DNA from: Choricystis sp. odSpoLacu1
Taxonomy: Eukaryota; Chlorophyta; Trebouxiophyceae
Reading direction: 5' to 3'
NCBI GenBank assembly: GCA_958009055.1
Contig: OY253652.1
Location: forward strand, 124,001 to 188,000
DNA: 64,000 bases
The notes below the pieces were generated by a model, which was not told where the DNA came from, searched no databases, and worked only from the letters and a program-made list of their open reading frames with translations. Below, piece after piece: positions 1-64,000 of the stretch (positions are counted from its first letter, which is position 1; each line of letters begins with the position of its first letter). A program made the position numbers and the translations under genes.

Positions 1-786
1 TGCTGCGCAAGTGCAGGTGCGCGATTGGGTTGGTTTTTGTCTGTTTTTGGCGCGGGTTTCGCGCGTGAGCACAACGACAGAGGGAGAGAGAGTGTGTGTG
101 TGCAGCCACGACCCCAACCACGCCCTTGAATCCCCTTACACCAGGCGCGCTACCAACTCTTCAACCCCGACATCGCGCGCCCTGCGCGCCGCGTCTACGT
201 CGGCGGCCTCCCCCCCGCCACCACGGACGCCGACCTCAGGGCGGCTGTCAACTCGTTGCTGGCGCTGGCGGGCGGGACGGTGGGGCCTGGAGCGCCGGTC
301 ACCGCTGCCAAAGTCTACCCCGACCGCGGCTACGCGTTTCTCGAGCTGCGCTCCGTCGAGGAAGCTTCCAACGCGCTCGCCCTGGACGGCGTCCCCTTTC
401 GCGAGGGGCGGCTGCGCGTGCGCCGCCCCAACAACTATGATGCGGCGGCGGCCGCGCTGCTGGGGCCGACGGATCCTGATCCCGGGGTGGACGCGGCCGG
501 ACTGGGCGCCGTGCGCACGACCGTCCCAGACGGCCCGCACAAAGTCTTTGTCGGTGGCCTCCCCTGCGACTGGGACGCCGGCCGCGTCAAAGCGCTGCTC
601 GCCCCCTACGGCCGCCTGGCTGCCTTCAACCTGGTCATGGACGCTGCCACCGGCAACTCACGTGGCTACGCGTTCTGCGAGTTTGGCGACGCGGGGGCGG
701 CCGACTACGCCATCGCGTCCCTCCACGGCTCCGCCGTCGGCCCCCGCCTCCTGACCGTCAAGCGCGCGCTGGAGCCGCCGATGTGA
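1..786 (+). CDS. U2AF2: U2AF65-like splicing factor, copy A (5' truncated by window edge)
   Basis: Only the last 16 bases of exon 1 (1-16), the 128-nt intron (17-144) and all of exon 2 (145-786) lie in the window. Exon 2 encodes both RRM domains and ends in TGA at 784-786, with the same sequence as the full copy at 7502-8646. The first exon lies to the left of the window, so it cannot be judged whether this copy is intact. Confidence 0.9.
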
Positions 787-2042
787 TGCATGGGAACGCT
801 GTGGTGGTGGTCTTTGGTTTGCTTGTGGGGCAAGAGAGAGGGAATGTTTTTTTTTGTGTGCAGTGGGAGGGGGTGGCGCGAACACACCGAGGACGCGTTG
901 TTTCGTGCCGCCCCCTCTTCTTCACCACCTTCCCTCTTTTTTTCGTCGCCCGTTTTTTTCTTTTCTTTTCGACACCCCACCCCACTGTTCGCAAAGAAAG
1001 CGCGCGGCACCACACGCCAAGACCACCACCACCCCACTGTTCGCAAAGAAAGCGCGCGGCACCACACGCCAAGACCACCACCACTGGCCGACCCTGTGTT
1101 GCCGTTTTTTTTTTTTGGGGGGGGTGCCGTGCATCGCTATGCCGAGACGCGGCGCCCCCCCCCCCCCCCCCCCTGTTTTTTCCAGCGTGCCTTTCGAGGA
1201 GGGTTTCACCCATGTTTCTTCGCCACCTTTTCCCTCCACACCCTTTGCAGCCTGCCACACGCCTCGACAAGACGGCACCCGCGCAGCCGACACACACTCC
1301 GTTTTTTTTCGTGTTGTGTTCGCCGCCCCCTCGTCCTTTTTTTGGTCACGCCTCGTCCTTCCCTCCCTGCCGCCCCCTCCCCCTCCCCTTGGCCTCCACC
1401 CCCATGCCTGTCACCCCCTCTTTTTTAACCACACAGTCCCCTAGGCGAGGCCACCTCTCATGGTGCACCACCTCTCCCACCCCACTCCCCCACACAAGAT
1501 CTTTTGAAGTTTCCACCCCCCTCCCCTGTTTGCACACACTCTTTCCTCAACCTCGCACCCCCCCCCTTCCTTTGCGTCAACCCTGTGGTTGATCATGTGC
1601 CGCACAACACCCCTCCCTTGCCCCCCATTCCTTTCTTTCAAAAACACCGACTTCTTTTTTGTGACGCCCCTTTTCCCCCCCCTCTTTTGTCCCCTCGACT
1701 TGCTTCCCACCCCCCCTTTTTTTCGCTCCCCACCCGCATGCAAACAAAAGTCATGGGCCGAATGTCTTGTTTTCTTCACAGAAAAAAAAATCCAACGTGA
1801 GAGTGGGAGAGAGGGGGACGAAACATGATTGCACAATGAAAAAAAAAAAACACACCACGCCAAAGAAAAAGGGGGGAGAAAAAGAAGCGCCACACAGCAC
1901 GGTGTCGCGCGTGGCACAACACAACACTCACACATACACTCAACCCGCACACGTTTTGTCAGCGTGTTGTGGGGGGGAAAAAGGGAGGGGGGGGGGGGGG
2001 GGTCACGTTTTTTTTTTTTTTTTTCACTCGCTCGCCTCTCTT
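787..2042. other. convergent 3' spacer, low complexity (same in each unit)
   Basis: This 1.26-kb stretch lies between the convergent ends of U2AF2 (+) and the DUF1295 gene (-), and recurs at 8647-9902, 16508-17764 and 24370-25626. It holds long mononucleotide runs: C19-20 near 1155-1173, G16 at 1987-2002 followed by T17 at 2008-2024, and many CT-rich tracts. I see no credible exon here. In particular there is no third RRM/UHM that could extend U2AF. Confidence 0.7.
980..1083. repeat. 52-bp direct repeat, two copies
   Basis: A 52-bp block beginning CCCCACTGTTCGC occurs twice head to tail (980-1031 and 1032-1083). The pair is kept in every unit at 8840-8943, 16701-16804 and 24563-24666, so the small duplication predates the large one. 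It lies in the non-coding 3' spacer and no function is evident. Confidence 0.9.
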
Positions 2043-2501
2043 TCAAGCGCCGCGCCGCGGCAGCGGCCAAAGCGCGGGTGTCCTGCCCGCATACTCGCTC
2101 CACCCCGCCAACCCCTCCATGCGCTTGCCCTGGTCCTCTACCTTGCGCGCGGAGTCGGTGATGAGGATGGAGATGAGGGCGGCGACGCCGACCGCGCCTG
2201 CGACAGCGAGCAGGGGGTGAGTCACCAGCGACGGGGCGCCCGCCAGGGCGGTGCCCGCCCAGAAGATGGCTTCACCCAGCAGGTTGGGCTGCCGGCAGAT
2301 GCGGTAGACGCAGCCAGAGGAGAAGCTGTGAGGGGAGGGGGAGAGAGGAGGATGGGTGGGGGTTGGTGTCGTTTCGGGCGTTCACTCTTTCTCTCCTCCC
2401 CCCACCTTCCTCTCCTCTCACTCACCCGCGAGGATTGCGCCACTTGTCCACCGCTTTGCAGATGTCGGCCGTCACCTCCAGCCACAGGCCGGCCCACGCG
2501 A
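2043..2501 (-). pseudogene. DUF1295/steroid-reductase-like gene, 5'-truncated copy (unit 1)
   Basis: It contains intact exon 4 (2325 down to 2043) and the last 76 bases of exon 3 (2501-2426) of the gene found whole at 25627-26877. Everything upstream, including the start codon, is replaced at the unit junction by antisense of a Pro-rich gene. The remnant keeps the conserved RQPNLLGE-type motif and the stop codon but has lost its promoter and membrane N-terminus, so it is unlikely to make a working enzyme. Confidence 0.85.
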
Positions 2502-3009
2502 GGCCGTGCGCGGCGCCCCCGCCGAATCGTTTTCAATTACGTTGGCCGCGGGAGGGGCGTCCCCGGCTGAGCCGGCGCCGCTGTCCAACCTGTGTGCGCA
2601 GACACCCCCCCGCGCGGCAGACGGCGACGCGGCCGCCGCCGATGGGGGCGCCCTGTTCGCGTCCCCGCCGGAGGGCGGGTCGTGCACCCTGGCCGTGCGC
2701 ACGACGGATGGACGCTGTGCATACGCTACCGTGGTGTCTGCCACGGCGGCCGCGCCGCCCCCCGCGCCGGGGGCGCTGCCGCCCGTGGCGCCGCCGCCGC
2801 CGCCAGCGCCTGTCGAGCCCGCCGAGCCTGCCGAGTCTGCCCAACCGCCCGCACCGCCGCGCACGGAGGCGTTGGGAGGGGGTGGCAAGCCAGCGACGGC
2901 GGTGGTGGGGCGTGGGGTTGCGGCGCCGCCGCCTCCGCCGCCCCCGCCCCCGCCCCCGCCGCCGCCGCCGCCGCCTCCCCCGCCGCACCATTCGCGCGCG
3001 GGAAGGTGA
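2502..3009 (+). pseudogene. 3' end of a Pro/Ala-rich, probably extracellular protein gene (unit 2)
   Basis: From the unit junction an open frame runs on the + strand to TGA at 3007-3009. It encodes about 168 residues: a Cys-containing segment (SNLCAQ, GGSCTL, DGRCAY), then Pro-rich stretches ending in a long polyproline run. The composition resembles the linker of the secreted protein at 42926-45942, so this is probably the C-terminal exon of a cell-wall type protein whose 5' part lies left of the array. The reading frame is inferred only from amino-acid plausibility. In this copy the frame is fused to antisense of DUF1295. Confidence 0.4.
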
Positions 3010-3355
3010 AGGTGCAGAGTATGTGTGTTGTGTTCGTGGAGCCCTGTGTTTTTTTGTTGTTTCATGTTCGAAAAAAATAGCACGAGGCTTTGAGGGGTGT
3101 GTGTGTTTGTGTCGCCCCCCCCTCTTTTCCACCCCCCTGCGTTTTGTGTCCCGTTCATCCCATGTCCCCTGTGATCAAAGAAAAGGTTCAAAGAAAAGCG
3201 CCAGTGGGCACTTTTGGTACAATGCTAACAGAGGGAAGAGCAAGAAAAAAACGCGGTTGAAACGTTTTTGACCGGGACACAAAAACCACAGACCCCCCCC
3301 CCTGATCTCTCCCTCTCCCTCCCTCCCTCGACGGCAGCGCCCCCCGAATCCAAAA
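3010..3355. other. convergent 3' spacer in each unit
   Basis: This 346-bp stretch lies between the Pro-rich gene tail (+) and the end of DIS3L2 (-), with equivalents at 10870-11215 and 18732-19078. It contains a GT-repeat and C-tracts. I see no gene. It should hold the 3' UTRs of the two convergent genes. Confidence 0.5.
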
Positions 3356-6300
3356 CTAATCCGCGCCCAGCAGATCATCCATCACGCCCGGCGTGCCCAC
3401 CGCGGGTGTGCCCACACTCTCCACCGCCGCCGCCCTCGCCCACCGCCCGCCGTGCGCCAGCACCGACGCCCGCACGTCGCCGCGCGTGCCCTTGACCGCG
3501 GTGATGACGACGGGGATGGGGGTCAACAGGGTGAGGGGCAGGGGCAGGGGGGCGGGGGCCAGGTTGTCTGGGTTGTGGAGGCGGCGTGGGGGGGGCGAGG
3601 CGTCGGCAGCGTCGCCGCGCCCCCCCCCACCTTCCTTTGGTGTCAACGTCAACACTCTGCCCTCCGCATCCCACGCACCCGCCACGTCATCCTGCTCCTC
3701 CACACTGATGCGAACGTCCACCCCCAGGGCGGGCACGTGGATGTCGAAGAAGCGGGCGCCCCCGACCGACGTGACGACGGCGACCGCGGCGCGCGGCACC
3801 TCGGACAGCATGGCCGCCAGGAACAGGCGCCCGCTGGCATCCTGCACGGACTTGGCGGCCGCCTTGCGCTCGTTGCAGTGTGCGGCGGCTTCTGCGACGG
3901 CGTCGGGGGGTGGGATGCCGTGCTCCGTGAGGATCGACGGAGGGACGATCGAAACTGCGCCCCCCTCCCCTCCTCCTCCTCCCGCCACCAGCGTCGCCGC
4001 CAGCATCCTGTGCACCAGCACGTCTGGATACCGCCGAATGGGGGACGTGAAGTGGGTGTACAGGCGGACGGCGAGGGCGTAGTGGGCGCAGGCGGAGCCA
4101 ACAGCGTCGGTGGTCGGGTGGTCATTGTCGCCGCCGCCAGTCGCGGCCGCGCCGTCGTCGCCACGACCACTACCCTCCCTCTTCCTCCCACCCCGCACCT
4201 CCCCCGCGCACACGTACGCCGCCACCTGCATGGGTTTGGTGCACATCAGCGTCAGGGCGGCGCCCCGGGCGGCGGCGGTGGCGATCGCCACCGCATCGCC
4301 CCCCGCCGCGGCCACCATCGCCGCGCGCGCGACCGACAGCGACGCGCGCAGCGCGCCCGCGCTGCCTGTGTCCACCTCCACCCCGGTCGCCGCCGCCACT
4401 GCGGCCGCCAGTTCGTCCAGCTTGCGTTGCGAGGGGGGCGGGTGGCGGCGCAGCAGGGCGACGGAGGGCGTCGCGGCAGCCAGGCGGCGCGCGGCGCACT
4501 CGTTGGCGAGCAGCATGCACTCTTCAACCAACTGGTTGGCGGCCTGGTGTTCGTGCGGCGTAGCCGCCAGAGGCGCCCCAGTCGTCGGACACAATGTGAA
4601 CACGAGCTTGGTGTTGTCGAGGCGGAGGGCGCCCGCCGCAAAGCGTGCGGCGCGGCGGGCAGAGGCAAGGGTCCACAGCGCGCGCGTGTCGGCCGCCAAC
4701 TCACGCCAGCCCGCGCGGGGGGGGGGCAGGCCGCTGGGCGCGCGCGTGGCGCGGGCGGCGTAGGCGGCTTCACCGGCGGCCGCGGCGGCGGCCAGGTCGG
4801 GGGCGTCGAGCATGGTCTGTGGTGGGGGGAAAGAGAGAAAAGTGATGTCATAAAAAGGAAAAAAAAACGACACACAAACCAAACCTCCCTGCATTCCCTC
4901 CCTTTCCCCTCACCTGGGCATCCGAGTACGCCAGCTTGGCCACCGACTGCATGATGGCGCGGTAGAAGACGGGTTGGCCGACGACCCGCCCCTCGCCGTC
5001 CAACCACACGTCGACCGAAAATGAAAACCGCTCCACCCCAGGCTCCAGCGAGCACAGCGACTCGCACAGCACGCGGGGCAGCATGGGCACGACCGAGGTG
5101 ACCAGGTAGACGGAGGTGGCGCGCGCGCGGGCGGCGGCGTCCAGGGGGCCGTTGGGAGGGACAAAGGCTGAAACGTCGGCGATGTGGACGCCGAGGCGGA
5201 AAGCCGCACCCGCAGGGGGCGGCACCCCATCCACGCCGGCGGGCACATCCTCCACCCTCTCCAGGCTCAGCGCGTCGTCCAGGTCGCGGGCGGTGGGGGG
5301 GTCGATGGAGAAGATGCGGCGGGAGGTGGTGAGGTCGATGCGACCGCGCGACGCCGCGGCGTCACCGCGCGCGCTCCACGGCAGCGCCGGCAGCTCGGCC
5401 AACGCCGCCGCCGGAAACTCGCCCGCATCCACGGCGGCAGCGGCCAGCAGGGCGTCGGTTTCGGCGGTGAGGTCGCCGGCGGGGCCCAGGATTGAAGTGA
5501 CGGTGGCGGGGGGGAGGCCCTCCCCGTGCGGCCACTCTCCATAGCAAGCTAAGAGCAACGTGCGTGGTGCATCAGCCTCGCCTGCGCGAGCTTCGGCCTT
5601 CAAGTCTGCGCGTGCCTCGGCCGGCAGGCCGGCGCCACGCACGATGGCGGGGGGGAGGCGGGGGTCGGTCGGGCGCAGGAGGGGGCCGCCGGCCGGCCCC
5701 TCCTCCAGCAACCCCACCCACCTCGCCCGCCGGGCGGACGGCGTGATGATTGCGACTACGTCTGCGGTGGCGCGCACGTCGGGACGGGCGGAGAGGCGGG
5801 CGGCCAGGGAAGCGAGCGCGCGGCGCGCGGCGCGCGTGGGGGCGGTGGTTGACGCCAGCGTGGCGCCGTCGTCATCGTCATTGCTGCTGCCATCGTCCAG
5901 CCGCACAGCAGCCGCAGCAGCAGCCGCCAGATCGGCGTCCGCCGCCGCTAGGGCGGCTCCTGTTGTTGCAGCCCCGGGCGTCTGAGGCGCGGGCGTGCCG
6001 CCGCGACTCACCCACCACGCCCCCTCCTCCCGCACCACGATGGCGACGACGTCGCCATCGATGGACCGGTTGGCGCCCACCGCACCACGCACCATGATGT
6101 CGGCGGGGAGGCTGGGCAGGGTCACGTACGCGACGTCCCGCCTGCCCGTCGCGGGCGCGCGCAGGGTGCCCGCAAACGCGGTGCCGGCGGCCAGGGCAGC
6201 GGTGACGTCGGTGGCAGGCCAGTGCGGCTTGAACCGGGGGCGGCGGGAGGAGGAGGGCGTGGGCGCGGGCGACGCGCGCGATGGGAGTGTCGTCGTCATG

Positions 6301-6641
6301 CGCGGGGGCGCGGGGGAGGCGCGGGACGCGCCCGACGCCCGCCGTCCAACCCTGGAACTGCTGACACTTCCATCGAACGGCACCGCGTGGCTGGACGCGG
6401 GCGTGACAGCGGGCGACAGCTCGCGCAACGGGGCCATGCCGGCATCTGAGGTGGGGGCCGCCCACCAGCCGGCGCTGGTGGCGCTGGCGGGGGTGCGGGG
6501 TTTGGAGGGACGGCGGGTCGTGGTGGTGGTGGCAAAGCCGGGGGGTGGGGCGTCGTCGTGGCTGACGGCGCGCGCGCCTCGCGGCGCGCGCGGTTCGCGG
6601 CGGGCAAAGCCGGGCGGGGCGTCATCGTGAGGGGAGGCCAT
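3356..6641 (-). CDS. DIS3L2: DIS3L2/SOV-type 3'-5' exoribonuclease (RNase II/R family), unit 2
   Basis: There are two exons: 6641-4914 (576 codons) and 4816-3356 (486 codons plus TAG). They are joined by a 97-nt intron with GTGAGG donor and CAG acceptor, giving 1062 aa. A Ser/Pro-rich N-terminus is followed by cold-shock-like domains (SIDGDVVAI) and the RNB catalytic domain. The acidic active-site motif IDPPTARDLDDA (about residues 446-457) is complete. Further signatures are GVHIADVSAFV, ATSVYLV.SVVPMLPR, LLRRHPPP and YTHFTSPIRRYPDVLVHR, which match DIS3L2 rather than exosome DIS3; there is no PIN domain. The C-terminal S1 region is short and diverged. The family degrades (often uridylated) RNA in the cytoplasm independently of the exosome. 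The gene is divergent from U2AF2, with 860 bp between starts. Confidence 0.92.
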
Positions 6642-7501
6642 GGTGTGTATGTGTTTGAAGGCTTGTGGAGAGGAAGGGAACAGGGCGCGCCTGGTCTTCC
6701 TTTCCTCCTCTCTGCGCTCGAGAGAGGGGCGGTCGAGAGTTGTGAGGCTGTCTGTGCTCAGCGTCTCACCCCGCAGCGCGCGGTCAGACGGTCACTCGTT
6801 TCGCCGCTCTTTTTATTTATTATTATTATTTTTTTTCGCTCTTTGGGCCTTGGGCGCGGTGTTGCTCTGCCCCCTTCCCCCCGCATCGTGAAAGCCCCAG
6901 AGTGCGGTCTGAGCCACGTCCACGACACCGCCTTTTCTGCCCTTTTTCCCCACGCGTCGGTCCCCAGACGCCCCACGCCTGGGCGCTCGCGCCCGCTGCC
7001 TTCCCGCCCTCTCGTCCCGCGTCGACCCTGCCTCGGCCGCGGCGCCAACGCACACAGGTACGACACACGGCACACAGGAGGTGTTGGCACCGGGCATGGA
7101 AGGCAGGCCCCAGCAGAGGCAGGGCGCGGCACACGTTTTTTTTTGTTTCCGCATTGGCTCGCTGCGACGTCGCAGCCAGTGGGGTGCGCTTTTTCCCCTC
7201 CCACCCTCTTCCGCCCACGCACGCGCCCACGCTCCCGCACGTGGCCTTCACTGCTGACTTCAACTGGCTGCTGGGAGGGGCGGACGCCGCAGTTGGCCGG
7301 TGGGCTGGTGGGCAGCGCTGGTTTGTCACCTTAGTTTTTCGACCGTCGGAACCAAAAAAACGCTGCATGGAGCAAAAACCCACGTGCACGCGACCTAACC
7401 CGCCCTCCCGCCCTTTTTCCACCCTCTCCACAGCCCTCCCTCCCAGCCACAAGCCGCGAAAACAAGATCGGCACTTGAAAGTCTTAGCCTTTTTCAAAAA
7501 C
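6642..7501. promoter_or_regulatory. shared upstream region of DIS3L2 (-) and U2AF2 (+)
   Basis: This 860-bp region, also at 14502-15361 and 22365-23224, separates two divergent starts. Visible elements are an AT-rich stretch near 6810-6836, a perfect 16-bp palindrome at 7161-7176 with a GACGTC (CRE-like) core, an inverted CCAAT (ATTGG at 7153-7157) just before it, and CACGTG at 7238-7243 and 7381-7386. A good donor (CACAG/GTACGA, near 7057) and a CT-rich acceptor ending at 7433 suggest a 5'-UTR intron for U2AF2. Promoter function is inferred from position. Confidence 0.45.
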
Positions 7502-8646
7502 ATGGGCGACTGGCAAGCCCCCCCCCCCGGCTCCACCGTCGCCTCGGTCGCGGCCGCGGCCGCCGCGGCCGCCGCCGCCGCCAGCCTCTCCCCCCGCGCC
7601 CTGGCGGCCGCCCTGGCCGGCACCGCCCCCCCCCCCTGCTCCGGTGGCGGCGGTGCCCTGTCCCCCCCCCACGGCTCTTCATCCGACGGCCTGCCCGCGT
7701 TAGCCGACGCCCTGTCCCTGGACGCCCCCCCGGCGCCCGTCCCTTTGCGCCCTCCCCCGCGCCCCTTGCCCAACGACATTCCGTCTTTGCAAACGCGCGT
7801 GCTGGAGCTGGAGGCGGAGGCGACCCGGCTGGCGACGACGCTGGCTCATTATCGGCAGAATGCTGCGCAAGTGCAGGTGCGCGATTGGGTTGGTTTTTGT
7901 CTGTTTTTGGCGCGGGTTTCGCGCGTGAGCACAACGACAGAGGGAGAGAGAGTGTGTGTGTGCAGCCACGACCCCAACCACGCCCTTGAATCCCCTTACA
8001 CCAGGCGCGCTACCAACTCTTCAACCCCGACATCGCGCGCCCTGCGCGCCGCGTCTACGTCGGCGGCCTCCCCCCCGCCACCACGGACGCCGACCTCAGG
8101 GCGGCTGTCAACTCGTTGCTGGCGCTGGCGGGCGGGACGGTGGGGCCTGGAGCGCCGGTCACCGCTGCCAAAGTCTACCCCGACCGCGGCTACGCGTTTC
8201 TCGAGCTGCGCTCCGTCGAGGAAGCTTCCAACGCGCTCGCCCTGGACGGCGTCCCCTTTCGCGAGGGGCGGCTGCGCGTGCGCCGCCCCAACAACTATGA
8301 TGCGGCGGCGGCCGCGCTGCTGGGGCCGACGGATCCTGATCCCGGGGTGGACGCGGCCGGACTGGGCGCCGTGCGCACGACCGTCCCAGACGGCCCGCAC
8401 AAAGTCTTTGTCGGTGGCCTCCCCTGCGACTGGGACGCCGGCCGCGTCAAAGCGCTGCTCGCCCCCTACGGCCGCCTGGCTGCCTTCAACCTGGTCATGG
8501 ACGCTGCCACCGGCAACTCACGTGGCTACGCGTTCTGCGAGTTTGGCGACGCGGGGGCGGCCGACTACGCCATCGCGTCCCTCCACGGCTCCGCCGTCGG
8601 CCCCCGCCTCCTGACCGTCAAGCGCGCGCTGGAGCCGCCGATGTGA
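7502..8646 (+). CDS. U2AF2: U2AF65-like large splicing factor subunit, copy B (two RRMs, no UHM)
   Basis: Exon 1 is 7502-7876 (125 codons) and exon 2 is 8005-8646 (213 codons plus TGA). The 128-nt intron ends CACCAG and is phase 0. The 338-aa product starts with GDWQAPPPG, which resembles the Trp-containing U2AF35-binding segment of U2AF65, then has a poly-Ala/Pro region. RRM1 (RNP2 VYVGGL about 142-147, RNP1 RGYAFLEL about 186-193) and RRM2 (VFVGGL about 259-264, SRGYAFCEF about 297-305) follow. The linker ends VRTTVPDGPHKVFVGG, as in U2AF65. These tandem RRMs bind the polypyrimidine tract during 3' splice-site recognition. There is no RS domain in this frame, and the protein stops right after RRM2, so the C-terminal UHM is missing. 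The frame stays open upstream to an acceptor at 7433, so an extra N-terminal exon cannot be excluded. Confidence 0.9.
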
Positions 8647-9902
8647 TGCATGGGAACGCTGTGGTGGTGGTCTTTGGTTTGCTTGTGGGGCAAGAGAGAG
8701 GGAATGTTTTTTTTTGTGTGCAGTGGGAGGGGGTGGCGCGAACACACCGAGGACGCGTTGTTTCGTGCCGCCCCCTCTTCTTCACCACCTTCCCTCTTTT
8801 TTTCGTCGCCCGTTTTTTTCTTTTCTTTTCGACACCCCACCCCACTGTTCGCAAAGAAAGCGCGCGGCACCACACGCCAAGACCACCACCACCCCACTGT
8901 TCGCAAAGAAAGCGCGCGGCACCACACGCCAAGACCACCACCACTGGCCGACCCTGTGTTGCCGTTTTTTTTTTTTGGGGGGGGTGCCGTGCATCGCTAT
9001 GCCGAGACGCGGCGCCCCCCCCCCCCCCCCCCCTGTTTTTTCCAGCGTGCCTTTCGAGGAGGGTTTCACCCATGTTTCTTCGCCACCTTTTCCCTCCACA
9101 CCCTTTGCAGCCTGCCACACGCCTCGACAAGACGGCACCCGCGCAGCCGACACACACTCCGTTTTTTTTCGTGTTGTGTTCGCCGCCCCCTCGTCCTTTT
9201 TTTGGTCACGCCTCGTCCTTCCCTCCCTGCCGCCCCCTCCCCCTCCCCTTGGCCTCCACCCCCATGCCTGTCACCCCCTCTTTTTTAACCACACAGTCCC
9301 CTAGGCGAGGCCACCTCTCATGGTGCACCACCTCTCCCACCCCACTCCCCCACACAAGATCTTTTGAAGTTTCCACCCCCCTCCCCTGTTTGCACACACT
9401 CTTTCCTCAACCTCGCACCCCCCCCCTTCCTTTGCGTCAACCCTGTGGTTGATCATGTGCCGCACAACACCCCTCCCTTGCCCCCCATTCCTTTCTTTCA
9501 AAAACACCGACTTCTTTTTTGTGACGCCCCTTTTCCCCCCCCTCTTTTGTCCCCTCGACTTGCTTCCCACCCCCCCTTTTTTTCGCTCCCCACCCGCATG
9601 CAAACAAAAGTCATGGGCCGAATGTCTTGTTTTCTTCACAGAAAAAAAAATCCAACGTGAGAGTGGGAGAGAGGGGGACGAAACATGATTGCACAATGAA
9701 AAAAAAAAAACACACCACGCCAAAGAAAAAGGGGGGAGAAAAAGAAGCGCCACACAGCACGGTGTCGCGCGTGGCACAACACAACACTCACACATACACT
9801 CAACCCGCACACGTTTTGTCAGCGTGTTGTGGGGGGGAAAAAGGGAGGGGGGGGGGGGGGGGTCACGTTTTTTTTTTTTTTTTTCACTCGCTCGCCTCTC
9901 TT

Positions 9903-10361
9903 TCAAGCGCCGCGCCGCGGCAGCGGCCAAAGCGCGGGTGTCCTGCCCGCATACTCGCTCCACCCCGCCAACCCCTCCATGCGCTTGCCCTGGTCCTCTA
10001 CCTTGCGCGCGGAGTCGGTGATGAGGATGGAGATGAGGGCGGCGACGCCGACCGCGCCTGCGACAGCGAGCAGGGGGTGAGTCACCAGCGACGGGGCGCC
10101 CGCCAGGGCGGTGCCCGCCCAGAAGATGGCTTCACCCAGCAGGTTGGGCTGCCGGCAGATGCGGTAGACGCAGCCAGAGGAGAAGCTGTGAGGGGAGGGG
10201 GAGAGAGGAGGATGGGTGGGGGTTGGTGTCGTTTCGGGCGTTCACTCTTTCTCTCCTCCCCCCACCTTCCTCTCCTCTCACTCACCCGCGAGGATTGCGC
10301 CACTTGTCCACCGCTTTGCAGATGTCGGCCGTCACCTCCAGCCACAGGCCGGCCCACGCGA
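9903..10361 (-). pseudogene. DUF1295-like gene, 5'-truncated copy (unit 2)
   Basis: It has the same content as the copy at 2043-2501: exon 4 at 10185-9903 and the 3' 76 bases of exon 3 at 10361-10286, cut at the unit junction. No difference from the other truncated copies was seen. Confidence 0.85.
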
Positions 10362-10869
10362 GGCCGTGCGCGGCGCCCCCGCCGAATCGTTTTCAATTAC
10401 GTTGGCCGCGGGAGGGGCGTCCCCGGCTGAGCCGGCGCCGCTGTCCAACCTGTGTGCGCAGACACCCCCCCGCGCGGCAGACGGCGACGCGGCCGCCGCC
10501 GATGGGGGCGCCCTGTTCGCGTCCCCGCCGGAGGGCGGGTCGTGCACCCTGGCCGTGCGCACGACGGATGGACGCTGTGCATACGCTACCGTGGTGTCTG
10601 CCACGGCGGCCGCGCCGCCCCCCGCGCCGGGGGCGCTGCCGCCCGTGGCGCCGCCGCCGCCGCCAGCGCCTGTCGAGCCCGCCGAGCCTGCCGAGTCTGC
10701 CCAACCGCCCGCACCGCCGCGCACGGAGGCGTTGGGAGGGGGTGGCAAGCCAGCGACGGCGGTGGTGGGGCGTGGGGTTGCGGCGCCGCCGCCTCCGCCG
10801 CCCCCGCCCCCGCCCCCGCCGCCGCCGCCGCCGCCTCCCCCGCCGCACCATTCGCGCGCGGGAAGGTGA
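10362..10869 (+). pseudogene. 3' end of Pro/Ala-rich protein gene (unit 3)
   Basis: It is identical in layout to 2502-3009. The open frame begins at the unit junction, runs through a Cys-containing segment into polyproline and stops at TGA 10867-10869. No start codon of its own is evident. Confidence 0.4.
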
Positions 10870-11215
10870 AGGTGCAGAGTATGTGTGTTGTGTTCGTGGA
10901 GCCCTGTGTTTTTTTGTTGTTTCATGTTCGAAAAAAATAGCACGAGGCTTTGAGGGGTGTGTGTGTTTGTGTCGCCCCCCCCTCTTTTCCACCCCCCTGC
11001 GTTTTGTGTCCCGTTCATCCCATGTCCCCTGTGATCAAAGAAAAGGTTCAAAGAAAAGCGCCAGTGGGCACTTTTGGTACAATGCTAACAGAGGGAAGAG
11101 CAAGAAAAAAACGCGGTTGAAACGTTTTTGACCGGGACACAAAAACCACAGACCCCCCCCCCTGATCTCTCCCTCTCCCTCCCTCCCTCGACGGCAGCGC
11201 CCCCCGAATCCAAAA

Positions 11216-14200
11216 CTAATCCGCGCCCAGCAGATCATCCATCACGCCCGGCGTGCCCACCGCGGGTGTGCCCACACTCTCCACCGCCGCCGCCCTCGCC
11301 CACCGCCCGCCGTGCGCCAGCACCGACGCCCGCACGTCGCCGCGCGTGCCCTTGACCGCGGTGATGACGACGGGGATGGGGGTCAACAGGGTGAGGGGCA
11401 GGGGCAGGGGGGCGGGGGCCAGGTTGTCTGGGTTGTGGAGGCGGCGTGGGGGGGGCGAGGCGTCGGCAGCGTCGCCGCGCCCCCCCCCACCTTCCTTTGG
11501 TGTCAACGTCAACACTCTGCCCTCCGCATCCCACGCACCCGCCACGTCATCCTGCTCCTCCACACTGATGCGAACGTCCACCCCCAGGGCGGGCACGTGG
11601 ATGTCGAAGAAGCGGGCGCCCCCGACCGACGTGACGACGGCGACCGCGGCGCGCGGCACCTCGGACAGCATGGCCGCCAGGAACAGGCGCCCGCTGGCAT
11701 CCTGCACGGACTTGGCGGCCGCCTTGCGCTCGTTGCAGTGTGCGGCGGCTTCTGCGACGGCGTCGGGGGGTGGGATGCCGTGCTCCGTGAGGATCGACGG
11801 AGGGACGATCGAAACTGCGCCCCCCTCCCCTCCTCCTCCTCCCGCCACCAGCGTCGCCGCCAGCATCCTGTGCACCAGCACGTCTGGATACCGCCGAATG
11901 GGGGACGTGAAGTGGGTGTACAGGCGGACGGCGAGGGCGTAGTGGGCGCAGGCGGAGCCAACAGCGTCGGTGGTCGGGTGGTCATTGTCGCCGCCGCCAG
12001 TCGCGGCCGCGCCGTCGTCGCCACGACCACTACCCTCCCTCTTCCTCCCACCCCGCACCTCCCCCGCGCACACGTACGCCGCCACCTGCATGGGTTTGGT
12101 GCACATCAGCGTCAGGGCGGCGCCCCGGGCGGCGGCGGTGGCGATCGCCACCGCATCGCCCCCCGCCGCGGCCACCATCGCCGCGCGCGCGACCGACAGC
12201 GACGCGCGCAGCGCGCCCGCGCTGCCTGTGTCCACCTCCACCCCGGTCGCCGCCGCCACTGCGGCCGCCAGTTCGTCCAGCTTGCGTTGCGAGGGGGGCG
12301 GGTGGCGGCGCAGCAGGGCGACGGAGGGCGTCGCGGCAGCCAGGCGGCGCGCGGCGCACTCGTTGGCGAGCAGCATGCACTCTTCAACCAACTGGTTGGC
12401 GGCCTGGTGTTCGTGCGGCGTAGCCGCCAGAGGCGCCCCAGTCGTCGGACACAATGTGAACACGAGCTTGGTGTTGTCGAGGCGGAGGGCGCCCGCCGCA
12501 AAGCGTGCGGCGCGGCGGGCAGAGGCAAGGGTCCACAGCGCGCGCGTGTCGGCCGCCAACTCACGCCAGCCCGCGCGGGGGGGGGGCAGGCCGCTGGGCG
12601 CGCGCGTGGCGCGGGCGGCGTAGGCGGCTTCACCGGCGGCCGCGGCGGCGGCCAGGTCGGGGGCGTCGAGCATGGTCTGTGGTGGGGGGAAAGAGAGAAA
12701 AGTGATGTCATAAAAAGGAAAAAAAAACGACACACAAACCAAACCTCCCTGCATTCCCTCCCTTTCCCCTCACCTGGGCATCCGAGTACGCCAGCTTGGC
12801 CACCGACTGCATGATGGCGCGGTAGAAGACGGGTTGGCCGACGACCCGCCCCTCGCCGTCCAACCACACGTCGACCGAAAATGAAAACCGCTCCACCCCA
12901 GGCTCCAGCGAGCACAGCGACTCGCACAGCACGCGGGGCAGCATGGGCACGACCGAGGTGACCAGGTAGACGGAGGTGGCGCGCGCGCGGGCGGCGGCGT
13001 CCAGGGGGCCGTTGGGAGGGACAAAGGCTGAAACGTCGGCGATGTGGACGCCGAGGCGGAAAGCCGCACCCGCAGGGGGCGGCACCCCATCCACGCCGGC
13101 GGGCACATCCTCCACCCTCTCCAGGCTCAGCGCGTCGTCCAGGTCGCGGGCGGTGGGGGGGTCGATGGAGAAGATGCGGCGGGAGGTGGTGAGGTCGATG
13201 CGACCGCGCGACGCCGCGGCGTCACCGCGCGCGCTCCACGGCAGCGCCGGCAGCTCGGCCAACGCCGCCGCCGGAAACTCGCCCGCATCCACGGCGGCAG
13301 CGGCCAGCAGGGCGTCGGTTTCGGCGGTGAGGTCGCCGGCGGGGCCCAGGATTGAAGTGACGGTGGCGGGGGGGAGGCCCTCCCCGTGCGGCCACTCTCC
13401 ATAGCAAGCTAAGAGCAACGTGCGTGGTGCATCAGCCTCGCCTGCGCGAGCTTCGGCCTTCAAGTCTGCGCGTGCCTCGGCCGGCAGGCCGGCGCCACGC
13501 ACGATGGCGGGGGGGAGGCGGGGGTCGGTCGGGCGCAGGAGGGGGCCGCCGGCCGGCCCCTCCTCCAGCAACCCCACCCACCTCGCCCGCCGGGCGGACG
13601 GCGTGATGATTGCGACTACGTCTGCGGTGGCGCGCACGTCGGGACGGGCGGAGAGGCGGGCGGCCAGGGAAGCGAGCGCGCGGCGCGCGGCGCGCGTGGG
13701 GGCGGTGGTTGACGCCAGCGTGGCGCCGTCGTCATCGTCATTGCTGCTGCCATCGTCCAGCCGCACAGCAGCCGCAGCAGCAGCCGCCAGATCGGCGTCC
13801 GCCGCCGCTAGGGCGGCTCCTGTTGTTGCAGCCCCGGGCGTCTGAGGCGCGGGCGTGCCGCCGCGACTCACCCACCACGCCCCCTCCTCCCGCACCACGA
13901 TGGCGACGACGTCGCCATCGATGGACCGGTTGGCGCCCACCGCACCACGCACCATGATGTCGGCGGGGAGGCTGGGCAGGGTCACGTACGCGACGTCCCG
14001 CCTGCCCGTCGCGGGCGCGCGCAGGGTGCCCGCAAACGCGGTGCCGGCGGCCAGGGCAGCGGTGACGTCGGTGGCAGGCCAGTGCGGCTTGAACCGGGGG
14101 CGGCGGGAGGAGGAGGGCGTGGGCGCGGGCGACGCGCGCGATGGGAGTGTCGTCGTCATGCGCGGGGGCGCGGGGGAGGCGCGGGACGCGCCCGACGCCC

Positions 14201-14501
14201 GCCGTCCAACCCTGGAACTGCTGACACTTCCATCGAACGGCACCGCGTGGCTGGACGCGGGCGTGACAGCGGGCGACAGCTCGCGCAACGGGGCCATGCC
14301 GGCATCTGAGGTGGGGGCCGCCCACCAGCCGGCGCTGGTGGCGCTGGCGGGGGTGCGGGGTTTGGAGGGACGGCGGGTCGTGGTGGTGGTGGCAAAGCCG
14401 GGGGGTGGGGCGTCGTCGTGGCTGACGGCGCGCGCGCCTCGCGGCGCGCGCGGTTCGCGGCGGGCAAAGCCGGGCGGGGCGTCATCGTGAGGGGAGGCCA
14501 T
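11216..14501 (-). CDS. DIS3L2: DIS3L2-type exoribonuclease, unit 3
   Basis: Exons 14501-12774 and 12676-11216 encode the same 1062-aa protein as the copy at 3356-6641, with the same splice sites, catalytic DPPTARDLDDA motif and stop. No coding difference was seen. This copy carries its own full upstream region and so should be expressible. Confidence 0.92.
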
Positions 14502-15361
14502 GGTGTGTATGTGTTTGAAGGCTTGTGGAGAGGAAGGGAACAGGGCGCGCCTGGTCTTCCTTTCCTCCTCTCTGCGCTCGAGAGAGGGGCGGTCGAGAGT
14601 TGTGAGGCTGTCTGTGCTCAGCGTCTCACCCCGCAGCGCGCGGTCAGACGGTCACTCGTTTCGCCGCTCTTTTTATTTATTATTATTATTTTTTTTCGCT
14701 CTTTGGGCCTTGGGCGCGGTGTTGCTCTGCCCCCTTCCCCCCGCATCGTGAAAGCCCCAGAGTGCGGTCTGAGCCACGTCCACGACACCGCCTTTTCTGC
14801 CCTTTTTCCCCACGCGTCGGTCCCCAGACGCCCCACGCCTGGGCGCTCGCGCCCGCTGCCTTCCCGCCCTCTCGTCCCGCGTCGACCCTGCCTCGGCCGC
14901 GGCGCCAACGCACACAGGTACGACACACGGCACACAGGAGGTGTTGGCACCGGGCATGGAAGGCAGGCCCCAGCAGAGGCAGGGCGCGGCACACGTTTTT
15001 TTTTGTTTCCGCATTGGCTCGCTGCGACGTCGCAGCCAGTGGGGTGCGCTTTTTCCCCTCCCACCCTCTTCCGCCCACGCACGCGCCCACGCTCCCGCAC
15101 GTGGCCTTCACTGCTGACTTCAACTGGCTGCTGGGAGGGGCGGACGCCGCAGTTGGCCGGTGGGCTGGTGGGCAGCGCTGGTTTGTCACCTTAGTTTTTC
15201 GACCGTCGGAACCAAAAAAACGCTGCATGGAGCAAAAACCCACGTGCACGCGACCTAACCCGCCCTCCCGCCCTTTTTCCACCCTCTCCACAGCCCTCCC
15301 TCCCAGCCACAAGCCGCGAAAACAAGATCGGCACTTGAAAGTCTTAGCCTTTTTCAAAAAC

Positions 15362-16507
15362 ATGGGCGACTGGCAAGCCCCCCCCCCCGGCTCCACCGTC
15401 GCCTCGGTCGCGGCCGCGGCCGCCGCGGCCGCCGCCGCCGCCAGCCTCTCCCCCCGCGCCCTGGCGGCCGCCCTGGCCGGCACCGCCCCCCCCCCCCTGC
15501 TCCGGTGGCGGCGGTGCCCTGTCCCCCCCCCACGGCTCTTCATCCGACGGCCTGCCCGCGTTAGCCGACGCCCTGTCCCTGGACGCCCCCCCGGCGCCCG
15601 TCCCTTTGCGCCCTCCCCCGCGCCCCTTGCCCAACGACATTCCGTCTTTGCAAACGCGCGTGCTGGAGCTGGAGGCGGAGGCGACCCGGCTGGCGACGAC
15701 GCTGGCTCATTATCGGCAGAATGCTGCGCAAGTGCAGGTGCGCGATTGGGTTGGTTTTTGTCTGTTTTTGGCGCGGGTTTCGCGCGTGAGCACAACGACA
15801 GAGGGAGAGAGAGTGTGTGTGTGCAGCCACGACCCCAACCACGCCCTTGAATCCCCTTACACCAGGCGCGCTACCAACTCTTCAACCCCGACATCGCGCG
15901 CCCTGCGCGCCGCGTCTACGTCGGCGGCCTCCCCCCCGCCACCACGGACGCCGACCTCAGGGCGGCTGTCAACTCGTTGCTGGCGCTGGCGGGCGGGACG
16001 GTGGGGCCTGGAGCGCCGGTCACCGCTGCCAAAGTCTACCCCGACCGCGGCTACGCGTTTCTCGAGCTGCGCTCCGTCGAGGAAGCTTCCAACGCGCTCG
16101 CCCTGGACGGCGTCCCCTTTCGCGAGGGGCGGCTGCGCGTGCGCCGCCCCAACAACTATGATGCGGCGGCGGCCGCGCTGCTGGGGACGACGGATCCTGA
16201 TCCCGGGGTGGACGCGGCCGGACTGGGCGCCGTGCGCACGACCGTCCCAGACGGCCCGCACAAAGTCTTTGTCGGTGGCCTCCCCTGCGACTGGGACGCC
16301 GGCCGCGTCAAAGCGCTGCTCGCCCCCTACGGCCGCCTGGCTGCCTTCAACCTGGTCATGGACGCTGCCACCGGCAACTCACGTGGCTACGCGTTCTGCG
16401 AGTTTGGCGACGCGGGGGCGGCCGACTACGCCATCGCGTCCCTCCACGGCTCCGCCGTCGGCCCCCGCCTCCTGACCGTCAAGCGCGCGCTGGAGCCGCC
16501 GATGTGA
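15362..16507 (+). pseudogene. U2AF2: U2AF65-like gene, copy C, frameshifted in exon 1
   Basis: Exons would be 15362-15737 and 15866-16507. Exon 1 has 12 rather than 11 C at 15486-15497, which shifts the frame about 45 codons in, before both RRMs. Exon 2 stays open and encodes RRM1 and RRM2, with one substitution (C to A at 16187, Pro233Thr in the inter-RRM linker). Either this copy is inactivated or the extra C is a homopolymer sequencing error; the substitution shows it is a genuinely distinct copy. In the other copies the splice sites and the rest of the gene are the same. Confidence 0.8.
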
Positions 16508-17764
16508 TGCATGGGAACGCTGTGGTGGTGGTCTTTGGTTTGCTTGTGGGGCAAGAGAGAGGGAATGTTTTTTTTTGTGTGCAGTGGGAGGGGGTGGCGC
16601 GAACACACCGAGGACGCGTTGTTTCGTGCCGCCCCCTCTTCTTCACCACCTTCCCTCTTTTTTTCGTCGCCCGTTTTTTTCTTTTCTTTTCGACACCCCA
16701 CCCCACTGTTCGCAAAGAAAGCGCGCGGCACCACACGCCAAGACCACCACCACCCCACTGTTCGCAAAGAAAGCGCGCGGCACCACACGCCAAGACCACC
16801 ACCACTGGCCGACCCTGTGTTGCCGTTTTTTTTTTTTGGGGGGGGTGCCGTGCATCGCTATGCCGAGACGCGGCGCCCCCCCCCCCCCCCCCCCCTGTTT
16901 TTTCCAGCGTGCCTTTCGAGGAGGGTTTCACCCATGTTTCTTCGCCACCTTTTCCCTCCACACCCTTTGCAGCCTGCCACACGCCTCGACAAGACGGCAC
17001 CCGCGCAGCCGACACACACTCCGTTTTTTTTCGTGTTGTGTTCGCCGCCCCCTCGTCCTTTTTTTGGTCACGCCTCGTCCTTCCCTCCCTGCCGCCCCCT
17101 CCCCCTCCCCTTGGCCTCCACCCCCATGCCTGTCACCCCCTCTTTTTTAACCACACAGTCCCCTAGGCGAGGCCACCTCTCATGGTGCACCACCTCTCCC
17201 ACCCCACTCCCCCACACAAGATCTTTTGAAGTTTCCACCCCCCTCCCCTGTTTGCACACACTCTTTCCTCAACCTCGCACCCCCCCCCTTCCTTTGCGTC
17301 AACCCTGTGGTTGATCATGTGCCGCACAACACCCCTCCCTTGCCCCCCATTCCTTTCTTTCAAAAACACCGACTTCTTTTTTGTGACGCCCCTTTTCCCC
17401 CCCCTCTTTTGTCCCCTCGACTTGCTTCCCACCCCCCCTTTTTTTCGCTCCCCACCCGCATGCAAACAAAAGTCATGGGCCGAATGTCTTGTTTTCTTCA
17501 CAGAAAAAAAAATCCAACGTGAGAGTGGGAGAGAGGGGGACGAAACATGATTGCACAATGAAAAAAAAAAAACACACCACGCCAAAGAAAAAGGGGGGAG
17601 AAAAAGAAGCGCCACACAGCACGGTGTCGCGCGTGGCACAACACAACACTCACACATACACTCAACCCGCACACGTTTTGTCAGCGTGTTGTGGGGGGGA
17701 AAAAGGGAGGGGGGGGGGGGGGGGTCACGTTTTTTTTTTTTTTTTTCACTCGCTCGCCTCTCTT

Positions 17765-18223
17765 TCAAGCGCCGCGCCGCGGCAGCGGCCAAAGCGCGGG
17801 TGTCCTGCCCGCATACTCGCTCCACCCCGCCAACCCCTCCATGCGCTTGCCCTGGTCCTCTACCTTGCGCGCGGAGTCGGTGATGAGGATGGAGATGAGG
17901 GCGGCGACGCCGACCGCGCCTGCGACAGCGAGCAGGGGGTGAGTCACCAGCGACGGGGCGCCCGCCAGGGCGGTGCCCGCCCAGAAGATGGCTTCACCCA
18001 GCAGGTTGGGCTGCCGGCAGATGCGGTAGACGCAGCCAGAGGAGAAGCTGTGAGGGGAGGGGGAGAGAGGAGGATGGGTGGGGGTTGGTGTCGTTTCGGG
18101 CGTTCACTCTTTCTCTCCTCCCCCCACCTTCCTCTCCTCTCACTCACCCGCGAGGATTGCGCCACTTGTCCACCGCTTTGCAGATGTCGGCCGTCACCTC
18201 CAGCCACAGGCCGGCCCACGCGA
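17765..18223 (-). pseudogene. DUF1295-like gene, 5'-truncated copy (unit 3)
   Basis: Exon 4 lies at 18047-17765 and the exon 3 remnant at 18223-18148. It is cut at the junction with unit 4, as in the other truncated copies. Confidence 0.85.
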
Positions 18224-18731
18224 GGCCGTGCGCGGCGCCCCCGCCGAATCGTTTTCAATTACGTTGGCCGCGGGAGGGGCGTCCCCGGCTGAGCCGGCGC
18301 CGCTGTCCAACCTGTGTGCGCAGACACCCCCCCGCGCGGCAGACGGCGACGCGGCCGCCGCCGATGGGGGCGCCCTGTTCGCGTCCCCGCCGGAGGGCGG
18401 GTCGTGCACCCTGGCCGTGCGCACGACGGATGGACGCTGTGCATACGCTACCGTGGTGTCTGCCACGGCGGCCGCGCCGCCCCCCGCGCCGGGGGCGCTG
18501 CCGCCCGTGGCGCCGCCGCCGCCGCCAGCGCCTGTCGAGCCCGCCGAGCCTGCCGAGTCTGCCCAACCGCCCGCACCGCCGCGCACGGAGGCGTTGGGAG
18601 GGGGTGGCAAGCCAGCGACGGCGGTGGTGGGGCGTGGGGTTGCGGCGCCGCCGCCTCCGCCGCCCCCGCCCCCGCCCCCGCCGCCGCCGCCGCCGCCTCC
18701 CCCGCCGCACCATTCGCGCGCGGGAAGGTGA
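18224..18731 (+). pseudogene. 3' end of Pro/Ala-rich protein gene (unit 4)
   Basis: This is the third copy of the fragment at 2502-3009, with the same open frame from the junction to TGA at 18729-18731. A nearby base change (18818) lies in the spacer after it. Confidence 0.4.
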
Positions 18732-19078
18732 AGGTGCAGAGTATGTGTGTTGTGTTCGTGGAGCCCTGTGTTTTTTTGTTGTTTCATGTTCGAAAAAAAT
18801 AGCACGAGGCTTTGAGGTGTGTGTGTGTTTGTGTCGCCCCCCCCTCTTTTCCACCCCCCTGCGTTTTGTGTCCCGTTCATCCCATGTCCCCTGTGATCAA
18901 AGAAAAGGTTCAAAGAAAAGCGCCAGTGGGCACTTTTGGTACAATGCTAACAGAGGGAAGAGCAAGAAAAAAACGCGGTTGAAACGTTTTTGACCGGGAC
19001 ACAAAAACCACAGACCCCCCCCCCCTGATCTCTCCCTCTCCCTCCCTCCCTCGACGGCAGCGCCCCCCGAATCCAAAA

Positions 19079-22000
19079 CTAATCCGCGCCCAGCAGATCA
19101 TCCATCACGCCCGGCGTGCCCACCGCGGGTGTGCCCACACTCTCCACCGCCGCCGCCCTCGCCCACCGCCCGCCGTGCGCCAGCACCGACGCCCGCACGT
19201 CGCCGCGCGTGCCCTTGACCGCGGTGATGACGACGGGGATGGGGGTCAACAGGGTGAGGGGCAGGGGCAGGGGGGCGGGGGCCAGGTTGTCTGGGTTGTG
19301 GAGGCGGCGTGGGGGGGGCGAGGCGTCGGCAGCGTCGCCGCGCCCCCCCCCACCTTCCTTTGGTGTCAACGTCAACACTCTGCCCTCCGCATCCCACGCA
19401 CCCGCCACGTCATCCTGCTCCTCCACACTGATGCGAACGTCCACCCCCAGGGCGGGCACGTGGATGTCGAAGAAGCGGGCGCCCCCGACCGACGTGACGA
19501 CGGCGACCGCGGCGCGCGGCACCTCGGACAGCATGGCCGCCAGGAACAGGCGCCCGCTGGCATCCTGCACGGACTTGGCGGCCGCCTTGCGCTCGTTGCA
19601 GTGTGCGGCGGCTTCTGCGACGGCGTCGGGGGGTGGGATGCCGTGCTCCGTGAGGATCGACGGAGGGACGATCGAAACTGCGCCCCCCTCCCCTCCTCCT
19701 CCTCCCGCCACCAGCGTCGCCGCCAGCATCCTGTGCACCAGCACGTCTGGATACCGCCGAATGGGGGACGTGAAGTGGGTGTACAGGCGGACGGCGAGGG
19801 CGTAGTGGGCGCAGGCGGAGCCAACAGCGTCGGTGGTCGGGTGGTCATTGTCGCCGCCGCCAGTCGCGGCCGCGCCGTCGTCGCCACGACCACTACCCTC
19901 CCTCTTCCTCCCACCCCGCACCTCCCCCGCGCACACGTACGCCGCCACCTGCATGGGTTTGGTGCACATCAGCGTCAGGGCGGCGCCCCGGGCGGCGGCG
20001 GTGGCGATCGCCACCGCATCGCCCCCCGCCGCGGCCACCATCGCCGCGCGCGCGACCGACAGCGACGCGCGCAGCGCGCCCGCGCTGCCTGTGTCCACCT
20101 CCACCCCGGTCGCCGCCGCCACTGCGGCCGCCAGTTCGTCCAGCTTGCGTTGCGAGGGGGGCGGGTGGCGGCGCAGCAGGGCGACGGAGGGCGTCGCGGC
20201 AGCCAGGCGGCGCGCGGCGCACTCGTTGGCGAGCAGCATGCACTCTTCAACCAACTGGTTGGCGGCCTGGTGTTCGTGCGGCGTAGCCGCCAGAGGCGCC
20301 CCAGTCGTCGGACACAATGTGAACACGAGCTTGGTGTTGTCGAGGCGGAGGGCGCCCGCCGCAAAGCGTGCGGCGCGGCGGGCAGAGGCAAGGGTCCACA
20401 GCGCGCGCGTGTCGGCCGCCAACTCACGCCAGCCCGCGCGGGGGGGGGGCAGGCCGCTGGGCGCGCGCGTGGCGCGGGCGGCGTAGGCGGCTTCACCGGC
20501 GGCCGCGGCGGCGGCCAGGTCGGGGGCGTCGAGCATGGTCTGTGGTGGGGGGAAAGAGAGAAAAGTGATGTCATAAAAAGGAAAAAAAAACGACACACAA
20601 ACCAAACCTCCCTGCATTCCCTCCCTTTCCCCTCACCTGGGCATCCGAGTACGCCAGCTTGGCCACCGACTGCATGATGGCGCGGTAGAAGACGGGTTGG
20701 CCGACGACCCGCCCCTCGCCGTCCAACCACACGTCGACCGAAAATGAAAACCGCTCCACCCCAGGCTCCAGCGAGCACAGCGACTCGCACAGCACGCGGG
20801 GCAGCATGGGCACGACCGAGGTGACCAGGTAGACGGAGGTGGCGCGCGCGCGGGCGGCGGCGTCCAGGGGGCCGTTGGGAGGGACAAAGGCTGAAACGTC
20901 GGCGATGTGGACGCCGAGGCGGAAAGCCGCACCCGCAGGGGGCGGCACCCCATCCACGCCGGCGGGCACATCCTCCACCCTCTCCAGGCTCAGCGCGTCG
21001 TCCAGGTCGCGGGCGGTGGGGGGGTCGATGGAGAAGATGCGGCGGGAGGTGGTGAGGTCGATGCGACCGCGCGACGCCGCGGCGTCACCGCGCGCGCTCC
21101 ACGGCAGCGCCGGCAGCTCGGCCAACGCCGCCGCCGGAAACTCGCCCGCATCCACGGCGGCAGCGGCCAGCAGGGCGTCGGTTTCGGCGGTGAGGTCGCC
21201 GGCGGGGCCCAGGATTGAAGTGACGGTGGCGGGGGGGAGGCCCTCCCCGTGCGGCCACTCTCCATAGCAAGCTAAGAGCAACGTGCGTGGTGCATCAGCC
21301 TCGCCTGCGCGAGCTTCGGCCTTCAAGTCTGCGCGTGCCTCGGCCGGCAGGCCGGCGCCACGCACGATGGCGGGGGGGAGGCGGGGGTCGGTCGGGCGCA
21401 GGAGGGGGCCGCCGGCCGGCCCCTCCTCCAGCAACCCCACCCACCTCGCCCGCCGGGCGGACGGCGTGATGATTGCGACTACGTCTGCGGTGGCGCGCAC
21501 GTCGGGACGGGCGGAGAGGCGGGCGGCCAGGGAAGCGAGCGCGCGGCGCGCGGCGCGCGTGGGGGCGGTGGTTGACGCCAGCGTGGCGCCGTCGTCATCG
21601 TCATTGCTGCTGCCATCGTCCAGCCGCACAGCAGCCGCAGCAGCAGCCGCCAGATCGGCGTCCGCCGCCGCTAGGGCGGCTCCTGTTGTTGCAGCCCCGG
21701 GCGTCTGAGGCGCGGGCGTGCCGCCGCGACTCACCCACCACGCCCCCTCCTCCCGCACCACGATGGCGACGACGTCGCCATCGATGGACCGGTTGGCGCC
21801 CACCGCACCACGCACCATGATGTCGGCGGGGAGGCTGGGCAGGGTCACGTACGCGACGTCCCGCCTGCCCGTCGCGGGCGCGCGCAGGGTGCCCGCAAAC
21901 GCGGTGCCGGCGGCCAGGGCAGCGGTGACGTCGGTGGCAGGCCAGTGCGGCTTGAACCGGGGGCGGCGGGAGGAGGAGGGCGTGGGCGCGGGCGACGCGC

Positions 22001-22364
22001 GCGATGGGAGTGTCGTCGTCATGCGCGGGGGCGCGGGGGAGGCGCGGGACGCGCCCGACGCCCGCCGTCCAACCCTGGAACTGCTGACACTTCCATCGAA
22101 CGGCACCGCGTGGCTGGACGCGGGCGTGACAGCGGGCGACAGCTCGCGCAACGGGGCCATGCCGGCATCTGAGGTGGGGGCCGCCCACCAGCCGGCGCTG
22201 GTGGCGCTGGCGGGGGTGCGGGGTTTGGAGGGACGGCGGGTCGTGGTGGTGGTGGCAAAGCCGGGGGGTGGGGCGTCGTCGTGGCTGACGGCGCGCGCGC
22301 CTCGCGGCGCGCGCGGTTCGCGGCGGGCAAAGCCGGGCGGGGCGTCATCGTGAGGGGAGGCCAT
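19079..22364 (-). CDS. DIS3L2: DIS3L2-type exoribonuclease, unit 4
   Basis: Exons 22364-20637 and 20539-19079 encode the same 1062-aa enzyme as the other two copies, with an intact RNB active site. This makes three complete, apparently functional DIS3L2 genes in the window. Confidence 0.92.
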
Positions 22365-23224
22365 GGTGTGTATGTGTTTGAAGGCTTGTGGAGAGGAAGG
22401 GAACAGGGCGCGCCTGGTCTTCCTTTCCTCCTCTCTGCGCTCGAGAGAGGGGCGGTCGAGAGTTGTGAGGCTGTCTGTGCTCAGCGTCTCACCCCGCAGC
22501 GCGCGGTCAGACGGTCACTCGTTTCGCCGCTCTTTTTATTTATTATTATTATTTTTTTTCGCTCTTTGGGCCTTGGGCGCGGTGTTGCTCTGCCCCCTTC
22601 CCCCCGCATCGTGAAAGCCCCAGAGTGCGGTCTGAGCCACGTCCACGACACCGCCTTTTCTGCCCTTTTTCCCCACGCGTCGGTCCCCAGACGCCCCACG
22701 CCTGGGCGCTCGCGCCCGCTGCCTTCCCGCCCTCTCGTCCCGCGTCGACCCTGCCTCGGCCGCGGCGCCAACGCACACAGGTACGACACACGGCACACAG
22801 GAGGTGTTGGCACCGGGCATGGAAGGCAGGCCCCAGCAGAGGCAGGGCGCGGCACACGTTTTTTTTTGTTTCCGCATTGGCTCGCTGCGACGTCGCAGCC
22901 AGTGGGGTGCGCTTTTTCCCCTCCCACCCTCTTCCGCCCACGCACGCGCCCACGCTCCCGCACGTGGCCTTCACTGCTGACTTCAACTGGCTGCTGGGAG
23001 GGGCGGACGCCGCAGTTGGCCGGTGGGCTGGTGGGCAGCGCTGGTTTGTCACCTTAGTTTTTCGACCGTCGGAACCAAAAAAACGCTGCATGGAGCAAAA
23101 ACCCACGTGCACGCGACCTAACCCGCCCTCCCGCCCTTTTTCCACCCTCTCCACAGCCCTCCCTCCCAGCCACAAGCCGCGAAAACAAGATCGGCACTTG
23201 AAAGTCTTAGCCTTTTTCAAAAAC

Positions 23225-24369
23225 ATGGGCGACTGGCAAGCCCCCCCCCCCGGCTCCACCGTCGCCTCGGTCGCGGCCGCGGCCGCCGCGGCCGCCGCCG
23301 CCGCCAGCCTCTCCCCCCGCGCCCTGGCGGCCGCCCTGGCCGGCACCGCCCCCCCCCCCTGCTCCGGTGGCGGCGGTGCCCTGTCCCCCCCCCACGGCTC
23401 TTCATCCGACGGCCTGCCCGCGTTAGCCGACGCCCTGTCCCTGGACGCCCCCCCGGCGCCCGTCCCTTTGCGCCCTCCCCCGCGCCCCTTGCCCAACGAC
23501 ATTCCGTCTTTGCAAACGCGCGTGCTGGAGCTGGAGGCGGAGGCGACCCGGCTGGCGACGACGCTGGCTCATTATCGGCAGAATGCTGCGCAAGTGCAGG
23601 TGCGCGATTGGGTTGGTTTTTGTCTGTTTTTGGCGCGGGTTTCGCGCGTGAGCACAACGACAGAGGGAGAGAGAGTGTGTGTGTGCAGCCACGACCCCAA
23701 CCACGCCCTTGAATCCCCTTACACCAGGCGCGCTACCAACTCTTCAACCCCGACATCGCGCGCCCTGCGCGCCGCGTCTACGTCGGCGGCCTCCCCCCCG
23801 CCACCACGGACGCCGACCTCAGGGCGGCTGTCAACTCGTTGCTGGCGCTGGCGGGCGGGACGGTGGGGCCTGGAGCGCCGGTCACCGCTGCCAAAGTCTA
23901 CCCCGACCGCGGCTACGCGTTTCTCGAGCTGCGCTCCGTCGAGGAAGCTTCCAACGCGCTCGCCCTGGACGGCGTCCCCTTTCGCGAGGGGCGGCTGCGC
24001 GTGCGCCGCCCCAACAACTATGATGCGGCGGCGGCCGCGCTGCTGGGGCCGACGGATCCTGATCCCGGGGTGGACGCGGCCGGACTGGGCGCCGTGCGCA
24101 CGACCGTCCCAGACGGCCCGCACAAAGTCTTTGTCGGTGGCCTCCCCTGCGACTGGGACGCCGGCCGCGTCAAAGCGCTGCTCGCCCCCTACGGCCGCCT
24201 GGCTGCCTTCAACCTGGTCATGGACGCTGCCACCGGCAACTCACGTGGCTACGCGTTCTGCGAGTTTGGCGACGCGGGGGCGGCCGACTACGCCATCGCG
24301 TCCCTCCACGGCTCCGCCGTCGGCCCCCGCCTCCTGACCGTCAAGCGCGCGCTGGAGCCGCCGATGTGA
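23225..24369 (+). CDS. U2AF2: U2AF65-like splicing factor, copy D
   Basis: Exons are 23225-23599 and 23728-24369. The C-tract in exon 1 has 11 C, so the frame is intact, and the encoded 338-aa protein equals copy B. This is the copy next to the intact right flank of the array, so it may sit in the ancestral position. Confidence 0.9.
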
Positions 24370-25626
24370 TGCATGGGAACGCTGTGGTGGTGGTCTTTGG
24401 TTTGCTTGTGGGGCAAGAGAGAGGGAATGTTTTTTTTTGTGTGCAGTGGGAGGGGGTGGCGCGAACACACCGAGGACGCGTTGTTTCGTGCCGCCCCCTC
24501 TTCTTCACCACCTTCCCTCTTTTTTTCGTCGCCCGTTTTTTTCTTTTCTTTTCGACACCCCACCCCACTGTTCGCAAAGAAAGCGCGCGGCACCACACGC
24601 CAAGACCACCACCACCCCACTGTTCGCAAAGAAAGCGCGCGGCACCACACGCCAAGACCACCACCACTGGCCGACCCTGTGTTGCCGTTTTTTTTTTTTG
24701 GGGGGGGTGCCGTGCATCGCTATGCCGAGACGCGGCGCCCCCCCCCCCCCCCCCCCCTGTTTTTTCCAGCGTGCCTTTCGAGGAGGGTTTCACCCATGTT
24801 TCTTCGCCACCTTTTCCCTCCACACCCTTTGCAGCCTGCCACACGCCTCGACAAGACGGCACCCGCGCAGCCGACACACACTCCGTTTTTTTTCGTGTTG
24901 TGTTCGCCGCCCCCTCGTCCTTTTTTTGGTCACGCCTCGTCCTTCCCTCCCTGCCGCCCCCTCCCCCTCCCCTTGGCCTCCACCCCCATGCCTGTCACCC
25001 CCTCTTTTTTAACCACACAGTCCCCTAGGCGAGGCCACCTCTCATGGTGCACCACCTCTCCCACCCCACTCCCCCACACAAGATCTTTTGAAGTTTTCAC
25101 CCCCCTCCCCTGTTTGCACACACTCTTTCCTCAACCTCGCACACCCCCCCTTCCTTTGCGTCAACCCTGTGGTTGATCATGTGCCGCACAACACCCCTCC
25201 CTTGCCCCCCATTCCTTTCTTTCAAAAACACCGACTTCTTTTTTGTGACGCCCCTTTTCCCCCCCCTCTTTTGTCCCCTCGACTTGCTTCCCACCCCCCC
25301 TTTTTTTCGCTCCCCACCCGCATGCAAACAAAAGTCATGGGCCGAATGTCTTGTTTTCTTCACAGAAAAAAAAATCCAACGTGAGAGTGGGAGAGAGGGG
25401 GACGAAACATGATTGCACAATGAAAAAAAAAAAACACACCACGCCAAAGAAAAAGGGGGGAGAAAAAGAAGCGCCACACAGCACGGTGTCGCGCGTGGCA
25501 CAACACAACACTCACACATACACTCAACCCGCACACGTTTTGTCAGCGTGTTGTGGGGGGGAAAAAGGGAGGGGGGGGGGGGGGGGTCACGTTTTTTTTT
25601 TTTTTTTTCACTCGCTCGCCTCTCTT

Positions 25627-26877
25627 TCAAGCGCCGCGCCGCGGCAGCGGCCAAAGCGCGGGTGTCCTGCCCGCATACTCGCTCCACCCCGCCAACCCCT
25701 CCATGCGCTTGCCCTGGTCCTCTACCTTGCGCGCGGAGTCGGTGATGAGGATGGAGATGAGGGCGGCGACGCCGACCGCGCCTGCGACAGCGAGCAGGGG
25801 GTGAGTCACCAGCGACGGGGCGCCCGCCAGGGCGGTGCCCGCCCAGAAGATGGCTTCACCCAGCAGGTTGGGCTGCCGGCAGATGCGGTAGACGCAGCCA
25901 GAGGAGAAGCTGTGAGGGGAGGGGGAGAGAGGAGGATGGGTGGGGGTTGGTGTCGTTTCGGGCGTTCACTCTTTCTCTCCTCCCCCCACCTTCCTCTCCT
26001 CTCACTCACCCGCGAGGATTGCGCCACTTGTCCACCGCTTTGCAGATGTCGGCCGTCACCTCCAGCCACAGGCCGGCCCACGCGATGGCCACGCCGGCGC
26101 GGGAGAGGCGGTCAGAGGGGGAACCCGGGGCGGGGGCGGACGGCGCGGCGGCGAGGGCCCAGGTTGGAACGAACATGGCCACGTAGAGAGAGACAACGGA
26201 CGCCCATATGACCAGCTTGTTGATCAGGGTGAGGCGGGAGGCTTTGCGGTCGATGCCCTGGCGTTTGTGGCTGAGGGAGGGAAGGGTGGGTGAGCGTGGG
26301 TGAGGGTGGGGGGGGGTGGGGGCGCTGGAAACATAAAAAACCTCGACTCTTCCCTCCCCTCCTTCCATCCCTCCACTCACCGGTACGTCGCCAGCAGCAG
26401 GTCCCTCGCCAGCAGGAAGCCCGCCATCCACACGCCGTGCGCGGCAAACGCGCCCAGCGCGCAGCGCGCGAGGGGGGTCACCCCGCGCGCGGCCAGGGCG
26501 CGGGAGGCGACGACAACTTGCAGGATGCAGGCGAGGCCATAGCCTGGTTGGTTGGTGTGTGTGTGTGGGAGGAAGGGCAAGGTTGGGTTGGATTTTTCCC
26601 CAGGCGCGCTCTGTTTCGCCGACGTCAGCATGTGGGGGCGTCGTCGTTTATTTTTCTCTCTCGCGCGCTCTTCCTCCCCCGCGCGCTCTTGCCCTCCCAC
26701 CCCTTCCCCCCACAACACACACTCACCCACAGAGATGAACCACACGGGGCGCACAAAGCCCAGGGCGGACCCCGCGAAGGATGCGGCCACGAGTGCGGGC
26801 AGCACCTCCGTGAACGCGACGGGGGGGGGAAGGGCGGGCGGGGCAGCCCCGAACAGGCTTTTGAGGAAGGCGGCCAT
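25627..26877 (-). CDS. DUF1295 / steroid 5-alpha-reductase-like membrane enzyme, intact
   Basis: The four exons are 26877-26727, 26543-26381, 26270-26010 and 25909-25627. All introns are GTGAGT or GT...CAG with consistent phases (1, 2, 2), giving 285 aa. Hydrophobic helices are spread through the protein. The C-terminal part has the DUF1295 hallmark (VYRICRQPNLLGEAIFWAG, equivalent to WRYSRHPNYFGE), and the end (ARKVEDQGKRM..LAGWSEYAGRTPALWPLP) also fits. The family is related to steroid reductases and isoprenylcysteine methyltransferase-like membrane enzymes; the substrate here is unknown. The right edge of the tandem array (26085) cuts exon 3, so the three other copies are truncated. The gene is divergent from the membrane protein at 26993. 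Confidence 0.75.
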
Positions 26878-26992
26878 GACGGAGAGAGAGGAAGGAGAGA
26901 GCGAGAGAGGGAGGAAATTTCGGCGGGGGAGGAGAAAGCAAACGGGGACGAGATGTGAACACACCCGCAAAATTGTTTTTCTCAGCGTTTTG
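26878..26992. promoter_or_regulatory. short bidirectional promoter region
   Basis: Only 115 bp separate the divergent start codons of the DUF1295 gene and the multipass membrane protein gene. It is rich in GA on the + strand. No specific element is recognised; shared promoter function is inferred from spacing. Confidence 0.35.
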
Positions 26993-27851
26993 ATGGCGCC
27001 CCCGCTCGTCTCCGAACCCGCCTACCCGCTGTGGGCCCTGCCTGCAGCCGCTCTCACTGCTGGCGCCTGGGCGGCCGCCCTGCCCGGCTCCCCCGCCGTC
27101 GCTCTCGCCGGCGCGGCCGCGTCGGGCGGCAATGCGGGCACAGCGCTGGCCATCGTGCTGGCGGGCGATGCCGTGTTTGGTTTATCCATAGCCGCTTTCT
27201 ACGCTCTCGCCTCTGTCTACGGAGCCCGCCGCCACCCGGCGGGCGGCGTCAAAACCTACACCGGCCCCTGGCGCGACGCGAAAGGCACCCCCCACCCCCC
27301 CTCCTGCTTTGCTCCCGGCTACCTGTTGGTCGCGTTGACGGTCGCCGCCCTGGTGCCAGCGGGCGGGCTGGCGTGGGAGGTCGTGAAGACGGGGGGCGGG
27401 TTGAGGCAAGGGGCGGCGGCAACGTCCATCGCGCTGCTGCCTTATTTGTCCCTCTGGGCGTGGCAGTGGTGCCTGGAGATGCGGCTGCTGAGGCGTGAGT
27501 GTCGTGGTTTGGTTGTGTGTGTGTTGTGTTTGGGTGGGAGGGGGGCGGCCACTCACAAGAGATCGCCACGCCCCAAACCAACCCTCCTTCCTTTCCTCCC
27601 ACCCCACTCACTCAGACTCGGTCCTGGCCCCCACCATCCCGCTCGCCTTCTCCATCTACCGCCCCTGGCAACTCAACCGGGGGGCGGGGCTGGCGGCGGC
27701 GTGCGCGTCCGCCACCCGGGTGGCTGACTTGTTGCCTCCGCGCTGGCTGGCGACCGGACTGAGGCTTCTCTGCCTCTTCTGGACGTTTGACACGGCCGCC
27801 CTGCTGGTGTGGCTGCCGTGGACGTATGGGTGGCAAACGCAGAGAGGGTGA
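26993..27851 (+). CDS. multipass membrane protein of unknown function
   Basis: Exon 1 is 26993-27494 and exon 2 is 27616-27851, with a 121-nt intron (GTGAGT...CTCAG, phase 1), giving 245 aa. About five to six hydrophobic segments are visible, for example LWALPAAALTAGAWAAAL, GTALAIVLAGDAVFGLSIAA, GYLLVALTVAALVPAGG, a segment around LLPYLSLWAWQWCLE, and LCLFWTFDTAALLVWLPW. The Trp-rich helix LLPYLSLWAWQW loosely recalls TspO/MBR proteins, but the overall pattern does not fit well enough to name it. It shares a 115-bp upstream region with the DUF1295 gene, which may mean co-expression. The gene structure is confident, the function is not. Confidence 0.7.
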
Positions 27852-27918
27852 AAAAATGGGATTTGTGTGTAGAAAAAAGGGGGTTTCAAGGCAAAAAGAA
27901 CACTCCATCTCCTTTCCA

Positions 27919-30605
27919 TCACTTCTCAACCAGGGCACTTCCCGCCTCCTCCCGCGCCGCCACAGCCGCCGCTAGGGGGGCCAACTCGCGCGGCATCAGT
28001 GCAGACAGTTTGGGCGGCGTGCAAAAGCCTGCCACACCGGCTGCCAGTGGTGCCAGGGGCCCCGCGCGCTCCATGGCCACCTCCACCCCGGGAGGCCCCC
28101 TGTACTGCAGCCGAGGCGGCGCCACATTCATCCTCCTCGCCGCCACCACGCGCGCCGCGTCCGTGGGGCGGGGCAGGGGGGCGGGCACGGGCCTCGCGAC
28201 GCGCGCGCCGCCGCGGTCGCTCACGCGCCGCGCGCGCGCGCGGCCGCGGCGGCCGCGCGCGCTGACGCCAGCGCGGCAGTGCGTTCCGCCTCCGCAGCCC
28301 GGGCTTCAGCAGCAGCAGCACGGGCCAACGCAGCGTCGACAGTGCGGCTGGGGACGGCTGAAAGGGCGCCACCGTCGACAGCGGCTTCGACCGCGGTTTG
28401 CAGGTCGGCCAACTGCGCCGCGATCATGTCCCTCTCCGCCAGCGCCCTCGCTGCCGCTGCATCGGCGTCCGCCGCCCGCGTCGTCGCAGCCGCCGCCTCT
28501 TGAGCCGCCACGACCGCCGCGGTGCGGGCCAGGGCGGCGGCCGCGCGGTCGCGCTCTGCGTCGGCGCGCGCGGCGGCCGTCGCGTCCGCGACCGCGCGCT
28601 CGCTTTCGTGCCGCAGGGCGGCCAGGGCGGCTGCCAGCTCGGAGGAGGTGACGCCAGGGGACCGTTTCATCTGAGGCGACGGCGTGGAGGCTGAAGAAGC
28701 GCCTGCCGGTGACGCCGACGCGGTGCGCTGCTCCCACACGCGGGCAGCCGCACCAACCGTTTGGCGCGGAGGTGCGACCACCAGCGCCCCCTGTGCCTTC
28801 GCCAGGGCGCCCTCCTCCTCCACCGCGGCCGCCCGGGCTTCGCCTGCGTCAGCACGTTGCACCGCGGCCGCGTCGGCGGCCGAAGCAGCAACATCAGCCC
28901 GCAGCGCGGCCGACGCCGCCCTCTCCGCCGCGGCCGCGTCCCGCGCTGCAGCCGCCGCCGATTCAGCGGCCGCCGCCGTGGCGCGCGCCGACACGGCGGC
29001 GCGTTGAGCGTCGTCGCGCTCAGCGACGGCGGCCGCGGCGGCCGCGCGCGCGTTCTCGGCTGCCGCCTCTGCCTCCACCACGCGCGTCCTCAGACCCGCG
29101 TTGTCCGCCGCCACCCCATCCGCCCGGGCCCGGGTGTCGGTGACGGCGGCTTGGAGTTGGTCCAGGGCGGTTTGAAGGCGGGCCAGCTTGGCGTCACGGG
29201 CGGCCAGCGCGGAGGCTGTGTCTGCGCGCTCCTTAGCCAGTGTGGCCGCGGCCTCTGCCCGCTCCTTGGCCAGCACGGCCGCCGAGTCACCCGCTTCCTC
29301 TAACAGAGCGACTGCAGCCTCCCGCCTGGCAGCCTCCGCGTCGCACCTTGCCGCGTCCGCGTCTGCGCGCGCGGCGGACGCTTCCGCCGCTGCGGCGGCC
29401 GCGTCGCCTGTCGCAGCAGTCGCCTGCGCCTGAGCCGCCTCCAGCCGTGCTTTTACAGCTCTCAGCTCATTCTTGAGCTTTGCGCACTCCCCCGTCGCCG
29501 CCCGGGTGGCTGCCTGTGCGGCCGCCAGCTGGGCGGCCGCGTCGTCGGCGTCGGCGGCCGCGCGCTCCGCCGCCGCCTCTGTGGCCGCGCGCAAGGACAC
29601 CAGCACCGCTTCCCGGTCAGCCAACGCCGCCGTCAGTCTCGCCACCGTGGCGCGCAGGGTGGCAGCCTCCTCATCGGTGGCGGAGGTGGGCGGCACGACG
29701 GCCCCCGTCCCGCCCGCCGCCTCCACCGCCGCCACGGCGGCCGAGTCGGCGCGTGCGACTGCCAGCTCGCGTCTCGCGGCCGCCAGCTCGGCGGCCGCCG
29801 CGTCCCGGGCGCGGTGGGCGGCGGCGGCCTCGCCGCGCGCGGCGCGCGCGTCAGCACGCGCGGCAGCTAGCTCTGCGCTGGCGAGGCGGGCTGCGTCGGC
29901 GGCTGCGTCTGCAGCCATGGCGCGCCCGAGCTCAGCGGCCGAGGTCAACGCCGAGGCCGCCGCGGGGCGGGTGGCGGCGGTGGACGCGGGGCGCGCGTCG
30001 TGCAGCGCGGCGCGGCGCGTGCCACGCGCGTCCAACGACGCGCCCAAGGCGGACGCTGCCGCCCGCTCGCGGCCCAACGCTGCCGCTGCCTGAGCCGCGC
30101 GCCGGGGGCCGGAGCGGGGGGGAGGCTGGGCCGCGCGCACGGGCGACAGGGCACGCACCGGTGACGTCGTCGCGGCGGCGGCGGGGGACGCGAAATGCTG
30201 CGCGCCCGCGTCCGCATTGATAAACAGGCGGCGCCCGGTGGTGGACTGTGAGGTGAGAGAAGGGGGGAGATGGGGCGGTTACGGAGGTTTGTTGGGTGGC
30301 ATGCGGCGGTGTTGCGCGCGCTTCGCATGTGGCTACTCGCCCCGCCGCCACGCCCTCTCCTCCCCTCCTACCACCTCCTCTCTCCTCTCACGCACCTTGG
30401 CCGAAGACAGCGCCTCCCGCGGCGCCGCATTCTCGCCGCCATCCCGCGGGCTGGGGTCCCCGCCGCCGCTGCGGCGCGCGCGCCACGCGCCCGCGGCCGC
30501 GCGCAGGGCGGCCACGCCGCCACTGCCCGACCCTCCGCGCTGTTTGGAAGCGCTTGGGGGCAGAGGCGGCCATTCCTCGCTGGGCTGGGGCGAATGGTGA
30601 AGCAT
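27919..30605 (-). CDS. Ala-rich long coiled-coil protein, possible frame break near the 3' end
   Basis: Exon 1 is 30605-30396 (70 codons, Pro/Ser-rich, MLHHSPQPSEEW start) and exon 2 starts at 30245 after a CACAG acceptor. The frame runs 674 codons to a TGA at 28223-28221. Almost all of exon 2 is Ala/Arg/Glu heptad-like sequence typical of a long coiled coil. The stop falls in a GCGCGCGC tract, and immediately beyond it another frame continues for about 100 more plausible residues to 27919 (KLSALMPRELAPL.., ending EEAGSALVEK). Removing one GC dinucleotide would join the two, so the true end is probably 27919. I do not recognise the family; candidates include golgin- or myosin-tail-like scaffold proteins. 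Confidence 0.6.
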
Positions 30606-30661
30606 TTTGGCGTGTTTTTGGGGAGAACTGAGTGAAACAAAAAACGGCTCTCACCACTCTT

Positions 30662-32167
30662 TCACACGACACTCCCCTCCTCCCTCAACCTGGCCACTTC
30701 AGCCTCACTGAATCCTACCTCCGCCAGCACGGCGTCCGTGTGGGCGCCCAGGGCGGGCCCCGCCCACGTGGTGCGGCCAGGCGTGCCTGTGAGTCGGGGC
30801 GCAAACTCGGGCAGGGTCGCCGCTGGCCCTCCCCCCGGCGGCGCGTGCTTGCCAAACAACCCCCGCGCAGCCGCCTGGGCAGACGCCATGATGTCGGAGA
30901 CGCGAGAAATGGGACCAGCCGGCACACGGGCGGCGTTGAGCGTGGCCACGACGTCGGTGAGTGGGCGCGCGGCCACCCACTCTGCGATCGCGCCCATGAT
31001 CTCGCCCTCCGCCGCCACACGGTCTGTGTTGGTCGCGTAGCGTGGGTTGGCCGCCCCAATGTCAGGCCGCCCGATGGCGGCCATGAGGCGGCTGTAGACT
31101 GTGGGAGGGTGTGGGGTTTGGGAGGGTGAAAGTTTTTTGTTTAGCTTGCTTTCGCGTCACCCACCCACACTCACACACTCTCTCAGTCACTCACCCGAGT
31201 CTCCGTTGCCGCCCACGACACAGTACCGTCCGTCCGCCGTCTGAAACGTGCCGGTGGGCACAACTCCAGAGATCGAGGACCCACTGGGTTCGCGCTCGAC
31301 ACCTGCGTCCGCCCATTCAGACGGTGCAGCCTCCATCATATTCAGCATGGATTCCGTGATGGACGCGTCCACGACTTGGCCGCGGGTGTTTTGGGATGAA
31401 GAAGAATCCCTCGCGCGCAACGCCAGCAGCGCGCCGAAAGCCGCGTGCAGCCCTGCGAGTGAATCCCCTAAACTCAGGTTGGGCCGCACAGGCGCGCGGT
31501 CGGGGTAGCCGTTGACCGCCCGAAACCCACTCTCGGCTTCACACACGGAGGCATAGCCAGGGAGCGTAGCCGCCGGCCCAGTCTGGCCGCGCCCCGAGAT
31601 GCGCACATAAATGAGGCGAGGATCCAAATCCTCTGGCCCCAGGCCCCACGCCTCCATGCGGCCTGGGGTGAAGTTTTCGATCAGGACGTCAGACTTGGCG
31701 GCCAGCGCGCGCACGACGGCGCGGCCGCCTTCGGTGCGCAGGTCTGCGCCCACGCAGCGCCGGTTGCGGCCGTAGCCGCGCCACCACAGGGAGGTGTTGG
31801 TTGCGTCCAGCACTCGCAGAGAGCGGAGAGGGTCGCCTGCGGGGGGTTCCACTTTGATGACGTCGGCGCCTGGTGGGGTGAGGGAGAGGGGGGGTTGGTC
31901 GGTTGAAAATCAAGGCTCGGTTTTTGCCTCCCAACGTGCGTCCCTCCCCCCAATCAATCATTCACCAAAATAGCCCAGCAACGCGCCCGCAAAGTTGCCG
32001 GCGACGACTTGGCCGACGTCCAGGACGCGCACGCCCGCGAGCGGGGGGGGCGGTGCACTTGGGTCGGCGGTTGGCGACGCGCTGTCGTCGCCCAGGATGG
32101 AGGTGGCGTGGATGAAGCGTGCCAGGCGGCGGCGCTGGGCGACGGCGCGCGCGGCGGAGGCCAGCAT
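30662..32167 (-). CDS. class III CoA-transferase (CaiB/BaiF family, SUGCT-like)
   Basis: Exons are 32167-31966, 31869-31195 and 31098-30662 (introns 96 and 96 nt, both phase 1), giving 437 aa. The N-terminus MLASAARAVAQRRRLARF looks like a mitochondrial presequence. Family motifs follow: LAGVRVLDVGQVVAGNFAG, ADVIKVEPPAGD, SDVLIENFTPGRMEAWGLG, YVRISGRGQTGP and RPNLSLGDSLAGL. In the last, the Asp matches the catalytic aspartate that forms the acyl-CoA anhydride. The closest described relatives move CoA between succinyl-CoA and glutarate/hydroxymethylglutarate, or act on formyl/oxalyl-CoA; the donor and acceptor here cannot be told. The gene is divergent, 68 bp from the carotenoid oxygenase gene. 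Confidence 0.88.
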
Positions 32168-32235
32168 TGGGGGACGAGCCGTGACGTTAAAGATAAAACG
32201 CAAGTGTGACGGTTGCCCACACCTCTCTCGACCCA
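32168..32235. promoter_or_regulatory. 68-bp divergent promoter region
   Basis: This is the space between the start codons of the CoA-transferase (-) and carotenoid oxygenase (+). It contains a short AT-rich stretch (GTTAAAGATAAAACG, around 32185-32199) that could serve as core promoter. Both 5' UTRs must fit here, or overlap the neighbouring gene. Confidence 0.35.
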
Positions 32236-33834
32236 ATGCCGCCGACGTTCCACCCGGCCCGGCCGGCCGGCCTTCCGCCCCGCCACGCGGTGCGCGCACG
32301 CGCCACGCCTAACCTGTCGACGCCTCCCTCTGACGCCGCGCGCGCAGCCTCCTTCCCCACCACCGCCGTCCCAGAGCTTCCCTCCCCCACCCCCACCACC
32401 GTCACCGGCCGCCTGCCCCCCTGGCTGGCTGGCACCTTTGTGCGCAATGGGCCGGGCGCCTTTCCTGCTCCCCTGAACCACATATTTGATGGGTATGCGC
32501 TGGTTGCAGCCTTTGACATCGACGGCCACACCAACGCCGTCACCCAGCGCCAGCGCTTTCTCGACACCGCCGCCTGGCGCGCCGTGCGCGATGGCGGTGC
32601 CCCCGCCTTTGCCGAGTTTGGGACGGCGGCGTCGTTGTGGGCGACACTGAAGGGGCTGGTGGCGTCCTGGCTGCCTGGTGGAGGGCCCGCGTTCGGCACC
32701 GACAACGCGTCCGTTACGATTCGTCCCTCCTACCCGGGAGAGTTGCTGGCCGCCACTGAAACTCCCGCGGGCCGGGTCAAGGTGAGGCTGGCCGACCTGG
32801 AGACGCTGGGCGGGGCGGAGGTTGAAGACTTAAAAACTGACTTGATCTGCGCGCACACGGTCCCCCGCTCTGACGGGTCGCTCGTTGGCTTTGGCGCGAC
32901 GATCAGGGGTGGCTACACGGTGTATTTAGAGGATGCCACCACGTGCACCCGCACCCCAGTCGCCAAGCTGCCCCTGTGGCGCGGGATTGCGCCCTGCTGG
33001 ATGCACGCGTTTCCGGCAACCGACGCTTTCGCCTGTTTGGCCGAACAGCCACTTCCCATGGCCCTCACCTCGGGCGCTCTGACCGCGTCCGCCCCACTCT
33101 ACTTGTTTGACTGGAAGCCGGAGTGGGGGACGCGGTACCACGTGGTGCCGCTGCCCGCGGTGGGGGGTGGGGGTGGGGCCGTGCCCCCCCCCTTCCACAT
33201 CGACACCCCCGACCCCCTCTTCTTCTTCCACGTCGTCAACGCGTGGACTGAGAACGATGCCCTCGTCTTCGACGTGCCCGCCACCGACCCCGCCATGGTG
33301 CGCGTGCTGTCCCTGGCCAACCAGCGGGGTGGGGGCGAAACAGTGCCCGTCACGTGCACGCGCCTCACCCGCGTGCGCGTGCCGTTGGCCCCGGGTGGTG
33401 CTGGCGTCACAGTCACGCCCGTGTTTGACGATGCGGTGAGTGCAGAGCGGGAGCCCTTTTTCTTCGAGTTTCCGACGGTCGCACCCTCCGCCCGCGGGCG
33501 CAAGCAGCGCTACGTCTACGGCATCGGCGCGTCCCCGCCCTCTCCCGCGGGCAACGCCCTCATCAAGATCGACTGTGGGGATGGTGCGTCTGCAGCACCC
33601 TACACCGCCTGGCACGAGCCTGGGTGCGTGGTGGGGGAGCCTTTGTTTGTGGCTCCCCCCGGCGGAGGAGACACTACTCGAGAAGATGAAGGCGTCCTCC
33701 TCTCCTTGTGCGTCGGCGCCGACGGGTCCTCCTTCATGGTGGTCGTGGATGCTGGCAGCATGGAGGAGGTGGCGAGGGTGGGGCTGGCGGCGGCGGTGCC
33801 GTACGGGTTTCACGGCACGTGGATAGAGGGTTGA
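32236..33834 (+). CDS. carotenoid cleavage oxygenase / RPE65 family
   Basis: A single exon encodes 532 aa from ATG 32236 to TGA 33834. The first 30 residues (Pro/Arg/Ala, few acids) could be a plastid transit peptide. The start is followed by the family opening GRLPPWLAGTFVRNGPGAF and the FDGYALVAAFDI segment. Four iron-binding histidines can be placed: AHTVPR, WMHAFPATD, FFFHVVNAWTEND and YGFHGTWIEG at the C-terminus. These enzymes split carotenoids, apocarotenoids or stilbene-like compounds with O2 at a non-heme Fe(II). Specificity cannot be read from sequence. The gene is divergent from the CoA-transferase gene. Confidence 0.9.
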   Translation: MPPTFHPARPAGLPPRHAVRARATPNLSTPPSDAARAASFPTTAVPELPSPTPTTVTGRLPPWLAGTFVRNGPGAFPAPLNHIFDGYALVAAFDIDGHTNAVTQRQRFLDTAAWRAVRDGGAPAFAEFGTAASLWATLKGLVASWLPGGGPAFGTDNASVTIRPSYPGELLAATETPAGRVKVRLADLETLGGAEVEDLKTDLICAHTVPRSDGSLVGFGATIRGGYTVYLEDATTCTRTPVAKLPLWRGIAPCWMHAFPATDAFACLAEQPLPMALTSGALTASAPLYLFDWKPEWGTRYHVVPLPAVGGGGGAVPPPFHIDTPDPLFFFHVVNAWTENDALVFDVPATDPAMVRVLSLANQRGGGETVPVTCTRLTRVRVPLAPGGAGVTVTPVFDDAVSAEREPFFFEFPTVAPSARGRKQRYVYGIGASPPSPAGNALIKIDCGDGASAAPYTAWHEPGCVVGEPLFVAPPGGGDTTREDEGVLLSLCVGADGSSFMVVVDAGSMEEVARVGLAAAVPYGFHGTWIEG

Positions 33835-34037
33835 AGAGAGAGGGTAGAGAGAGAGACGTTGGAAACAGAAAAAAAAAACACACACTCTGCGCCGCAAAAA
33901 AACAAGCGCGCTGCCTCACATTTGCATCACACTAGAACTGCAGCAGGCCTGGCCTCTGCATGCCTCCGCCCAACACGTGACGTGGGCGCTGGGGACCTTC
34001 TCTTCCCCAAGACACTTGCGGCTAGAAATTGCACAAC

Positions 34038-35387
34038 ATGCCGCGCCCGCGCCCCGCCACCCCCCCCCCCTCCTCCCCCTCCCGACGACGACGCTGAACC
34101 CACCGCCTCTGGCCGGGACGTAGACGCCACCACCGACAACGGATCGCCCTCGCCATCGGCGCCGCCGCCTCGGCGCCGCTTTGTCGCTGCCGTCCACCCG
34201 CTGCGCGCGGTGCGCCCGCCCGTGGAACACGCCGTGCTGGACGTGGTGGCAGATTATGAAGCGAGGCACGCAGTCAAGCCACCGTCTGACTGGACGTTTG
34301 CCTCGTTTGCGTCTGTCTGGGCGTCATCCCCTGCTCCCGCCCTCTTCACCACCGCCGCCTCTGCGCGCGGCGCCGACGGCGACGCCGCCCTGGCGGGCGC
34401 CCTGGCGGCTGCGCTGGACTGCCTGGACACGCGAGTCGACGCAGCGCGCGGGGATGAGGCTGTGCAGGAGGCGCCGGGTGAGACGCCCGCGTTGGTGCCT
34501 GGGGCGGGAGCCCCCCCCTCCCTGGCCGCTCAAACGGCGGCCCTGTACGCCCTGCTGACACTGCACTCGACGCAGCTTCCGTCCACTGATGGCAGGCCCC
34601 CCGCGTTGGTTTACGCGGCGCCTTCCTCCCTCGCCGCGCTGGGAGCGACGGTCACCACCGCCACCACCGCCGGCGTGCCCGACGCCCGCCGCGCCCTGGC
34701 CGCCCTGCTGCCCGTGCTGGCCCCGGGCGCGGTGCGTCGCCCCCCGGGCGGCGGCGGCGCGTCCGCGGTTGCCGCGCCGTGGGCGCCCGTCGGCCGCGGC
34801 GGCGCGGCCGCGGCCGCCGCTCTCGGCCGCGGAGAAGCCGCCGAACACGCCGCCCACACGGCGGCCGAGCTGGAGCCGTTGACAGCGGCCGGCGTGGCGG
34901 CGGGCACGTATGCGGGGTTGCGCACGCGTGCGTGGCGCGCGCTGGCGTCGCTCGCTGCGACGCGCGGCGGCCGCGCGGCGCCGGGTGAACCAGCGCCGTT
35001 GGCGGATCTCGCGGGGCTGGGTGGACGGGTGCGCGATGCAGCGGACGCGGTGGCGGCTGCCGCGCTCAACCCGCCCCGCGCCGCGCGGCGCCCCGCGCCC
35101 TCGCGCGCCGCTCGCGCCGCGGCGGGTGCCTCCGGAACCGCCCCCGCCGCCGCCACCGCGGACGCCACCGCCACCGTGGCCCGCGTGGGGGGCGCGGGCG
35201 CGGCCACCGTGCTGGCTCGAGCCGCGGAGGCGGCCGCCCGCGAGCGCGCGGTGCGGGCTGGGTGGTTGGCGACTGTCGACGAGAGGGCGGCCGCGGCGGA
35301 GCGGGAGGCGGCCGCGCGTGAAGCCGCGGCGGCGGCGACGCCGGCGCGTGGGCGTGGCCGAGGGGGTGGGCGTGGGCGCGCTGCTGC

Positions 35388-35418
<31 letters not shown>

Positions 35419-35712
35419 GTGCATGGGCGAGCGGCGCGCGCGGCCGAAACAGCCGCGCCGCCGGCCGCCCCGCCCCCGCGCCCACGCCACGCGCCCCGCC
35501 CACCCCGCCCACCCCGCCCAGTCACGTCAACCGACGATTTCCAGTACTTTTCCCGCATCGGGGCGGAACTGGAGGCGGAGCGTGGCGAGAGAGCGGTCGA
35601 GGGCGGCGGCGGCGGTGGCGACGCGCCGCCGCCGCCCAACATGACGGCGGCGGAGACGCTGGCCTTCTTGGAAGCGACAGAGGCACAGCTGGAGCAGGCA
35701 GAGAGAGACTGA
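34038..35712 (+). CDS. SNAPC1 (SNAP43)-like protein, start region frame-disrupted
   Basis: The open frame up to TGA 35710-35712 is about 550 codons but has no ATG of its own upstream. The only good start (ATG 34038) lies one base out of frame, just before a C11 tract (34060-34070); one C less would join them. The N-terminal third has FASFASVWASSPAPALF and AALYALLTLHSTQLPS..PPALVY, a pattern recalling SNAPC1/SNAP43 (DFTELW..IF, ALYLLYGLYNTQL), a subunit of the snRNA-promoter complex. The rest is Ala-rich with an Arg/Gly/Ser-rich patch (RSRSRSPAP). Assignment rests on weak pattern similarity. Confidence 0.45.
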
Positions 35713-35813
35713 TTTTGTTTTATGTTTTGTTTTGTTTTGTGAGCGCACTCGAGCAACAAAAACGTCGCGTGTTTCCCCCCCCCCCCCCCTTTTTCCTTCC
35801 TCAGCACTCCACC

Positions 35814-36716
35814 ATGCGCCCACTACCCACCTCCTCCACGCACCTGCACGCCACGCCGTCCTCGTCATCGCCGCACCCACTCGCGCGCACCCCCTCCCTG
35901 CCCCTCGCTCACCGCCGCGTCATCGTCACCGCGCCCCGCCTGTACGCCGCCTCCTTGATCCCACGCTTGGTGACAGAGGGGGCGCGCCCGGTGTGGGTGC
36001 CCGGCGTGGCCACGGAGGCGTTGCTGGGTGCGGAGGCGGCGGCGCTGACGACCGCGCTGGCTGATCTTTCACCTTACGCGGCGATCACCTTCACTTCCCG
36101 CGCTGGCATCGCAGCAGTCCTAGACGTCGTCCCTGCCCCCGCACTCGCCACCGCCAGCCCCGACCTGTGGGCCCTGGGCGCGGACGGCGGGGCGTTGACC
36201 GACGCGGGGGCACCACACGTCCGTCTCCCACCCCAAGCCTCCACCCGGTCCCTGGCCGCCACCCTGGCGGCCGCCTACCCGCCCGGCGCCCGCATCCTGT
36301 GCCCAGTGCCGGTGGTGGGGGGTGGGTTGACGGAGCCCCCGATTGTGCCCCGCTTTTTGGAGGCGTTGAGAGAGGGCGGGTTGGTGGCGGAGCGAGTTGG
36401 AGCCTATTCTACTCTCCCCGGCACGCCGCCCGGCTCTGCGTCCATGGAGGCCGCCGCTTTAGCGGCCGGCTCCATAGATGCCATCGTGTTTTCATCGACA
36501 GCGGAGAGCCAAGGCCTGGCCTTGGCCCTCGGCGGGCGCGACGTCATCACCGCCGCCGCGTCCTGCGGCGTCGTGCTGGCCGCGCACGGCCCCTACACCG
36601 CGGCTGGGGTGGCCGCCGTGCTGGGGGTGAGTGCGGATGTGTTGGTGGTGTCCCGCGATTTTTCCAGTTTTGCGGGGGTGGTGGACGCGCTTGCGGGCGA
36701 GTTTGCTGCGGGGTGA
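35814..36716 (+). CDS. hemD: uroporphyrinogen-III synthase
   Basis: A single exon encodes 300 aa, with ATG at 35814 after CTCCACC. The first 35 or so residues (Ser/Thr/Pro/His-rich, no acids) fit a plastid transit peptide. Next come RRVIVTAPRLYAASLIPRL, AITFTSRAGIAAVLD, DAIVFSSTAESQGLALAL and AAHGPYTAAGVAAVLG, matching the two-lobed HemD fold with its invariant late Gly-(Pro)-Thr/Tyr-Thr-Ala-G segment. The enzyme closes hydroxymethylbilane to uroporphyrinogen III, the precursor of heme and chlorophyll. HemD proteins diverge strongly, so assignment relies on motif order and length. It lies 101 bp after the SNAPC1-like gene on the same strand. Confidence 0.8.
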   Translation: MRPLPTSSTHLHATPSSSSPHPLARTPSLPLAHRRVIVTAPRLYAASLIPRLVTEGARPVWVPGVATEALLGAEAAALTTALADLSPYAAITFTSRAGIAAVLDVVPAPALATASPDLWALGADGGALTDAGAPHVRLPPQASTRSLAATLAAAYPPGARILCPVPVVGGGLTEPPIVPRFLEALREGGLVAERVGAYSTLPGTPPGSASMEAAALAAGSIDAIVFSSTAESQGLALALGGRDVITAAASCGVVLAAHGPYTAAGVAAVLGVSADVLVVSRDFSSFAGVVDALAGEFAAG

Positions 36717-36798
36717 TTGAAACAATGTTGTTGTTTTTTCGTTTGCAAAAAACCTCTCTCACGCACCCTCCTCGAACACGCAAAAGTCCCCTCCTTCT

Positions 36799-37633
36799 TC
36801 ACCGCCGCTGCGGCCGCGCCAGCCCCTCCCTCGCCTGCTCACACCCTGCATCCCACAGGAGGACCACGCTCTTCAGGGCGGTGCACGCCGCGATGGCGGG
36901 AATCATCGGCACCAGCTGCGGCGAGCAGCACGTGATGACGCGCAGCGCCGTCAACGACCGCCGTACGTCGGGCTTGGGGGCGACCAGGCTGGTCATGGCG
37001 CGCGACACACGGGTCGAGTGGCGGACGTCGAGGACGGGGCGGGACTCGTCCATGTCGACGGGCTCGTCGAGGCTCAACGTTTTGAGCGCGAGCGGGTGCT
37101 TCAGCGCCACGTTGCCCACGTCGGCCAGCCTTGTCCGTGTCGATGCGCACGTCGACGCGCGCCAGCCGGGCCCAGTAGGCCACGCGTGTCCAGCGCTTGC
37201 ACACGCAGCGCAGGGCCAGGTGGGCGCCGCGCGGCGGGGAGGTCGCGTTGTTTCGAGGCCGGGTCGTCGGCAATGACCAGGCCAAACACTTCGTGCAGCA
37301 TGTCGTCGGGAAGGTCGTTGATGGTGAGAAGGGCGTCGTCGGCCATGGTGGTGGGAGAGGCGGAGGCGGAGGGCGGGTGGCCGTTTTGTGCGCGGTGCGC
37401 GGAGAGGGGTGGCTGGGAGAGTGTTGAAGCCGCGGAAGACGAAGAGCCTCGGCCTTGGCTCTCGACGCTCGGCTCTTCACTCTCGCTCTGAATTCGCCCC
37501 GCGCGCCCTTTCCTCTCCCCCTCCCCCCCACCAACCCTCCTCACCCCCCCCACCCCACACACACTCCCAACTCTCTTACCTCGCCAAACTTGGGCACGTA
37601 TTTGGGGTCTTTGACCGCCTTGGCCAGCTCCAT
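36799..37633 (-). pseudogene. F-box/LRR protein gene with two apparent one-base insertions
   Basis: A short exon 37633-37580 (MELAKAVKDPKYVPKFGE) splices by GTAAGA...TTCAG to 37487, in frame with MADDALLTINDLPDDMLHEVFGLV, a clear F-box start. The homology then changes frame at CTCCCC (about 37245), giving LALRCVCKRWTRVAYWARL, and again near AAGGCT (about 37127), giving LADVGNVALKHPLALKTLSLDEP and leucine-rich-repeat-like sequence to the stop at 36799. Removing one base at each point gives a continuous 246-aa protein. F-box/LRR proteins act as substrate receptors of SCF ubiquitin ligases. The gene is either a young pseudogene or a normal gene with two sequence errors. ATG 37346 is an alternative start. 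Confidence 0.6.
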
Positions 37634-38468
37634 GACCAAGTTCGACGGCGACGCCCTGGGCGTGCGTGGCCGCGCCACCGGCGCCGTCACCGGCGCCGAC
37701 CGGCGACGCGAGCTGGAGGAGTGGCGGAAGACGGGGCGGCATCCGGAGCTGGTGGCGGCGGCAGCCGCGGCAGCCGCGACCGACCGGCCGCTGCCGCCGC
37801 CTGTGCCCGACCGTCCCCACGTCTACCTGCAGTTTGGCAGCATCCGCCTCGTGTACGAGGTGTATGACGACGTGGCGCCGCGCGCGGGGCGCGTGCTGTT
37901 GGCCGCCGTCGACGCCGGCAGCGCGGGCGGAGCGGAGGTGACGCACGTGGACGCGGGTGTCGCGGCCACTCTCACACTACCATCCCCCGCGGACGGTGTG
38001 CCCAGACCGCCCCCGTCTCCTGGCGCCACCGAAACCACAATCCAGCACATGGGGCTCGTGCTGAGCGTGTCGCGAGACGACTCCCAGTCGATGCTGCTGA
38101 CGCTTCAACCCCGCACCCGCGCGTTTGACGCGTCCCACGCGCCCGCCGCCCGCCTGGTGCATGGCGACGTGGAAGCGGTGGCCAAGGTGGGCATGCGGGT
38201 GACGGGCGCAGGCCGCACCGCCGCGCGCGACGCACACGCGTGGGACGAGGAAGCCGCGGCCGCCATCACCGCCGCCACTGCAGCCGCCGACCCGGCCGCC
38301 GTCAGCCAAGCTACCCGGGACGCTGTGGATGACGCGGTGGCCGAGTCGCTGGCTGCCAAGCGGGGGCGGGAAGGGGAGGAGGGCAAGGAGGGCGGCGTCA
38401 AAAAGAAAACGATGCTAGATGCTGCGCTGGGAGTGAGCGATGGCGACAGCGATGGTGAAAGCGATTAG
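37632..38468 (+). CDS. divergent cyclophilin-like protein
   Basis: ATG 37632 to TAG 38468 encodes 278 aa. After a charged N-terminus, residues from about 57 follow the cyclophilin pattern: RPHVYLQFGSIRLVYEVYDDVAPRAGRVLL, then HMGLVLSVSRDDSQSMLLTLQPRTRAFDASHAP and HGDVEAVAKVG. These match the G-x-I-x-x-ELY..AP, SMA..SQFFITL and VFG.V..G..VV blocks. The catalytic Arg block FHR and several active-site residues are not recognisable, so isomerase activity is doubtful. The C-terminus is acidic and lysine-rich (GDSDGDSDGESD-like), as in nuclear proteins. Its start codon overlaps that of the divergent F-box gene in one CATG. Confidence 0.55.
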   Translation: MTKFDGDALGVRGRATGAVTGADRRRELEEWRKTGRHPELVAAAAAAAATDRPLPPPVPDRPHVYLQFGSIRLVYEVYDDVAPRAGRVLLAAVDAGSAGGAEVTHVDAGVAATLTLPSPADGVPRPPPSPGATETTIQHMGLVLSVSRDDSQSMLLTLQPRTRAFDASHAPAARLVHGDVEAVAKVGMRVTGAGRTAARDAHAWDEEAAAAITAATAAADPAAVSQATRDAVDDAVAESLAAKRGREGEEGKEGGVKKKTMLDAALGVSDGDSDGESD

Positions 38469-38565
38469 TTGGGAGAGTGTTTAGTGAAGTGCGTGTGCGC
38501 GTGCGTGTGCTTTTGCAAAAAGTAGACAAAAAAGGCATAATCATTTTCCCCCCCCTCTCCTCTCT

Positions 38566-39017
38566 TCAACCACCCTTCTTGGCCAGGCTCAGCTTGAACT
38601 GGCCCCCCTCCAGCACGCCCTCGCATGACGCCGGGTCCGCGTCGGGCGGCGCGCGCACGACCGAGGTGGCGCCGGACCCCAGGCTGAGCAGGATGTCAGC
38701 GTGCGCGGCGTCGCCGCCCTCGCCACCACCAGCGTCAAACACGCCCAGCTCGATGTCGGCCTCGGTTCCGGCGCCCAGGGCGTCAAGGCAGAGGGTGTAG
38801 CCGGACTCGGTCTGACGTGGGTGGGGCGGGGTGGGTGTGGGTGTGGGGTTGGGCGTCGGTTTTCGGGCGCAGCGTCGACGAAAAAAAAACTCAACCCTCT
38901 CGCCTCGTGAAACTTGGACGCCGGCAGCTCGTGCGTGCTGGACCCGGCCGCCCCCGCCACAGCGTCCGGCGTGGTGCCGGCGGGCATGCGGGTGGCTTTG
39001 AGGGTGACGGGAGGCAT
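38566..39017 (-). CDS. small protein of unknown function, apparent GC-AG intron
   Basis: Exon 1 is 39017-38904 (38 codons, MPPVTLKATRMPAGTTPD start) and exon 2 is 38811-38566 (81 codons plus TGA), giving 119 aa. The best join is after CACGAG with a GC dinucleotide donor and a CGTCAG acceptor. It is phase 0 and gives SKFHE/TESGYTLCLDALG. The product is acidic to neutral, beta-strand-like (ADIELGVFDAGG, SVVRAPPDADP), with no transmembrane segment. I do not recognise the family. The nearest GT donor in this reading would need a run of phenylalanines at the end of exon 1, so the GC donor is preferred. Confidence 0.6.
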
Positions 39018-39131
39018 TGTCTGGCGCGTGTGTGTGTGGGTTTGGAGGTGAAGAAAAGGCGAGTGTGTTTACAAACTCTCACTTGCTTTCCTTTCTCCCT
39101 AGCCTCCCGCCACCCACAACAAACTCTCTCA

Positions 39132-40904
39132 TCACTCCTCCCTAGTCTCCACGCGCGAACGGGCCTTCAACCACACCCCCCGCACCGGCTGAACGGTGAC
39201 CGCCATCGTGGTGTCCTCCAAAATCGACGCCAAGTCAAAAGGCAGCGGAGTGGTGTCATCACCCATTCTCACTCCACGCGGCGGCAACTCAAACGCGTAC
39301 CGCCCCCACAACGTCACCAACGCGGCCGCGATGTTGACCTCGGCCAGGGCTTGGCCGACACACGACCGCGCGCCCGCGGAGAAGGGCAGGTAGCGGCGAG
39401 CGGTGTCGGGGCCGGCGGCTGGGGCGTCGGCATCGACATCTAGCCACCGTTCAGGGCGGAAGTCCACCGCGTCGTCGCCCCACACAGACGGCAGGCGGTG
39501 GAGGACGAAGAACGGGACCCACAGCTGGGTGCCCTCTGGCACGTGCCCCCCGCCCACGCGCGCGCCGCCCCGCCCCACCAGGCGCCCGGTGCCGCCCCCG
39601 GCGACAGGTAACAGCCGCATAGACTCTTTGATGCAGGCGTGCAAGTATGGCAGGCGCGACGCGGCCGCGTCGGATGGGGAGGCGAGGAGCGGGCGCGGCT
39701 TGGAGGGCGTGGCCAGCAGACCTGCGGTCGCTAGTTCGGCAGTGACACGAGCGCCGGCTTCCGGGTGGGCCGCCAGCAGTGCCAGTGTGTGGGCCGACGT
39801 GTGGGAGGAGGTGTCGACAGCAGCGAATAAAAGCAGCCCCGCTTCCCGGCGCAAGGCGGCGGCGTCACTGCCCGCGGCCGCCACCAGCCTCCCATAAATC
39901 GAGGCTGGGTCGGGGCCGCCTCTCGCGGCGGCCACGGTGGCAGCCGCAGCCAGCACTCTGTCCAGGGTGCCACGAAACGAAGCCAGCTCTCTCTCCCCCT
40001 CCCGCACGTGCGGCAACAGCGCCGATGCCACCCGCCACGCGCGCCACGGCTCCACCACATACTGTTCCGCCTGCTTGGTGGCGGCGTGCAGCTGGCGCAC
40101 GATGGCGGTGACGCCAGGAATGGTGGGGGGTGGGGGTGGCGCGCCACAGATGGCGGCTGCCGCTTCACCAACTGCGCCCACGTCGACGCCAAACCCAGCG
40201 GACGCCACGACGTCACACGATTCTGCGGCTAACAAGGCGTCGACGTCGACCAGGGCTCCCGTGCGCGCAGCGGGCGCGACCGCGTCAGCGGCCGCGCCCG
40301 CCGCGGCCATGATGGCCGGGAAGCGAGCCTTCAGCGCGCCCGCCGAAAACGCGGGGGCCACCGCTTTGCGCGTGGCCTTCCACACCTCGGACGCCGTCGC
40401 CTGCGACAGCAGCGTGGGGGCGCCATGAGGGTCGGACATTAAATTAATGCCATGGTATACAGACGTCGACTTTTCGAGCCCCGCCCCACGGGACAGTGTC
40501 CACGTGGCGACCGCAGGGTCGGTCACCACCACCAGCGGCCGCCACAGCGCCCGGATGCGGAAGAGGGGGCCGTAGCGTTGAGCCCACGGAAACACGACGG
40601 TGAAAATGTAGTTTTCGGGAGGCTGCATCGCGGCGACACACCCCAGCAAATGTTCAGCCAGGGTGGACGGCTCAGGGCCAGGCAGCCAGGCCAGGGCACA
40701 CATGAGGGCGGCCGTGCGCACGAGCGAGGGGGCGACCGCGGCGACAAGCGTCGCGACGACCACCGTCCCCCAGGCCTGAGACGCGAGGGCCAGAGCCACG
40801 ACCGCCAACGCTGCCACCCGGGTCGCGGCGGGCGCGATGGACGGCCAGTCGAGGGGCGGGGGGCGCGGGTTGGGCGCGACGGGGGGGGAGGTGGGGTCGG
40901 CCAT
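39132..40904 (-). CDS. cytochrome P450 monooxygenase
   Basis: A single exon encodes 590 aa from ATG 40904. Two hydrophobic segments near the N-terminus (RVAALAVVALALASQAW, VVVATLVAAVAPSLV) should anchor it in the ER or plastid membrane. The P450 core is complete: WKATRKAVAPAF (C-helix WxxxR), I-helix LLFAAVDTSSHT, ESMRLLP (K-helix ExxR), FRPERW, and heme loop FSAGARSCVGQ with the cysteine ligand at about residue 515. Clan and substrate cannot be named. The open frame extends further upstream, but the upstream residues are Arg/Lys-rich low-complexity, so the MADPTSPP start is preferred. The gene is divergent from the secreted-protein gene at 41281. Confidence 0.9.
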   Translation of the reverse strand: MADPTSPPVAPNPRPPPLDWPSIAPAATRVAALAVVALALASQAWGTVVVATLVAAVAPSLVRTAALMCALAWLPGPEPSTLAEHLLGCVAAMQPPENYIFTVVFPWAQRYGPLFRIRALWRPLVVVTDPAVATWTLSRGAGLEKSTSVYHGINLMSDPHGAPTLLSQATASEVWKATRKAVAPAFSAGALKARFPAIMAAAGAAADAVAPAARTGALVDVDALLAAESCDVVASAGFGVDVGAVGEAAAAICGAPPPPPTIPGVTAIVRQLHAATKQAEQYVVEPWRAWRVASALLPHVREGERELASFRGTLDRVLAAAATVAAARGGPDPASIYGRLVAAAGSDAAALRREAGLLLFAAVDTSSHTSAHTLALLAAHPEAGARVTAELATAGLLATPSKPRPLLASPSDAAASRLPYLHACIKESMRLLPVAGGGTGRLVGRGGARVGGGHVPEGTQLWVPFFVLHRLPSVWGDDAVDFRPERWLDVDADAPAAGPDTARRYLPFSAGARSCVGQALAEVNIAAALVTLWGRYAFELPPRGVRMGDDTTPLPFDLASILEDTTMAVTVQPVRGVWLKARSRVETREE

Positions 40905-41280
40905 GGGTCGAACGTGGGTCGTGGGTCGAACGTTCGTGAGAGACGACGGAGCCAACGTCGGAGCCGCTTTTGTGTTTGTGTCGCACACCCGCACACTGGT
41001 TGTGCTCTGACTCTCTGTCTCTCTCTCTCCGCGACAGAGAGAGAGAATCTCTGTGCGGACGCGGGTGGGGTGAGCGGCGCCCGGGTGCTCGAGCGAGACG
41101 CCACCGCGGGAGCAAATGGGCGCGGCTTCTTCAACGCAAACGCTGCGCCGATGTGTGTAGAGCGCGGCTTTTCTCTCTCGCTCCATCACTCTCCGCGCCT
41201 TTTTTCGCGCTGTCTCCACTCGTTTGCAGCTGCCACCCCTCTCTCCACTTCTCTTACATTTTCCCACCCAAACCCACACC
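40905..41280. promoter_or_regulatory. divergent region between P450 and secreted-protein gene
   Basis: This 376-bp spacer has an 11-bp direct repeat GGGTCGAACGT near 40905-40935 and an imperfect CT/GA inverted repeat at about 41009-41046 able to form a hairpin. Regulatory function is inferred only from position. Confidence 0.3.
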
Positions 41281-42733
41281 ATGCGCGCCCTCCTCCTGCT
41301 CGCGCTGCTCGCCGCGGCGTCGCCTTCCTCCTGCGCCGCATCCGTCACGCTGCGCGGCCGGGCCACAGGGGCCGGCGCCTTGGCTGGGTGCAAGGTACGT
41401 GTTATAGAAAAGCAAACGAGGTGGGAGTTGGGGGGCGAAGTCCGCCGCTTAACGCCCTGCCGCGCTGGGGAGAAGGTGGCCGCGCGCACGCAAATGCGCG
41501 CGCGCACGCAGCAAAAAAGCGTGCCACTGGCCGCCGGCAAACCGCCGCCCGATAAGCCATGGCAGAAGAAATAATCATGATGCAGCACCAGCGGGTGTTG
41601 ACAGCGTGATGAGGGCGCGCCGTGGCTCTTGTTCCGACCCCCCCACCCCAACTCTCAACTCAGGTCACCCTCACCGGCCCCGCCACCGCCACCGCCGTCA
41701 CCGACGCCGATGGCGCCTTTGAGCTCACCACGTCCGCCTCCTCCCCTGCATCCCTGGCGGGGGGGCTGCTGCGCCTGGACGCGGCGTCGACTGGCTGCGC
41801 TGACGTTGCGACAGGGCTCGCGCCCCCCATCTCCATGGGGGCCCTGGTGTCCAAATATGACAAAGGTTGGTTGGTGGCGTGGGGAAGAGGGAGAGAGAGA
41901 GAGTTTTTGTGCGTGTGGGACCGCTTTTTTCAAACTCACTGTTTCCCACCCCAACTTACCACCTTTCTCCAGCCGACCAAAAACCGTACGCCGCCCTCAA
42001 CGGCGTCACCACGCTCGCCTGCTACACCAAGAAGAATGTGGCCAAGCCCCAGGTGTCGCCCTATGCATCCCTGTTTGGTGGGGAGGCGTTTGATGCGGCC
42101 ACTTTCTACGGTGCGTTTGGCCCCACGCTCGGCATCAACGGCGCGTCCAAGGCGGGGGTCACAGACCTCCTCGCCTCCGCTGCCGACGGCGACGCTGACG
42201 CCGCCAAAGGCCAGGCCCTGTCAGCCGAGATCCTGACCTCGCTTGCGGTGGGGGGGCAGGGGCTGGCGGGGTTGAAGCCGGGTGTCTCGCCCGACGCGGC
42301 GGCAGAGGCAATGGTGGTCGCGACGTTTCCGGCCGGCGCGGCGATTGTGAAAAAAGGGGACAAGTTCGACCTCGCCACCCCCGACTCCCTGGCCGCCATC
42401 TTCAACAAAGCGTTGGGTGGCGCCCCCCAGGACGTGGTGAGCGCGGTGGCCGACGCTCTGGGCGCCACCAACGCCGAAATCGCGGCCGCGCCGGCAAAGA
42501 GCGTGGGCGCCGCCAGCGCGCGCGCGCTCAAGTTTGGCCAGACCACCCTGGGCCCCGCCGCCCGCAAGGTGGCGGCCAAGGACACAGATGTGGCTGCGTT
42601 CAAGGAGGAGTATGGAGGGGAAGGCGCGATTGCGAAGGCGGTGCAGGCGACGACCGTGGAGAGCGGGAGCGGGGACGACGTGCCGCGCGTCCAAGCCGCG
42701 GCGTCCGAGGGGCGCCGCCTGCTGCGTGTGTGA
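41281..42733 (+). CDS. secreted protein with Cna-B/carboxypeptidase-regulatory-like N-domain
   Basis: Exons are 41281-41394, 41664-41865 and 41973-42733 (introns 269 and 107 nt), giving 358 aa. The product starts with a clear signal peptide (MRALLLLALLAAASPSSCA). Exons 1-2 encode a beta-rich segment, SVTLRGRATG..CKVTLTGPATATAVTDADGAFELTT, like the carboxypeptidase-regulatory or Cna-B fold. The larger C-terminal part has helical Ala-rich sequence with conserved-looking YTKKNVAKPQVSPYASLFGG and FPAGAAIVKKGDKFDLATPD and is not recognised. There are no Pro-rich linkers or membrane anchor. It is probably an extracellular or vacuolar protein. Confidence 0.7.
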
Positions 42734-42925
42734 GCAGTGTGGGGGCGCTGTGGTGTTTAGAGAGACTGAAACCAACAATATTCTTCGAAGCAAAACCGAA
42801 TTGGTTTTCTTTTCACAAGGGGGGGGGGGTCGTGTTTTGGGGTTGAAAATGAAATGAAAAAAATGTGATCCCCTTCCCTTCCTTCCCTCTCTTCTCTCTC
42901 TCTCTCTCTCTCCACCATCCCATCA

Positions 42926-45900
42926 TCACTGCGTCTTAAACTCGGCCACCACCGTCGTGGTCGGCGCACACCCAACCGCCAGCTCCAGCGGGGCGGCGGC
43001 CGCGGGCGCGCCGTCGGTGAGGGCGACCCACGCAGACGCGCCCGCCCCGCGCGGCAGGGCCACCGTGGCCAGCCACGCGGTGGCGCCACCGGCCAGGGGG
43101 CCGGTGACAGGGGCGACCGTCAGAGCCGGCGCTTCGCCGGCCGGGGTGGACAGGACGACGTGGGAGGGGCGCAGGTCGAAGGAGGGGGTGGCGGCGGCAC
43201 CCTCGCCGCCACCGCACACCACCGCCACGCTGGCGTTGCCGCCCGCGGGGGCGGTGGCGCCGGCCATCGCCCCCCCTGCCCGGGCCGCACCGTGCGCCAT
43301 GTTGAGGGCGTAGATGCAGCAGCGGGCGGGGGCAGAGGGCGCAGGCGCCAGCACCGGCGGCGCGACGGCGGGCGCAGACGGCGCGACTGCCGCCGGCGTC
43401 GCGCGGGGCGGCGCCCGGGGCGCGGGGCGGGGCGGGCCACGCAGCCGGTTGTTGAGCACGCCCGTAGGGCGGGTGGGGGCGGGCGTGGGTTGGGGGGTGT
43501 CGGTCGGCGGGGACGGAGGGGGGGGCGGCGTCTCCGTCGGTTCGGGAGTCGGCGCCTCCGTCTCCGTCGGCGGCGGAGTCGTCACCTCCGTCTCCGTGGG
43601 CGTCGGCGTGGGCACCTCTTCGCGCGCGGGCAGCGGCGTGGCGGCCGGCGTGGCGGGCGGCGCGGGCGCGGGCGCGGGCGGTGCGGGTGCAGGCGCGGGC
43701 GGCGCGACCGGGGCGGGGGCGGGCGCGGCCGCCGGGGGCGCGGCAGGCGGCGCCGTCGTCTGAGGAGGCGCAGGCTCCCCCGTGGGCGTGGGCGGCTCGG
43801 CGACGGGAGCGGGGGCGGGGGCCGGGGGTTGGGTGGTGCGCGGCGGCGGCGGCGGCGGTTGGGTGACCACCGGCGGCGGGGGGGGCGGCTGCGTCGTGGC
43901 AGGAGGGGGAAGCGGCGGCTGCGTCGTCTCCGGGGGAGGCGGCGGCGGCTGCGTGGTGGCCGGCGGGGGGGGAGGCGGCGTGGTGGTGGGCGGCGGCGGC
44001 TGCGTTGTCGCTGGCGGCGGCGGCGGCGGTTGCGTCGTCGCCAACGGCGGCGGCGGCGGCGGAGGCGTCGTGGCCGGTGGCGACGGCGGCTGCGTGGTGG
44101 CTGGCGGGTGGGGAGGCGTCGTGGCCGGTGGCGGCGGCGGCTGCGTCGTCGCCGGCGGCGCGGGCGCGAGCGCAGCGGGCGTCATCGCCGGTGGCGACGG
44201 CTCCACCGCCGCCGTCGTCACGGGCGGCGACGGCGCCACCGCGGGCGGCGGCACACCACACCCGGTGTCAGTGCGCAGGGCGCAGGTGTCGAGCGGGGGG
44301 CAGCACTTGCCGGAGCCGGCGGGGGCGCCCGACCCTCCGAAGAGGGCGCAGCAGGAGCACGCATATTCAACACCCCACGGCGACACGCCGTCCGCGGGGG
44401 ACGCCACCTTCCAGGCGGCTGCCACCGGGATGACCCACAGTTGCAGCACGGCGGTGCCGGAGGGCGGGGCGGCGTAGGCGGCGGTGAGGGCGTGCGCGCC
44501 CGGGGGCAGGTCGGCCACGTCGTGGCACACCAGAGTGGCGTCAAACCCACCATCCGCCTCCGTCGCAATGGCCCTCCCTCCCAGGCTCAGGCTCAGCCGC
44601 CCCGTGAACCGGGCGCACACGCGGGCGCGGCGGGCTACGGCCGGGTCGCGGTCGCCCGAGCGCCAGTCGATGGCGTGGGACGCGTCGGGCACAACCACCC
44701 GGCCACCCAGCGTCATGCCAAAGCACCCCCCCCACACGCCGCCGTCCGCGTCGGGCGTGCCCGCAAACGGGGACCCACCCCACGCCTGAAAGTCGGCGCC
44801 ATCTTGGCAGCGACGAAACGTGGTGTTGGCGTCGATGGGGAGGGCGCCCAGGGACGGCAGGCCGCGCGGGCCGCGGTCGCAGCCCGCCCTGCCCGACGCG
44901 TGGGGGAAGAGGGCCGCCGACAGGCCGTACACGCCGCCGCCGTCGGGGGCGGGCGCACCCGCGTTGCAGCCATGCGTCTGGCGCTTGGCGGACAGGGCGC
45001 CGACGCTGGCGCGGGCGGCGGTGTCGGGGGCGCAGTCCGGGGCGGTCGCGAGCGCGCAGGCAGGGCCGGAGCAGGCGGCGCGCGGGGGGGGCGCGGTGGC
45101 GTTGGGGGGGCCGGCGCGGGTGAAGGTGAGGGCCCAGGTGGCGCCGGGGGACGGGGAGACGCGCAGGACGAGGGTGGTGGGGGTGGGGGCGGACCAGGTC
45201 GGCTGGTGTGGGCGGGGGGAGGGTGGGTCGCAACGAGGAACGAAGGCGGGGACCCCCTGCTCTACCCTCCCCTCCCACCCCCACTCTCTCTCACCGCGCA
45301 GTCTTTGGAGGTCGGCTTCCCCTTCCACAGAGTCAGGTTGCGCTTGCCCGGCAGGGCGACGCCGGCGCAGGTGACGGTGAAGGCGGTGGGGGTGGCGGTG
45401 GGCGTGCCAAAGAAGCGCGCGTCGACTGGTGAAGGGGAGGTGAACGAAAAGAAAAACTGCCTCTCTCCGCCTCCCCCCTCCCCGCCGCGCGCACGGTGCC
45501 ACCCACACAAGCCCCTCTCCATCTCTCTCTCACCTTTGGCCGTCCGCTTGGCCGCCCACGACAGCTCGGTCCCCTTTTTGACCGGCGCGAGCGCCGCGGC
45601 CGCGCCGCCGCCGCCGCCGCCGCGGGGGGGGGGGCGGGCGGCAGGCCGCGTACTCTGCGGGGCCGGGGACGTCGTTGGTGATGGTGGCGGTGGTCAGCAG
45701 GAGGGCGGTGACGGGGTCGGTGGGCTGTGTGGGGAGAGTGACAGGAGAGGGAGAGGAGAGGGTGTGGGGGTAACTGCCGGTTCTCCCCCCCAAACCACGC
45801 TGCCGCCGCCCCCCTCCCCCCCCCCCCCCCCCATCCTCACCGCAGCGTCAGTCGCGTGGGCGACGCCGACAGCCAGGGCCAGGGCGGCGGCGACCGCGGC

Positions 45901-45942
45901 GGCGAGCGTGGCGGCGCGGCGCGGCGCGTGGGGGCGGGGCAT
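42926..45942 (-). CDS. large Pro-rich extracellular matrix-like protein, possible PA14-like domain
   Basis: Exons are 45942-45841 (signal peptide, ALALAVGVAHA), 45724-45534, 45425-45295 and 45202-42926. The product is about 899 aa if one base is removed from the G11 tract at 45624-45634; exon 2 is otherwise one base too long to keep frame. The early part has Cys-containing beta-rich segments (ARFFGTPTATPTAFTVTCAG). A middle region (CARFTGRLSLSLGG, DLPPGAHALTAAYAAPPSGTAVLQLW) recalls PA14 carbohydrate-binding modules. Then come about 10 repeats of (P)ATTQPPPPP, further Pro/Thr/Glu-rich linkers, and a C-terminal Cys-containing beta domain. The overall plan fits algal hydroxyproline-rich wall glycoproteins. 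Family assignment is tentative. Confidence 0.65.
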
Positions 45943-46496
45943 AGCGGCGGGCGGGGGGGCTGTTGTTTGTTTCGGGGTACACAGACGGGGGGGGGGGGGG
46001 CGCGTTGGCAGGGGCGCACGCGGGAGAATAAAATGAGGGGGGCAGTGTGGACACGGGGATACGCGGGGGCTGCGCTGGAAAACGAGAGGCGTTTTGTGTG
46101 TGTGAGAGGGACGTAACGTTTTTTGAGCAAACAAAAAAAGGTTGACAGGAAAAAAAAGGGGTTCAGCCATCCCTTCTCCCTCCGCACACCCGCCCGCCGC
46201 CAAGGGCCGCATCGTTGGCGGAAAGAACCCAGCTTGGCGCGCGGAAGGTGGGCGGGGGGGGGGAGGAGGGGATGGCCACAAAAAAAGGGGGGGGGAGGAA
46301 GAGAGCAACAAGAATCAGGCGCGCGGCCCGCCGTGCGCGCGCGTTGTTTGGGGGGAAAGCGTTTGGGGGGGGAGTAGGTGCACAAGGGGGGCGCGCAAAG
46401 CACACGGGGGATAAGTCTCTCTAGAAACACTCAAAAAAACACAGCGCTCGGCGCTCCCGATGAAGAAAAAGAAAACAAAAAACACGCACAAAATTT
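45943..46496. other. 554-bp spacer without recognisable gene
   Basis: It lies upstream of the Pro-rich secreted-protein gene and downstream of the 46497-48054 gene. It is G-rich on the + strand, with A-tracts. No conserved open frame or RNA gene was seen. Confidence 0.5.
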
Positions 46497-48054
46497 TCAC
46501 GCCTGCGCCAGCCTGGCCACCAACGCCGCCGCGGCTGCTGTCGCAGCCGGCGTGCGCCCTCCATACGGCGCCATGGCGCGCGGCCGGCGCGGCACCGCGG
46601 CCGGCGGCGGCGGCGACGCCGACGCGCGGCCGCCACAGCGCGGCGACGCGCCGCCGCCGCCGCCCTCGCTGGCGGCTTCGGCCGCGATGGCGGCTTGGAC
46701 GGCGGTCAGGACGTCCCCCAGTTTGAGGGCGAGGCGCGGGCCCACGCCGCCGCAGGGGGGCAGGGGGCGTGGGGTGGGTGACGCGTCGGCGGCGTCACCA
46801 TCTCCGCCCGTCACCACCAGTGCGCCGACCAGCGTGCCACCTCCCGCGCGTTTCCGGCTCAACACGGCCTCGCTCTTGCTGCGTCTCAGGGCGGACGCGG
46901 CCACCGCGGACGCGGCCGCCGCGCGGCGCGCCGACGCGCGCGCGGGCAGCCCGCCACCCCGCGGCGCGGCGGGGGCCGTCGTGGACGACGGCGGCGACAC
47001 CGCGTCCGACCGAAAGGAGCCGACGCGCGCCATGCGGCCGCGCGAGGAGGCGGCGGCAGCCCGGGACGGCGCGGAGGCAGTGGCCGTGCCGCCGCGCGGA
47101 CCGCGCGGCGCGGCGCGAGGCGGCCGCGGCAGGCCGCTGCCTCCACTCCCGCACATCAGGGCGGGGTCAGCTGCTCCCGGGTCCAGTAAAGCCGCCAAAG
47201 CGGCTTCATCGTCCACGCCGTCCACTCCGGCAGGGGCCCAGTGAGCGCCGCCGCCTCCCGAAACAGCGGCGGCCGCCGCCGCCACGGCGCCCCCGCCAAA
47301 CAGGAGGGCGGCGGCGCCGTCGTCCAGGGTGACGAACCCCGGGGCAGAGGTGGGACGGGTGGGCACGGCTGGTGTGGGGGTGGGTGGGTGGGAGGGAAGG
47401 TGAGAGGGAAGAGGCGTTTTTGCGCATCCCCTCGCTCTCTCAGCCGCGTGGCGCCAAACGCGCGTGGCCTGCCCCTCCAGCCCGCCCCCCCCCCCCCCCG
47501 ACACGCGGGAAAGGAGCGACTGCGTGGGTGGCGGGGGTGGCGCCGCCCTGCAGCCAGCCAACCGCCGCGCGGAATGGGAGGGAGAGCGCGATCTCGGCTC
47601 CAGGGTCAGAGAGCGTGGCGCCAAAAAAACGCCAGCGCCGCGCGCTCTCTCCCCCGCGCGCGGGACCGCTGCATTGACGGCGCCCCCCCACCGCGCCTCT
47701 GACGTTGGAATGCGCGACCTCGGGGGTGAGGCGAGGGCGCACACGGCGGCGGGCGGCGAGAGGGCGGGAGGCACAGAGGAGGAAACCGCCCTCGACCCTG
47801 TGCGAAAAAAAAAATGAACACGCAGGGGCCCGTCCCCCGCATTGCGCGCCCCTCCCCACTCCACACACCCTCCCACACTCACCATACGAGTAGTGCGACG
47901 GCACGGTGGACACAAACGCTTCCAGCGGGGACGCGGGCACCCCCAGGTGCGCCCCCGCAAACGCGGTGCGGTTGTGGCAGGGGGCTGCGGGCACGCCCGC
48001 CGCCACGCCGGCCGGGAGGGGCGGGAGGGCGGATGCGCCCGTGGCGCCGGTCAT
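46497..48054 (-). CDS. Ala/Ser-rich protein of unknown function
   Basis: Exon 1 is 48054-47883 (MTGATGASALPPLPAGV start) and exon 2 is 47368-46497. The intron is 514 nt, long for this window, with GTGAGT donor and CACCAG acceptor (phase 1), giving 347 aa. The N-terminal part (HNRTAFAGAHLGVPASPLEAFVSTVPSHYSY.. APGFVTLDDGAAALL) looks structured. The rest is low-complexity Ala/Gly/Arg, with a basic Ser motif ALRRSKSEAVLSRKR and a helical end (LALKLGDVLTAVQAAI). No family is recognised; a nuclear regulatory protein is possible from composition only. Confidence 0.55.
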
Positions 48055-48255
48055 TGGCGGGGGGAGAAGGCGCGGATGTGTTCAAACGCGGTCCCCCTTG
48101 AGAGTGTGTTCGTTTTTTCGTTTTGGGGTGTGTTTTTGTCGCCTCTCCCTCCCTCTTTCCAAAACCCCGAGTGGTGCCGCGGTGTGTGTAACAAACGAAA
48201 GGATATAGTGTGGGGGGGCCGTCACCAAACAAAGAAAGAAATTCAGAAAACCCTC

Positions 48256-49426
48256 TCACTCGTCCCCGCTCGCCGCGGCCGCCGCGGCCGGCGCGGCCGC
48301 TTCGTCGCCGTCTTCGTCGCGAAAGCTCACCTTCACCATGGCCGCCCGCACCAGTTTGTCGCCCAGCGCGTACCCCCGCCTGAACTCCTGCAGCACGGTG
48401 CCGTCAGGGACGTCGTCGTTGGGCTCCCGCATGACGGCGTCATGGACAGCGGGGTCGAAGGGGGCGCCCTCCCCCGGGACGGGGGTCACGCCGGCCGCCG
48501 CAAACGCGTCGAGCAGCTGCTTGTGCAGGCCGCCGTACGCGGCCGCGATCTTGGCCTCGCCGTCTGTCGTGGCTGCGACCGCGCCTTTGGCGGCGTCAAA
48601 GGAGTCGGCGACAGGAATCAAAGCTTCCACGGCGGCGGCACGAGCAGACGCGGCGGCCGCCTCTTTCTCGGCCGCCGACCGTTTCCTGAAGTTGTCAAAG
48701 TCCGCCCCCAACCGCAGCAGCCTGTCTTTGGCGGCTTCGAGCTCGGCTTCCGCGGCCTGGGCGCGGGCTTCGGAGGACGCGGCGGCGGCGGCCGCGTCGT
48801 CCGCGGCGGACGAGAGCGAGTCGAGCGCGGCCACCGCATCACAGAAAGTCGACCCGTCCCCATCCTCCAGCGCCGCCAGGGCGGCGCGGGCGGCGGCGGC
48901 GTAGACGATGTGGGGGGGGCCTTGGTCGACAAGCTCGCTGTGGGGGGATGGGGGTGGGGAGGGTGGGTCGAAGGACAGCGGGCGAGCGCGCGTTTTTCGC
49001 CCACCCTTTCTCTCTCCACACCAAAACCAAGAACTCACCCGTCCTGGCCGTCCACGTCGGCGTCGCTGTCGTCGCTGGCTTTGGCCTGTGTGTGGGGTGG
49101 GACGGGCGGGCAGGTGGGGAGGGTTGGGTTTGGGTGTGTCTCTCCAGCACGCGCGTGTGTCCGGAGACGTCAACGCCTCCATTCTCCCCCGCCCGCCCGC
49201 CCTCCCTTCCCCACACGCGCCCCGGCAGCCCACGCGCACTGCGGCAAGGCCGCACGTTTTCAGCTTCTCCCTCCCCTCCACTACTCACCAGCAACGAAGC
49301 CGCGCGCCACGTGGCGCGGCGCGGTGGCGGCGCGGGCCGGCCGACGCGCGGCCGAGCCGCCGCAGCACCAGCGGCCGGGCGGCGCACGGCCGCGACGCGG
49401 ACGGGCGACGCCAGCAGGGCGTGCAT
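48256..49426 (-). CDS. GRPE: GrpE nucleotide-exchange factor, organelle-targeted
   Basis: Exons are 49426-49289, 49085-49039 (47 nt) and 48937-48256, giving 288 aa. Exon 1 is almost entirely an Arg/Ala/Pro-rich targeting peptide (MHALLASPVRVAAVRR). A coiled coil then leads to the GrpE core: LLRLGADFDNFRKR, EALIPVADSFDAAKGA, LLDAFAAAGVTPVPGEGAPFDP.. HDAVMREPNDDVPDGTVLQEFRRGYALGDKLVRAAMVKVS. The conserved GY...L.R.A.V beta-domain end is complete. It releases ADP from Hsp70 in chloroplast or mitochondrion; the long region before the core favours the chloroplast type. Confidence 0.92.
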
Positions 49427-49691
49427 GTGTGTGTTGTGTGTGTGTGTTGTGTGTGTGGGAGAGGGCGGACGGGGAGGAAAGAAAAGAGACGGCTTGTGAA
49501 TTGTTTGCTGGCCACACCGAAACAAAACGCTCTGCGAAAAACACGCCCGCTGCCAGCCACCGCCGCCCACACACGCCACTCGCCAGGTCCCACATACAGT
49601 GGTTTGAAGCACAGCAAAACAAAAAACAAGGATCAGTCTTACAAAAAAATCAGTCATCCTGCACCCCCCCCCCCTTCCTCCCTACTCCCCA

Positions 49692-50693
49692 TCAATCACT
49701 GTCGCTGCTGCTGCTGTCGCCACCGTCCGACAGCCCCATCATCGCGTCCAGCTTGGTGTTGACCTGCTTCTTCTGCTTGGCGTCGGCCGCCGGCTGGGCG
49801 GGCGCACCCGCGTCACCACTCGCCACCGCGCCCCCTCCACCCTTCAACGAGTCCGCCACCGCGGCCTTGGCCGCTGCCGCCGCCGCCTCCTGCTCCGCAC
49901 GCACCGCGTCGCCATCCACCTCGACGTCTGCGGCGGCGGCCTTGGCGGCAGCTTTGGCGGCTTTCGCAGTCACGCGCAGGTGTTTTTCAGCCACCTTCTC
50001 CAGGGCGCGCTCCTGTTCGCGCGCCTCCCAGTCGGCCAGAGCGGCTTCAGCCTTGACTTGGCGGATGCTGTGTGAGTGGGTGTGGGGTGGGGTGGGTGGG
50101 AGGGTTGGTTGTGAGGGAAAAAACAACAACACTCACCTCCCTCCTTCCTCTCTCTCTCTCTCTCCCCACCACCACACACTCACCGCCTGCCGCTCAAGTC
50201 GCGGCACGCGTCAAAGTTGGTCGTCTTGGCGACCCGCCCCTGGGCTCGCAACAGGGAGCCAAAGCCGCCTTTTCCCCCCGCCAGCGCGCGCGCGGGGGTC
50301 AACGCCAGGAAGGAGGGCAGGCGGGCCGAGGAGCTGGGTGGTGTCAGCGTCCAGGCGCCGGCGGCCACGGCGGAGGCGGGGGAGGGGTGGCCTGTGGGGT
50401 GGAGGGGAGGCAGGGAGGGATGTGTGTTGTCGGCGTGTGTGTGTGTGTGTGTCCTCTACCCGCGCCGTCTGGCAGACGGCGCGGGAAGAGGCCCGCTTCC
50501 ACGACTCAAACACAAGCCATGTGCACGCCTCAAGGCGGGCACAAGCTCACGCCCCGCGCGGTTCTCCGTCCCTCCCACACGCACCGACTGCCGCCAGCGC
50601 GCGCGCCGCGACGCACGCCGCGCCGCCGCCGGCCGCCACGGCGACGGACACGAGTCCGTGGGACGCGGTGACGGAGACGATGTGCTGCGACAT
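49692..50693 (-). CDS. SDE2: SDE2-like protein with ubiquitin-like N-domain and GG/KGGFGS processing site
   Basis: Exons are 50693-50585, 50391-50184 and 50067-49692 (phases 1 and 2), giving 230 aa. Residues 1-76 would form the ubiquitin-like part, ending [19 protein letters not shown] then starts at residue 77, followed by [33 protein letters not shown], the SDE2 signature. In known SDE2 a deubiquitinase cuts after the Gly-Gly, and the exposed Lys-starting fragment joins the spliceosome or controls replication stress. The product is about half the length of human SDE2 and ends in an acidic Ser/Asp tail. It is divergent from the GST gene, with 105 bp between starts. Confidence 0.88.
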
Positions 50694-50798
50694 GGGTGCT
50701 CGCGAGAGAGTGGGGAGGCTCTCACAAAGAAAACGCCGCGAAAGTGTGTTTCACTCTTCTCTCCATTCGCGACCTCTGGCGCCGCGCCCGACGCACGA
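50694..50798. promoter_or_regulatory. 105-bp divergent promoter region
   Basis: This is the spacer between the start codons of SDE2 (-) and the theta-class GST (+). No specific element was recognised. Shared promoter function is inferred from the spacing. Confidence 0.35.
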
Positions 50799-51554
50799 AT
50801 GGCGCTTGAACTCTACGTCGATTATGTGTCTCAACCGTGCCGAGCCCTGGCCCTGTTCGTGCGTGTCCAAGCGCTACCCATCGTTCTCACCCGTGTGTCG
50901 CTGGCCAAGCGCGACCACCGCGCTCCCACCTTCACCCGCCGCTTCCCGCTGGCCAAGCTGCCGACCCTGTATGATCCAGCAGCGGCGCTGTACCTGCCTG
51001 AAAGCGGCGCCATTCTGCGTTACTTGTTGAGGGTGACGCAGGGGCCGCACACGCTGTGGCCGTCCGACCCCCGCGACGCGGCACTCGCAGACGCTGCCCT
51101 CTCCTGGACACTGACCGAACTGCGCCCCGCGGCTGCCGGCCTCGTCTGGGCCACCGTGCTGGCTCCAACGGCAGGTGGCGTGGCGGATGCAGGGGCGGCG
51201 GCGCGCGCCGCCACAGCGCTGCGCGCCGCACTCACGACTCTGGAAACGTGGCTCGCCTCCGACGGCGCCGCCATGGCGGGCCTGCCCACCATCACAGCGG
51301 CCGACGTGTTTGCGGTGTGCGAGCTGGACCAGTTGGCGCTGCTGCCGGTGGCGGCAGCGCGCGGTGGTGGTGACGCCGACACACCAACCGCAGCCACTCT
51401 CCTAGCCCCCTACCCCCGCGTCAGGGCGTGGTACGCGCGCGTGGTGAGGAGGTTGACGCCCCAACACTATGGCGAGGTCACGGCGCCGCTGAGGCGGGCG
51501 GTGGCAAGGTTTGCGGGAGGGTGGTGGGCGGGGGCAGAGGCGGCGCGGCTGTGA
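50799..51554 (+). CDS. theta-class glutathione S-transferase
   Basis: A single exon encodes 251 aa from ATG 50799. It begins LELYVDYVSQPCRALALFVR, the theta-class N-terminus, with the catalytic serine in SQPCRA. Also present are PLAKLPTLYD, LPESGAILRYL (the glutathione-binding E-S pair) and a C-domain with LPTITAADVFAVCELDQL, matching the theta N-capping box region. It is likely to conjugate glutathione to electrophiles or reduce organic hydroperoxides in the cytosol. No targeting peptide is visible. Confidence 0.9.
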   Translation: MALELYVDYVSQPCRALALFVRVQALPIVLTRVSLAKRDHRAPTFTRRFPLAKLPTLYDPAAALYLPESGAILRYLLRVTQGPHTLWPSDPRDAALADAALSWTLTELRPAAAGLVWATVLAPTAGGVADAGAAARAATALRAALTTLETWLASDGAAMAGLPTITAADVFAVCELDQLALLPVAAARGGGDADTPTAATLLAPYPRVRAWYARVVRRLTPQHYGEVTAPLRRAVARFAGGWWAGAEAARL

Positions 51555-52753
51555 ACAAAAAAGTGAAAAAGGGCGGCCCACTTTTTTTGACACGCAAGGT
51601 TGGCTTGGGATGGGGGGCAGCTGGTGACAGAAGTAGCAGAAAAAAAATCACAGCACAATTGTGCGGCCGAAACGTTGGCAGCGTCGTGAGCGAGGCGTCG
51701 GTGAAGTGCGGTGAAGCGCACCCGAAGCGACAGTGAATACTCACAAGCTTTTCACGTCACTCTCGCGTCTGCACCGCAAAAAGTGCAGCCTGTGGCCACA
51801 AACGTTTCACAGACGCGTCTGTGAAGACTCGGTCGTGCTTCATTTCATTTGCGAGGCCCTCGCACAAACTGGCCTCCTTGTCCTCACGGACTCGGCACTC
51901 GTTCAGGGGCCGCGCGCCTCCTCCCCTCCACCCTCCACCCCCCCCATCGGCCGGCCGGCACCCAGCGTCGTGCCGCGCGGGAGGCGGCGCGCCCCGACAC
52001 TCAGCCAGTGGGTGCCACACGGCCAGTTTTTACAGCTTCTGCGCCCCACCTCAGGTGAGTGTCTCGGGCAGGCCTGCCGACGCCCGCCCACCCGCCTTGC
52101 GGCCGGTCCGCGGGGGTGCGCCCCCCCCAAACCGAGGGAGGAGGAGCCATGCCATCGGCCAGAGGCGGCAGGTTGGGGCGGCGTGCGCGGAGCGAGCGCC
52201 GGGGACGGTGGCGTGTGCCGGCCGTTTTTTCCCCGCCGGTCGGGCGCTTGTTTTTTCGGGCACCTCTGCGCCCCCGGTCCCCGGGGCCTCGCCCGCCCCC
52301 GCCCTGCGCGGCCGACCCCGCCAGGGCGGGTGAGAGGCTTGACTGCCTGGTCTGGCGGCTGAGATCGGGGCAGGGAGGGCGGGAAGGCGCCCCTACAACC
52401 GGGCACCCCAGCGCCCTGGCATCACCGACGCCGGAGTCTTCGCTTGGACGCTGATCCACGACGGCCGGTGGGGGCGGCGGCTTGGCTCCGTCAATCCCGC
52501 TTTCCCCCCACGCCGACGCAGCCTGCTCCCGTGGTTGGCGTGGGGGGGGCGGGTGTGGAGGCCAACAGCCCTGCCCCGCGCGCGCGACCGCTTGTCGCCC
52601 TGCTCCACCCGATGCAGAGCGGCGACCCGACGCACCTTTCCGCCACGCGCCTCCGCCCTTTTTTCTTTTTATGCACCTCACCGCCCTCCCTCTCCCCCCA
52701 CACAGCGCCCCGCCTGACACCGCCGTTTACCCTACCAGTCACACGCTCACACA
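51555..52753. other. 1.2-kb gap; possible 5'-UTR exon and long intron of the cyclin gene
   Basis: No open frame here looks protein-like. A strong donor (CCTCAG/GTGAGT at 52055/52056) and an acceptor (CCCCCCACACAG ending 52705) could bound a 650-nt intron just before the cyclin start. If so, an untranslated first exon lies around 51700-52055, which also has a palindrome CAGACGCGTCTG (51811-51822). A structured RNA gene was considered but no known RNA motif was recognised. Confidence 0.35.
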
Positions 52754-53681
52754 ATGCTGGTGACCTCGCACTCACACCCCCGCCCGGCGCCGGCCCAGCC
52801 GCCGTCCAAGCGCGCGCGCACGTCGACCGCCGCCGCGGCCGCAGACGTCGCCAACAACGCGGCCGCCGCCGCCCTCCTCCTCACGTGCGACGAAGCGCCC
52901 GCCGCCCTGGAGTCGCCGCCGTCATCGCCCGACGTGGGCGCCCCCAGCAACGCCCCCGGGTCGGCGGGGTCCGCCGCGTCTGGCCTGTCGTCCACGTCGG
53001 TCGTCCCCCGCGGCGACTGCGGCCGCCCTGGGCGGCAGGCCGCCCCGCCCCGGCCCCCCCACGACGCGGGCCCACACGTCGGCTGGGTTGGAACCCGCCG
53101 CGTTGGCCAATCCTGTGGCGGTCGCGCTCGCCTTTGGCTTTTCGCACGTGGCTGCCCGCGTCGGCGCGTCCTACTTCCGCCGCCTCGCGTCCAAGGACGC
53201 CGCCCTCGCCGCCGCGGCCGCCCGCTTCCCCGCGTTTGCCGCGCTGGCGGGGCCGTCGGCTGCGGCGGCTGCCGCTGCGGCGGCTGCCTCCGCCCCGGGG
53301 CGCGCCCCCGTGCGCGCGGCCCGCGGCGCGGCGCTGGCCCGCGCTGGCTCCGCGCCCCCCCTCCGCCGCGCGACGACGCCCCCACCCCAATACATCGGCG
53401 TCTCCACGTCCCGGTTTGGGTTTGCGGCGGCGCCGGCGCCCTCGCCTGGGGATGGCAGCAGGCTTGTCAGTGTGTACCTGGCCTGCGTGCACGTGGCTGC
53501 GAAATGTGTGGAGCGTGTCCCGTACGCGCGCCTCCTCCCCACCATGCTCACCTGGGCGGCGGGGGGGGCGACCGTGTCCCCCGCTGTCGCCGCCTGTGTG
53601 GAGCTGGACGTGCTGCAGGCGCTGGAGTGGAGGCTGGGGCCGTTTTTCGCGGCCAAGGAGAACGCCAAGCCCACGGCGTGA
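52754..53681 (+). CDS. cyclin-domain protein, apparent one-base frame break
   Basis: From ATG 52754 the frame reads SKRARTST and Ala/Ser-rich sequence. It then loses sense near a C5 tract (53005-53009), while the next frame continues NPVAVALAFGFSHVAARVGASYF and, after a polyalanine stretch, SVYLACVHVAAKCVERVPYARLLPTML and VAACVELDVLQALEWRLGPF, a good cyclin-box half with the Lys of the AAKC helix. Removing one base gives 308 aa to TGA 53681. It stops after the first cyclin fold, so there is no C-terminal cyclin domain. It probably binds and activates a cyclin-dependent kinase; the class is uncertain. Confidence 0.65.
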
Positions 53682-55403
53682 TCACAACGACGACCGACCA
53701 CCCCTGCCTTTTCTATTCACCCAACACAATGCGATTTCTACGTGGCGCGCACGGCTCCCAATCCAACCGGCCTTTTGAACAACGTGCGCCACTTCAGGGG
53801 GCAGGCCACGGTCCTTCAAAATCGCCCTTTCCTCGCGCCGCCTGTCGACTTTTCCCCTCGGCTCTTCCCACCAAGGTTTTAATGCGCGAGCTGTGGAGCT
53901 GTGAGCTGTGCTGTGGTGTGTGAGCGCGAGCTGTGGTGTGCGGGGGGGCGAGAAGGGTTCCGTGGTGTCGACTGGCTGCCCTGTTCGTCGCTGTCGTGGT
54001 GTGTGCTGCCGCTTTTGCCTGAAACAAACAAGCCCCCCCGGTTTTTTTTTCTGGGCGCGCGAACCACCACGTGCGCGCGCGCGCGCCGTCCCCCCGGTTG
54101 TTTCTCCCCCTCGCCCCCTTGCCCCCCCGCGCGCGCGCGCCACCCCTCCCCACCTGCCCCTCTTTGCCTGACCTCTTTTTCCCCGAACAAACACCAACCA
54201 AACCCAAACCACGAAACACCACCATGCCTTTTTCGCCCGCCCCGTCTTGCCCCCCTCCCCCCCCTCATGCGCGCCCTTGCGCGCGGTTGTGGGGGGGAGG
54301 GGCGGGGGTTCGCGGCGCCTTTTTTCCGATCCTGCCCCTGACAACAACTCACGGTTCTTCAAACACACACACTATGCACGTTCCATCCCGTCGAGAGAGA
54401 GTCGTTCCCCCTCCTCACTGTCGTTAGGCTAGCCTTTTTCCCGACCCGTGTTTTTGGGTTCGGGCCCTGGAGCCCTCCCCCCCCCCCCCCCAAGAAAAAA
54501 GACCCCCGCCTTCCCCCACCTTCGCCTTTTTTTTTCGGTCGGCCCGCTGACACCGATCCGCCCCCCCCCCCGCCACGCAGCAGGAGAGAGAGAGAGAGGG
54601 AGGCGTGCCCACGTTCCCTCCCCTCCTCCCTCCCCCCCACGTCCCCCCCCCGTCCGATCCACGACACCCCCCACCCCCTCGAAAAAAGACACACACCACC
54701 CGCAACCCGCAGCGCACCCGACACCACCACCCCCCGACACACCACAAAAACAAAAGAACGGCGTTTTTTTACTTTTGCACACCACCCCGACACTGTACCC
54801 ACACCACCCTGTTCTTGTACTGTTCTCCCCCTGGTTTCCCTCGTTTATTCGCTCCGCGCGCGCGGCGCCACCCCTGCGTGGCGCCGCGCGAACTCCCGCG
54901 TCGCGCATAGACTTGTTGCTTGTTTGGACCTCACCAATAACCCCCTGGGTCCCGGCCTTCGTTTTCCGCCCGCACTCTGATGCAGTGGCTTGGTTTTAAA
55001 AGTTTTGTCTCGACACACTTTGACAATTTTGACTTGAAAACCCCCACCCCCACCCCCCGCACACACACAACGGTTTTTTTGTTTAGGGCGTTTGTTGATC
55101 TGGGCTCGCGGGCCAACCAACAGTCTCTGACAGTCTTTTGCTGCCTTGTTGCCTTCTTGCTTTCGCACCGCTGTTTTTTTCACCCTTCCCTTTTTGTCCC
55201 CTGGTGCCCCTCCCCCCCCAAAAAAAATTCACGCCTGTGTAATCCCCCCCAAAGGTCTCGAGTGTGGTGCTCGAACGCGCTGCTGCGGTGTCTTAAAAAA
55301 GAAAGAAAGAGGGGTGTGTGTGAAAGAGAGGCAAAAACAAAACGCGGCACTCCCTCCTCTCTCCCTTTCTTTAAAAACTGCCGCCCCCCGCACACACACT
55401 ACC
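53682..55403. other. 1.7-kb gap without recognisable gene
   Basis: This is low-complexity sequence: GC dinucleotide runs, C-tracts, AC/CA-rich and T-rich stretches. Open frames on both strands look like composition artefacts. A perfect hairpin lies at 54859-54890. The last 400 bases are more AT-balanced and probably include the promoter of the ubiquitin-like gene. Confidence 0.45.
54859..54890. other. 13-bp perfect GC-rich hairpin with 6-nt loop
   Basis: The arm 54859-54871 (CGCGCGGCGCCAC) is exactly complementary to 54878-54890, with the loop CCCTGC. It is isolated in the gene-free gap. It could be an RNA stem or chance in GC-rich DNA. Confidence 0.5.
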
Positions 55404-56294
55404 ATGCTCGTCATCGCCCTGCCCAACGGCCGCTCCTTTGCCGTGGACGCGCCGGCCGACGCGACGCCGGACGCGCTGCGCGCCGCGGTGGAGAAGGCGA
55501 CGGGTGAGAGAGAAAGACATGAGGGGGCAGCGTGGCGGCGCGCACCCCACCCTCCCCCCCGCAAAACGTTCACCCCTCCCCCCACCCCCTCATAGGCACC
55601 CCTCTCGGCACCCAGACCCTGGTGGACGCGGCCGGCGCCCCCGCCACCTCGGCCGCGGCCGGGCTGCGGGTCGCGGGCGCGTCCCTCGCGCAGCCGCCGC
55701 CGCCACCGCCGGCCGGGGCGGACGGCGCCGTCACCATCACGGTCAAGCCGCGCCTGCAGAAGGAGACGTGGTCCATGTACTGGAAGGTGTGTGTGGTGGA
55801 GGTGGAGGAGAGAGAGAGGGGGCGTTTTTTTTTTTTCCCTCTGTGCCCGCTCCCTGCGCCAAACGACCCCTCCCTCTCCTCCTCCTCCCCATCCTCCCTC
55901 CCAGGAAACCATGGCCACCAAGACCATCCTGCACGACACCTTCACGTCCTCCTTCCCCCCCTCCGCCCGCGTCGCCGACGTGGCGGCCGCCGCGGCCACG
56001 CGCGCGGGGTGGACCCCCCCCCCCACCGACGCCGACCGCCTGCCCGGCTTCACGGCCCCCTGGACCACCGCGTTTGTGAGGGGGCATGCCGTCCCCCTGG
56101 ACGCCACCCTGGCGGCTGCTGGGGCGGCGGCGGGGGGGGAGGTGGTGATTGTGCGCATGGTTCTCAAACCCGAAAAGTGGAGCGTCATTCCCAGCGAAGG
56201 CGGCGCCGCCGACGACGAGGATGACGACGACGCCTCCACGTCGTCGGATGAAGAGGACACGGGGGCGGGGGGCGGGCTGTGGTGCGGCATTTGA
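55404..56294 (+). CDS. protein with N-terminal ubiquitin-like fold, unknown role
   Basis: Exons are 55404-55503, 55596-55786 and 55905-56294 (introns 92 and 118 nt; phases 1 and 0), giving 226 aa. The first 70 residues (MLVIALPNGRSFAVDAPADAT.. LRAAVEKATG.. GTQTLVDAAG) have the spacing of a ubiquitin-like beta-grasp domain. A basic stretch (TVKPRLQKETWSMYWKETMATKTIL) follows. A second region (FPPSARVADVAAAAATRAGWTPP.. GHAVPLDATLAAAG.. EVVIVRMVLKP) may be another beta-grasp. The C-terminus is acidic. There is no terminal Gly-Gly for conjugation. I do not recognise the family. Confidence 0.65.
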
Positions 56295-56371
56295 TTGAGG
56301 ATGGAGTGTGAGGGAGGTTGAAAGCAAAAACAGAGGTTACAAGGAAAAAAAACACACCGACCCTCTCTCCC

Positions 56372-57832
56372 TCAAAACCCGTCCCCCCCGCCCCCACCCC
56401 GCGGCGCGTGCCCCCCGGGCGGCGGCCCCGCCCCGGGCAGCGCCCCCCGGAACGCCGCCATGACAGCTCGCAGCAGCCCTCCGTCCACCGGGGCGCCCCC
56501 TCCCTCGCCGCCTCCCTCCGCCGCCAACGCGCGCTGCAGCGCGTCCAGCAGGCCCTCCGGCGGCGGAAACAGGGGGCCGGGGTCGACCGCGACATCATCG
56601 TCATCATCGGAGCCGCCATCGTTGTCGGTGGCGGCGTCGGTGGTGGCGCCGTCGGCGTCGCCGCCGCCGCCCGCCGCGAGCGCGGCGGCGCCCGCGTCGC
56701 GCCGCGCGGCCAGGCGGGCGGGGCGCCCCAGCTCGGACACGGCGGCCAGCCCGCCGGCGGAGATGAGTGGATCAGGTGTGTCGCCGTGCGTCAGAATACC
56801 AGTGGCAGCATCGAGCTTCAACCCGGTCAGCGCGCGGCCGTGGATTCGAACGTGGGCGAGGCAAATGTAGAAGCGGCCATCCACCTCTTGCACTGCCCGC
56901 CGTCCCTCCAGCAACAGGTTGAGGTGGCCACCGGGTACAAGTACAGGTGGATTCAGCACAATCGTTTGGGGGGCGCCGTGCGGGGCGACGGGGGAGGAGG
57001 GGGAGGTGTATGCCCAGTGCGGGGAGGGTGGTCCGTTTTGATCGTCGTCGTCGTCCACTCCCACTGTGTCTGCCGCCGCCGCCACCACCTCCGCACGCAC
57101 GCCCTCCCCCCACACACCCCATAGATCATGCCGCCCCACCCGCACCCGCACGCCGCGCGGCGCGTAGACGGGGGCGCCGGGTTGGAACCACGCGCGAAAC
57201 GGGCGCAGCGTGATTGACCGCACGAGGCACAGTGGATGCGCCAGCCTCAACGACACCGATTCATGTGTGTCGGGGGTGGGGGAGCCGGCGGAGGACCAGT
57301 ACGTGGATGTTGATGATCCCGGGGGTGGGCGGGAGCGGGGGAAGAGAACGTTGCGCACGTCTTCTTCAGGTTGGTCGGTCGATGACGCTGCGAGGGCGTC
57401 CGCAGCCAGCGAGTGTGGGTCATCCCTCTCAGCCGCCAGGTGCAGGGCCAGGGCACGCCACACGGAATCATCGGTGGCCGTCGTCGGCAGCAGGGCGAGG
57501 CGGCCGCCCCCCCAGCGCGCGGCGACGCTGCGCCTCCAAGCGTCGCCGTCGGCCGCGGCACGGCGCAGGCACCGGCAGGTCGCGGCAGCGGCCGCCAGGT
57601 CGGGGGGGGGGAGGCGCAGCAGGATCTCGTCGCACAGGACGGCGTCCTAGTGAGGAGAGGGTGGTGGTGGAGGGTGGGTTGGAGAGTCGTCGGCATTGCG
57701 CTCTCGGCTTCCCTTCCCTCTCCCCCCCCCGTCGCTCGCCCCAGCCGCGTCCAAGCCCACACGCGCGTGTCCGAAAACACCAGATTCCTGCCCCCAACGC
57801 ACCGGCAGCCACAGGAGCGGCGGGTCCTCCAT
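56372..57832 (-). CDS. plant-type F-box protein
   Basis: Exon 1 is 57832-57803 (10 codons, MEDPPLLWLP) and exon 2 is 57646-56372; the 156-nt intron splits the F-box. The join gives LPDAVLCDEILLRLPPPDLAAAAATCRCLRRAA, a textbook F-box, followed by DAWRRSVAARWG. The middle contains CLVRSITLRPFRAWFQPGAPVYAPRGVRVRVG, which recalls a family of plant F-box proteins with a conserved C-terminal beta domain, and an acidic linker. The product is 434 aa. It should recruit a target to an SCF ubiquitin ligase through Skp1. Confidence 0.8.
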
Positions 57833-58055
57833 AGCGGGTGGAAAAGAAGGGACGTGCGCGTGCGAAAAGGGACACGGGCGTGTGGCTGGCGAGTTCTTGT
57901 TTTTCTTGCTTCCGTCTGCGGTCTCCTGCGGCCACCAAACAGCACGTGTTTCCAATCAACCACGAAAGGAGAGAGAGAATGAAAATGACACAGTCCCAAA
58001 AACAGAGGGACCCACCGACCTGCCCCCACCCCCACACCACCCTTTCACCTTCCTC

Positions 58056-59292
58056 TCACTCCCGGAACGCGTCCACCAGCTTGCCATGCAACCCCGGCGG
58101 CGCTGTCACGATGCCGCGGTCCAGGTCCAGCCACCGTCCCTTGGAGAAATCCAGGGGCGCCCCCCCCGCGTCGCTGACGACGGCCCCCGCCTCCGTCGCG
58201 ATGGCCACCCCCGCGGCGTGGTCCCACACCTTCTCACGATACCCCGGCCTCGGGAACCTCATGTTGATCGCAGCATCCCCGCGCGCCAGGGCGCCATACT
58301 TGGCCTGCGAGTCGAGGCGGAGGGGGGGGGGCGGTCACGCCGAGCGCGGACGCGGCGCGTGCCGCGACGCCAAAGTCAGAGTGAGCGGATTCAAAAGACT
58401 CCATGAAGCGCAGGGTGGGGGGAGGGGCGTCTCCAGGCGTCGCGTGGATGCGGGTGGGGGGGGTGGAGTGTGCGTCTGGGCCGGCCAGAGGCGCACACCA
58501 CGCTCCGCCGCCGACACTCGCGTAAAACAAAACTCCATCCCTCTCCCCAAACGACTCGTCATCCACCACCCTCCCTCCATCGGCTGCAGTCAGGGGCGTG
58601 GCCGGCAGGTTGGGGCAGCCCAAAACGCCGGCGGCCAGGGCGCCCGCGTCCAAGAGGCCGAGACAGATCGCGTACTGCCTCCCCCCCACAAAGCCACGCG
58701 TGCCGTCGATGGGGTCCAGCACCCAGTACATGCCATCGGCGCCGCCCGGTGAGGCTCCCGTGTCGATGAGGTCGAGGATGGCGGCCGGGGTGAGGGGCGG
58801 GGTGGAGGGGGAGGAGGAGGCGAGCACTTCATTGACGAGAGCCGTGATCCTCTCCGACATGGCGGCCCCACCCTCCGCCCTGAGGTCGGCCGCATCCTCT
58901 TCAGCCACCAGAGGTATGGGCGGCCCCCCTGCTTGGGCGAGGGACCAGGCGACCAGGGCTTGCGCGCCATAGTCGGCCACAGTGACTGGAGACGCGTCCT
59001 CTTTGGACACAGCATCCCCACTCTTCAGCTGCGCCTGCACGCGTGCCGTAAGAATGGAGGCCAAGCGCACCGCATCGATGGCGGCGGCGACGTGGGGGGC
59101 GTAGGTGGCGGGGAGGGGGGCGACGAGCGCGGTGGACGCGGGGGACGCGGTCGGGGTGGCCATCGTCAGGGTTGAAAGGTGGCGGCGCGCGGGGCGGGGC
59201 AAGAGCAGGGGAGTGCGCGACGGCAGGGGTCGCGAGGGGCAGCGAGCGACGGCCGGCAGGCGGAGGGCGGCACGCCGAGTCGAGACGAGCAT
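58056..59292 (-). CDS. SAL1: 3'(2'),5'-bisphosphate nucleotidase (SAL1/HAL2 type), one-base break in G tract
   Basis: Read from ATG 59292, the first 40 or so residues (Arg/Pro/Leu-rich, RRHLSTLT) look like an organelle presequence; ATG 59163 (MATPTAS) is an alternative. Metal-site motifs follow in order: SPVTVADYGAQALV, LVAEEDAADLR, YWVLDPIDGTRGFVGG. The frame breaks in the G10 tract 58322-58331. Removing one base gives VTAPPLRLDSQAKYGALARGD.. YREKVWDHAAG.. PLDFSKGRWLDLD to TGA 58056, i.e. 411 aa that match the family throughout. The enzyme removes the 3' phosphate of PAP, linking sulfate metabolism to RNA decay and stress signalling. The break may be a sequence error. Confidence 0.85.
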
Positions 59293-59397
59293 TGGGCGAG
59301 GTGGTGTCGATCGCCCACACCATCGCCTGTCTGTTTTTTTCTCTGCCCATCGCGGCACGCGCGGGTGGAGGAGAGACGCCACACACCAGCACCCACC
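59293..59397. promoter_or_regulatory. 105-bp divergent promoter region
   Basis: This is the spacer between the start codons of SAL1 (-) and TCF25 (+). It has a T7 run near the middle (59333-59339). No specific element is recognised; function is inferred from spacing. Confidence 0.35.
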
Positions 59398-61278
59398 ATG
59401 GCCGCCCGCCACCTGCGCCGCCTGCGCGGGGACGACCCGCTGCTTGCTGCCGCCACGAGCGACGACGAAGATGAGTCCCCCTCCCCGCCGGCCGCGGCCA
59501 AGCCGCCCTTCAACCCGTTTGACCTGCTGGACGATGGCGACGGAGCGGGCGTGCCGAGCGATGATGATGAGGCAGAGGGGGAGGAGCAACAACAACCGCG
59601 GGCGCCGTCGCCGCCACCACCGCCACCCACCACCAAACGCAAGAAGAAGAAGAAGAAGGGCAAACCCCAGCTGGATGAAGTGGACGCCGCCCTGGCAGAA
59701 CTGGGGCTGGAGGGAGTGGCGGGCGGTGGTGGAGGCGAGGGTGTGCCGGCCCCTCTCCCTCCTGCCCGAGCGTCGGCTCTGGCCGTCGACGCGCGCGCGC
59801 TGCGCGGCGACGATGAAGCCCGCCGCCTGTTTGGCGTGGCGTCGTCGTCAGTCATTGGGGCGGCGTCTGAGGAGGCAGGCGGGGGCGCTCCGCCCCCGCC
59901 ACGCGGCGCGCGGCGCACTCCGTTTCTTGGGGGTGCGGCGCTCGGCCGCGGTGCGTCCGCGTCCGGTGGCCTCACCCTCGCCCCCGCCGGCCCCGCCCCG
60001 GGGGGAGGCACGCTCTTCCGCTGCGTCCGCGGCCCCGCCTATGAAGCAGGGCTCAACGCGCTCGCCGCCGCCCAAGCGACGCACGATCCGCGTGCGGTTG
60101 TGTCCCTTCTGTCCACCTTCCCCGCGCACGCCGACGTTTTGCTCACCGTCTACGACCTCCTCCGCCTCACTGGCCAGCACGACGCCGCGGGCGGCGTGCT
60201 GGAGCGCGCCCTGGGCGCCCTGGAGGCGGCGTGGACGCCCGCGTTTGCAGCGGCAGTGGGCGACGGCAGCGCCCGCCTCGATGGCGCCGACCCTTCAACC
60301 CGGCCCCTCTTCACCGCCCTCGCCCGTCGCGCCGCCTCCCTGTCCCGCCGAGGCCTGCACGCGGCCGCGGGTGAGACGGCCAAGCTGGCGGCTGCCATGG
60401 GGGCGGGCGCGAGTGGGGGCGGGGACCCGGTGGGTGCTCGCCTCGCGGTCGACTATTTTTTCCTGCGCGCGCGCCGCCCCGCCACCGTCCTCGCCCTGGC
60501 CACCGACGCCGGGTTCGCGGATGACGGCCTCCCCAACTGGGCGTTCTCGGTGCCGCTGGCCCGGGCGCGGGCGGAGGGTGGCGGCGGCGCGCGCGGCAGC
60601 GCCGCCCCCCCTTCCCTCCCGCCCTCCATTCTCACCGCGCTGCAGCGCGCCGCGCTGACCTACCCGCTGGCCGTCGTCCGCCTGGCAGACCGCCTGGCGG
60701 ACGCGGGCACGCCCCCGCCCCCCACACTGGCGTCCGCCCTGGCGCGCCCTCCCTTTTCGGTCGCGCGAGCAGACGCCGACGCGGGGACCGCCTCCCCCTC
60801 CCTCGCCCGCCTCTGCGCCATCTTCGCGGAGCGCCACCACCCCCTGTGGTCGTCGCCCGACGCGTTGGCGGGGTTAGCGGCCGCGGCCGCGTCCGCAGCC
60901 GACGCGGCTGCCAACGGGAGCGCTGCTCCCTGGGCCGCGGCCGCCGACGCGGCCTGGCCGCGCGGCGCGCCTGACGCGTTTGCCCACCTGCGCACCGCCG
61001 ACTTCTCAGACGCCGTGGCTGCCCTGCCCGAGGACGAGGTGGCCGCTCTCAATGCGGCGGGCGCCCTGGGGGGTGGCGGCGGCGTGGATGCAGTGGCAGA
61101 CGCCGCACTGGCTGCCGCTCTAGCGCGCGCGGCCGGCGGCGGTGGCGGCGGCCGCGGCGCGCGCGCGGCGGCGGCGGCGGCCGCGGTGCGGGACATGCAC
61201 CCGCTGCTGGCGCTGCTGCACACGCTGATGCCGTGGAACGAGGATGGCGTGGGTGGGGGCGAGTGGGAGGCAGAGTGA
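59398..61278 (+). CDS. TCF25: TCF25/Rqc1-like ribosome quality control protein
   Basis: A single exon encodes 626 aa from ATG 59398. The N-terminus AARHLRRLRG, the acidic stretch and the poly-lysine block (KRKKKKKKGK) match the TCF25/Rqc1 plan. The core then shows DDEARRLFGVASSSVIGA, AHADVLLTVYDLLRLTGQHDAAGGVLERALGALE, LAVDYFFLRARR, DGLPNWAFSVPLA and a C-terminal DFSDAVAALPEDEVAAL. TCF25/Rqc1 joins Ltn1 and Rqc2 on split 60S ribosomes to ubiquitylate stalled nascent chains with K48 linkage. Assignment is from several conserved blocks in order. Confidence 0.85.
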   Translation: MAARHLRRLRGDDPLLAAATSDDEDESPSPPAAAKPPFNPFDLLDDGDGAGVPSDDDEAEGEEQQQPRAPSPPPPPPTTKRKKKKKKGKPQLDEVDAALAELGLEGVAGGGGGEGVPAPLPPARASALAVDARALRGDDEARRLFGVASSSVIGAASEEAGGGAPPPPRGARRTPFLGGAALGRGASASGGLTLAPAGPAPGGGTLFRCVRGPAYEAGLNALAAAQATHDPRAVVSLLSTFPAHADVLLTVYDLLRLTGQHDAAGGVLERALGALEAAWTPAFAAAVGDGSARLDGADPSTRPLFTALARRAASLSRRGLHAAAGETAKLAAAMGAGASGGGDPVGARLAVDYFFLRARRPATVLALATDAGFADDGLPNWAFSVPLARARAEGGGGARGSAAPPSLPPSILTALQRAALTYPLAVVRLADRLADAGTPPPPTLASALARPPFSVARADADAGTASPSLARLCAIFAERHHPLWSSPDALAGLAAAAASAADAAANGSAAPWAAAADAAWPRGAPDAFAHLRTADFSDAVAALPEDEVAALNAAGALGGGGGVDAVADAALAAALARAAGGGGGGRGARAAAAAAAVRDMHPLLALLHTLMPWNEDGVGGGEWEAE

Positions 61279-61373
61279 CGGTGGTTGGGGGGACAACAGT
61301 TTTTTTCCTGCAATGCTTTCTTTCACACACCGCCGAACGATCAAAATGTCTGGCGTCACTATTCTTGACTCTC

Positions 61374-61988
61374 TCACGCCCACGCTGACACAGGGTACGC
61401 TGCGGCCGCGCAACACAAATCAAAAACGTCGCGGTCCAGCCGCGGCAACCCTCTCCTCCCATTGAGCATTAACAGTTCAAACACCGCCGCCCTGAACGAC
61501 GGCGGCCAGCGTCTATGTGTGCCCCGCGTCCACGCGGGCGCGTCCAGCACCAGCTGCACCGCGGCCGACGCTGCCAGCGACGCGGGCGACGCGGCGGGCG
61601 GCGACCGCGTGTCGAGCAGCTGGCCGCACGCCGCGCCCTGTATTAAAGTGGCCAACGATGCGCCCGTCAACTCAGGATCTGCGCCAGCCGCCAGCAGGGC
61701 CTCCACGCAGGCCACGTGGCCGCGTTGGCAGGCGTGGTGGAGGGGGGTGCGCCGCAGCCCTCCATAATCCAGGTCGGCCACCCTCCCCGCAAACGCGGGG
61801 CGCGCCAGCAGAGCTCGCAGCGTGTCGGCTGCCCCCGCTGCCGCGGCCAGGTGGAGCAGGCCGGACTGGAAGGTGGTGCGCGCGGCCGCGGCTGTGGCGT
61901 CGGACGGGGCGGCATCAACGAATGCGAGCACGGCGGCCGCGTCGTCGTCTGCGACCGCGGCCTGGATGTGTGGTGGGATGACGAGCAT
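61374..61988 (-). CDS. ankyrin-repeat protein
   Basis: A single exon encodes 204 aa from ATG 61988 (MLVIPPHIQAAVADDD). Ankyrin helices are visible: SGLLHLAAAAGAADTLRALLARP and RTPLHHACQRGHVACVEALLAAGADPE, then weaker repeats. The C-terminal part (PSFRAAVFELLMLNGRRGLPRLDRDVFDLCCAAA) may be a short F-box or SOCS-like end but is not clear. The role is unknown; ankyrin proteins usually mediate protein contacts. It lies 97 bp downstream of the dihydroxyacetone kinase gene on the same strand. Confidence 0.75.
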   Translation of the reverse strand: MLVIPPHIQAAVADDDAAAVLAFVDAAPSDATAAAARTTFQSGLLHLAAAAGAADTLRALLARPAFAGRVADLDYGGLRRTPLHHACQRGHVACVEALLAAGADPELTGASLATLIQGAACGQLLDTRSPPAASPASLAASAAVQLVLDAPAWTRGTHRRWPPSFRAAVFELLMLNGRRGLPRLDRDVFDLCCAAAAYPVSAWA

Positions 61989-62085
61989 TGTGGCGTGTGT
62001 CGGGCACGGTTGGCGGGGTGCCCGCGCGCGTGGGGAGAGAAACAAACACGAAATGGCAAGTGGGTGTTCAAGAACAATCGACGTT

Positions 62086-63991
62086 TCACGACTCTCCTCC
62101 CCAAAGCACCTCGGCCACAGACGCCAACCACTCGCCAACCGCCACGGCGCCCGCGTCTGCGACGCCCGCCACCGCGTCTGCGCGCACTGAGGCCGCGCGC
62201 CCTGCCCCCGCGGTCATGCTGGCCGTGGCGGCCGCCCCTTCCGCCGCAGCACGCGCGGCCGCGGCCGCGACGTCCCGAGCGTCGGCACCCACGGCGACTG
62301 CGGCAGCAGCAGCAGCAGCCGCTGGCAACAGCGCGTCCAACAGTGTGCGGTCCCCCGTCTGCGCCCCCCCGTGCGACGACACGGCGGCCGCGCCCGCGGC
62401 GATGGCGGCAGCCCAGTCTGATGGGGTCGTGCCCGTGCGCAGGGCGGGGGCGGCGGCAGAGAAGAGGATGGCATAAATCGCACCACTCGTGCCCCCCATC
62501 TTTCCCAACACATCCCGCCCCAACACGGCCAGCGTGTCGGCCGGCGATGCGAGGGGCAGGCGACCACCGTCAAGTGCCGCCACGGCCGCTGCAGCACCCG
62601 CGGCGAGCGTCTCGCCGCAGTCGCCGTCCCCAGCGGCCGCGTCGAGAGCGTCCAGGTCGCCCGCTTTGGCCGTCACCGCGGCGGCGGCGGCCCGGATGCA
62701 GGCCGCCAGTGTGGCTGCATCCCCTGTGGCGGCGTCCGGGGCGGCACCAGCGGCCGTGGGCGTGGCCGCGGCGGGCGGCGCGCCTTTCACACGCGTCGGG
62801 CCGCCCGGCGCGCGGACCGCGGCCCCCGTCGACGGCCACCCGGGCGCCGCCCCAGGCGCGTCCAGCCACCCCATCAACTCGTGCGTCAGCGGCAGCAGGG
62901 TGAGGGACACGCCCCGCATGTCGAGGGAGGTGGCGAGAGGGCCTGCCGCGACGCGCACGACGCTCCAGTCGCTGCCCCCATCCAGCGCTGCCAGAGCCGC
63001 CGCCAGGATGGCACACACCTCCAAAGCAGAGCACGCCCCCAGATTGTTCACCAGAAGGGCGGCGGGGGCGCGGGAGCCCGGTGCTGGCCACCCGGGGCGC
63101 GCGTGGCGCGCTGCCTCGATGGAGGCCAACATTTTTTCAACCACCGCGCCCGCGCCTCCCTCCGCGGGCACCACCGCGGCCCCGGGCTCCCCGTGCAGGC
63201 CCAGCCCAAACTCCAGGCTGCCGGCGGGTACGCGGGCGGGAGCCTCCTTAAAGGGGAGAGCGCAGGCAGTCGCTGCGACGCCGGTCGTCGCGGCCGCGTC
63301 GGCCGCGCCGCGCGCGGCGGCCGCGACTGCCGCCACCGGCAGCCCCGCCGCCGCGGCCGCGCCCGCCACCTTGAACACAAAGGCGCAGGCGGCCAGGCCT
63401 CGAGCCCTGCGGGTGGCGGCGGCGACGGCGTCGGCGCCGCAGGAGGGAGGGGGGAGGAGGGCGACGTCATCGCTCACATAAACAACTTCCACAGGCGTCC
63501 CTCCCGCCACCGCCGCTGCCGCCGCAGCCCCAAAGTTGAGCCTGTCCCCCGTGTAGTTGAGGACGATGAGGACGGCACCGTGGGCGGGGGAGGCGACGGC
63601 GTCCAGGGCGGCGGTCACGGCGGCGGTGGAGGGAGACGCGAAGAGTTGGCCACACACGGCCGCGGTCAACAGGCCGGGGCCAACGTAGCCGGCTGCGTGG
63701 GGCTCATGGCCGGAGCCGCCGCCTGAGACGACGGCGACGCGGGTGGCCTTGTCGTGGGAGGTGTCGACGACGACGTTGATGGACTGAAGGAGAGAGTGCT
63801 GGAGGTGAGTGTGGGTCGGAGCCGAATTCGCCGAATTCGCCCCCTCTCTTCTCTTTCTCTCTCTCTCTCCCCACACTCACATCGTCCCCCACATCCAGCA
63901 GAGCTACCGTGGGTGACGTGGCAATGGTGGAGGTTAGGCCGTCGCGCACAACGGCGCCCGGCTCGGTCGAGTAAAACTGGACGGGCGGCAT
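62086..63991 (-). CDS. DAK: dihydroxyacetone kinase (DhaK-DhaL fusion, ATP-dependent)
   Basis: Exon 1 is 63991-63881 (37 codons) and exon 2 is 63783-62086, with a 97-nt intron (GTGAGT...TTCAG, phase 0), giving 602 aa, the usual length. The DhaK half has VVSGGGSGHEPHAAGYVGPG, VLNYTGDRLNF and EFGLGLHGEPGA, whose histidine forms the covalent hemiaminal with the substrate carbonyl. The DhaL half has DAAAGDGDCGETLAAG (Mg-ATP aspartates) and GKMGGTSGAIYAILF. It phosphorylates dihydroxyacetone (and possibly glyceraldehyde), feeding triose-phosphate metabolism and removing a toxic sugar; relatives also cyclise FAD. No targeting peptide is obvious (MPPVQFYSTEPG). Confidence 0.93.
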
Positions 63992-64000
63992 TTGGAGGTG

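What the first reader, a model, noticed from the sequence alone, without database searches (positions are those of the whole stretch)
1..26085. Recent tandem amplification of a DIS3L2 + U2AF65 gene pair
At least 3.3 direct copies of a 7.86-kb unit each carry a complete exoribonuclease gene and a complete splicing-factor gene. Copies differ by only a few bases but have private substitutions (16187, 18818, 25096, 25143), so they are separate copies. Increased dosage of these two RNA-processing genes is unusual and may reflect selection, or an unstable array of variable copy number.
Basis: partly seen in the sequence, partly recalled or inferred. Interest (0 to 1): 0.8.

Follow-up and report, generated by a model that had tools for sequence, protein, structure and literature searches.

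The report
Four-copy tandem gene duplication in alga
A 7.9-kb stretch of a sponge-dwelling green alga's chromosome, holding an RNA-degrading enzyme gene and a splicing-factor-like gene, is assembled as four nearly identical side-by-side copies, most likely a recent and mechanistically ordinary duplication that began at an 18-letter repeat.

Summary
The array is real in the assembly and fully bounded: four copies, not 3.3, at C4:118624-150085, from 5,376 bp before the window to window 26085. The genome matches the Choricystis sp. cobiont of Spongilla lacustris (HiFi about 16x, Hi-C). An 18-bp sequence, seen in 144 kb only at the array's two edges and three junctions, marks the breakpoint. It sits inside two other genes, so other copies carry orphan 3' pieces of them. 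This suggests short-homology duplication, then unequal exchange (inferred).

Corrections: the second gene is not U2AF65. Canonical U2AF65 lies on C6; the array gene belongs to a separate green-algal paralog clade with RRM1 and RRM2 but no C-terminal UHM (0 of 37 evaluable proteins; tree 100/100). As assembled, copy 3 of it is frameshifted at a C-run. The DIS3L2-like gene is intact in 4 of 4 copies; an exon-2 search found no fifth.

Selection and dosage are untested. Copies 1 and 2 are identical, so the exact number rests on the assembler. The array is ordinary; the UHM-less paralog family is the more interesting by-product.

The parts
1..2483 (.). Array copy 1, part inside the window (the copy starts 5,376 bp before the window, at C4:118624)
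   Evidence: BLAST self-comparison and alignment of C4:44001-188000; identical to copy 2
2484..10343 (.). Array copy 2, 7,860 bp
10344..18205 (.). Array copy 3, 7,862 bp; private substitution at 16187; one extra C in each of two C-runs (one of them shared with copy 4)
18206..26067 (.). Array copy 4, 7,862 bp before the terminal 18-mer; private substitutions 18818, 25097, 25143
2484..2501 (+). 18-bp breakpoint motif ACAGGCCGGCCCACGCGA at the copy 1/2 junction
10344..10361 (+). 18-bp breakpoint motif at the copy 2/3 junction
18206..18223 (+). 18-bp breakpoint motif at the copy 3/4 junction
26068..26085 (+). 18-bp breakpoint motif at the right edge of the array (the left edge is at C4:118624, outside the window)
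3356..6641 (-). DIS3L2-like exoribonuclease, copy 2 (1,062 aa; intron 4817-4913)
   Evidence: Pfam RNB and OB_Dis3; best PDB match DIS3L2
11216..14501 (-). DIS3L2-like gene, copy 3 (intact)
19079..22364 (-). DIS3L2-like gene, copy 4 (intact). Copy 1 of this gene is intact too but lies outside the window
6642..7501 (.). 860 bp between the divergent start codons, wholly inside the unit (possible shared promoter; inferred)
   Evidence: coordinates
1..786 (+). UHM-less U2AF65-like gene, copy 1 (gene runs from -358 to 786; intact)
7502..8646 (+). UHM-less U2AF65-like gene, copy 2 (338 aa; intron 7877-8004)
   Evidence: PDB match to U2AF65 RRM1-RRM2
15362..16507 (+). UHM-less U2AF65-like gene, copy 3: frameshifted as assembled (C-run of 12 instead of 11 in exon 1), plus the 16187 substitution
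23225..24369 (+). UHM-less U2AF65-like gene, copy 4 (intact)
25627..26877 (-). Intact gene Y (DUF1295 membrane-type protein, 285 aa, exons joined by eye) that spans the right edge of the array
2043..2501 (-). Orphan 3' fragment of gene Y, copy 1
9903..10361 (-). Orphan 3' fragment of gene Y, copy 2
17765..18223 (-). Orphan 3' fragment of gene Y, copy 3
2484..3009 (+). Orphan 3' fragment of gene X, copy 2 (predicted Pro/Ala-rich ORF whose 5' part lies left of the array)
10344..10869 (+). Orphan 3' fragment of gene X, copy 3
18206..18731 (+). Orphan 3' fragment of gene X, copy 4

Best explanation
This is a recent tandem quadruplication of one 7.86-kb chromosomal segment in the nuclear genome of a Choricystis green alga living in a freshwater sponge. 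An 18-bp sequence was present in two nearby genes, X and Y, 7.86 kb apart. A break or stalled fork was repaired or restarted through that short homology and doubled the segment between them (inferred). Unequal exchange between the now long repeats raised the number to four in the assembled molecule (inferred). The unit contains two complete divergent genes with the region between their starts: a DIS3L2-type 3'-5' exoribonuclease and a U2AF65-related RNA-binding protein that lacks the UHM (shown by sequence). It also carries 3' pieces of X and Y, orphaned in three copies each, while one full X frame at the left edge and one full Y at the right edge remain. The likely effect is higher dosage of the two complete genes and easy gain or loss of copies; neither effect was shown here.
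For: Self-comparison and extension beyond the window give four copies with unique flanks. The 18-mer is at the left edge, all three junctions and the right edge and nowhere else on either strand in 144 kb; in 112.5 kb of flanks, 9 exact 18-bp pairs at 5-10 kb spacing were found, all of low complexity (fewer than 12 distinct trinucleotides; the motif has 14), and 5 base-composition shuffles of the left flank gave none. Gene X's frame enters from the left flank, gene Y's from the right flank. No ATG-started frame continues X or Y through the junction examined. No Ns. Assembly QV is 51.1, about 0.25 expected errors in 31 kb, against four substitutions seen. Own-genome protein searches found 4 array copies of each gene and otherwise only diverged relatives (for DIS3L2 exon 2 only). 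Yeast work describes duplication through 5-20 bp of microhomology followed by copy-number change through homologous recombination (PMC4232551; abstract, introduction and passages seen).
Against: No reads were available. Coverage was only about 16x and copies 1 and 2 are identical, so the copy number is not secure. Of the 7 differing columns three are C-run length changes, which may be consensus errors. The initiating mechanism (break-induced replication, end joining or slippage) cannot be told from one junction type.
Confidence: 0.85

Rival explanations
1. Assembly artefact: one or two real copies were unrolled into four by the assembler.
For: Low coverage (about 16x), copies 1 and 2 100% identical, length differences only in C-runs. 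Another tandem array and a near-perfect palindrome lie elsewhere, which could point to a systematic problem.
Against: A junction sequence must normally exist in reads for the assembler to make one, so at least one tandem duplication is likely (inference). Copies 3 and 4 carry private substitutions. Unique flanks lie on both sides, and the breakpoint motif fits a known kind of event.
Confidence: 0.12
2. Adaptive amplification: selection in the sponge or in the laboratory favoured more DIS3L2 and more of the U2AF65-like protein.
For: The unit holds two complete genes with the region between their starts. All four DIS3L2 frames are intact, with no differing column inside them.
Against: Recent near-identical copies would be intact without selection. 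One U2AF65-like copy is frameshifted as assembled. No expression, fitness or population data. The segment's limits are set by the 18-mer, not by the genes.
Confidence: 0.12
3. A mobile element or programmed amplification system built the array.
For: Head-to-tail identical units can arise from rolling-circle or element-driven processes (general knowledge).
Against: The first and last 100 bp of the unit share no exact inverted match longer than 6 bp. The edges lie inside two ordinary genes and share only 18 bp. None of the 6 window proteins or exons with a Pfam hit is a mobile-element protein; not every ORF of the unit was tested.
Confidence: 0.03

Closest known systems
CUP1 tandem arrays of Saccharomyces cerevisiae (PMC4232551; abstract, introduction and passages seen)
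   Same: A single-copy ancestor, a first duplication at non-recurrent breakpoints, then change of copy number by homologous recombination in the array.
   Different: CUP1 junction repeats are three bp or less, here 18 bp, which falls in the 5-20 bp range that paper gives for microhomology-mediated break-induced replication. CUP1 copy number has a known trait (copper resistance); here none is known.
Short-repeat-flanked tandem amplification, 'SRS + unit + SRS' (PMC8831618; abstract and passages seen)
   Same: Amplified unit flanked by a short repeat (screened at 2-200 bp) and explained by unequal sister-chromatid exchange.
   Different: Its median short repeat is 2-11 bp and most of its units are under 5 kb; here 18 bp and 7.86 kb, and the short repeat is single at each boundary.
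DIS3L2 exoribonucleases
   Same: OB_Dis3 (CSD2) and RNB domains, best PDB match DIS3L2 with the DP.TARDLDDALS stretch kept; some green-algal relatives carry that name.
   Different: Only its copy number is unusual.
U2AF65 (U2AF2) large subunit
   Same: RRM1 and RRM2 resemble U2AF65 (E 6.9e-46 to a PDB chain).
   Different: No UHM, no RS-rich N-terminus; separate 100/100 clade of green-algal proteins; canonical U2AF65 is encoded elsewhere in the same genome.

Membership tests
Recent tandem segmental duplication of the short-homology type | Head-to-tail near-identical units with unique flanks | tested here: met
   Four copies, about 99.9% identity, unique flanks
Recent tandem segmental duplication of the short-homology type | Short homology shared by both edges and the junctions | tested here: met
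   18-bp motif at 5 of 5 boundaries and nowhere else in 144 kb
Recent tandem segmental duplication of the short-homology type | Copy number varies between individuals | not testable with these tools
   One assembly, no reads or other strains
DIS3L2 | RNB and CSD domains, closer to DIS3L2 than to DIS3/RRP44, no PIN domain | tested here: met
   Pfam gives RNB and OB_Dis3 only; PDB E 1.2e-90 for DIS3L2 against 2e-46 for DIS3L1 and 2.4e-46 for RRP44
DIS3L2 | Catalytic aspartates of the RNB domain | tested here: met
   IDPPTARDLDDALS aligned to the DIS3L2 chain 8e29_A; which residues are catalytic is recalled
DIS3L2 | 3'-5' exoribonuclease activity on uridylated RNA (recalled) | not testable with these tools
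   No biochemistry here
U2AF65 | Tandem RRM1-RRM2 of U2AF65 type | tested here: met
U2AF65 | C-terminal UHM | tested here: not met
   Stop directly after RRM2. Best UHM profile score in six frames of unit 2 plus about 2 kb is 5.9 bits (E 0.11) against 153 bits at the C6 locus, which is itself in the profile. 0 of 37 evaluable rows (array protein and 36 hits; 6 of 43 not evaluable, some hits are metagenome fragments) have one; 12 of 12 canonical controls do, 8 of which helped build the profile
U2AF65 | RS-rich N-terminus | tested here: not met
   2 RS/SR dipeptides in the array protein against 17 in the C6 U2AF65; 10 of 12 canonical controls have 9 or more, two short models (P0121, P0044) have 2

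The most novel reading that the evidence does not exclude
The amplified gene belongs to a deeply conserved green-algal family that I did not find described: U2AF65-type RRM1-RRM2 proteins with a conserved N-terminal stretch (looks like a short coiled coil; not tested) but without UHM or RS region. They would bind polypyrimidine RNA without recruiting the branch-point machinery, as competitors of U2AF65 or as regulators outside splicing. In this symbiont their dosage, together with that of the neighbouring DIS3L2 decay enzyme, would be tuned by a labile array.
Probability: 0.12. Interest if true: 0.6.

Novelty: new member of a known kind. Interest (0 to 1): 0.3.

Why it matters
As a structural variant it is a clean, fully bounded example of short-homology tandem amplification in a compact algal genome, and a ready marker for copy-number variation among sponge symbionts. 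If the copy number proves variable and expressed, it would tie the dosage of RNA decay and RNA binding to a symbiotic lifestyle. Separately, the UHM-less U2AF65 paralog family, found beside canonical U2AF65 in several green algae, gives splicing researchers a natural separation of the RNA-binding and partner-binding halves of U2AF65.

Tried and rejected
Organism: Medakamo hakoo was my first guess. It was rejected because its assembly has 18 contigs, 15.8 Mb and 72.7% GC (PMC9871001, passages). Choricystis ucChoSpea1.1 fits in chromosome lengths, about 70% GC, mitochondrion 34.74 kb (here 34,737 bp) and plastid 91.10 kb (here 91,072 bp).

A UHM exon further downstream in the unit: none by profile search of six frames, and relatives end near the same place.

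Literature: searches for a UHM-less U2AF65 in green algae (12 of 37, 7 of 7, 8 of 1,272 and 8 of 27 papers listed) and for DIS3L2 duplication or Choricystis copy number (10 of 1,416 and 8 of 10,738 listed) showed nothing on the point in the listings. A survey of plant U2AF65A (PMC8635922, passages) reports single copies in its three algae. The library holds open-licence papers only.

Rough age, not used as evidence: mean pairwise 2.5e-4 substitutions per site (12 differences over 6 pairs) gives about 1e5 generations at 1e-9 per site per generation (rate recalled, gene conversion ignored).
Full report
WHAT WAS CHECKED. BLAST of the window against itself shows direct repeats at shifts of 7,860, 15,721 and 23,583 bp. 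The window is G000:C4:124001-188000 in a 14.59-Mb, 19-contig genome. I fetched the 80 kb to its left and repeated the comparison: the array runs from C4:118624 to 150085 and has four copies, 7,860, 7,860, 7,862 and 7,862 bp, plus a closing 18 bp. The flanks are unique in the 144 kb and there are no Ns.

ORGANISM. Telomere repeats TTAGGG stand at the five chromosome ends I read: both ends of C4, both ends of C12 and the start of C1. Contig lengths (C1 1.515 Mb, C4 1.225 Mb, C12 0.684 Mb, C18 34,737 bp, C19 91,072 bp) and 70% GC in the C4 stretch match the Choricystis sp. assembly ucChoSpea1.1 from the sponge Spongilla lacustris: HiFi at about 16x, Hi-C, hifiasm, 16 chromosomes, QV 51.1 (PMC12141999, passages and section 6). 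The identification is by these matches, not by a name in the data.

DIFFERENCES BETWEEN COPIES. Seven columns differ: four substitutions and three length changes in C-runs. Copies 1 and 2 are identical. One C-run change is shared by copies 3 and 4, one is private to copy 3 and one to copy 4. At QV 51 about 0.25 errors are expected in 31 kb, so the substitutions are probably real, though repeats and C-runs may be worse than the genome average. Because copies 1 and 2 cannot be told apart, three distinguishable versions stand in the assembly and the fourth copy rests on the assembler.

BREAKPOINT. The sequence ACAGGCCGGCCCACGCGA stands at the left edge, at the three junctions and at the right edge, and nowhere else on either strand of the 144 kb. 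In 74.6 kb and 37.9 kb of flanking sequence I counted exact 18-bp direct pairs 5-10 kb apart: 6 and 3, all of low complexity; five base-composition shuffles of the left flank gave 0. On the left edge the motif lies in a forward open frame (gene X, Pro/Ala-rich, no family tested positive) that runs on into the unit; on the right edge it lies in a coding exon of gene Y, a DUF1295 protein on the minus strand. So copies 2-4 start with a 3' piece of X, and copies 1-3 end with a 3' piece of Y. At the copy 2/3 junction no ATG-started frame continues X or Y across it; open frames in other phases exist, as is usual at 70% GC. The first and last 100 bp of the unit share no exact inverted match over 6 bp. 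This is the anatomy expected if a short homology in two genes mediated the first duplication and the long repeats then expanded by unequal exchange. Both mechanistic steps are inferred.

GENES. The DIS3L2-like gene (minus strand, one intron, 1,062 aa) has RNB and OB_Dis3 domains, its best PDB matches are DIS3L2 (1.2e-90, against 2e-46 for DIS3L1 and 2.4e-46 for RRP44), and some green-algal relatives are named DIS3-like exonuclease 2 (179 matches, 120 listed). All four copies are intact. A search of the genome with its second exon finds the four array copies and a diverged match on C5; the same search with the first exon gave no usable answer. The DNA search with the whole unit also gave a 122-bp, 86% match on C7 to the stretch that holds the start of this gene, which I did not follow up.

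The second gene (plus strand, one intron, 338 aa) matches RRM1-RRM2 of U2AF65, but its stop comes right after RRM2, and a UHM profile finds nothing convincing in six frames of a unit plus about 2 kb (best 5.9 bits; 153 bits at the C6 locus, which is itself in the profile). The genome has a full U2AF65 on C6 (514-aa frame, RS-rich, two RRMs and UHM). The protein search returned 272 relatives, 120 listed. Of the array protein and the 42 best hits (43 rows), 37 had a recognisable RRM2 end and none of those has a C-terminal UHM; 6 could not be judged, and several of the rest are short metagenome fragments. Of 12 canonical proteins, 12 have it, but 8 of those 12 were among the sequences that built the profile. 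A tree of 24 UHM-less and 22 canonical proteins (my choice from the lists, not all hits) separates the two with 100/100 support; the array protein is in the UHM-less group. Myrmecia bisecta, Micractinium conductrix, Chlorella sorokiniana, Chlorella vulgaris (its short protein P0038 could not be judged for UHM) and Scenedesmus sp. NREL 46B-D3 appear in both lists by species name.

In copy 3 the second gene is frameshifted as assembled: a run of 12 instead of 11 C in exon 1, stop after 223 residues; its private substitution would be Pro233Thr in the unshifted frame. If the shift is real, one copy is already decaying, which speaks against strong selection for four working copies; if it is a consensus error, it says nothing.

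CONTEXT. C12:626842-653706 is another tandem array (period about 9.62 kb, 2.8 copies, 99.9% identity) with a 2-kb inverted piece at its left, carrying a class II (D, K and N type) tRNA synthetase, a thioredoxin-like and a Phi_1 sequence. C4:73630-77818 is a 4.2-kb palindrome with lactate/malate dehydrogenase sequence.

KNOWN OR NEW. Duplications through 5-20 bp of microhomology, and arrays that then change by homologous recombination, are described for yeast (PMC4232551, abstract, introduction and passages), and short-repeat-flanked tandem units are surveyed across eukaryotes (PMC8831618, abstract and passages). This array is a new member of that kind. The listings showed no paper on the UHM-less U2AF65 family; they are capped lists from open-licence papers only.

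VERDICT. Real in the assembly, most likely real in the cell, mechanistically ordinary; gene name corrected; functional consequence unknown. Interest 0.3, most of it for the paralog family.

Noticed in passing
G000:C12:624158-653706 (loci L018-L021): A second tandem array, period about 9.62 kb, 2.8 copies, 99.9% identical, with a 2-kb inverted copy to its left; carries a class II tRNA synthetase (D/K/N type), a thioredoxin-like ORF and a Phi_1 ORF.
   Followed up: partly
G000:C4:73630-77818 (L011, L012): A 4.2-kb near-perfect palindrome (99.2%, arms adjoining) holding lactate/malate dehydrogenase sequence; an inverted duplication or a fold-back assembly artefact.
   Followed up: partly
G000:C6:962326-962973 (L034:1144-2688): Canonical U2AF65 of this alga as one 514-aa open frame, with a long proline-rich linker of repeated GGLPPPPPLPP-type units between RRM2 and UHM.
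   Followed up: partly
Proteins P0014 and P0040: Two database proteins carry chorismate lyase (PF01947) together with the UHM-less U2AF65-like part (P0014 is named chorismate lyase isoform B, Chlorella sorokiniana); either neighbouring genes fused by annotation or a real fusion.
   Followed up: no
G000:C7:193283-193404 (L001): A 122-bp stretch, 86% identical to the part of the unit that holds the start of the DIS3L2-like gene (window about 6486-6610).
   Followed up: no
window 43529-44250: Dense GC-rich minisatellites (periods 3-51 bp) over about 700 bp.
   Followed up: no
window 973-1084, 8833-8944, 16694-16805, 24556-24667: A 52-bp tandem duplication 3' of the U2AF65-like gene is present in each of the four copies, so it probably predates the amplification.
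   Followed up: partly
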